Virus record (IMG/VR): IMGVR_UViG_3300032242_001775
Location: 1 to 25,981 of that record
Strand: one strand, 5' to 3'
Length of the DNA stretch: 25,981 bases
Source: a virus
Below the pieces are notes generated by a model, which was given only the letters and a program-made list of their open reading frames with translations, was not told the origin of the DNA and ran no database searches. Of this stretch, positions 1 through 25,981 are shown piece after piece. Numbering within the stretch: the stretch's first letter is position 1; each line of letters begins with the position of its first letter. The translations under genes were made by a program, and so were the position numbers.

Positions 1-11
1 AAAGCGCCGGA

Positions 12-122
12 TCACTCGGCACCCCCTTTGAAAAAAAAAGCAAAGAAACGGGCCAGAAGGTCCGCAAACTCATCCCGACCCCACATCAGGATCAGGAACA
101 CGATCAGGGAGATTAGGGCCAT
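12..122 (-). CDS. Small single-pass membrane peptide, 36 aa (hypothetical)
   Basis: A 37-codon minus-strand ORF begins with ATG at 122 and ends with TGA at 12. Residues 2-14 are strongly hydrophobic (MALISLIVFLILMW), followed by a charged GRDE stretch and an amphipathic Phe-rich tail, so it would be a tiny membrane peptide. Its stop overlaps a GTG (GTGA) that could start another gene running off the left edge of the window, the same translational coupling used by other genes here. No family is recognised. A holin-like or regulatory membrane role is possible but not shown. It is short enough to be chance. Confidence 0.35.
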   Translation of the reverse strand: MALISLIVFLILMWGRDEFADLLARFFAFFFKGGAE

Positions 123-148
123 CACAGGCCACCCCCTTGCCGATATCC

Positions 149-169
149 GGCTACACTGTGGGCTACACT
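149..169. repeat. Paired GGCTACACT repeats, left of the att core
   Basis: Two copies of GGCTACACT lie at 149-157 and 161-169, with starts 12 bp apart. The same nonamer occurs twice more at 299-316, on the other side of the tRNA-like core at 198-222. Paired direct repeats on both sides of a core next to an integrase gene are the layout expected for integrase arm-type binding sites. The function is inferred. Confidence 0.55.
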
Positions 170-197
170 AACCCGCAGACCCTGATAAACACAGGAG

Positions 198-222
198 CTG
201 CCCCGCATGGATTTGAACCATG
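198..222 (-). other. tRNA 3'-end fragment, candidate attachment-site core
   Basis: Read on the minus strand, 222-206 gives a perfect T-arm (stem CATGG, loop TTCAAAT, stem CCATG). It is followed by a seven-base acceptor strand CGGGGCA (205-199) and a discriminator G. The matching 5' acceptor strand TGCCCCG and the D and anticodon arms are absent on the upstream side, so this is only the 3' end of a tRNA. Tyrosine integrases of phages commonly target tRNA 3' ends, and the integrase starts about 95 bp away. No CCA is encoded after the discriminator. The tRNA identity cannot be read from this fragment. Confidence 0.6.
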
Positions 223-298
223 AATATGGTTTTCTCTGATGGAGTTTCATGTTTTCTCTTTGGTTGTCTCTTTTGGCGTGTGGTTTTTTTGGGTTTCT

Positions 299-316
299 GG
301 CTACACTGGCTACACT
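299..316. repeat. Tandem GGCTACACT repeats abutting the integrase start
   Basis: Two head-to-tail copies of GGCTACACT (299-307 and 308-316) end exactly one base before the ATG of the integrase at 317. They match the pair at 149-169. Besides possible arm-site function, integrase bound here would cover its own start and could repress its own expression. That regulatory reading is inferred. Confidence 0.55.
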
Positions 317-1432
317 ATGGCGTCACTGTACAAGCGGGTAGGAAGCCCCTACTGGTGGATTAAGTACTTCAATGACACTGGAAAGCGGGTTCAGGAGTCC
401 ACCGGCCTTCTGCATGATTCGGTTGCACAGACCCGAGAGGCCAGAAAGCTGAGGGCTTCCAAAGAAATGGAGGAATGCCGTGCCCCCAGATCGGATCGAT
501 CCCCGAGGGCTTTCAGTGTTTGGGTGATTCCGTGGCTCACTTCCCAGAACAAGAACGACGGAACGCTGGAGAGCTACCTGGGCGCATGGAAGAACCTCTT
601 GTCCTTCTTTACCAAGCAGGAAATCCGATCCGCCTCCGAGGTGAAGCGGGAGCACTGCTTCGCCTACCTGGACTGGCGCATCGCCCAGGGCGTCTGCAGG
701 AATACGGCCATTCATGACCTCCGTATCCTGAGAAAAATCCTTTTTGAGGCCTACAACCGCGAGTGGATCGACCGGAATCCGGCCAGCAAGCTCGGCATCG
801 AGCGCGATACCCCAGAAAGAAAGCCGGTCATCAGTGACGCCGACCGAGCCAAGGTTGAGGCCAGTTTTCCCAAAAAAACCGACTGGAGGGAAATCTGCTG
901 GACCATTGCCATCAATCAAGGCTGCCGACTGGCCGAGACCAGTCTGCCGATTTCCGACGTGGACTTCGATCACGACCTGATCACCTTCACCTTGAAGGGA
1001 GGACGCCGACACACCACAAAGCTCATGCCGGAGGTAAAAAAACTCCTCCTGAAGCTCAAGGCCGATGGAGCCACCCGCACGTGGGAGTTCCACCGGCTGG
1101 CCAGCCGAGACTGGTCGCGCATTTTCGAGCGACTTGGATGCAATTTCAGTTTTCACAGCACCAGGGTGACCGTGATCACGAAGCTGGCCCGCGCTGGAGT
1201 GAACGAGCAGATGGCCCGTCGATTCATTGGTCATGCCTCCAGCGAGATCCATGCTATTTACACGCGGCTAGAAGCCGGTGACCTCGATTGCTGCGTGGAT
1301 GCGTTGACTGTACCTTCAGCCCCACTGACCTCGCCGACTTTGGAACGGCCATTGAAGGGTAAGCCTGGGAAAGCCGGAACCCGCCGGCAGAAAGCGCGGA
1401 TTGGTCGGCCAGCCATGCCAAGGCGTGTTTGA
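317..1432 (+). CDS. int: Tyrosine site-specific recombinase (phage integrase)
   Basis: This 371-aa integrase catalyses site-specific recombination between attP and attB through a covalent 3'-phosphotyrosine intermediate. The start is set at ATG 317 (MASLYKR...), which matches the usual N-terminus of this family. The longer frame upstream only translates the GGCTACACT repeats. An N-terminal SAM-like core-binding region spans about residues 70-165. Catalytic residues can be followed: Arg204 in NQGCRLAE, Lys227 in TLKGGRR, His280 and Arg283 in SFHSTR, His306 in FIGHAS, and Tyr315 in AIYTRL. A basic tail of about 50 residues follows the tyrosine. Its last 179 bp are antisense to a helix-turn-helix gene. 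The neighbouring tRNA-like core is the probable attachment site. Confidence 0.95.
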   Translation: MASLYKRVGSPYWWIKYFNDTGKRVQESTGLLHDSVAQTREARKLRASKEMEECRAPRSDRSPRAFSVWVIPWLTSQNKNDGTLESYLGAWKNLLSFFTKQEIRSASEVKREHCFAYLDWRIAQGVCRNTAIHDLRILRKILFEAYNREWIDRNPASKLGIERDTPERKPVISDADRAKVEASFPKKTDWREICWTIAINQGCRLAETSLPISDVDFDHDLITFTLKGGRRHTTKLMPEVKKLLLKLKADGATRTWEFHRLASRDWSRIFERLGCNFSFHSTRVTVITKLARAGVNEQMARRFIGHASSEIHAIYTRLEAGDLDCCVDALTVPSAPLTSPTLERPLKGKPGKAGTRRQKARIGRPAMPRRV

Positions 1433-1544
1433 GCGTGGTCTTTGACCCAAACTTCATCCGGTAGCCGCAGCGGACCATTCCGCTGACATACGTCGGGCTG
1501 CGACCGAGTTGCTCGGCAAGTTGGCTCTTGTTAAGCAGTTGCAT
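1254..1544 (-). CDS. Small helix-turn-helix protein, possible excisionase or regulator
   Basis: This 96-aa ORF starts with an ATG overlapping the TAA stop of the preceding ribbon-helix-helix gene (TAATG), implying co-translation. Residues 4-25 (NKSQLAEQLGRSPTYVSGMV) look like a helix-turn-helix. Residues 26-50 continue as a short wing and helix with the motif TTLKHALAWL. The remainder is low-complexity and lies entirely opposite the 3' end of the integrase, so it may be non-essential extension. Small HTH proteins beside integrases are often excisionases or directionality factors, or repressor partners. Which one applies here cannot be decided from sequence. Confidence 0.6.
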   Translation of the reverse strand: MQLLNKSQLAEQLGRSPTYVSGMVRCGYRMKFGSKTTLKHALAWLADQSALSAGGFRLSQAYPSMAVPKSARSVGLKVQSTHPRSNRGHRLLAACK

Positions 1545-1708
1545 TACAAGGTTTTCTCTTTTTTGGGTGACCCGTACGTCTCCTTGATGGCCCTGCGGAT
1601 AATGTCGGAAACCTTCAGGTCTTCTTCATCTGCAAGCTTGCGGAGATGCTTAAATACTGGCTCTGCAAGACGAAGGTTCACTTGTTTGTTCAATGTTGTT
1701 CCGTTCAT
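1544..1708 (-). CDS. Ribbon-helix-helix DNA-binding protein 1 (54 aa)
   Basis: A 54-aa ORF runs from ATG 1708 to TAA 1544. The sequence follows a ribbon-helix-helix (Arc/CopG-type) plan: a beta strand NKQVNLRL (residues 7-14), helix A to about residue 30, and helix B LKVSDIIRRAIKETY (31-45), then a basic tail. It aligns convincingly with the divergent plus-strand protein at 1808-1972 (shared pattern NKxVxxRLxE...LxKxA...K[VI][ST]D[IV]IRxAI..Y). The two appear to be paralogues facing away from each other. It lies upstream of, and overlaps by one base, the HTH gene. A role as a phage repressor of the divergent promoter region is inferred. Confidence 0.75.
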   Translation of the reverse strand: MNGTTLNKQVNLRLAEPVFKHLRKLADEEDLKVSDIIRRAIKETYGSPKKEKTL

Positions 1709-1807
1709 TTGTACGATTGATATACAAAAATATATATTGATACAATATAATTCTTTTGCTTATCAAAAAAAGCTTTGCAAAAGAAATCATTGATATACAT
1801 TGACACC
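1709..1807. promoter_or_regulatory. Divergent control region with ATTGATATACA operators
   Basis: This 99-bp AT-rich spacer separates the two ribbon-helix-helix genes. The 11-mer ATTGATATACA occurs at 1716-1726 and 1789-1799, each 7-8 bp from the nearer start codon, with a shorter related ATTGATACA at 1736-1744. A perfect 9-bp inverted repeat (TTCTTTTGC at 1751-1759, GCAAAAGAA at 1777-1785) sits in the middle. AT-rich stretches such as TATATAT and TACAATATAAT could supply -10 elements in both directions. Binding by the flanking proteins is inferred from layout. Confidence 0.6.
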
Positions 1808-1972
1808 ATGAAATTGAATAAAACAGTGCTGATCCGACTCAACGAGGAGTGGTATCTTCACTTACAGAAACAAGCTGAAAAACGTGGCCCAGGCACCAAG
1901 ATCACCGATGTCATCCGTGAGGCCATTTACAAGAGATATCCGTTGCCCCCTGACCGTGACAAAAAAGACTGA
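1808..1972 (+). CDS. Ribbon-helix-helix DNA-binding protein 2 (54 aa)
   Basis: ATG 1808 is chosen rather than an upstream in-frame ATG at 1775, because the protein then begins directly at the predicted beta strand (NKTVLIRL, residues 4-11). Helix A covers about residues 12-27 and helix B (KITDVIREAIYKRY) about 31-44, with a charged C-terminal tail. Length (54 aa) and pattern match the divergent protein at 1544-1708. Ribbon-helix-helix proteins bind DNA as dimers through the two-stranded ribbon, typically at short repeated operators like the boxes in the shared upstream region. It is probably one arm of a lysogeny switch. It lacks a good Shine-Dalgarno sequence. Confidence 0.75.
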   Translation: MKLNKTVLIRLNEEWYLHLQKQAEKRGPGTKITDVIREAIYKRYPLPPDRDKKD

Positions 1973-2005
1973 AATCCATCATTTCCAACAAATTACAAAA
2001 TAATC

Positions 2006-2257
2006 ATGCACCCATTTATCATGGCCTCAGCACTTCAGAGTGCAGCCGCCCTTGGGATTTTCGGGGTATTAATTGCCGGAGCGTTGTCCCTGATTGCTTT
2101 GCTATTTCCAATCATTGTGATCGTCCAGCTCATGACTTTGAATGGAAAAATGGCTGAGCAGATCAAAGCCACAAAATTGCTGACCGAAGAAGCCCAACGT
2201 CAGAACATCTTGACTCGGCAAATTTTGGTCGCTTCCGGGCACGATCCCCACGCCTAA
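2006..2257 (+). CDS. Small membrane protein of unknown function
   Basis: This 83-aa protein has a long hydrophobic N-terminal half (about residues 8-43), long enough for one or two membrane passes. A charged, probably helical cytoplasmic tail follows (NGKMAEQIKATKLLTEEAQRQ...). It follows ribbon-helix-helix gene 2 by 33 bp on the same strand and may share its transcript. It converges on, and overlaps by 4 bp, the HExxH protein gene. Its position beside the control genes would suit a lysogenic-conversion or superinfection-exclusion membrane protein. No family is recognised and this is speculation. Confidence 0.55.
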   Translation: MHPFIMASALQSAAALGIFGVLIAGALSLIALLFPIIVIVQLMTLNGKMAEQIKATKLLTEEAQRQNILTRQILVASGHDPHA

Positions 2258-2508
2258 AACTCAATCCTGCGCCAGTTATCCCTCCAGAGAAGGTCGGAGA
2301 GCCGGTTGGCGTAGGCCCGAACCATCATCTCACCGGCATCGGGCAGCAGAAGGTGGATCCCTTCGTGAATGACCGTGTCAAGTCGCTCACGACTGCTGCC
2401 CTGCTTGACCGGATCGATCTCGATCATATCGGGATGATGAGCCAGCCCGAGGGCACGTTCCTTTCCGAGGCGGCGCTCCCTGATCTGGATCTTTTTGGGG
2501 AGTTTCAT
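2254..2508 (-). CDS. Mini zinc-metallopeptidase-like protein (HExxH)
   Basis: This 84-aa protein carries HEGIH (His48-Glu49-x-x-His52), the zinc-binding and catalytic motif of metallopeptidases, within DTVIHEGIHLLLPDAGE. Glu60 is a possible third metal ligand. It is basic at the N-terminus, then a short extended region (MIEIDP), the motif helix, and a C-terminal helix ending LLWRDNWRR. It is far smaller than typical proteases, close to minimal HExxH proteins seen in phages and plasmids. Its ATG overlaps the preceding gene's stop (ATGA), so it is translationally coupled. It is the last gene of the minus-strand run and ends against a convergent gene. The substrate is unknown. Confidence 0.65.
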   Translation of the reverse strand: MKLPKKIQIRERRLGKERALGLAHHPDMIEIDPVKQGSSRERLDTVIHEGIHLLLPDAGEMMVRAYANRLSDLLWRDNWRRIEF

Positions 2509-2690
2509 GGCATTCCCCTGACCTTTTCCACGATCATGAGCTGAAACTCGCAGAGGGCCTCCAGCATCTTCTTTTCGTCATCGGTCACCACCCGCAGCCG
2601 GAATGGGAGTTCGATCCCTTCGACCGTGACATCGAGGGTGAGGCCCCACCGGACACATCCATCGGCGTCCTGGGAGGCCTCGTCGCTCAC
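2505..2690 (-). CDS. Small conserved-looking phage protein, unknown
   Basis: A 61-aa product is predicted from a GTG at 2690 that overlaps the metallophosphoesterase stop (GTGA). The frame is open further upstream, but that part only shadows the esterase gene. After an acidic start (SDEASQDADG) there is a two-strand region (VRWGLTLDVTVEG, LPFRLRVVTDDE) followed by a C-terminal helix (KKMLEALCEFQLMIVEKV). It overlaps the following HExxH gene by 4 bp. The function is not recognised. The tight coupling on both sides argues that it is real. Confidence 0.55.
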   Translation of the reverse strand: MSDEASQDADGCVRWGLTLDVTVEGIELPFRLRVVTDDEKKMLEALCEFQLMIVEKVRGMP

Positions 2691-3673
2691 AGGAGAACCC
2701 CGTGGTGGATCCGTCGGTTCTCCACCTCGAAATCCCCTGCCCCACCCATCTCGACCACGGCGAATCCGTGGTTCCATCGGTTCAGCGGCATATAGTGAGG
2801 GTGAAGTTCGCAGAGACAGCCGGAAGAAAAACACGTGATCATCTTTGAGCGCACGGTCGGCTCGGTGTGCTCGCTGGTCTGGTGGAGGTGTCCGGTGAGG
2901 GTGCTGTCTTTGGCTTTCAGAAAAAATCCCCTGGCCGCGTTGACGGGGGCAAGGATCGCCTGACGATACTCGTGGCCGTGGAGGATCGTGAGCTTTCCGG
3001 CGTGGATGAGTCGCTTGTCGGTGACGTACTCGATGCCACGGTTGGCAAAGGACATGAGATCGGGAAATCGGAACTGCGGAATGTCCAATAATTCCGGCGC
3101 CTTCACCCTGAGATAGCTCGTGTAGCGTTCGTCGTGGTTGCCATCCTTCCAGATGATCTTTGCCTTTGGGAACTTGTATTGGAGGTAGTCCAGGAACTCA
3201 TTGACCGCAGCAATCTCATCGGCTGCGCTGCGTTCACGAGGATCCTTTTCAAAACGGCTGAGTTGGTAAAAATCAATCGTATCCCCGTTAAGGAGGATCG
3301 TGTCGACTTTGCGCTTTTTGAAATGCGCTAGGGCCACTTCGAGGGCCGGGGTGTTGTGGTAGGGAATGTGGACATCCGAGAGGACGGCGATCACGTTGCC
3401 CTCGAGGAGGTAGGGAGTGAACTTCCGTTCCAAGCTCACGGGAAGAAAGGGATTGTTCGGTTTCTGGAGTGGTCGCACGTTGCGCTTGTCGGCCATCTTG
3501 CTGAGATTCTTTTTGCCGCTTGCTCCGCGATGGTACATGAGAGTGCCACGGCAAGACTCAAGGTTTGACCAGACCTCGGGGTGTTTTTTGTAGAGTTTCT
3601 TTGCCAACGTGAGGGTTGGAGTATCGGGAAACTTATCAAGCGCGGCTTTGGCAATGTTTCCTTGGATGCTCAT
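2687..3673 (-). CDS. Calcineurin-like metallophosphoesterase
   Basis: This 328-aa protein has the full set of binuclear metallophosphoesterase motifs: DVHIPYH (Asp100, His102), NGDTIDF (Asp131), GNHDER (Asn179-His180), LHGHEY (His232, His234) and TGHLHQ (His262, His264). Such enzymes cleave phosphomono- or phosphodiesters, and in phages they may act on nucleotides or DNA ends. Residues 1-60 precede the catalytic domain and look helical and basic, possibly a nucleic-acid-binding extension. It starts with ATG overlapping the kinase stop by 4 bp. The upstream mRNA reads CAACCCT immediately before ATG rather than a Shine-Dalgarno sequence. The substrate is not predictable. Confidence 0.9.
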   Translation of the reverse strand: MSIQGNIAKAALDKFPDTPTLTLAKKLYKKHPEVWSNLESCRGTLMYHRGASGKKNLSKMADKRNVRPLQKPNNPFLPVSLERKFTPYLLEGNVIAVLSDVHIPYHNTPALEVALAHFKKRKVDTILLNGDTIDFYQLSRFEKDPRERSAADEIAAVNEFLDYLQYKFPKAKIIWKDGNHDERYTSYLRVKAPELLDIPQFRFPDLMSFANRGIEYVTDKRLIHAGKLTILHGHEYRQAILAPVNAARGFFLKAKDSTLTGHLHQTSEHTEPTVRSKMITCFSSGCLCELHPHYMPLNRWNHGFAVVEMGGAGDFEVENRRIHHGVLL

Positions 3674-4200
3674 AGGGTTGAGTCGATGTGGGCGAAGAGC
3701 GCGGAAAGATCCCCCGTGTTCTCCACTACATGGTCCACGTCAAACTCCTGCCCTTCGGAGACATGCACCGAGCTGGTGACGGTGCCAGGACGGACGATGC
3801 GGATTAATGTGAATCCTTCCGATCTCAAATCATCGGCTTCATCCGAGAATCTGAGGTCATCCACGACCACAGGGTGCAGGGAATGGCGCACTTTCCGGAG
3901 CAGAATCGCCCGCCAGATGTCTTGGGCAATGATATTGCGACCGAACTCCGTGCCGAGCTGCTGGAGTGCATACCGGGGCGACCGGCCTTGCAGGAGAGGC
4001 GTTTCATGCTCTTTGTAAATGCCGTCGACCATCTCATGAGCCTCAACGAATCCGGCACCACTCTCGATGAGCAGGCAGCGAATCATTCGCTTAATAGGCG
4101 CTGCGTAGGAGAGCCGCTGGAAATGGTAACGCTTTACCAGGTACTCGGCTGCGGTGGATTTGCCACTGCGGGCCAGCCCGGTGAGCGCGAGGCGTTTCAT
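3670..4200 (-). CDS. Deoxynucleoside monophosphate kinase-like P-loop enzyme
   Basis: This 176-aa protein starts at ATG 4200 (MKRLALTGLARSGKST), which overlaps the endolysin stop as ATGA. The P-loop GLARSGKST lies at residues 8-16. The pattern SPRYALQQLGTEFGR and the later VVVDDLRFSDEADDL with LIRIVRP matches the T4 gp1-type dNMP kinase family, which phosphorylates dNMPs to dNDPs to feed phage DNA synthesis. A region spanning about residues 35-80 looks like the mobile nucleotide-binding lid. Finding it coupled to lysis genes is unusual in location but common in phage mosaics. The exact nucleotide specificity is unknown. Confidence 0.8.
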   Translation of the reverse strand: MKRLALTGLARSGKSTAAEYLVKRYHFQRLSYAAPIKRMIRCLLIESGAGFVEAHEMVDGIYKEHETPLLQGRSPRYALQQLGTEFGRNIIAQDIWRAILLRKVRHSLHPVVVDDLRFSDEADDLRSEGFTLIRIVRPGTVTSSVHVSEGQEFDVDHVVENTGDLSALFAHIDSTL

Positions 4201-4760
4201 GCCAGGAGAGACTTGGAGGCGTCGAGCCGGTTCAGCCAACCTTTGAGAAATTTCCCCTGGGAAGGACGCTTTTCCACGATCCCCTCGTAGTGGCGGCGCA
4301 CCTTTTGAAGGAACGACATGGCTAGTCCGGTCGAGTCGGACACGGACATCGCTGCGGAACGGGTCACATCACCGAGGGATCCATCGATGGTCAGTCTGGC
4401 CGAGTAATCATTGAGCGCAAACTGAAGGGCACGAATGGCTGGGTGGATACCGATATTCACGCCGGAGACAAAACAGACCGATTGCACCGGAGAGGGAAGT
4501 CCCGTAAAAACCATCCAGTAGTTGCTGAAATAACAGAAAGCAATATCACCGGGAGTCGAAGCATCAGTCACCTCCCCGTCGCGTTTTAAAAGACCAGCAA
4601 AAGTGGCTCCACCCGGATCGTCGGGGTCATTTTCCCACCGGATCGTCTTGTGATCAGCGGCGTATTCACATTCCCATTGGAGGACCAGCGCAAGCGCTTT
4701 GCGGAAGGCTGCTGGATAAGAGGCCACCGAGGCCGCAGCCAGGATGTCTTCGATGGTCAT
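4197..4760 (-). CDS. Endolysin, glycoside hydrolase family 108 type
   Basis: This 187-aa protein cleaves peptidoglycan to release virions. Residues 16-60 show the family 108 signature: a helix ending in LQWECEYA (Glu30 is the likely catalytic acid) followed by NDPDDPGGATFAGL. A mid-region YFSNYWMVFTGLPS and FVSGVNIGIHPAIRALQFALN correspond to the conserved second half. The C-terminal third, with IDGSLGDVTRSAA, resembles the peptidoglycan-binding type 3 segment of this family. There is no signal peptide, so export depends on the holin-like neighbour. The start overlaps the upstream gene stop by 4 bp, and its own stop overlaps the kinase start. WECEY replaces the more usual WEGG, a mild divergence. 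Confidence 0.85.
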   Translation of the reverse strand: MTIEDILAAASVASYPAAFRKALALVLQWECEYAADHKTIRWENDPDDPGGATFAGLLKRDGEVTDASTPGDIAFCYFSNYWMVFTGLPSPVQSVCFVSGVNIGIHPAIRALQFALNDYSARLTIDGSLGDVTRSAAMSVSDSTGLAMSFLQKVRRHYEGIVEKRPSQGKFLKGWLNRLDASKSLLA

Positions 4761-5005
4761 GGTTTTTCAGCAAATTTGCTGATGCCTTTGGCTGCCGAAA
4801 GTGACCCAATCGCCACGCTCAAAAGGTTGGCAATGTTGGGAGGGCAATCCACGACGTCGCGGGTCAGGACGTGCCGCGTGATGAAATAGACGGTTACTCC
4901 GACCACGGTAAAAAGAACCACCCAAAGTCCGATCCTGACTGAGGACGGGTCTCCATTGGCTTCACAGAGTGCGGCTTTGAGGAAGTTCAAAACGTGAACC
5001 TCCAT
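4757..5005 (-). CDS. Putative holin-like membrane protein
   Basis: The start is placed at ATG 5005, giving 82 aa (MEVHVLNFLKAALCEANGD...). The longer open frame upstream only shadows the spanin gene. One clear membrane segment spans about residues 27-44 (LWVVLFTVVGVTVYFITR). A second weaker hydrophobic stretch runs about 58-75 (NIANLLSVAIGSLSAAKG) before a short charged tail. It sits directly upstream of the endolysin with a 4-bp overlap, the classical holin position. The alternative is an accessory phage membrane protein. No strict family motif is visible, so the call rests on size, topology and context. Confidence 0.6.
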   Translation of the reverse strand: MEVHVLNFLKAALCEANGDPSSVRIGLWVVLFTVVGVTVYFITRHVLTRDVVDCPPNIANLLSVAIGSLSAAKGISKFAEKP

Positions 5006-5535
5006 GCCGTTTTTACGCCGATGTAACCGACCACGGCGAGGATTGAGAGCAGGGCAATCCCACGCCACCAAAGAAGCTCAGAAAGCGCCGTTTGTTGTTT
5101 AGACCTCCAGTAGACCACGTCATTTTGAGCCGACTCCAGTTGCCGGGCCTGTTCGTTGACTTTCCCGACATATTGACCAACGGCGATCTGGGCCGCGTTG
5201 AGCGAGTTGGTCAGTTCCGTAAAGGCCTTCTCGCCACCGGGGGCGACATAGCCACTCAGGGCGACCGCTGCCGTGCTGGCCGAGGAGACCGAGGAAACGA
5301 CCGCCACCGGCGATGGGGCGATGTAGTCATGCTTTGGAGCCGATGCGCATCCTGAAAGGGTCAGGATCACGATAAATGGCGTTACCCTCGCGGCCCATTT
5401 GAGGAGTTTTTCGTGAAGCCGGTGGCGAAAGATCACAATCTGCCATCCAAGGGCAAGCTGGATTGAGGTCAGAACGTAGAGAAGGCTGAACCAGAAATGC
5501 CGCGCCAGTAATCCGACGATGCGGAGGATATTCAT
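4987..5535 (-). CDS. Spanin-like lipoprotein with C-terminal membrane anchor
   Basis: This 182-aa frame starts at ATG 5535 behind a strong GGAGGAG ribosome site and a TTTTGACA box. A hydrophobic segment at about 14-35 is followed by a second one that ends in a lipobox, LTLSGC (Cys63). A GTG at 5436 (residue 34) preceded by GGATGG would give a 149-aa form that begins with a standard lipoprotein signal peptide (IFRHRLHEKLLKW... then the lipobox). Downstream is an Ala/Ser/Val-rich region, a helical Gln/Asn-rich stretch (about 103-150), and a membrane segment at about 155-174. Outer-membrane lipidation plus an inner-membrane C-terminal anchor is the architecture of unimolecular spanins. It lies within the lysis cassette. 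The function is inferred. Confidence 0.6.
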   Translation of the reverse strand: MNILRIVGLLARHFWFSLLYVLTSIQLALGWQIVIFRHRLHEKLLKWAARVTPFIVILTLSGCASAPKHDYIAPSPVAVVSSVSSASTAAVALSGYVAPGGEKAFTELTNSLNAAQIAVGQYVGKVNEQARQLESAQNDVVYWRSKQQTALSELLWWRGIALLSILAVVGYIGVKTAWRFTF

Positions 5536-5558
5536 CTCCTCCAGAGGCGTGTCAAAAC

Positions 5559-5840
5559 TTAGTGCCGTGTCAGGGCGTCTTCAATCCTGCGACAACGGAG
5601 GTCAATGGATTGAACCGTGGCCGCTACCGAAGCCAGAAGCTCCCGACGTTGCGCGGCGTCCTGTTCGATGGCGGCGAGCCTGCCGTCCTGAAGCCGATCG
5701 TGTTCTTCAATAGAGGAAACGCGGAATGGAATATAAATAATCCCCGCAAGGGCAACAAAAATGGCAAGAAGGCCATGACCGCCACCGGCAGCCAGAAAAA
5801 GTTCTTTAAGTGATTGGGAAAGAGGCTTGAGATCACTCAT
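5559..5840 (-). CDS. Small membrane protein with coiled-coil tail (lysis-associated)
   Basis: This 93-aa protein begins at ATG 5840, overlapping the fibre stop (ATGA). A polar N-terminus of about 20 residues precedes one membrane segment (LLAIFVALAGIIYIPF, about 24-39). It then has a long charged heptad-like helix (SSIEEHDRLQDGRLAAIEQDA...) to the end. Such a layout fits either a phage holin-like protein or an inner-membrane spanin subunit (Rz-like). It is followed by the lipoprotein gene after 23 bp. No specific family is recognised. Confidence 0.6.
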   Translation of the reverse strand: MSDLKPLSQSLKELFLAAGGGHGLLAIFVALAGIIYIPFRVSSIEEHDRLQDGRLAAIEQDAAQRRELLASVAATVQSIDLRCRRIEDALTRH

Positions 5841-7957
5841 ATCAGTTTTGTGAATACGGCCACGGCCCCAGAGAGTAGCGTCGATGTTCCGGTTGCTGTT
5901 CCGGTTTGGGAAAACTGAATTTTCATGGTCGGCGCGGAGGAGCCGGTCATGATGTAATAAACCGCCGCTGAGGGGTTGTTGGTATTGCCGGTGCTTTGGC
6001 GATTGATGAAAGCGTACAAGTTACCGGATGGGTTGGAGAATCCAGCATCAGTTCGAGATCCGAAAATGACATACCATCCTTGCGCGGACGCATTGGCGAT
6101 AGCTTGAGTGGAATTGAGAACCAGATACTGCGATCCACCGCTGACGCACGTGTGACGGCCGGCAAACTCAAACCGATACATCGTGTTGGCTTCCAAGACA
6201 AAATTGGTAAGCCCCGTGACGTCGGCAAGCGTTGTGTTGGTGCTGTTCATGTCTGCCGTCGATTTCTTGGCAATGACGGGAAGATTGCTGAGATCGGTAT
6301 ACGAACCGCTGGTGGCTACGGTTGCCAAGGAAGGGGTTCCAGAGAGCGCAGAATAGGCCCCAGAGGTGGCGACCGAGGAAAGGCCGGTAATCTGTGACGC
6401 CGAAAGTGTCAGCGCATCGCTTCCCCCGCTGGCGTGGCTGGAAGCGTGAACCGAAGGTGTCCTTGAGTCGGTGAGCCGTGTGTCGGAACCATAAACCACT
6501 TGCGTTGCCGATGCATTGCCAGAGGCCGGAATGTCTTTAGCCGATGCCGTGCCTAGTGTTGGAAAATCCGTGATCTGGCTTTTTGTGTGGGTATGCGATG
6601 CGGCAGCCGCACCAATGTCGGCTGCGCTCAGTGAATCCGATCCACCCGTGGCATGGGTGGATTTGTGAGCAAGCGTGGAGGAGGGGGTCCTGGCATCGGT
6701 CAGTCGTGTATCCGATCCGTAGACCACTTGCGTGGCCGAGGCGTTGCCTGTTGCTGGAATATCTTTAGATGCAGCGGTTCCCAGAGTCGGTTTGCTGGTA
6801 AGGTCGGTATACGACCCGCTGGTTGCAACCGTGGCGAGTGATGGTTTGCTTGTGAGGTCGGTATAAGACCCGCTGAAAAAAGTTGGCTTGTTTAGGATCA
6901 CGCCCAAGCCGGAAGAGGCATTCCAATCCGACTGAACTTGAGCCGTAGATGGAGAAATCTCCACGTAGATCGAACCCGTCCAGCGGTAAATTTTACCAGA
7001 TCCCGTGGCCACATAGATCTTGCCAGTTTCTCCCGTGGCGGGAAAATTGCTGGTGCCCGCGTATTCTAGCACATCGTCTACATAGCTGGGAAGCTGAGAC
7101 GCAGGAACAAGGCCGCCCACAAGCGTTGCGTAATTTCCAGCCGTTTGAGCGCCCAATGAAGACAAAGTCGGAAGGTCGCTGGTGAGGGCAAGAATGCCCG
7201 ATGACGATGGAAGCACAATATTGTATTCGGAACCGGCATAGATGCGAGAAATTCCAGATGCACTGTAAGAAGTTGATGTGTCGCCATTATCAAGCGCAAT
7301 CAACACATTGTTGCTAAATACGCTTACCGATTCACCATTGCCGGTTGTTGCTATATCGTTGACTTGTAGAGGCGAACTGCTTGATGCCAAAGCAATCGTT
7401 CCAGAGGCTGCTGGCAGGGAAACTACATAATCTGTCTGATCTAATTGTGGATGCGTTAAATGAAATGAACCATCACCGCCAGTTGCATTAAACAAAATAC
7501 CATCAACGTTTCCGGTAAAACCAAGAGAAATTCCACCTGTGTAGTCAGGCAGATTTATAGGATCTAAAAGAGCAACAGAACTGGCTACAATACTGATTCC
7601 CGGTTGGTTGTTTAAAGCAAGCGTTCCCGATAACGATGGCAAAGTTACGCTGAGAGACTGACCACTGGAAAGTGATGGGGCAAAGACATCAATTGTTCCT
7701 TGATTCTGGCTTCCATGCGTCATTTCAAAACCATGACCGTCGGCGTAAAAGCCCGGAAAGATTCCTCCTTGAAGGGTTCCATCCGAGGTGTTGACTGCTA
7801 CAAATGTCGGAGAATCAGTCGTATTGAGGCTTTGGTCGTAGGAAACGCCGCCACCGGACGGGCCTACATTTACCACCTCGGTGATTTCAGGGGTGTTGGA
7901 AGAGACCACAACGTTCTGTGGCGTCGAATCCGAGACCACCACTGTGATGTCACTCAT
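5837..7957 (-). CDS. Tail fibre / receptor-binding protein with internal repeats
   Basis: This 706-aa fibre is Ser/Thr/Gly-rich. The N-terminus (MSDITVVVSDSTPQ...) is probably the attachment domain. Residues 45-260 hold beta-rich units ending SGTLAL, SGTIAL or SGILAL. Residues 285-335 (LPSYVDDVLEYAG...GKIYRWTGSIYVEIS) match a segment widely seen in phage tail fibres. Residues 360-560 are repeats with SYTDLTSKP, GSDTRLTD and HTHTKSQITDFP. The last ~140 residues (from ADMNSTNTTLADVTG) form a distinct domain (TMYRFEFAGRHT...) that is a plausible receptor-binding head. Its start overlaps the upstream gene stop. It likely determines host range. Confidence 0.85.
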   Translation of the reverse strand: MSDITVVVSDSTPQNVVVSSNTPEITEVVNVGPSGGGVSYDQSLNTTDSPTFVAVNTSDGTLQGGIFPGFYADGHGFEMTHGSQNQGTIDVFAPSLSSGQSLSVTLPSLSGTLALNNQPGISIVASSVALLDPINLPDYTGGISLGFTGNVDGILFNATGGDGSFHLTHPQLDQTDYVVSLPAASGTIALASSSSPLQVNDIATTGNGESVSVFSNNVLIALDNGDTSTSYSASGISRIYAGSEYNIVLPSSSGILALTSDLPTLSSLGAQTAGNYATLVGGLVPASQLPSYVDDVLEYAGTSNFPATGETGKIYVATGSGKIYRWTGSIYVEISPSTAQVQSDWNASSGLGVILNKPTFFSGSYTDLTSKPSLATVATSGSYTDLTSKPTLGTAASKDIPATGNASATQVVYGSDTRLTDARTPSSTLAHKSTHATGGSDSLSAADIGAAAASHTHTKSQITDFPTLGTASAKDIPASGNASATQVVYGSDTRLTDSRTPSVHASSHASGGSDALTLSASQITGLSSVATSGAYSALSGTPSLATVATSGSYTDLSNLPVIAKKSTADMNSTNTTLADVTGLTNFVLEANTMYRFEFAGRHTCVSGGSQYLVLNSTQAIANASAQGWYVIFGSRTDAGFSNPSGNLYAFINRQSTGNTNNPSAAVYYIMTGSSAPTMKIQFSQTGTATGTSTLLSGAVAVFTKLI
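6386..6787 (-). repeat. Two-copy ~58-residue repeat in the tail fibre
   Basis: Residues 391-448 and 467-524 of the fibre are duplicates. Both carry TLGTA..KDIPA.GNASATQ, then VVYGSDTRLTD.RTPS, then HA.GGSD. The encoding DNA (6614-6787 and 6386-6559) is similar but clearly diverged at third positions and by short indels, so the duplication is not recent. Shorter SYTDLTSKP-type units recur nearby (residues 364-391 and 546-560). Confidence 0.8.
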
Positions 7958-8298
7958 GATATGGCTGGGGTGATGGTTGCCGTTCCCTCGATTAGGGAGA
8001 CCTTAGACCCGTCGGCCTTGGTCATGATGACATCAAAGACATGGGACGCATCACTTGGGAATGGCACAGGGATCAAAGCCGTGACCGCAGGAGTCATGCT
8101 GAAAGTGACTTTTCCCTGAGTGGGATTGGTCACGGTCGGCGTGTATGATGCCAGAAGAGAATATCCGGCAGCCCGCCGGATGCGGGCGACAAAGGTGCAG
8201 CCGGTAAGGTTAATGGCCGCGCTGGTCGAGTCGGTAAGGGTGAGAGAAAAGCTTTCCGATGCACCCTGCTTGATGGTTCTGGAAAGCGTGTTAGCCAT
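7954..8298 (-). CDS. Baseplate/fibre-associated beta-sandwich-like protein
   Basis: ATG 8298 is chosen (MANTLSRTIKQGASESFSL), giving 114 aa. The frame is open upstream but overlaps the glycosyltransferase. A TTTTGACA box lies 15 nt before this ATG, supporting it. The sequence alternates beta strands (FSLTLTDSTS, INLTGCTFVARIRR, KVTFSMTPAVT, HVFDVIMTKADG, TATITPA). This resembles the N-terminal immunoglobulin-like domain of BppU-type baseplate proteins, which link fibres to the tail tip. It immediately precedes the fibre with a 4-bp overlap. The family assignment is by pattern only. Confidence 0.6.
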   Translation of the reverse strand: MANTLSRTIKQGASESFSLTLTDSTSAAINLTGCTFVARIRRAAGYSLLASYTPTVTNPTQGKVTFSMTPAVTALIPVPFPSDASHVFDVIMTKADGSKVSLIEGTATITPAIS

Positions 8299-8315
8299 TG
8301 ATACTATGATCAATG

Positions 8316-9563
8316 TCAAAACATCAGTCCCGATGGACCACATATCATAGCATCTCGCAGGGAAATGGTAACAAAAGGCAACCACCCTTCCTTTTCTGAC
8401 ATGGGGCAGAGCGTTAATTCCGTTGGAATCTTTTGCGGCGGAAAGTAATCAAACTCGATTTTTAGTTCATGGCATTGTTGGGAAAATATGTCAGGCTTTT
8501 CCTCTCGGTAAACATCTTGACGGTACAAGTCTCGGCCATACTGATCCTTGATTACAAAAGCCAAAAAAAGGGCATCTTTGATGCCATTGATTTTCAAAGG
8601 ATTCCAAATAACAAAATCGGAAAATCTTTTGGCAACAGCATGAAACCTAGAAGAATCAGTAAGGTTCACGGGAGGAGGAAGGTTTTCCAAAACGTCAAGG
8701 TGAAGGATTCCCCTTTTGTAATCTATGCCTGAATAATTTATCCAATCTTGCAAGGACCGGACCTTTCCTATTCCAAAGGCCCCAAGATCGGCAGATTCTT
8801 TGCCCAATAAGCTTTTCAGACGTTGAGCTGCCACATTGTTCATCTCCGCCCAATCGGAAATGTCACTCCAATGACGTGGTGATCCTTGCCTGGTATAATG
8901 ATGCCAGCAGATGTGTCGGTCTGGATGCCAAAGATCAAAACCATTAGTAAATAGCCGCACGGCCATTGAAGTTTCCTCTCCTTTGAAATACATCTCGGGA
9001 TCGTAGGGAACTTTTTGAATCATTTCTCCGGTTCCAAAAACAAAACCAGCAGCAAAATGCCTTGCTCTCCAAGGTCCAGACCGCATGGATCGATGAGGAT
9101 GATCTGGTTCGGCATCAACGTCCTCTCCAAGATTGGTGATTTTGATGACAAGTGGAACAGGATGCCACGCGGCGCGATCTTCCTGTGGCGTAAATCCTGC
9201 CGGATACGAAGTCAGGATGGCTTTTGAGTTTTGAAGTCGTTTGAAACAATCAATCGTTGTTGTATCCCAATTTTTTGCAAAACGGGTGTGTGAGTCCACT
9301 TGAAGCACAAAATCCTCCCCTTGGTACCTTTGATTGCAGAGGCTCCTTGCCCAACAAGCACCCCTGCTTTGAATTGACGGTATCTTGATAACCCGAAAGC
9401 GCGGGTCATGATCATAAATTGAAGGGTTTTCTTTTTCTCCAAATTGCCAACAAATACCAAAAGTCAGATTTTCCGGAAACTCAGCCTGAATGAGCGCATC
9501 GGCAACGGTATTGGGTAGATCGTGGTCTCGATAACTTGCAATCTGAACATAGATTTTCACCAT
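8316..9563 (-). CDS. Glycosyltransferase, GlcNAc (Skp1-type) family
   Basis: The start is placed at ATG 9563, giving 415 aa (MVKIYVQIASYRDHDLPNT). The extra frame upstream overlaps the zinc-ribbon gene. The N-terminus IQIASYRD-like strand, the SRGACWARSL segment and the catalytic FVLQVDSHTRF (Asp90-x-His92, metal/nucleotide-sugar site) fit the GlcNAc/Skp1-type glycosyltransferase family. So do FAAGFVFGTGEM and MYFKGEETSMAVRLFTNGFDLWHPDRHICWHHY. Such enzymes move a sugar from a nucleotide donor to a hydroxyl acceptor. Residues after about 300 form a separate C-terminal region. It lies among tail-tip genes, so the acceptor may be a virion protein or host surface glycan. The acceptor is unknown. 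Confidence 0.85.
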   Translation of the reverse strand: MVKIYVQIASYRDHDLPNTVADALIQAEFPENLTFGICWQFGEKENPSIYDHDPRFRVIKIPSIQSRGACWARSLCNQRYQGEDFVLQVDSHTRFAKNWDTTTIDCFKRLQNSKAILTSYPAGFTPQEDRAAWHPVPLVIKITNLGEDVDAEPDHPHRSMRSGPWRARHFAAGFVFGTGEMIQKVPYDPEMYFKGEETSMAVRLFTNGFDLWHPDRHICWHHYTRQGSPRHWSDISDWAEMNNVAAQRLKSLLGKESADLGAFGIGKVRSLQDWINYSGIDYKRGILHLDVLENLPPPVNLTDSSRFHAVAKRFSDFVIWNPLKINGIKDALFLAFVIKDQYGRDLYRQDVYREEKPDIFSQQCHELKIEFDYFPPQKIPTELTLCPMSEKEGWLPFVTISLRDAMICGPSGLMF

Positions 9564-10087
9564 TTCCCAACAGGACATTTTTCTGTTGCTAGGCGGATCT
9601 TGGCTTGCGTCGAACAACCACAATGCTTGCAGCGTCCAGAACCGGCAAGGGCTGAGGAATCCCAAAAATCACAAGTCTTGCAGATATTTAACCGTTCAGA
9701 CACCTGATCGGTTGTTGACATTTTGAACCCGGAGGATGCCCACCCCGCAACGGCAAGAGAAAGTTTTTTGGCCATCTCAGGCGCATTGGGATATTCAATG
9801 TCGTTTTGGTGAGTTTTTACAAAAATCAGTTCTTTGATTTTTGCAGAAATGGCATTTTCTTGGTTTGTTTTGTCATTTTTAGACAGTTTTTTGCGTATCG
9901 GTTCGAGAATAGAATTTGCAAGGGCGCGATATTGAGGTTCCTCAGTTACAAGCCTCTGCCATAGGTTTAACTGCTCGGCGTAGGTTAAATGCTTGGAATG
10001 AACATGGCTTGGAATCTTGATTGCCTCGTAGTTCAATCTGTTTAAAACCAATTTTAATTCGTCCAAAGTTGGCGGCAATTCAACCAT
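9557..10087 (-). CDS. Phage zinc-ribbon protein
   Basis: This 176-aa protein has a real Shine-Dalgarno sequence (AGGAG) before ATG 10087. Residues 1-125 are helical and charged (LPPTLDELKLVLNRLNYE...). The C-terminus is a cysteine cluster: CKTC (136, 139), CKHCGC (153, 156, 158) and EKCPVGKW (171), a zinc-ribbon arrangement repeatedly found in phage proteins next to tail or glycosyltransferase genes. Its stop overlaps the glycosyltransferase start by 7 bp. The gene is AT-rich compared with the head genes. The function is not known. A role as an adaptor or scaffold for the neighbouring transferase is possible. Confidence 0.7.
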   Translation of the reverse strand: MVELPPTLDELKLVLNRLNYEAIKIPSHVHSKHLTYAEQLNLWQRLVTEEPQYRALANSILEPIRKKLSKNDKTNQENAISAKIKELIFVKTHQNDIEYPNAPEMAKKLSLAVAGWASSGFKMSTTDQVSERLNICKTCDFWDSSALAGSGRCKHCGCSTQAKIRLATEKCPVGKW

Positions 10088-10092
10088 AACTC

Positions 10093-11823
10093 CTATGGGT
10101 AAACGTCGGGCTGAAAATCAATGGTTGAATCCACCGGGTCTCCCGTAGTTGGATTAATCGCCACAGGGGGTATGTCCCAGACCACAGGACCTGAATACCC
10201 TACATCCTGTGTAAATTGCGCGGAGGCTACCGAAGCGGCATTGAAAGCATCCCAATTTGAAATTTTCAACAATACTTCAATTTCCGACGATGTTTTTGTT
10301 CCCTGTTCAATAAAAAGGTTGATGGATTCCAAAGAAGCTTTCCACGCAGCATTCGCAGCCGCATAGCCGGGAGGCTCATAATCGGGGTTGATTATTCCAT
10401 TAAGACTTGAATCTGCAATAATTAAGCCTGACGGGCAATTAATTCCACCGCCATCCCCGCCGGGGCCGCACATTACTTGTTCACCCCAACCACAAACTAC
10501 CTTCATGAAATCACAGATACTTAAATCAAGAATAGCTAAAGTTGGAAGTGGCGTATTTGTGGTAGGTGGGGTGCTTTCGGTTGTTCCCGTGAAGGGAGCA
10601 GAACTTGTGGATTCCGATGATGTTGAAGACGGAGTGGCAGAAGTTGTAGGATGCGATTGAGTTTTTGAGATTGTCTGAGTGACAATATGTTTTGTTGGTT
10701 TTGTTGTTGTGGTTCCCTCGCACAATGTAATGGATTTAAGTGCCCACAATGAAGTGTAAGCGGAAATTGAAACATGAGGAGGTTTGTACCAATAACTGCC
10801 TCCAGCAAAAATAATGTTTTCGGAATTTGGAAAGAATGAATTGTTTCCAAAAGAAAGCACCGTTCCATTGGCGCAAGAGGCCGTCATTGTTGCTTGTGCC
10901 CCCGATGTCGTTGCTCCACTTAAATTCGTGGTGGAAACGTTTAAGCAATTTCCAATACCAGAAGTTATATTTGTACCGTGGCAAGCTCCCGAAACAATCG
11001 GCAAATGACATGAAAAGATATTGAGTTCTGGATTATTGGGACGCGTAATGACCAATGGCTGGCCTGATGCGGTTTCTTTTCGATCCACATATTGAGTGGG
11101 TAAAGCTCCAGTGATTGCAGCGACGTTTTTGTAATCGTTTTTTGAACTGATGGTGCCGTCGATGCAAAGAGTCACCGATCCGGTTGCATTAGCGGCACTC
11201 GCTTTATAAACAACAGAAGGAGAAATCGCTATTTTGCTGATTTTATAATAAAAGTTAGAAACCTCCGCTGCTGACAACTCAATGCAGAAATCGGAACCGT
11301 TTCCATAAACGGTTACGGCTTTTGTGTTGTATTTTGAGGGGCGGCCGGTTGAATCGGGAAAAACCGTAGATCCATCCCATTGGGAAAACGGATTTCCTTC
11401 TTCATCCTTTTCACGAACACACCAGGGAAGCGGAGACGGGGAATATATGTCATAAAAAGTCGGGGAATCCGTATTTGTGGGTTCTCCAGAACTGGCCAAA
11501 TATCTTCCGCCATATTCAAAATACTCTTGCGCCTCAATGGAAACCGAAACATTTCCGATTGTTGGATTTCCCATGTGATGTACGGGTAAACACCCACCAT
11601 CAACAGTGTTGGAATAATCAATGTCCTGCAAATAAGCCAAAGACGTTCCGTTGTTTACTTGGAATAAAGTGTATCCGATATTTGCCGTTGATATTGTTGG
11701 TGTGATGTTTCCTGTTGAGTTTCCAAGGATTGGGCCATGTTCAATAGGATCGTATGTAGCCAATGGAAGAACAGAAACCTTTCTGAGTTGCTCAAAATAA
11801 CCACTGCAATCTCCAGTAGCCAT
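10093..11823 (-). CDS. Cys-rich tail-tip protein with Ser/Thr/Pro linker (unknown)
   Basis: This 576-aa protein of unrecognised family is probably a virion tail-tip or fibre component by position. Residues 1-365 are beta-rich and Asn/Gly/Ser-rich. Residues 370-428 form a mucin-like linker almost entirely of Thr, Ser and Pro. Residues 430-475 include a Gly/Cys segment (ICDFMKVVCGW, VMCGPGGDGGGINC), and the last 100 contain a helix (AAANAAWKASLESINLF) and a Pro/Val tail. It has 14 cysteines, many for a phage structural protein. The next two genes downstream encode the zinc ribbon and the glycosyltransferase, so the linker is a plausible glycosylation target. DNA here is AT-rich. Confidence 0.55.
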   Translation of the reverse strand: MATGDCSGYFEQLRKVSVLPLATYDPIEHGPILGNSTGNITPTISTANIGYTLFQVNNGTSLAYLQDIDYSNTVDGGCLPVHHMGNPTIGNVSVSIEAQEYFEYGGRYLASSGEPTNTDSPTFYDIYSPSPLPWCVREKDEEGNPFSQWDGSTVFPDSTGRPSKYNTKAVTVYGNGSDFCIELSAAEVSNFYYKISKIAISPSVVYKASAANATGSVTLCIDGTISSKNDYKNVAAITGALPTQYVDRKETASGQPLVITRPNNPELNIFSCHLPIVSGACHGTNITSGIGNCLNVSTTNLSGATTSGAQATMTASCANGTVLSFGNNSFFPNSENIIFAGGSYWYKPPHVSISAYTSLWALKSITLCEGTTTTKPTKHIVTQTISKTQSHPTTSATPSSTSSESTSSAPFTGTTESTPPTTNTPLPTLAILDLSICDFMKVVCGWGEQVMCGPGGDGGGINCPSGLIIADSSLNGIINPDYEPPGYAAANAAWKASLESINLFIEQGTKTSSEIEVLLKISNWDAFNAASVASAQFTQDVGYSGPVVWDIPPVAINPTTGDPVDSTIDFQPDVYP

Positions 11824-11826
11824 AAT

Positions 11827-12519
11827 TCAAAATGCAACCAATATGGCACTTGAGGTGCCGTTCACACATTCATTGGATACTCGCTGCGCTCCAATCGGCA
11901 TGATTTGATGAATGCGTGGAACAGTAGATGTGCCAAGATTTCTGCCTATGATTTTGTTAAATTTTCCAGCGCTAGTTGAATATGAGTTTCCATTACCTTT
12001 GGTTTTTACAGAAACACTAGAAACCGATCCGTTGGATTGGTCAAAAGTTAATTCCAGCCACATTTCGTCATTCGCGCTGATGGCATACCATCCCGAAGCA
12101 CCATCAATGGTCCCGGTAATCGAAATGCGGTTGGAACCTTGAAAATCAGAAAAGATTGCAGAAAGCGCACCGATTCCCCACACATATCCGGCTTCTGAAT
12201 TGGAACGAATCACGATCTGGAACGATGCGGGATCAATAGCATCATCAGTTCCATCAGTTCCTAAGATTGAAATTAATTTTGTGAATCCGTTTTTATCGGT
12301 GACTAAAATCTTCTGCCAGGACGCCTGAAGATCATGATCACGGAAAACGATTTCTGTTCCTCGAATCGTGTAATCCGCAGAATAAATTCCACGGCTTGAA
12401 TCTAGTAAGGTGACCGCATCAAAGTTTCCGTCCAGATCTTTTGCTTTGATGGAAACCGGAGAATCGTTTCCAGTTGGTTTTCTGGAAAGGTACTGCTTAA
12501 ACTTGACCAGATTGATCAT
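11827..12519 (-). CDS. Tail-associated structural protein (unknown)
   Basis: This 230-aa protein starts at ATG 12519, overlapping the upstream stop by 4 bp, and sits 3 bp before the next start. It begins INLVKFKQYLSRKPTGNDSPVSIKAKDLDGNFDAVTLLDSS and continues as alternating beta strands with little helix. The C-terminus ends VSNECVNGTSSAILVAF. No family is recognised. Position between the tape measure and the fibre suggests a distal tail or tip component, and the chain of overlaps with its neighbours shows co-expression. Confidence 0.6.
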   Translation of the reverse strand: MINLVKFKQYLSRKPTGNDSPVSIKAKDLDGNFDAVTLLDSSRGIYSADYTIRGTEIVFRDHDLQASWQKILVTDKNGFTKLISILGTDGTDDAIDPASFQIVIRSNSEAGYVWGIGALSAIFSDFQGSNRISITGTIDGASGWYAISANDEMWLELTFDQSNGSVSSVSVKTKGNGNSYSTSAGKFNKIIGRNLGTSTVPRIHQIMPIGAQRVSNECVNGTSSAILVAF

Positions 12520-13112
12520 CCGTAAATGCTAGTGATTGAAAACACTTTCACTAACACATCGACAGATCCGTAATTAGTGCGCGATACAGAAACGGGATCA
12601 ACTTGGAAATTCAGAAGGGATTGCAAATCTGATGCACTATTTATATTGTAATCACCACCAAAAACTTTTGAGAATTTCACATATCCGCCATTAATATCAT
12701 TAAGGGTTGGCGTTGAAATAGTGTCTTGATTTACTAAAACGGCTTTTTCGATTGTGTACGTTGGTGCGTAATAACTTCCAGAAACGCGAGTCAGTGTGTT
12801 TCCAATCATTCCCAAATAATCGAAAGACTTAACTTGTGTTGAATTAGAAACCCGGCTTGATCCCGATGCGCCGTGATATGTGCAAGTAATGGTTTTTATT
12901 CCGTTGGAAACTGTTTCTGTTTTTGTGAAAAGTGTTGTTCCGTTGTCGCCTTGTTCTCCAACACTGAGAGTCAGTGGATCATTTGAATTGCTTGGATTAA
13001 ACGTTGAAGCACAAGCATAGGTTTTAACAATAGTTATCAGCCCATTGGGATCGATTGAAACCGTGCTGCCTGGCTGTAAAATAAGCTCTGTGCTTGCTCC
13101 TTGGTAAATCAT
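12516..13112 (-). CDS. Tail-associated structural protein (unknown)
   Basis: This 198-aa protein is directly downstream of the tape measure with a 4-bp ATGA overlap. That is the slot usually held by a distal tail or tail-tip connector. Composition is Ser/Thr/Asn-rich and beta-like (TELILQPGSTVSIDPNG, TKTETVSNGIKTITCTYHG). A central stretch runs YYAPTYTIEKAVLVNQDTIS. No recognisable catalytic or repeat motif was found. The call rests on position and composition. Confidence 0.6.
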   Translation of the reverse strand: MIYQGASTELILQPGSTVSIDPNGLITIVKTYACASTFNPSNSNDPLTLSVGEQGDNGTTLFTKTETVSNGIKTITCTYHGASGSSRVSNSTQVKSFDYLGMIGNTLTRVSGSYYAPTYTIEKAVLVNQDTISTPTLNDINGGYVKFSKVFGGDYNINSASDLQSLLNFQVDPVSVSRTNYGSVDVLVKVFSITSIYG

Positions 13113-15034
13113 GATATGGCGTGTTGGGGAAGGACTTGATGCAGGAATTTATTGAAATCACCTTTTAACCATTCCGCCAGTGCATCCACGGGGTCTTTTT
13201 TTGCAAGAGGACTACCATCAGGATTTCGGCCTGAAGCACTTCCACTACCAAGGGGTCCCGAAGTTTTGTTGACTGAGTCGGTCAGGAGACGTCCATAGCG
13301 GGCTTTCTCTTGGTCAACCATCTGCTGTGCTGCGGCGCGACCATAGCCTCCCATCTCGAATTGGGAACGACGAAGGTCATTCTCTTGTTGTGCCTGAGTC
13401 TGGACAGCCCTTTCGCGCATTAGGGACGCCGCACCTTCAAAGTTTCCTGTCTTTTGAGCCGTGGCAATGCGTGGATCAAAGAGCTTGGCCATTTGAGAAG
13501 AAATCTGCATGGAAGAACCGGCCAGCATTTCTTGCATATCAAGGCCAAGGTTTCCGGTGTTTTTGTAAAGTCCAGTGGCAATCGAAGCATCGTCAATGAT
13601 CGGAGCCATCTTTGCTTTCCATACCGCGCCACCTCCATTACCGCCACCACCTCCATTACCGCCACCACCACCGCCTGCGGGCGTTTTTGTGGTTGCAGCA
13701 GTTTGTTTTTCGGGGTGTTTGGCAGCTTCTTCGTTTTGTTTTTTGATCAGTTCGTTGAGTTCTTTTTGTGATTTTACGGTATCAAAAAAGTTTTCTTTGT
13801 TTTTGTAGCTGGCTTCGGCAGCGGCCATTGCATCCTCGGCGATGTCGGAATAAGACTTTGAGGTCTTCTCCACTTGAGTGGAAAACTCTCCGTGGACATA
13901 TTTTAGTTCGGCCAATGCAAGACCAACAGCAGGGAGATCCATGCGGAGCGCGGCCACGGCAAGTTTTACCCAGGCATTGGCAGCCGTTCCGGCCTGAAGA
14001 AACGCTTCTTTCAGCGTGTTGAAAATGAACTTACCGGCATCTGCAAAAGCCTGATACATCCCACGGAACAGCGGGGCATCTGTGGCAAAGGATTCCAAAG
14101 CAAAAACGCCCACCCCAACAAAAGCCGCCTTGAGAACCCGCATGATCTCATTGCCCATCTTTTCGGCGTAAATTGTGGCCGTGGAAAGGGCGATTGCCAA
14201 CGCAGCTTTGAAGTTGCCTTCTTTCAAATCATTGGCAAAAGCTTTCAAGGGTTCACCCATGTTGGCTGTGAGTTCCTTGCCAAACTTGGCGGCGTCAAAG
14301 TTTGCCACGATATCCGCAAGTCCTTGAAGTCCTCCGGTCACGTTACTGAGTGCGCCAACAGCAAACTCGGTCATCTTGTGGCCGACGCTTTTTTCAATCG
14401 TGTTGCCGAGTTTTTCCAGCTCCTCGGAGTTCATGCCCATGATCTCGGAATAAGAACCAAGTTGCCCTTTGGATTCTTCCACTTTTTCATCAAAGTGGGT
14501 GAAAAGTTCCATGAGCTTTCCGCCTGATTTGCCAAAAATCGCCATGCTGGCTGCGGCCCTCTCACTGGGATCGGAGATCGAGGCAACGGCTTTGCCGACT
14601 GCTTCCAGTTGCTGATCCGGGGAAAGTTTCTGAAGCTCGGCCATGCTGAGACCGAGACCGGCTATGTGATAAGCGGCCTCGCTTCCGTTGTCAGAGGCTT
14701 CAACCAGATACTTTTGCATCTTGTTGACCACCTTTCCCATATCGTCGGCTTGTTGGCCGGAAAGTTCAAACGCTCGGCCAAGGACTCCGAGCTGATCAAC
14801 CGCAATCCCTGTCTGGTCGGAAAGTTCGTTGAGCTTTGCCGCCTCATCCATTGCCTCTTTGAAACTTTCAACGACTTTTTTCAAGGACTCAAAACCAAGA
14901 TACATTTCCGCCAACTTTTTGGTATGCTCCATCAGAGCCTCGCCAAGTTCTTTGCCAGCTTTGCCGACTTCTTTGAATGATCCGATGACGGCAGATTTTC
15001 CATCCACCCCCATTGTTACGTTGATATCGGCCAT
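13109..15034 (-). CDS. Tail tape measure protein
   Basis: This 641-aa protein sets tail length and helps DNA delivery. The N-terminal 60 residues are helical (FKEVGKAGKELGEALMEHTKKLAEMYLGF). They are followed by the characteristic tape-measure block (LNELSDQTGIAVDQLGVLGRAFELSGQ..., MAELQKLSPDQQLEAVGKAV, SERAAASMAIFGKSGGKLMEL). Hydrophobic helical segments lie around residues 270-390. A poly-glycine linker (GGGGGGNGGGGGNGGG, about 455-470) precedes a C-terminal helical domain. At roughly 0.15 nm per residue the tail would be near 95 nm. A TTTTTGACT box lies 15 nt before the ATG, and the TGA inside it is the stop of the upstream gene. Confidence 0.93.
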   Translation of the reverse strand: MADINVTMGVDGKSAVIGSFKEVGKAGKELGEALMEHTKKLAEMYLGFESLKKVVESFKEAMDEAAKLNELSDQTGIAVDQLGVLGRAFELSGQQADDMGKVVNKMQKYLVEASDNGSEAAYHIAGLGLSMAELQKLSPDQQLEAVGKAVASISDPSERAAASMAIFGKSGGKLMELFTHFDEKVEESKGQLGSYSEIMGMNSEELEKLGNTIEKSVGHKMTEFAVGALSNVTGGLQGLADIVANFDAAKFGKELTANMGEPLKAFANDLKEGNFKAALAIALSTATIYAEKMGNEIMRVLKAAFVGVGVFALESFATDAPLFRGMYQAFADAGKFIFNTLKEAFLQAGTAANAWVKLAVAALRMDLPAVGLALAELKYVHGEFSTQVEKTSKSYSDIAEDAMAAAEASYKNKENFFDTVKSQKELNELIKKQNEEAAKHPEKQTAATTKTPAGGGGGGNGGGGGNGGGAVWKAKMAPIIDDASIATGLYKNTGNLGLDMQEMLAGSSMQISSQMAKLFDPRIATAQKTGNFEGAASLMRERAVQTQAQQENDLRRSQFEMGGYGRAAAQQMVDQEKARYGRLLTDSVNKTSGPLGSGSASGRNPDGSPLAKKDPVDALAEWLKGDFNKFLHQVLPQHAIS

Positions 15035-15051
15035 ATCTCAGAGGGGTTGAG

Positions 15052-15891
15052 TCAAAAAGGTTGCCCTTCGGCTTTTTTTAACGCGGCCTTGATCTCATAT
15101 CCCATGCTTTTGAAAAACTTCTCACGCGAGATCCTGATGGCTTCCTTGTGGTCTTTAGGTCGGAGGGCCTTCTCGCCCCACGGGATCTTTGAAGTCAACG
15201 TGATGTGCGGAAGCAATCCCTCACTTTTGTCCGTCACGGCATGAGGAACACGGGAGACATGACGTTTTACCCATGCCGGGATGCCTCGAAGGGCATCTTT
15301 CACGTCGGCATTGACATCCTGGGCACAGGCAGCCCAAGCAGACTTTGTCAGTCCAACCAGATCCTGACGGGCCGTGATGTAGGATTTTACCTCTTTGGAA
15401 TCCATGACCACAATCCGGCTTTTCCATCTTTTGCGAACTCGCCCGTAATCATTACGAGTTCGTTTGTGAATGGAAGGATCAACCGACCGGTCAAAAAGTA
15501 AATTGCTGAAAGTCGGAAGGTGACCGAGGATGGTTTTTAATTTAGCAGGATCGGACGCTTTGATAGCGGAGAGAACGGCCAATTTGAGCCGAGGGCTTTT
15601 GGTGATGTATTTCTCAATCTGTTCTTTGAAACTCAAAGCACGAGAAGGATGTTTTAATGAAATGGGTTTGGATGGAGTGTAGACTCTGATGATGTCGTTC
15701 TGGACGGCAATCTCACCTTTCTTTTTTGCTTTTGGATCTGATCCATAAGGGGGCACGGAATATGCGAGATTCACTCCCAAAAGTCGCGCTCCTCGGCGGA
15801 GCGATCCGGAAATCTCTTTGCCGGTGACTTCTTCGTAACGCCTCATGCGCTTGAGAAGCCTGCTAAAATCCACTTCGGTTTTCTTTGCCAT
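15052..15891 (-). CDS. Basic minor tail protein (unknown family)
   Basis: This protein is 279 aa from ATG 15891, or 281 aa from a GTG at 15897. It is very Lys/Arg-rich (MAKKTEVDFSRLLKRMRRYEE...), with helical N- and C-terminal parts and a mid-region containing RKRWKSRIVVMDSKEVKSY. It sits between the ligase cassette and the tape measure. By order it should be a tail completion or minor tail component, but no family is recognised. Upstream, TTTTGACA lies 17 nt from the ATG (11 from the GTG), beyond which is a strong hairpin in the divergent spacer. Confidence 0.65.
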   Translation of the reverse strand: MAKKTEVDFSRLLKRMRRYEEVTGKEISGSLRRGARLLGVNLAYSVPPYGSDPKAKKKGEIAVQNDIIRVYTPSKPISLKHPSRALSFKEQIEKYITKSPRLKLAVLSAIKASDPAKLKTILGHLPTFSNLLFDRSVDPSIHKRTRNDYGRVRKRWKSRIVVMDSKEVKSYITARQDLVGLTKSAWAACAQDVNADVKDALRGIPAWVKRHVSRVPHAVTDKSEGLLPHITLTSKIPWGEKALRPKDHKEAIRISREKFFKSMGYEIKAALKKAEGQPF

Positions 15892-15922
15892 ATCCACTGA
15901 TCACCGGCTGTCAAAACATGAA

Positions 15923-15961
15923 AAAATTTCGGTTTTTGTTATTTACAAAAACCGAATTTTT
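15923..15961. promoter_or_regulatory. Strong AT-rich hairpin in the divergent spacer, possible terminator or operator
   Basis: An 11-bp perfect inverted repeat (TTCGGTTTTTG at 15928-15938 and CAAAAACCGAA at 15946-15956) has a 7-nt loop. After one mismatch it extends by four further A-T pairs. Both strands end in T runs (TTTTT on plus, TTTTTT on minus), so it could terminate transcription in either direction. It lies between the minus-strand tail gene start (15891) and the plus-strand ligase start (15977). It could stop late transcripts that cross the ligase in antisense, or be a protein-binding palindrome. Confidence 0.65.
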
Positions 15962-15976
15962 AGCGAAATTCCACTC

Positions 15977-16834
15977 ATGAGCTTCTCCTTATCCGAGCCA
16001 ATGCTGGCGGCCAATTTCCACATCTTTTCAGGAGTGGAACTGCCCCTCATGGCGTCGCCTAAATATGACGGCATCCGGTGTCTGATTGTGGAGAAAGATG
16101 GGAGACCGGCAGCGGTCACTAGGACAATGAAACCAATCCCCAATTTTGCCACGCGCCTATGGCTAGAGCAAAACTGTCCCATCGGATTCGACGGGGAGTT
16201 GGTCGTCAAGGGAGAGGACTTCCACGGTACTTCCTCGGCCATCATGTCACGGAATGGAAAGCCCGACTTCCTATATGCTGTTTTTGATTATATTGACCCC
16301 AAGGCTGCCACGCCTCTATCAACTGCCTTTTCTGATCGAATTGCCGCGCTGGATCACGTCCTATTGACGCTAAATCTTTCCGGTCGTGTCATTTGCATTG
16401 AGCAGACCCTTGTGCAGTGCATGACGGAACTTACCCCGCTAATGCAACAGGCATTGGATGACAATCATGAGGGCCTTGTGATCCGGCGACCTGATGGTCG
16501 ATACAAGACCGGACGTTCCACTCCAGAGGAGGGCCTCATGCTCAAGCTGAAGCCCTATGAGGACGCCGAAGCGGAAATCGTCGGCATGGAGCCGGAGCGC
16601 AGTGATCTCTTCACCGATGACCGGCTTGGTTCCTTTTTTGTGCGCCTGAAGAGTGACCCATCCATCCGGTTCCATATCGGGACGGGGCTTACCGATCAGC
16701 AGCGCGGAGAGTTTTGGAACAAGCGAGCCAGCATGATGGGCAAGATGATCCGGTTCCGATATCAGTCACGCGGCATGAAATCCGCGCCACGCTTTCCCGT
16801 TTTCCAAGGACTCCGTGATGAAGCCGACATCTAA
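15977..16834 (+). CDS. ATP-dependent DNA ligase (T7-like)
   Basis: This 285-aa protein starts at ATG 15977 (MSFSLSEPMLAANFH). The in-frame extension upstream covers the hairpin and is unlikely to be translated. It seals nicks in duplex DNA through an enzyme-adenylate. Nucleotidyltransferase motifs are clear: motif I SPKYDGIR (Lys29 is the adenylated lysine), a TRTMKPIPN segment, FDGELVV, motif III LYAVFDYI, motif IV EGLVIRRPDGRYK, and motif V MLKLKPYEDAEAEIVG. A C-terminal OB-fold region (about 195-285) completes a minimal phage ligase. It is on the plus strand, against the late operon. No good Shine-Dalgarno sequence is seen. Confidence 0.92.
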   Translation: MSFSLSEPMLAANFHIFSGVELPLMASPKYDGIRCLIVEKDGRPAAVTRTMKPIPNFATRLWLEQNCPIGFDGELVVKGEDFHGTSSAIMSRNGKPDFLYAVFDYIDPKAATPLSTAFSDRIAALDHVLLTLNLSGRVICIEQTLVQCMTELTPLMQQALDDNHEGLVIRRPDGRYKTGRSTPEEGLMLKLKPYEDAEAEIVGMEPERSDLFTDDRLGSFFVRLKSDPSIRFHIGTGLTDQQRGEFWNKRASMMGKMIRFRYQSRGMKSAPRFPVFQGLRDEADI

Positions 16835-17000
16835 GCACGGAGGATACAGGGCCGGATCGGGCAGAAAAAAGGGAAGCGGGAAAGGCCGTGTCTCGGTGAC
16901 CGGCTCCCTATCCATGCCAAGAGAAATGTGGGAACGCCTGGACAAGATCCGAGGTCCTATATCCCGTGGTAAGTGGTTGGCTTTAGTCCTCTCCAAGTAA
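16818..17000 (+). CDS. Ribbon-helix-helix DNA-binding protein with basic GR-rich arm
   Basis: This 60-aa protein starts at ATG 16818 and overlaps the ligase 3' end by 17 bp, so the two are co-expressed. Residues 8-23 are a basic arm (GGYRAGSGRKKGSGKG) of the GGxRxGxGRxKK type, also found at the N-terminus of the portal protein in this window. Residues 24-60 follow a ribbon-helix-helix plan: strand RVSVTGSLSM, helix PREMWERLDKIRG, helix SRGKWLALVLSK. It may control the ligase cassette or late genes. Its last 18 bp are antisense to the end of the tail chaperone frameshift extension. Confidence 0.65.
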   Translation: MKPTSKHGGYRAGSGRKKGSGKGRVSVTGSLSMPREMWERLDKIRGPISRGKWLALVLSK

Positions 17001-17602
17001 TCCCACCTCGATGATGTCATCGCTCCACCGAAGGGATTTTCCGTCCAGCCAGACGTAGTAGTCCAGCAGCCGGACGCCTTCGGTCAGTGGCAATCCCCAG
17101 AGAATGAAATCAAGCGACCAGGATGTCTTTTCAGCGAGTCTTGCGACGTAGCTGGTCAGCCAGCCCGGTCTCCAGCTTTTGGGTCGTTCTCTCCTTCCGA
17201 TACCGACGCCTCACCCCTGACCGACGTGCGGGCCTTGTTCATGAGCTGGATGGCTTCCAGCACCTTGGGCGTGGCCTCCTCAAACATCCAAGGCCTGAGC
17301 GTGTAAAGAAAATCAATAACGGCCACGCGGAAGGCTCCCTTCTTGTAGGCCAGCTTCTTCATCTCTCCCTCCGGGCGTGTCTGGCAATACAGGACCGCTG
17401 CGATGTCGTAGGGAATAGAGTCACTCTGACCAAGCAGGACATTCACTCCGGCTTCCACCATGAGGGCAAAGTCTCCGGCAGTAATGGGGCGCAAGATCAT
17501 TCCGGCCACCTCGTCGCCTCCGCGCAGGAGATTGGCATCAAGGGCTTTGTTGCGGGATTCCGTAGTTTCTTCGTTGAGATCCGGCGTCATATCGTCATTC
17601 AT
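16983..17602 (-). CDS. Tail assembly chaperone, frameshifted long form (G-T type)
   Basis: This is the predicted 206-aa fusion made by a -1 ribosomal frameshift. The first 142 residues are those of the short form. At CCCAAAA (17183-17177) the ribosome would slip back one base and continue in a frame that stays open for 64 codons to TAA at 16985-16983. The extension contains SWSLDFILWGLPLTEG, RLLDYYVWLDGKSLRW and SDDIIEVG, a coherent protein rather than random translation. In lambda and many siphophages the G and G-T proteins are made this way and coat the tape measure during tail assembly. This frame has no usable start of its own, which supports fusion. Confidence 0.85.
17151..17196 (-). promoter_or_regulatory. 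Programmed -1 frameshift signal (slippery heptamer with stimulators)
   Basis: On the minus strand the order is an internal Shine-Dalgarno-like AAGGAG (17196-17191), 7 nt, the X XXY YYZ heptamer C CCA AAA in the zero frame (17183-17177), 12 nt, then a short hairpin GCTGG-CTGA-CCAGC (17164-17151). A larger alternative stem pairs AGCTGG (17177-17172) with CCAGCT (17155-17150). This matches the three-part layout known from dnaX and phage tail genes. The zero-frame stop is only 18 nt after the heptamer. Confidence 0.85.
17156..17602 (-). CDS. Tail assembly chaperone, short form (G type)
   Basis: This 148-aa protein starts at ATG 17602. After an acidic N-terminus (MNDDMTPDLNEETTE) come LRPITAGDFALMVEAGVNVLLG and a helical region to about residue 125 (FRVAVIDFLYTLRPWMFEEATPKVLEAIQLM). 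A disordered charged tail follows, where the frameshift site lies. Length and layout match lambda gpG-like chaperones, normally placed between the tail tube and the tape measure as here. The leader has CAACCCAACCC and no Shine-Dalgarno sequence. The short product ends at TGA 17156. Confidence 0.8.
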   Translation of the reverse strand: MNDDMTPDLNEETTESRNKALDANLLRGGDEVAGMILRPITAGDFALMVEAGVNVLLGQSDSIPYDIAAVLYCQTRPEGEMKKLAYKKGAFRVAVIDFLYTLRPWMFEEATPKVLEAIQLMNKARTSVRGEASVSEGENDPKAGDRAG

Positions 17603-17635
17603 ATTCAGGTTTTTTTGGGTTGGGTTTACGGCATC

Positions 17636-17656
17636 GACACGTCGGAAAGACGTGTC
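17636..17656 (-). promoter_or_regulatory. Perfect 8-bp hairpin upstream of the tail chaperone
   Basis: GACACGTC (17636-17643) and GACGTGTC (17649-17656) form a perfect stem with a 5-nt loop in the 83-bp gap between the unknown tail gene and the chaperone. There is no adjoining T run on the minus strand, so it is not a classical terminator. An mRNA processing, stability or protein-binding role is possible. Confidence 0.5.
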
Positions 17657-17685
17657 TGGAAATTGAGGTTTTTTGGACGCATCAC

Positions 17686-18102
17686 TCAGGAAGCCATTTC
17701 GGCCAGTCGGTTGCGTTCGTTGCGGCCCAACTTGGGAGAGATGACCAGACGCTTGTCGCCACGGTTGGCCAGAGATCCGTTCGGAACCTTGTGGCTTTCC
17801 GAAATAATGTGATGCCTAGAAAACATTGCCTCGCGGGCCACGAGGAAGCAGACCATGTTGGATGGACGCTCAAGCCCCTCGCCAAGTGGGTTTTCCCATG
17901 CGGTCAAGAACGGAACGATGTCCTCTCCGTCGGAGTTCTTGGTCTGGAAATGCCAAGTAAAGCTCTCCCTGCCTTGGCTGTCGGTCATCCGAGTGCATTC
18001 CGCAAACGGCTTGAATGCAAATCCGGCCGCGTGGATCGAGATGGCCAGCTTCATGTCGCTGGTGGAAAACCAGCTTCCCTCACAATTTGGTTCTTCAGTC
18101 AT
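17686..18102 (-). CDS. Tail-region protein of unknown function
   Basis: This 138-aa protein starts at ATG 18102 (MTEEPNCEGSWFSTSDMKLA). A TTG further upstream is in frame but lies in the terminator T tract. Residues 10-75 look like an alpha/beta domain (LAISIHAAGFAFKPF, RESFTWHFQTKNSDG, IVPFLTAWENP). The region around 85-100 (NMVCFLVAREAMFSRHHII) is helical and the C-terminus is basic (PKLGRNERNRLAEMAS). It stands between the tail tube and the chaperone gene, a slot that in some siphophages holds an accessory tail assembly factor. No family is recognised. Confidence 0.55.
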   Translation of the reverse strand: MTEEPNCEGSWFSTSDMKLAISIHAAGFAFKPFAECTRMTDSQGRESFTWHFQTKNSDGEDIVPFLTAWENPLGEGLERPSNMVCFLVAREAMFSRHHIISESHKVPNGSLANRGDKRLVISPKLGRNERNRLAEMAS

Positions 18103-18112
18103 GGGTATATTC

Positions 18113-18140
18113 AAAAAGTTGCCCCCTTTAAGCCGGGGGC
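18113..18140 (-). terminator. Rho-independent terminator after the tail tube gene
   Basis: On the minus strand GCCCCC (18140-18135) pairs with GGGGGC (18126-18121) across an 8-nt loop and is followed by AACTTTTT (18120-18113). It lies 18 bp after the stop of the major tail protein gene. The short GC-only stem with a T tract is a reasonable intrinsic terminator, perhaps partial, limiting read-through into the chaperone and tape measure. Confidence 0.65.
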
Positions 18141-18157
18141 TTGAGCTTTGAAATTCT

Positions 18158-18529
18158 TTAGGAAGTGATCAGCGGGTAGCGGGTCGCGCTCACCGAGATG
18201 TCCTTGAAACCATCGGGCTTCTTGCTGATTTGAACGGAGTCCACGATGACCAGTCCAGCCGCACAGCCTCCTACGGACTCAATGTTGGCCAAAGTCAGGG
18301 CGACTCCGACCGAAGCGGCGACCACTCCAGTGGTGCCAGCAACCGTGCCAGCGACTGAGATGGCTGCGCGGGGGTTGGTGACAGCGAGGAGCTTCACGTT
18401 CCCCGTCTCATCCTTGACCTCGGTCTTGTCCGAGGTGGTGTTGATGGAAAACGAGTTGATGAGGATGCCGGTTTCGGCGGTGCAGCCGAAGCTGGTGCCA
18501 GTTGAAGATCCGAGGAGAGTTGCGGCCAT
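18158..18529 (-). CDS. Major tail (tube) protein
   Basis: This 123-aa protein begins MAATLLGSSTGTSFGCTAETG. It is beta-rich and contains INSFSINTTSDKTEVKDETGNVKLLAVTNPRAAISVAGTVAG, the pattern of small phage tail tube proteins (a strand pair, then a loop with DETG). The C-terminus (SVQISKKPDGFKDISVSATRYPLI) fits the closing strands. It lies between the tail terminator and the chaperone, is followed by an intrinsic terminator, and has a CAACC-rich leader without a Shine-Dalgarno sequence. Those expression features parallel the capsid gene. The assignment is by pattern and position. Confidence 0.65.
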   Translation of the reverse strand: MAATLLGSSTGTSFGCTAETGILINSFSINTTSDKTEVKDETGNVKLLAVTNPRAAISVAGTVAGTTGVVAASVGVALTLANIESVGGCAAGLVIVDSVQISKKPDGFKDISVSATRYPLITS

Positions 18530-18577
18530 AAGGTAGGTGGTTGGGAGTTACTTGGTTGAGTGGTGTCAAATCGCTTT

Positions 18578-18982
18578 TCAGTCCCTGACTCCGAGGGTCA
18601 GTTGGATCTCCGCCGTCCAGGCGTGGTTGTCTTGGCCGGTGGAAATGGAATCGAGATACGCCCCGGCAAGGTTCGGGGCGTCGGTGGCTGGCCAGTTGGC
18701 AAACAAATAACTCTGGAGCAGTGCGCTCTTGAGCGTCTCCAACGTGGCGGAAAACTCGTTGTAGGAGGTTTGTCCAAGGAGAGCCGGAGACATGACGCGG
18801 ATGACCGCCTTCGCCGTGTAGAGGCCGATACCGACCGCCTGAAAGCTGTCCACCGAGACAATGAGATTCAGCGATTCGGGGGTAAGCTCCTCGTAGTCGG
18901 AACCGGTGTAGATCGTCGTGGTCGGGAAGGCCGAGGCGTTCAGCGCGGACTTGAGAGCAGATTCTACGGCGAGAGGGTTCAT
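18578..18982 (-). CDS. Tail terminator / tail completion protein
   Basis: This 134-aa protein (MNPLAVESALKSALNASAFPTTTIYTGSDYEELTPESLNLIVSV...) has an N-terminal helix, a central beta sheet and a helix (YNEFSATLETLKSALLQSYL). It ends with a strand (WTAEIQLTLGVRD). The pattern and its position just before the tail tube match the gpU-like terminator family, which caps the tail tube and joins it to the head. It starts 3 bp after the preceding stop. The family match is by resemblance only. Confidence 0.6.
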   Translation of the reverse strand: MNPLAVESALKSALNASAFPTTTIYTGSDYEELTPESLNLIVSVDSFQAVGIGLYTAKAVIRVMSPALLGQTSYNEFSATLETLKSALLQSYLFANWPATDAPNLAGAYLDSISTGQDNHAWTAEIQLTLGVRD

Positions 18983-18985
18983 CGT

Positions 18986-19312
18986 TTACTCGCGGACGGC
19001 GGTGACCAGGATCTCTGCCGACAAAGGTGATCCCGGCAGGCTGGTGGATGTCTCCACCCGGTAAGTGACTCCTTCTTCAACCAAGGTGAGCTTGGTTCCG
19101 ACGGCAGGACGGGCGGCGCGAGTCATCGGCCATCTGGCGCGGATCGATTTGTCCGTATTGAAGCCTCCGGTCTCCAACGACATGGTCGGCTGCGGAACCG
19201 TGACGTGGGCATAAAAGGCCGTTCCGGTGCCGAGCTGGATCAGTGTCCCCATTGCATCGGCAGCCACGTTGGCTGCGCGGACTCGGAATGCGGCAATCGA
19301 GGATCGGTTCAC
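18986..19312 (-). CDS. Head-tail connector / joining protein
   Basis: This 108-aa protein starts at a GTG (19312) with a TTTTGACA box 14 nt upstream, which supports this start over the internal ATG at residue 21. After an N-terminal helix (SIAAFRVRAANVAADAMG) the sequence is beta-rich: IQLGTGTAFYAHV, RAARPAVGTKLTLVEEGVTYRVETS and SAEILVTAVRE. This resembles small head-closure or head-tail joining proteins located between capsid and tail terminator. The assignment rests on position and fold pattern. Confidence 0.55.
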   Translation of the reverse strand: MNRSSIAAFRVRAANVAADAMGTLIQLGTGTAFYAHVTVPQPTMSLETGGFNTDKSIRARWPMTRAARPAVGTKLTLVEEGVTYRVETSTSLPGSPLSAEILVTAVRE

Positions 19313-19336
19313 AGAGAAGCCGCGCCTGTCAAAAGC

Positions 19337-19377
19337 TACAAAAAGCGAAAGGCCGCCTCCCGTGAAGGAAGCGGCCT
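19337..19377 (-). terminator. Rho-independent terminator after the major capsid gene
   Basis: On the minus strand AGGCCGC (19377-19371) pairs with GCGGCCT (19356-19350), and the stem extends inward through TTCC with a G-T pair to about 11 bp. It is followed by TTCGCTTTTTG (19349-19339). It lies 22 bp past the capsid stop codon. A GC-rich stem plus a T run makes this the most convincing intrinsic terminator in the window. Confidence 0.75.
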
Positions 19378-19398
19378 CTGCTTGAGAACCTAAGAGAC

Positions 19399-20310
19399 TT
19401 AGGCGGTGATGAACTTCAGGGCCGATCCGTCGGCCTTGGCCGCACCGAAGATCACATCAAAGCTTCCGTAGAGGGAACGGCTGGAGAGTGATCCCCAGAT
19501 ATTCATCTGAACGGACAGACCGAGATCAGCGATCTCGATCACCTCGCTCTGCTGGAGGAGACCAGCAACGGCGGGGTCGATGTACGGGAGGGCGGAAGCC
19601 ATCGCCAGAGCCTCTGGGGAAGCCGCAAATCCCTTGATGGTCTTTGTGGTGCCGTTGAGGAGGGCATCGCTGCCACCGGTGACTCCGGTCCAGCGGTTGT
19701 TGATGAACACGCCATCAAACCCGAACGCACCCTGGTTGCCCCAGTTGATGCTGTATCCGGTTTGCGGGAGCAGATACGCGATGTAGCTGCCGTCCAGAAC
19801 GAGGTTCTTTGCTGTTCCGTCCTTGAGGGCGGAATACAGAGCAGGGAGACCCGCCGTGATGAGGGTGTTGCCAAGTTGACCACCGGTCGCCGTGCTGATC
19901 GCCGTGTTATATGCGGCGGTTCCGTAGGCGGACGTGGTGAGGGGTGTCAGGGCCGCGTCGATGACAGAATTTGCCAGAGCGCGGAGGTTGGCTGTCATGA
20001 CCTTCTCCAGCTTGAAGCCCTTGTTGAGCTGGTCGCTGGTGAGGCCGAATGTGGCCGAGTAATGATTCATCGAGACAGCGGCTGCCGTCACGGTGTCACC
20101 CTGTGCCTCAAAGGACGTAGGATTGGTCTGCGCGGCGGCAGCATTGCCGACGACACCGACCTGAATGGTGCGACGGGCGGCGGATGCCACAACGTCACTG
20201 GAGAAGTCTGTATTGAAAGCCTTGAGGGCCGCCAATTTCGACTGAAGCACGGTCACGGCAGCCGCTGTTGCGGTGTCCACGACCAGTGCTGAGGAATAGC
20301 TGTTAGCCAT
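19399..20310 (-). CDS. Major capsid protein
   Basis: This 303-aa protein is the only good candidate for the head shell subunit and follows the protease/scaffold gene in the normal order. The composition is Ala/Thr/Ser/Gly-rich with little charge. It begins MANSYSSALVVDTATAAAVTVLQSKLAALKAF, with middle segments SMNHYSATFGLTSDQLN and LRALANSVIDAALTPL typical of HK97-fold coat proteins. The C-terminus is LSVQMNIWGSLSSRSLYGSFDVIFGAAKADGSALKFITA. The leader has repeated CAACC units and no Shine-Dalgarno sequence, and a terminator follows the gene. Both suggest separately tuned high expression. Confidence 0.85.
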   Translation of the reverse strand: MANSYSSALVVDTATAAAVTVLQSKLAALKAFNTDFSSDVVASAARRTIQVGVVGNAAAAQTNPTSFEAQGDTVTAAAVSMNHYSATFGLTSDQLNKGFKLEKVMTANLRALANSVIDAALTPLTTSAYGTAAYNTAISTATGGQLGNTLITAGLPALYSALKDGTAKNLVLDGSYIAYLLPQTGYSINWGNQGAFGFDGVFINNRWTGVTGGSDALLNGTTKTIKGFAASPEALAMASALPYIDPAVAGLLQQSEVIEIADLGLSVQMNIWGSLSSRSLYGSFDVIFGAAKADGSALKFITA

Positions 20311-20334
20311 AGTGTTGGTTGGTTGGGGTTGGGG

Positions 20335-20976
20335 TTATTTCAACCGCGCGGCAATGGATCGCTCGATCTCTTGTCGGTTGGCTTGAAAAAATGAAAGACG
20401 TTCTGGTCCGGCAGACATGGACTCGTACTGCTCAATGATCGAGAGGGCCGGAGCCTCCTCGACGATCTCAGGGATTTCGATGGATGCGGAAAGGCCCATC
20501 ACCGAAAGGACGCTGCGATGGAGGAAACGAAGTTCCACCATCTCGCTGTCGCGCTTGGAAAGTTCGGTTTTAGCCGTTTCCAGATCGCTCTGGACGCGGG
20601 AAAGCTCGGTCTGGATTTTGGAAAGCTCGGTCCGGGTGGACTCCAGCTCGGTCGTGACCGCGTTCCAAGAACGGGATAGCTCGGCTGGAGCAGGAACCTT
20701 TTCCTTTTTTGATGGTTCGTCCACCTTGACCTCTTCGGGAAGATTTTGTGTTCCTTCAGGACCCTTCACTTCTTTGCCGCCTTCGGGATCGTTCTGGGTG
20801 CCTTCCGGCCCCTTGACTTCCAGCTCTTCCTTGACCTCGGAAGCGGGTTCCTCGGTCACCTCTGGGGCGACTTCGGCAACCTTTGCGGCGGGTTCGATGG
20901 TGGGTTCTGAGACCACCTCTTCAGCGGTCACGGCGATCTCCTCGACGGGAGCCTCTGGGGTGGTGGGTTCACTCAT
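20335..20976 (-). CDS. Nested scaffold protein (internal start in the protease gene)
   Basis: An in-frame ATG at 20976 (MSEPTTPEAPVEEI) would give a 213-aa product comprising the acidic, repeated and coiled-coil half of the protease gene. The leader before this ATG reads TTTTTTCCAACCCATCT, the same CAACC-type leader seen before the capsid and tail tube starts. Lambda C/Nu3 and related phages make scaffold from such a nested start. Residues 110-150 are a long heptad-like helix (ELESTRTELSKIQTELSRVQ...). This is inferred from layout. Confidence 0.5.
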   Translation of the reverse strand: MSEPTTPEAPVEEIAVTAEEVVSEPTIEPAAKVAEVAPEVTEEPASEVKEELEVKGPEGTQNDPEGGKEVKGPEGTQNLPEEVKVDEPSKKEKVPAPAELSRSWNAVTTELESTRTELSKIQTELSRVQSDLETAKTELSKRDSEMVELRFLHRSVLSVMGLSASIEIPEIVEEAPALSIIEQYESMSAGPERLSFFQANRQEIERSIAARLK

Positions 20977-21543
20977 AGATGGGTTGGAAAAAAGTCCGTT
21001 TCCGTTGCCGGTGGCGGGATTGGCGACCAGATCCGCGCTGTAAAGCTCACAGACCCGTGCCGCATAGGCCACGATGTCGTCTTGGTACTGCGGGTTGATT
21101 GATCCAGAGACATCGTCCTCGTCGCCATCCGGCTCCATGTCTTTGCCGTTGATGGCTTCCGGCGCATTCATGAAGGAAATGGAGATGCCAAAATTGCTAG
21201 GCATGGTTTCGGCCATCTCAATGATGGTCGCGTAGTTCTCGTGACTCTTGAGGAGATAAAGGTCACCACGGGCGCAGTCGCCATCGGCAACAATGTCACG
21301 GATGGAGCCGATCAACTCCTCGATGTCGGTGCCGTGGGCAAGCTTAACCGGAACCCCATCGGGGAAGGTGGCGGCTGCGGCCACAACTTCAGTAATGGTC
21401 TGATCGTCAATGATCATCGGCTCACCGAGGAAGCTGTGTCCTTTGGCTTCACCCTTGGTGATGACTCGGACGCCACGGATCACTCCGCCCTCGGCGTCGA
21501 CGCGGGAATCGGTAGCTGTTGCAAATAGCGAGACCTTGGACAT
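20335..21543 (-). CDS. Prohead protease fused to scaffold
   Basis: This 402-aa protein starts at ATG 21543 (MSKVSLFATATDSRVDAEGG) with a GGGAAGG site and a TTTGACA box in front. Residues 1-165 look like a phage head-maturation serine protease: VPVKLAHGTDIEELIGSIRDI with His near residue 70, DLYLLKSHENY, and SNFGISISF with the probable nucleophile Ser. A stretch of Pro/Glu/Val-rich repeats follows (EVKGPEGTQN twice), then a coiled coil (about 300-350) and a C-terminal helical tail (SFFQANRQEIERSIAARLK), as in scaffolds. It precedes the capsid gene by 24 bp. Confidence 0.8.
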   Translation of the reverse strand: MSKVSLFATATDSRVDAEGGVIRGVRVITKGEAKGHSFLGEPMIIDDQTITEVVAAAATFPDGVPVKLAHGTDIEELIGSIRDIVADGDCARGDLYLLKSHENYATIIEMAETMPSNFGISISFMNAPEAINGKDMEPDGDEDDVSGSINPQYQDDIVAYAARVCELYSADLVANPATGNGNGLFSNPSMSEPTTPEAPVEEIAVTAEEVVSEPTIEPAAKVAEVAPEVTEEPASEVKEELEVKGPEGTQNDPEGGKEVKGPEGTQNLPEEVKVDEPSKKEKVPAPAELSRSWNAVTTELESTRTELSKIQTELSRVQSDLETAKTELSKRDSEMVELRFLHRSVLSVMGLSASIEIPEIVEEAPALSIIEQYESMSAGPERLSFFQANRQEIERSIAARLK

Positions 21544-21560
21544 TGCTTTCCTTCCCAATG

Positions 21561-23063
21561 TCAAACCGCAGAAGCTGAATTTGGTGCCGACTGATCCACC
21601 GAGCCCGGAGTTCCGGGTGCCGGAGGAAAGACTTCGGAAGTTGTGAGTTCCACCCCTTCCTGTGAGGCGATCTCCTGCACAAGTTTCTTCCGGCGGGCCG
21701 CGAAGCGGATGATGTCGGCGTCCTGAGTGTCGGCATCCAATCCTTGCAGGGCGTAATATCTCTGCGGGGAAATCTGACCACGGAGCAGGAGGTCACTCAT
21801 CAGGCGTCCATCTCTTCCGAAATCCACCGACAGGCGGGCCGGAGGCGTAAAGTCCACCCTCCACCAATCCTCTCCATCGTTGGGCATCGGAAGCCGACCG
21901 GCTTGGATCTCATTCCAAATCCAGAACCTCCAGAACGGCGCCGCAAAACTCTGGGTGATGATATCGCGGATCTCATCAAGCGCGGAAGCGGCCTCTTCTA
22001 AGATCCAGCGTTGGTTGGCACCACCGGCGTCCGTGGAACAAAAAAGAAACTGGCTTGAAAATCCAAGGCCCACACTGATCTCCTCTTTGAGAGTTTCAAG
22101 GAACTCTTTCATGTTCCCGGCGGGGTGGTTGTTGAGAATGCTCTCCACCTTTTCTCCGGGCTTGAGCTGCGGAATGATGGAGCCATTGGACAAAGCATCC
22201 ACGGTCATCGGTTGCTGACTGCTGGTGGACTGACCCTTGACCAGTGAAGAACCAAGTCCGATCTGCCCGGCCTCTGGTGAGGTGATCACCAAAGCCATCG
22301 AGGCACCGATCTTGGCCGACTGTTTCTCAAAGGCAAGATATTCGGCAATGTCTTGAAGGGTATTGGCGGCGCGGGCCAGCCAGCTGGGTGCGCGGGTGTA
22401 CCCCACGCGATAAGCACGGCGAACGTGGCCTCCCATGTCCTCGGCGCGGACATCGTTGTAGTCTTGAGAGGCCGGAGCTTTCAGCACCCGGTAGCGGATT
22501 GGCTTGCCAAGCTTCCCGACCTGAACACCGTCCACCCATCCTTCATCCTCTTTGCCGACGGGCGATCCAACATTTTCTCCAGGGATAATGCGAAAAAGCC
22601 CACGCCCTGAACTGGAGGTGATCCGTTGCCAGAATACGTCACCGGCAATCGCCATCTGGCGCACCAGAAGCGGGACCGCCTGATCAAAGTTCACAAAGCC
22701 TGCGACATCCACACCGAAAGCGGCATTCTTGCAAGAGTCACCAAAAGCCTGCTCGGCTTGACGGTTCCACTTCTCATCCATCGTGCGGGCCTGCGGCTGA
22801 AGCGGGCCGACAAGGCGGGCAATCTTGTCCACGGCACCTCCGGCCAAACCGCTGTTGTTGTAAAGCCACTGCGCTTTCTTGATCAGCTCCTGACGGCTTC
22901 CCGATGAAAGCTCCTTTTGAGCATCCAGCGTCGGGCTATAAATCCACATCCGTTGCGGATTAAACCGATAGGATGCCTCGTAAGCTGCAAGATCGGTTGC
23001 GGTTTTCTTGGGGCGTCCGGCTCCGGGGCGTGACCCGCCCCTGTTTGATTTGCGCTCAGTCAT
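21561..23063 (-). CDS. Portal protein (lambda GpB family type)
   Basis: This 500-aa protein starts at ATG 23063. A TTTTTGACA box lies 13 nt before it, and an alternative GTG 12 nt further upstream is less likely. Dodecameric portals form the head vertex through which DNA is packaged. Family features are AQWLYNNSGLAGGAVDKIARLV near the N-terminus, RQMAIAGDVFWQRI, LFRIIPGENVGSP, VDALSNGSIIPQLKPGEKVE and the tail SQFLFCSTDAGGANQRWILEEA...FAAPFWRFWIWNEI. An unusual N-terminal arm GGSRPGAGRPKK resembles DNA-binding GR-rich motifs. The C-terminus is Pro/Ser-rich. The gene stop is the TGA within the next gene's TTTGACA box. Confidence 0.9.
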   Translation of the reverse strand: MTERKSNRGGSRPGAGRPKKTATDLAAYEASYRFNPQRMWIYSPTLDAQKELSSGSRQELIKKAQWLYNNSGLAGGAVDKIARLVGPLQPQARTMDEKWNRQAEQAFGDSCKNAAFGVDVAGFVNFDQAVPLLVRQMAIAGDVFWQRITSSSGRGLFRIIPGENVGSPVGKEDEGWVDGVQVGKLGKPIRYRVLKAPASQDYNDVRAEDMGGHVRRAYRVGYTRAPSWLARAANTLQDIAEYLAFEKQSAKIGASMALVITSPEAGQIGLGSSLVKGQSTSSQQPMTVDALSNGSIIPQLKPGEKVESILNNHPAGNMKEFLETLKEEISVGLGFSSQFLFCSTDAGGANQRWILEEAASALDEIRDIITQSFAAPFWRFWIWNEIQAGRLPMPNDGEDWWRVDFTPPARLSVDFGRDGRLMSDLLLRGQISPQRYYALQGLDADTQDADIIRFAARRKKLVQEIASQEGVELTTSEVFPPAPGTPGSVDQSAPNSASAV

Positions 23064-23171
23064 ACCGACCGCCACCTGTCAAAAATCAAAGGGAAATCAA
23101 ACGGGGTTACCCGCGCTGGCATTTGCCATATAGAGCCGACCGATATGGCCGACACGCGGGCCAAGAAAAAC

Positions 23172-23486
23172 TCAGGTCACCGACCACGTCCGAGAATAGT
23201 CGGGACGGGTGCCAAGCTGGCGGCTGGTAATCGTTCCGTCGGAGTTGGCAGGATAGTCACCCTTTTCCTTGCGGACATCCATCACGATTTCCAGATACAA
23301 CCACTTGGGAAAAGTGACCTCGCCATTGGCCGACCCGCCATCGGAGGCCGTGCCGGTAATCGTGACCTCCTCCGTTGCGGAAAGGAATATGGCATCGGAC
23401 AGAACCTGAAGCTCCTCAAGGCTCTTGTAGCGGAGATAGCTTTTGATTCCAGAGACCCTCTGGTGATCGACCGTGTTGACGCTCAT
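23172..23486 (-). CDS. Small head-tail connector-like protein
   Basis: This 104-aa protein starts at ATG 23486 with TTTGACT 13 nt upstream. It lies between large terminase and portal, where lambda-like phages have gpW. The sequence has a helix (IKSYLRYKSLEELQVLSDAIFLS), two strands (EEVTITGTASDGG, ANGEVTFPKWLYLEIVMDV) and a polar tail ending RPDYSRTWSVT. Resemblance to gpW is positional rather than motif-based. After its TGA stop the same frame stays open for 24 more codons (VFLGPRVGHIGRLYMANA...), so a longer product by read-through is conceivable but unproven. Confidence 0.55.
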   Translation of the reverse strand: MSVNTVDHQRVSGIKSYLRYKSLEELQVLSDAIFLSATEEVTITGTASDGGSANGEVTFPKWLYLEIVMDVRKEKGDYPANSDGTITSRQLGTRPDYSRTWSVT

Positions 23487-23515
23487 GCCAACGCGGCCAA
23501 GTCAAACCATGCTGA

Positions 23516-25282
23516 TCAGTTTTCTTTTACAGGATCCGGTTCCCTGCGACCGAAATTGTTCCTCATGATTGCCCAGGCCACGCAGTGGAGTTTCGAGCAG
23601 TCTCCGTAGTGATCGGCGGCGACTTTTTTCCAGTAGAATGGAGAGACCCGGGAGTTCTTATTCTCCAGCATCTGCTGGCCGGAATGGCCGTCGATAAAGT
23701 CACGTCCTACGTCCTCGGGAAGATGCAGCCGTGGCGGGAGCTTCTTTTTGATGCGCTCGAGATAGAGGTGCGTCTTCCACGCAAAGTCGCCGTAGGTGTA
23801 GAGCAGGAGATTCAGCCCCTTGATGGATGTCACGGCGTAATTCCCGAACGTGCTTTCGGATCCTTTCGATGGGTAGTAGAGTCCTCCTGACTTGGCACAG
23901 ACGCCATAAACCCTTTCTGTCAGGAAGCCGGAATCGATCAGTCCCGCCGTGATCCCGATCACATCCCCTCCCCCGGGCAACTGATACCGGCGGGACGCTA
24001 GGAAATCCGCAGAGATCAGATCCTCCACCGACAAGACGGTGCCGTAATCGATGACCCAGCTCTCTCCCTGGTCATTGCGAGCTTCCACCGACCAGTGGGT
24101 CTGTTTCTCACCCGGATCAGCGCACATGGTCAGGATCACCGGAGATCCATCCCTCACGACCTCATCGGGAATGTCACGCAGCCGGTAGCCGGTACGCAGA
24201 TCGAGGATCGCCTCTTCCCGAACCGATGCGGCGCGGTTTTCAAATGGCAAGCCCTCGTAGGTATTCCGAAAATCATGCAGGCCTCCGGGAGTGGATTGCT
24301 TCTGGAGGAACAGCTTGGCCAGTTCCCCCCACGTCATCTGGGGCGAATACAGGGCGGAAATATGGCAGGAGATATGATCCCGGGGCGCGGAGGGATTTCC
24401 AGCAATCCACCTCCCGGAGGCCACAAGATCCCTCTGGATCTCCTGTGGCCAAAGTTCCCCGCAATCCCGGCACTGATAGCAGGCAGAATCGGCCACGCCA
24501 TCCAGATCCCATGCCCCTCCCGGCAGGCGAAGATCATCAGACCACCGAACCTGGTCGAACTCAAGATGCTGCTCTGATCCACAGGACCGGCAGGCGACAT
24601 GGTAACGGTGCTGACTACCGGCCATGAACTGCGTCCAGATCGCCGATGTCTCGACCGTGGGAGTCGATGCCAGGACACGTTTGCAGATGTTCCGGTAGAA
24701 GTTCGTGCGGGCCATCGCCAGCTCAAGGGAAGGAGCTTCCGTAGCGGAGGCGTCCGGCCACTTGTCCACCTCGTCACAGAAAAGGTAGCGGGTGGGGCGA
24801 GAGGCAAGATTGGCCTCTGAGTTGGAGCCGACCAGCTTGACCGTGCAGCTCTTGAATTGCATCTCGGTTTTCTTAAAGAGATCGGGATCCTCCGGCATGA
24901 ATGGACGCAGCGCTGCGCACGACCGGACACGCGGGATCAGTTCACGCTCGCTCCAGCTCTTGGCGTTCTCAGCCGTCGAGGTGACATAGAGCACCGGCCC
25001 CGGATCCTCGGCGACGGCGTACTGGATGAGATTGGCCAGCAGGGTGGTACCACCGATCTGGGCGCTTTTCACAAAGGTTATCTGCCGGATCGTGCGATCT
25101 CCAAACCAGAGGTGAAGCTGACGAAGGTACGGCGTAAAATCACAGGAGAATCGTCCTGGGCGCGGGGAGAAGCGAGGATCCAGAACGATCTCCCTCTCGG
25201 CCCATGTCAGCGGATCAACACGGTCTTTCGGCTCCCACATCGAGGCGAGATCCGACTCAAGCCTCTGGAGTGCCGGTGACAT
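23516..25282 (-). CDS. Terminase large subunit (GpA family)
   Basis: This 588-aa protein, with ATG 25282, overlaps the small terminase by 26 bp. It is the ATPase-nuclease motor that cuts and packages DNA. The N-terminal ATPase has the Walker A-like VKSAQIGGTT (about 71-80), the coupling segment LASTPTVE, and Walker B RYLFCDE (Asp170-Glu171). A cysteine cluster at CRSCG (231, 234) and CYQCRDC (268, 271, 274) fits the zinc-binding insert seen in GpA-type terminases. The nuclease half has MCADPG (Asp389), GLIDSG (Asp450) and DHYGDCSKL. The RNase H-like order is complete. Confidence 0.93.
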   Translation of the reverse strand: MSPALQRLESDLASMWEPKDRVDPLTWAEREIVLDPRFSPRPGRFSCDFTPYLRQLHLWFGDRTIRQITFVKSAQIGGTTLLANLIQYAVAEDPGPVLYVTSTAENAKSWSERELIPRVRSCAALRPFMPEDPDLFKKTEMQFKSCTVKLVGSNSEANLASRPTRYLFCDEVDKWPDASATEAPSLELAMARTNFYRNICKRVLASTPTVETSAIWTQFMAGSQHRYHVACRSCGSEQHLEFDQVRWSDDLRLPGGAWDLDGVADSACYQCRDCGELWPQEIQRDLVASGRWIAGNPSAPRDHISCHISALYSPQMTWGELAKLFLQKQSTPGGLHDFRNTYEGLPFENRAASVREEAILDLRTGYRLRDIPDEVVRDGSPVILTMCADPGEKQTHWSVEARNDQGESWVIDYGTVLSVEDLISADFLASRRYQLPGGGDVIGITAGLIDSGFLTERVYGVCAKSGGLYYPSKGSESTFGNYAVTSIKGLNLLLYTYGDFAWKTHLYLERIKKKLPPRLHLPEDVGRDFIDGHSGQQMLENKNSRVSPFYWKKVAADHYGDCSKLHCVAWAIMRNNFGRREPDPVKEN

Positions 25283-25862
25283 CGGTGGCGGGGGTTTTTG
25301 TAATCCACGGAGCCGATGCCGAAGCACTGGCAAGCTCGCGGAGGATGGCGACCACTTCTTCTCTGACAATCCCTCCGACATCAACATGGGACTCGATCCG
25401 AGCCGCAAGGACATCGGGAAGGTTTTCCATCAACTGCTTGGCCATTGCCATATTCCCCAGGATAAACTCGGAAACCTTGGAAACATCGACAAGGCGACCG
25501 GCTGCGGTGGCGATCTTGAGGTTGTTCTCAGAAACCGAAGCCCAGAGCTTGTGCGCTTCGATGGAGGACTTCAGAAGAGTCGGAAGGGAGTTGATGTCAC
25601 CTCGGGATTCGGCCTGATCACAGAGCAGACTCAGCCTGGCATGGCGCACGGCAGCGGCCTGCTCGGTTTCCTCCGGGGTCATGGGCTTGGCACTGGCCTC
25701 GGGACGTGCAAAGGAAAACTGAGAATCCTGTGCACGTGACCGCAGGAAATCGCGCCAACGGGGGTCGTCGGAGTTGCGCCAATTCCGAACGGCGCGGACG
25801 GAGACGGAATGGACCTTGGCACATTCCTCGATTAGGGCGGATTCATGGCGGGACTTCCTCAT
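25257..25862 (-). CDS. Terminase small subunit
   Basis: This 201-aa protein begins at ATG 25862 (MRKSRHESALIEECAKVHS). The N-terminus is a helix-turn-helix-like DNA-recognition domain (ALIEECAKVHSVSVRAVRNW, then RWRDFLRSRA). The middle (about 70-160) is helical and probably mediates oligomerisation. The Ala-rich C-terminus contacts the large subunit in known systems. It is the first gene of the visible late operon. A TTTGACA box lies 13 nt before the ATG and direct repeats lie just upstream. The 3' end overlaps the large subunit gene by 26 bp. Confidence 0.8.
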   Translation of the reverse strand: MRKSRHESALIEECAKVHSVSVRAVRNWRNSDDPRWRDFLRSRAQDSQFSFARPEASAKPMTPEETEQAAAVRHARLSLLCDQAESRGDINSLPTLLKSSIEAHKLWASVSENNLKIATAAGRLVDVSKVSEFILGNMAMAKQLMENLPDVLAARIESHVDVGGIVREEVVAILRELASASASAPWITKTPATDVTGTPEA

Positions 25863-25981
25863 GGCTTCCGAGGAATGTCAAAGGAACGGAACGGAAGAGA
25901 TCGGGAACGGAAGGAACCTAAGTGGTTCCCTAACCTTGCCGGATAATTCACGCGAAATCTACGGCAGTGCGCCAGATCGGA
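25863..25981 (-). promoter_or_regulatory. Upstream region of terminase small gene with iterons and palindrome
   Basis: The plus strand has GGAACGGAA at 25883-25891, 25888-25896 and 25904-25912. A perfect 6-bp palindrome follows (GGAACC at 25913-25918, GGTTCC at 25924-25929, loop TAAGT). Short repeats next to the small terminase gene are where packaging (cos/pac) recognition sites normally lie. No clear sigma-70 promoter was found. The last ten minus-strand codons before TGA 25950-25948 could be the end of another gene (PIWRTAVDFA), but the window stops there. Confidence 0.35.

What the first reader, a model, noticed from the sequence alone, without database searches (positions are those of the whole stretch)
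5535..25882. TTTGAC(A/T) box at fixed distance upstream of nine start codons
On the coding strand TTTGACA or TTTGACT ends 13 nt before the starts at 25862, 23486 and 23063, 14 nt before 19312 and 5535, 15 nt before 21543, 15034 and 8298, and 17 nt before 15891. A given 6-mer is expected only about six times on one strand of 26 kb, yet here nine sit in one narrow spacing. In three cases (21543, 15034, 8298) the TGA is also the upstream gene's stop. TTGACA resembles a sigma-70 -35 box, but the matching -10 would fall on the start codon, so a normal promoter is unlikely. It could be a translation-initiation signal, an RNA-processing site, or a phage-specific promoter element.
Basis: partly seen in the sequence, partly recalled or inferred. 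Interest (0 to 1): 0.75.

Follow-up and report, generated by a model that had tools for sequence, protein, structure and literature searches.

The report
Conserved TTTGAC box before phage genes
A freshwater temperate phage and about a hundred sequenced relatives carry the same seven-letter DNA word at a nearly fixed distance before the start codons of their virion genes, most likely an undescribed signal for starting protein synthesis in place of the usual Shine-Dalgarno sequence.

Summary
All ten TTTGACW copies in the window lie on the late-gene strand, nine of them 13-17 nt before starts. Over 11 related phage genomes TTGACA and TTTGAC are by far the most start-enriched of all 4096 hexamers (log10 P -62 and -56; next -15). 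At orthologous starts the box is 92-100% identical while both flanks sit at 25-49%. It precedes virion genes with their own start site, is almost absent from translationally coupled junctions (3/84) and from most early gene families. Early genes have Shine-Dalgarno matches (48%); box genes barely exceed shuffles. There is no -10 or -35 partner. A deeply diverged lineage carries a variant, GTTGAC, at d=16 before the same gene classes. Best reading: a translation-start element, like the start-associated sequences of cluster K mycobacteriophages but without a Shine-Dalgarno core. Main rival: a stoperator-like repressor site; mycobacteriophage stoperators share the TTGACA core, orientation and start proximity, but here no copy lies at the early control region. 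No host genome could be reached, so the mechanism stays inferred.

The parts
25876..25882 (-). box TTTGACA, 13 nt before ATG 25862 (terminase small subunit)
   Evidence: phrog_57 weak match for the gene; box before orthologue in 11-14 of 15 genomes
23500..23506 (-). box TTTGACT, 13 nt before ATG 23486 (small gene between terminase and portal)
   Evidence: 15/15 orthologues have the box
23077..23083 (-). box TTTGACA, 13 nt before ATG 23063 (portal protein)
   Evidence: PF05136; 18/20 orthologues have the box, 17 at d=14
21559..21565 (-). box TTTGACA, 15 nt before ATG 21543 (gene after portal, protease position); its TGA is the portal stop
   Evidence: box in 8-9 of 9 orthologues, d 16-19
19327..19333 (-). 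box TTTGACA, 14 nt before GTG 19312 (head-completion position)
   Evidence: 8/8 orthologues, all GTG starts
18564..18570 (-). tenth TTTGACA, about 34 nt before ATG 18529 (tail protein position), CA-rich spacer
   Evidence: orthologues with box at d 30-40
15909..15915 (-). box TTTGACA, 17 nt before ATG 15891; lies antisense inside the ligase gene 15845-16834(+)
   Evidence: 7/9 orthologues
15050..15056 (-). box TTTGACT, 15 nt before ATG 15034 (tape measure protein); its TGA is the upstream stop
   Evidence: tape measure PHROGs; 10/18 orthologues
8314..8320 (-). box TTTGACA, 15 nt before ATG 8298 (tail fibre assembly-like); its TGA is the upstream stop
   Evidence: phrog_3304; 7/11 orthologues
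5550..5556 (-). box TTTGACA, 14 nt before ATG 5535 (late gene of unknown function near the lysis genes)
   Evidence: 7/7 orthologues
23516..25414 (-). terminase large subunit, overlaps the small subunit gene and has no box (coupled control)
   Evidence: PF05876; 0/20 orthologues with box
19399..20310 (-). likely major capsid gene (by position); no box, CA-rich leader AACCCCAACCCCAACCAACCAACACT
   Evidence: box in 1/12 orthologues

Best explanation
TTTGACW is a start-associated translation signal of the late mRNA. It is placed about 20 nt upstream of the AUG/GUG (first base at -20 to -24), at the 5' edge of where an initiating 30S subunit sits. It recruits or positions ribosomes on virion genes that have their own start site and lack a Shine-Dalgarno (SD) sequence; overlapping genes are instead fed by translational coupling, and the capsid and some tail genes use CA-rich open leaders. 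Early genes of the same phages use SD sequences. What reads the box is unknown: a phage-encoded or host RNA-binding protein, or an rRNA contact. Shown: the motif, its start-locked spacing, its conservation, its gene-class and coupling pattern, the early-SD/late-non-SD split, the lack of promoter partner elements, and a variant box (GTTGAC) in a second lineage. Inferred: that it acts in RNA and through the ribosome.
For: Start-locked even where the intergenic gap is large (80-280 nt): small terminase, head-completion and tail genes. Box in 3/84 coupled junctions against 41/88 at gaps of 11-60 nt and 57/211 above 60 nt. Nearly absolute conservation between diverged flanks. SD match of 5 nt or more: early genes 48% (shuffled 11%), box genes 12% (6.6%), late genes without box 4% (2.6%). 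Box sits the same distance before very small conserved ORFs (28-34 codons) and before some 9-16 codon leader ORFs that end 2-4 nt before, or overlap, the next gene. ATG and GTG both serve. No -10/-35 partner. Lineage variant GTTGAC at d=16 before small terminase, pre-portal, protease-like and tape-measure-like genes of a phage with only 27% identical terminase.
Against: TTGACA is avoided inside genes on both strands of the strong-box clade (15 against 36.6 expected sense, 30 against 54.8 antisense), which a pure RNA signal does not predict; TATAAT is depleted too, so the cause may be general. Known DNA-level stoperators show a similar start proximity. Spacers of 19-44 nt occur, long for a direct ribosome contact. 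E. coli 16S has no exact complement. The region around the start is not less folded than shuffled sequence. Sites not next to a longer ORF have a start codon at d 13-18 in 23 of 105 cases, roughly the chance rate by my estimate, so the leader ORFs are suggestive only.
Confidence: 0.48

Rival explanations
1. Stoperator-like site: the box is an asymmetric DNA site bound by the phage's immunity repressor, which stops transcription into late genes in the prophage.
For: Temperate phage with tyrosine-type integrase. Mycobacteriophage stoperators carry TTGACA/TTGA on the coding strand, and many of the intergenic ones end 10-16 nt before late-gene starts (D29, Dalmatian, TheloniousMonk). They keep one orientation relative to transcription and have group-specific consensus (PMC6550527, PMC9283540), as TTTGACW and GTTGAC do here. 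TTGACA avoided on both strands in genes of the strong-box clade only.
Against: No TTGACA/TTTGACW functional-looking site in the 2.5 kb before the early operon of 11 genomes, whereas stoperator systems have operators at the early promoter. Start locking is far tighter than in D29. Only 7 bp conserved, not 13. No L5-type repressor identified.
Confidence: 0.26
2. Late promoter element: the box is the core promoter read by host RNA polymerase with a phage factor, giving mRNAs with a leader of a few nucleotides, which would also explain the missing SD.
For: Late-gene bias, lack of SD in box genes, avoidance on both strands, resemblance to the -35 hexamer; a conserved early HTH protein (cluster 4) in most of the clade.
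Against: A -10 would fall inside the gene and is not there; no second element upstream or downstream. A promoter before each uncoupled gene of one operon is unlikely in a 30 kb phage, and no RNA polymerase gene turned up among the proteins scanned. The bacterial leaderless -10 lies about 12 nt before the start, not 14-20 (PMC3160421). The HTH protein's fold search gave nothing significant.
Confidence: 0.14
3. Host-wide non-SD start signal: the host's own genes use TTTGAC, and the phage only follows its host.
For: A diverged lineage carries a related box; some Verrucomicrobia are reported SD-scarce (PMC10783764), and the closest isolated relative is an Akkermansia phage.
Against: Early genes of the same phages lack it and use SD. 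Phages with related integrase or endolysin genes (G028, G030) lack the TTTGAC box. Akkermansia phages lack it. The one MAG holding a relative shows no clear enrichment.
Confidence: 0.08

Closest known systems
Start-associated sequences (SAS) of cluster K mycobacteriophages (PMC3203893, PMC12699233)
   Same: Short, asymmetric, one orientation, many copies per phage, tied to start codons of genes that are not closely coupled, kept before orthologous genes, rare elsewhere, function untested.
   Different: SAS is 13 bp with an SD core, 3-7 nt before the start, before non-structural genes; the present box is 7 bp, has no SD core, lies 13-18 nt before the start, mainly before virion genes, and its genes lack SD.
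Stoperators of cluster A mycobacteriophages L5/D29/Bxb1 (PMC9283540, PMC6550527)
   Same: TTGACA or TTGA core on the coding strand, one orientation, often 10-16 nt before late-gene starts, lineage-specific variants, temperate phages.
   Different: 13 bp with a second half-site; operator copies at the early promoter; SD lies between site and start; start distance less uniform. Here 7 bp, no early operator, no SD.
Shine-Dalgarno sequence
   Same: Short mRNA element at a bounded distance before the start of genes that must initiate on their own.
   Different: Not complementary to CCUCC, and about 8 nt further upstream.
Sigma-70 -35 element
   Same: Sequence TTGACA.
   Different: No -10 at 14-19 nt; would start transcription inside the gene.

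Membership tests
Cluster K start-associated sequence (SAS) | asymmetric repeat in one orientation tied to start codons across orthologues | tested here: met
Cluster K start-associated sequence (SAS) | 13-bp GGGATAGGAGCCC with SD core, 3-7 nt before start | tested here: not met
   TTTGACW, 13-18 nt before start; definition
Cluster K start-associated sequence (SAS) | restricted to non-structural genes | tested here: not met
   virion genes carry it, most early families do not
Stoperator | asymmetric site with TTGACA/TTGA core, oriented with transcription, intergenic | tested here: met
Stoperator | copies (operators) at the early promoter/immunity region | tested here: not met
   none in 11 genomes
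Stoperator | 13-bp extended consensus with second half-site | tested here: not met
   flat logo outside the 7-mer
Stoperator | bound by the phage immunity repressor | not testable with these tools
   needs binding assay
Sigma-70 promoter | -10 hexamer 15-19 nt downstream of TTGACA | tested here: not met
   2.54 against 2.56 matches in shuffles, none at 5 or better
Shine-Dalgarno / extended anti-SD pairing | complementarity to 16S rRNA | tested here: inconclusive
   no TGTCAA or GTCAAA in E. coli 16S; host 16S not available
Hairpin operator (RNA-binding protein site with box in loop) | arms flanking the box pair in most copies | tested here: not met
   arm-swap control, mean rank 0.51

The most novel reading that the evidence does not exclude
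A phage lineage splits its genes into early SD-led and late SD-less translation, and drives the late class with its own non-SD ribosome-recruiting word, UUUGACA at -20, read by a dedicated (possibly phage-made) factor whose specificity has diverged to GUUGAC in a sister lineage.
Probability: 0.3. Interest if true: 0.85.

Novelty: new variant of a known kind. Interest (0 to 1): 0.62.

Why it matters
If it is a translation signal, it is a non-Shine-Dalgarno initiation element with a defined sequence and distance, in a phage that uses Shine-Dalgarno for its early genes; that makes a temporal switch at the level of translation directly testable. If it is a repressor site, it shows that stoperator-type silencing, known from mycobacteriophages, arose in an unrelated phage group with the same core word and placement. 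In both cases the box is also a practical marker for true gene starts and small genes in these phages.

Tried and rejected
(1) Hairpin with the box in the loop: striking in some copies (small terminase gene, pre-portal gene), but swapping arms between genes gives equally good pairing (mean rank 0.51), so rejected as a general feature. (2) Spacer hairpin: only slightly more folded than shuffles (stem 2.81 against 2.62). In 45 long-spacer boxes 9 have significant hairpins, mostly in related tail genes, the rest are CA-rich and open, so not general. (3) Sigma-70 promoter or -10-like element: no partner. (4) Complementarity to 16S: none exact in E. coli; host unknown. (5) Host by prophage search: both genome scans gave no convincing host. 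The single good match, L048, is a 33 kb phage-sized contig in a MAG labelled Burkholderiaceae, probably a binned phage. (6) Candidate reader protein, the early HTH protein of cluster 4: no family match at the default cut-off, low-confidence model (pLDDT 62), no significant fold match. (7) Literature on such a box in Verrucomicrobia or late phage genes: none found.

Full report
WHAT WAS CLAIMED AND WHAT IS THERE. The window is a 25,981-base IMG/VR virus fragment. Its - strand carries a lambda-type virion module: gpA-type terminase and portal, tape measure, tail fibre assembly-like protein, endolysin. A tyrosine-type integrase lies on the + strand at 239-1432, so the phage is probably temperate. 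All nine boxes are at the stated coordinates and distances, and the three stop overlaps are correct (ORF ends). TTTGACW occurs 10 times, all on the late-gene strand; nine lie 13-17 nt before starts (P about 1e-22). The tenth, at 18564-18570, lies about 34 nt before a tail-gene start whose orthologues also carry a box at d 30-40 in several relatives.

IT IS CONSERVED. A scan with the terminase gave 40 viral contigs, a profile scan 79 (about half of them new). The distance d from the end of TTTGAC to the next start peaks sharply at 14. Over 11 phage genomes TTGACA and TTTGAC are by far the most start-enriched of all 4096 hexamers (log10 P -62 and -56; next best -15). At orthologous starts the box is 92-100% identical, while the 20 nt before and 13 nt after are 25-49% identical, near chance for most genes. 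The logo shows TTTGAC followed by A (82%) or T (18%) and nothing else from -60 to the start. In 168 non-redundant boxes found by searching d 13-19, d is 14 in 87, 15-18 in 77, 13 in one. In the clade with 58-62% identical terminase the box is also present, often before GTG starts, so ATG-only counts underrate it.

WHICH GENES. In 20 genomes clustered by protein similarity: portal 18/20, the small gene before portal 15/15, head-completion gene 8/8, protease-position gene 8/9, small terminase 11/15, tape measure 10/18, cluster 25 7/7. Early and lysogeny families: 0/19, 0/16, 0/15, 0/14, integrase 0/12. One early family (cluster 24) has a box at longer distance in most members. Large terminase (overlaps the small one) 0/20; likely capsid gene 1/12, with a CA-rich leader instead. 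Junctions with 10 nt or less between genes have a box in 3/84 cases, 11-60 nt in 41/88, above 60 nt in 57/211. Early genes have SD matches of 5 nt or more in 48% (shuffled 11%); box genes 12% (6.6%); late genes without box 4% (2.6%). The box also lies 14-15 nt before a conserved 28-34-codon gene, and before a few 9-16-codon leader ORFs that end 2-4 nt before, or overlap, the next gene; the latter are too few to exceed chance by themselves.

A SECOND LINEAGE. G029, a 55 kb phage with a 61% identical integrase but a 27% identical large terminase, has GTTGAC as its most start-enriched hexamer. Six copies lie exactly 16 nt and one 17 nt before starts of small terminase, a gene before portal, protease-like, tape-measure-like and other late genes. 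Its relatives keep GTTGAC 15-18 nt before late genes, small terminase among them. Two other phages sharing integrase or endolysin genes (G028, G030) have no such box, and Akkermansia phages have none.

MECHANISM. Three readings were weighed. (a) Translation: favoured by start locking at all gap sizes, by absence from coupled genes and by the early-SD/late-non-SD split. (b) Repressor-bound stoperator: favoured by the precedent that known stoperators of D29, Dalmatian and TheloniousMonk carry TTGACA/TTGA on the coding strand and often end 10-16 nt before late-gene starts, and by avoidance of TTGACA inside genes on both strands in the strong-box clade only (rank 25 of 1914 hexamer pairs; TATAAT is avoided too, so this is suggestive). 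Against it: no copy in the early control region of 11 genomes, tighter start locking, a shorter motif. (c) Late promoter: no partner element and an implausible layout. I commit to (a) at 0.48, with (b) at 0.26.

COMPARISON WITH THE KNOWN. The nearest described kind is the start-associated sequence of cluster K mycobacteriophages, a 13-bp repeat with an SD core 3-7 nt before starts of non-structural genes, of unknown function (PMC3203893; PMC11373665). The present box fails the sequence, distance and gene-class features and is therefore not an SAS, but is the same kind of thing: a start-associated sequence. It also fails the early-operator and 13-bp features of stoperators. I found no paper describing TTTGAC or GTTGAC boxes before phage late genes.

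LIMITS. Genes were called by simple ORF rules and start consistency, so counts per family can shift by one or two. No host genome could be reached, so host 16S and host gene starts are untested; Verrucomicrobiota is only a guess from the closest isolated relative (33% identical terminase of an Akkermansia phage). All functional statements are inference.

Noticed in passing
window 199-238 (+), just before the integrase 239-1432: Sequence looks like the 3' end of a tRNA (T-arm and acceptor stem, reverse complement), a likely attP core; a lead to the host.
   Followed up: no
window 15845-16834 (+): ATP-dependent DNA ligase gene inserted antisense in the late operon; the box at 15909-15915 lies inside its coding sequence.
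   Followed up: partly
L012 9397, L029 98, L008 6170, L012 11770: Strong inverted repeats flank the box before the small terminase gene (TTCCGTTCC-TTTGACAC-GGAACGGAA) and the pre-portal gene (AAGGCCCC..GGGGCCTT) in some phages; not general.
   Followed up: yes
L129 13142, L131 9366, L141 1009, L142 2226 and 3913: Tail genes with a long spacer have a GCCGC..GCGGC hairpin directly abutting the ATG downstream of the box.
   Followed up: partly
L055 8359, L069 11102, L072 10204, L061: Repeated CCTTCAG/CTTTTAG units fill many short intergenic leaders of these phages, some inside 9-16 codon leader ORFs.
   Followed up: no
L151/L152 (G030): A relative with 29% identical terminase has runs of ACACAC directly before many starts instead of a box (open CA leaders).
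   Followed up: partly
L048 (VERI01000017.1): Phage-sized 33 kb contig placed in a MAG labelled Burkholderiaceae; probably a wrongly binned phage.
   Followed up: partly
L098 record IMGVR_UViG_3300027746_000023 (57.5 kb): Contains near-duplicate box sites about 38.65 kb apart, with small differences; probably two related phage copies joined or a misassembly.
   Followed up: no
window 8316-9665 (-): Glycosyltransferase (phrog_24687) between tail genes.
   Followed up: no

Follow-up and report, generated by a model that had tools for sequence, protein, structure and literature searches.

A conserved -1 frameshift arrangement in a putative lambda-type tail assembly chaperone gene of a probably temperate phage

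The window analysed here, a single stretch of 25,981 nucleotides of viral DNA, carries on its minus strand a small ORF that ends shortly after a candidate slippery heptamer and is followed in the -1 frame by a second open stretch of coding sequence. The features at this locus, in the order in which they are transcribed, are as follows.

18158-18529, minus strand: probable major tail protein, two genes upstream of the chaperone; named from its place, with no family match above chance
17156-17602, minus strand: zero-frame ORF of 148 residues, putative G-like tail assembly chaperone, read from the sequence and ending at TGA 17158-17156
17191-17196, minus strand: AAGGAG, 7 nt upstream of the heptamer and possibly an internal Shine-Dalgarno-like stimulator, read from the sequence
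17177-17183, minus strand: slippery heptamer CCCAAAA, in the frame C CCA AAA, identical in 11 viral contigs
16983-17177, minus strand: -1 frame extension (putative T-like domain), 64 codons plus TAA 16985-16983, supported by 42 related viral loci and by pN/pS
17116-17170, minus strand: predicted stem-loop beginning 6 nt after the heptamer, GACCGGG (17170-17164) with CCTGGTC (17122-17116), from fold prediction
17151-17164, minus strand: small hairpin GCTGG-CTGA-CCAGC, 12 nt after the heptamer, read from the sequence
13109-15034, minus strand: tape measure protein (phrog_9483, 1.5e-13), downstream of the chaperone in relatives

The minus-strand sequence around the slip site is GGAAGGAGAGAACGACCCAAAAGCTGGAGACCGGGCTGGCTGACC. 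On re-reading, CCCAAAA lies in the zero frame exactly as first described, with 18 nt between the end of the heptamer and the chaperone stop, and translation confirmed the 64 open codons of the -1 frame, giving a predicted slip product of 142 + 64 = 206 residues. The extension had also been said to fill a gap with no other gene, which is incorrect, since a plus-strand ORF at 16815-17000 overlaps its last 18 nt. This 61-residue ORF has a 92% identical copy in the sister contig L003 and a 56% homologue in the more distant L014; the latter (L014 6808-6963, plus strand), perhaps a small moron gene, occurs in a distant phage and in another setting. An ATP-dependent DNA ligase ORF (PF01068, PHROG 114) accompanies it, the pair occupying 15845-17000 on the plus strand inside the late operon. 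Encoded on the opposite strand, the two ORFs separate the chaperone extension from the tail gene that comes after it, and both are present in the sister contig; in the eight other CCCAAAA relatives that were tested the next tail gene follows directly after the extension.

How surprising this arrangement is can be gauged from the window itself. Zero-frame X_XXY_YYZ heptamers occur 23 times in the 7,375 codons of its 27 minus-strand ORFs (0.3% per codon), and from base composition a -1 frame would remain open for 58 codons past the TGA by chance in about 8% of cases. Only one other of the 27 ORFs (15052-15897) has a heptamer in its last 60 nt within an open overlap, and there the -1 frame closes after 5 codons. 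Given the heptamer frequency and the chance of an open frame, the case from one sequence is therefore moderately surprising, suggestive rather than conclusive, and it is the relatives that settle it.

A sequence search with the chaperone protein itself found one near relative (91% identity), and the window's extension as query found 12 viral contigs. In eleven of these CCCAAAAGCTGG is preserved, the stop follows at 18 nt and the -1 frame remains open, CCCAAAA itself being retained as the original prediction would have it; the twelfth, L014, has an A-run in its place. A profile search with the extension yielded 42 viral loci, including the 12 contigs of the direct search, which amount to 21 distinct sequences when compared over the first 50 extension residues. 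None of these relatives lacks a slip site or has stops in the -1 frame: at all 42 loci the extension lies open, shifted by -1 relative to the ORF before it, whose stop is preceded at 0-27 nt by a zero-frame X_XXY_YYZ heptamer. One of the profile-search patterns, KSWRPGW, overlaps the last codon of the heptamer, so that conservation of the K codon is in part selected for; the other, D[YF]ILW[EG]LP, is free of such overlap. The heptamers themselves comprise GGGAAAC at 21 loci, CCCAAAA at 11, CCCAAAC at 6 and A-runs at 4 (AAAAAAA/AAAAAAT in three cases and AAAAAAA/AAAAAAG in one). The presence of different heptamers at the same place suggests that the heptamer has been replaced several times, with the direction of the shift and the gene layout unchanged.

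The genomic neighbourhood is likewise conserved. In all nine CCCAAAA contigs tested (L003-L010 and L013), as well as in L028 and L029, the homologues follow the order probable major tail protein, 17686-18114 homologue, chaperone, extension, 15052-15897 homologue and tape measure, with one gene thus separating the chaperone and its extension from the tape measure. The tape measure homologue is still downstream in the more distant L041, L043 and L048, and in L014, L032 and L039 a search of the available stretch at E 1e-3 did not recognise one; the tape measure search matched the sister contig alone.

Neither the chaperone nor the extension gave a match in Pfam, PHROG yielded weak hits at best and nothing convincing, lambda G and T were not recognised by hhalign, and a profile search of solved structures returned nothing convincing; the comparison of the extension with known chaperone domains, proposed as a check on the original prediction, thus found no match. 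PHROG 11996 (208 residues, function not known) matches 13 of the 21 extension sequences, with a best E of 0.0012. The weakly matching part comprises its residues 144-173 and its length resembles that of the whole fusion, of which it may be a relative. Structure models of the two parts (pLDDT 71 and 74) gave no clear match in a BFVD fold search, nor did the chaperone model against PDB chains; the two models matched two Myoviridae sp. ct8ME27 proteins weakly (E 0.7 and 0.9). Among INPHARED phages the window chaperone found nothing as DNA or protein query, the window extension matched at E 5 only, and L039, L050, L043 and L044 gave nothing usable.

From its place, its size, the direction of the shift and the frame of the extension, we suggest by analogy that the gene works like lambda G/GT, as a lambda-type tail assembly chaperone whose homology to lambda G and T is undetected. 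The failure to match known chaperone families and folds, together with the further gene that intervenes before the tape measure, could also be accommodated if the frameshift were real and the product were some other frameshifted structural or assembly protein. We regard this as unlikely, since in those relatives that have recognisable neighbours the gene agrees with the lambda arrangement by its place, small size and -1 direction.

Alternatively, ribosomes might re-initiate after the chaperone TGA and translate the extension as an independent small gene from a start codon of its own. Late phage operons often contain short overlapping genes, the corresponding extension in Akkermansia phage Moulinsart (see below) is annotated as a CDS of its own from an internal ATG, and a possible start precedes the extension match in four of the 42 loci. 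At the other 38, however, no ATG, GTG or TTG occurs in the extension frame from its preceding stop up to where the extension match begins. The window has no such codon upstream of the site in this frame, and its only in-frame candidates, TTG at +90 and GTG at +177 from the start of the heptamer, lie inside the conserved domain, so that a separate protein would lose PKSWRPGWLTSYVARLAEKTSW. An independent gene is consequently very improbable, and programmed slippage is the preferred reading of the frame relationship.

Sequences that might stimulate such slippage were evident on both sides of the heptamer. AAGGAG is present 7 nt upstream, as had been claimed, and forms the best anti-Shine-Dalgarno duplex of the set tested (-8.8 kcal/mol), although it is only loosely kept in relatives, which have the weaker GGTGGAG or GGGGA at this place, or none, and it is absent from the GGGAAAC group. 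Bacterial -1 frameshift cassettes do not require such an element. The 5-bp hairpin noted 12 nt downstream is also present in the window, but it is not kept in relatives and does not appear in the minimum-energy fold at 60 nt. That fold contains instead the longer stem-loop listed above, at -23.2 kcal/mol and a z of about -2.5 (60-65 nt folded), which falls in about the 4-5% tail of the genome background with seven lengths tried (the 5% quantile of z is -2.4 in 308 stretches of the same genome). At 50 nt the z is only -0.29, because this cut-off removes the 3' arm of the stem. Scans of the window for Rfam families and tRNAs returned no hits.

In relatives a long stem-loop is found 5-8 nt after the site, that of the window being weaker and re-paired. 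Representatives L018-L027 have a stem-loop that starts 5-6 nt after CCCAAAA with a z of -2.6 to -5.4 (50 nt folded), and a z of -3 or lower is reached at the best of seven lengths by 15 of 21 relatives; the exceptions are L017, L028, L029, L043, L048 and L050, of which L028, L029 and L050 carry A-runs. In the GGGAAAC group, whose stem lies 7 nt downstream of the heptamer, 5 of 16 pairs carry double changes, and none of 500 shuffles reached the covariation score of this stem. In the CCCAAAA clade there is a double change at only 1 of 16 pairs, the others being invariant, changed on one side or broken. The window and its sister L017 have lost the usual 3' arm through base changes that preserve the residues R-L-A-E, and the 5' arm GACCGGG is predicted to have re-paired with a new 3' arm, CCTGGTC, a model that has little covariation behind it. 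The window may plausibly depend more on its Shine-Dalgarno-like element.

An alternative route into the -1 frame would be transcriptional rather than ribosomal slippage. At the four loci with runs of nine A at the shift site (L028-L030 and L050) slippage by the polymerase is plausible and constitutes a real alternative. The remaining 38 loci have CCCAAAA, GGGAAAC or CCCAAAC, in which the runs are too short for polymerase slippage. A stem-loop at 5-8 nt also corresponds to the arrangement seen in ribosomal frameshifting (PMC5009743); bacterial -1 cassettes carry a structure 5-9 nt after the heptamer. For the locus as a whole we consider a transcriptional origin very improbable, and ribosomal slippage remains the favoured explanation.

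The pattern of substitution points to protein-level selection on the extension in the expected frame. Over 37 gap-free codons past the TGA, comparison of the window with each of 11 relatives gave a pN/pS of 0.12-0.31 in the -1 frame and of 0.73-3.10 in the other two frames, and variable columns number 20, 12 and 33 of 37 at the first, second and third -1-frame codon positions, respectively. The extension evolves as protein in the -1 frame only. Wobble positions 0 and 3 of the heptamer, which are free of constraint from the -1 frame, show no variation across the 12 aligned sequences, four of which (L024-L027) are near copies, whereas all 24 upstream wobble positions vary in the same set. Although metagenomic contigs can carry indel errors, it is scarcely credible that the -1 frame derives from an originally uninterrupted gene through decay or a sequencing frameshift, as the extension is under purifying selection and the frame is broken at the same place in 42 contig records with different heptamers.

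Taken together, these observations make it very probable that 17602-17156 encodes the G-like chaperone of a temperate siphophage-like virus, and that a programmed -1 slip would give rise to a G-T-like fusion of 206 residues; the frameshift originally proposed is supported, as far as sequence allows, by all 42 loci. In the mechanism that we infer, which extends to the slippage itself, its efficiency and stimulators, the protein contacts and the production of the 206-residue form, most ribosomes would stop at the TGA whose first base is 17158. A minority would slip one base back on C_CCA_AAA, tRNA-Pro moving from CCA to CCC and tRNA-Lys from AAA to AAA, probably with help from the stem-loop that follows and perhaps from the AAGGAG that precedes the site, and would then read 64 further codons to give the fusion. 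If lambda and TP901-1 are a guide, the short form, which would be the common one, would coat the tape measure protein, and the rare fusion would bring in the major tail protein.

The presence of a tyrosine integrase (239-1432, plus strand; PHROG 1, PF00589) indicates that the phage is probably temperate. The best phage match of its terminase is Akkermansia phage Moulinsart (33% identity over 89%), and this match, together with the gene arrangement shared with Moulinsart, makes a host among the Verrucomicrobiota a reasonable inference. A scan of genome contigs for the host produced a single candidate in an Anaerolineaceae bin (L016), which was rejected as a spurious match of 23 residues with the frame inside another ORF.

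Judged by the sequences compared here, this is a real and well-conserved case of a known type of frameshift, in a chaperone family of uncultured phages that is absent from the libraries searched; no prior description of the family was found in the literature searched, which lay mostly outside subscription journals. It is possible, and we advance this tentatively, at somewhat less than even confidence, that the proteins form a separate, unnamed chaperone family of Verrucomicrobiota phages and perhaps of neighbouring groups, a family whose members swap heptamers freely (CCCAAAA, GGGAAAC, CCCAAAC, A-runs and AAAAAAC) and keep the place, the direction and mostly the stem-loop, with the sites ending in AAC reflecting hosts that slip differently and the stem of the window having been re-paired. 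Sites ending in AAC account for 27 of the 42 loci, about two thirds, and are found in Moulinsart as well. Should this reading be correct, such sites, which are reported to be less slippery than AAG in E. coli, would point to a differing asparagine tRNA or ribosome. Throughout the group, annotation pipelines are likely to divide or overlook the chaperone and its extension, the Moulinsart record being an example. With its natural series of heptamers and stems at a single orthologous site, the family should be useful for studying the evolutionary replacement of frameshift signals, and for asking if slippage at AAC codons occurs in bacteria other than the laboratory models.

Among known phages, Moulinsart (L060) shares a chaperone-sized ORF followed by a -1 extension containing ATGWTEYYIKHMPL (WAK79076 and WAK79077), with A_AAA_AAC directly before the TAG and the tape measure downstream. 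It differs in being annotated as two separate hypothetical proteins. The match was obtained at E 0.4 with the extension of L032 as query, and not with the window's own extension; this query found Moulinsart and Bacteroides phages at E 0.4-2, and the hits were retained only since the gene place and frame fitted. A strong stem-loop (z about -5) is predicted after A_AAA_AAC in the region examined (4537-5237). It is probable that an unannotated -1 frameshift joins WAK79076 to the WAK79077 frame. Twelve window-gene queries found no match in Moulinsart or in Bacteroides phage jmh42_hp (L061). In the latter (2474-3204) a small ORF immediately before the tape measure carries the extension-like SATGWSVDYIL. 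Its frame, which stands in a -1 relation to the preceding ORF, stays open a long way back into that ORF, with A_AAG as a candidate site; having no X_XXY_YYZ site near the stop, this phage was not counted as support.

The haloarchaeal tailed viruses HCTV-1 and HCTV-2 have g-t sites G_GGA_AAC and A_AAA_AAC (PMC5009743), the same as those of the GGGAAAC relatives and of Moulinsart. They differ in having archaeal hosts; the comparison here covered their slip sites. From lambda the window differs in its heptamer (CCCAAAA as opposed to GGGAAAG), in the length of the extension (64 codons compared with 144 for the lambda T ORF), in having one gene before the tape measure and in that sequence similarity to G/GT is undetected; known G and T proteins are very divergent among themselves (PMC5009743).

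The part of PMC5009743 available to us describes the -1 G-T frameshift in long-tailed phages as classic and widely conserved, and C_CCA_AAG as highly shift-prone in E. coli. For TP901-1, the available part of PMC4493119 reports from mutants that tails require gpT made via the slip site, and that the particles obtained with a permanent fusion do not infect. With lambda G/GT and TP901-1 gpG/gpGT the window shares a small ORF situated between the major tail protein, here placed by position, and the tape measure, a -1 shift at X_XXY_YYZ near the stop of that ORF and a -1 extension (lambda record; PMC5009743, PMC4493119).
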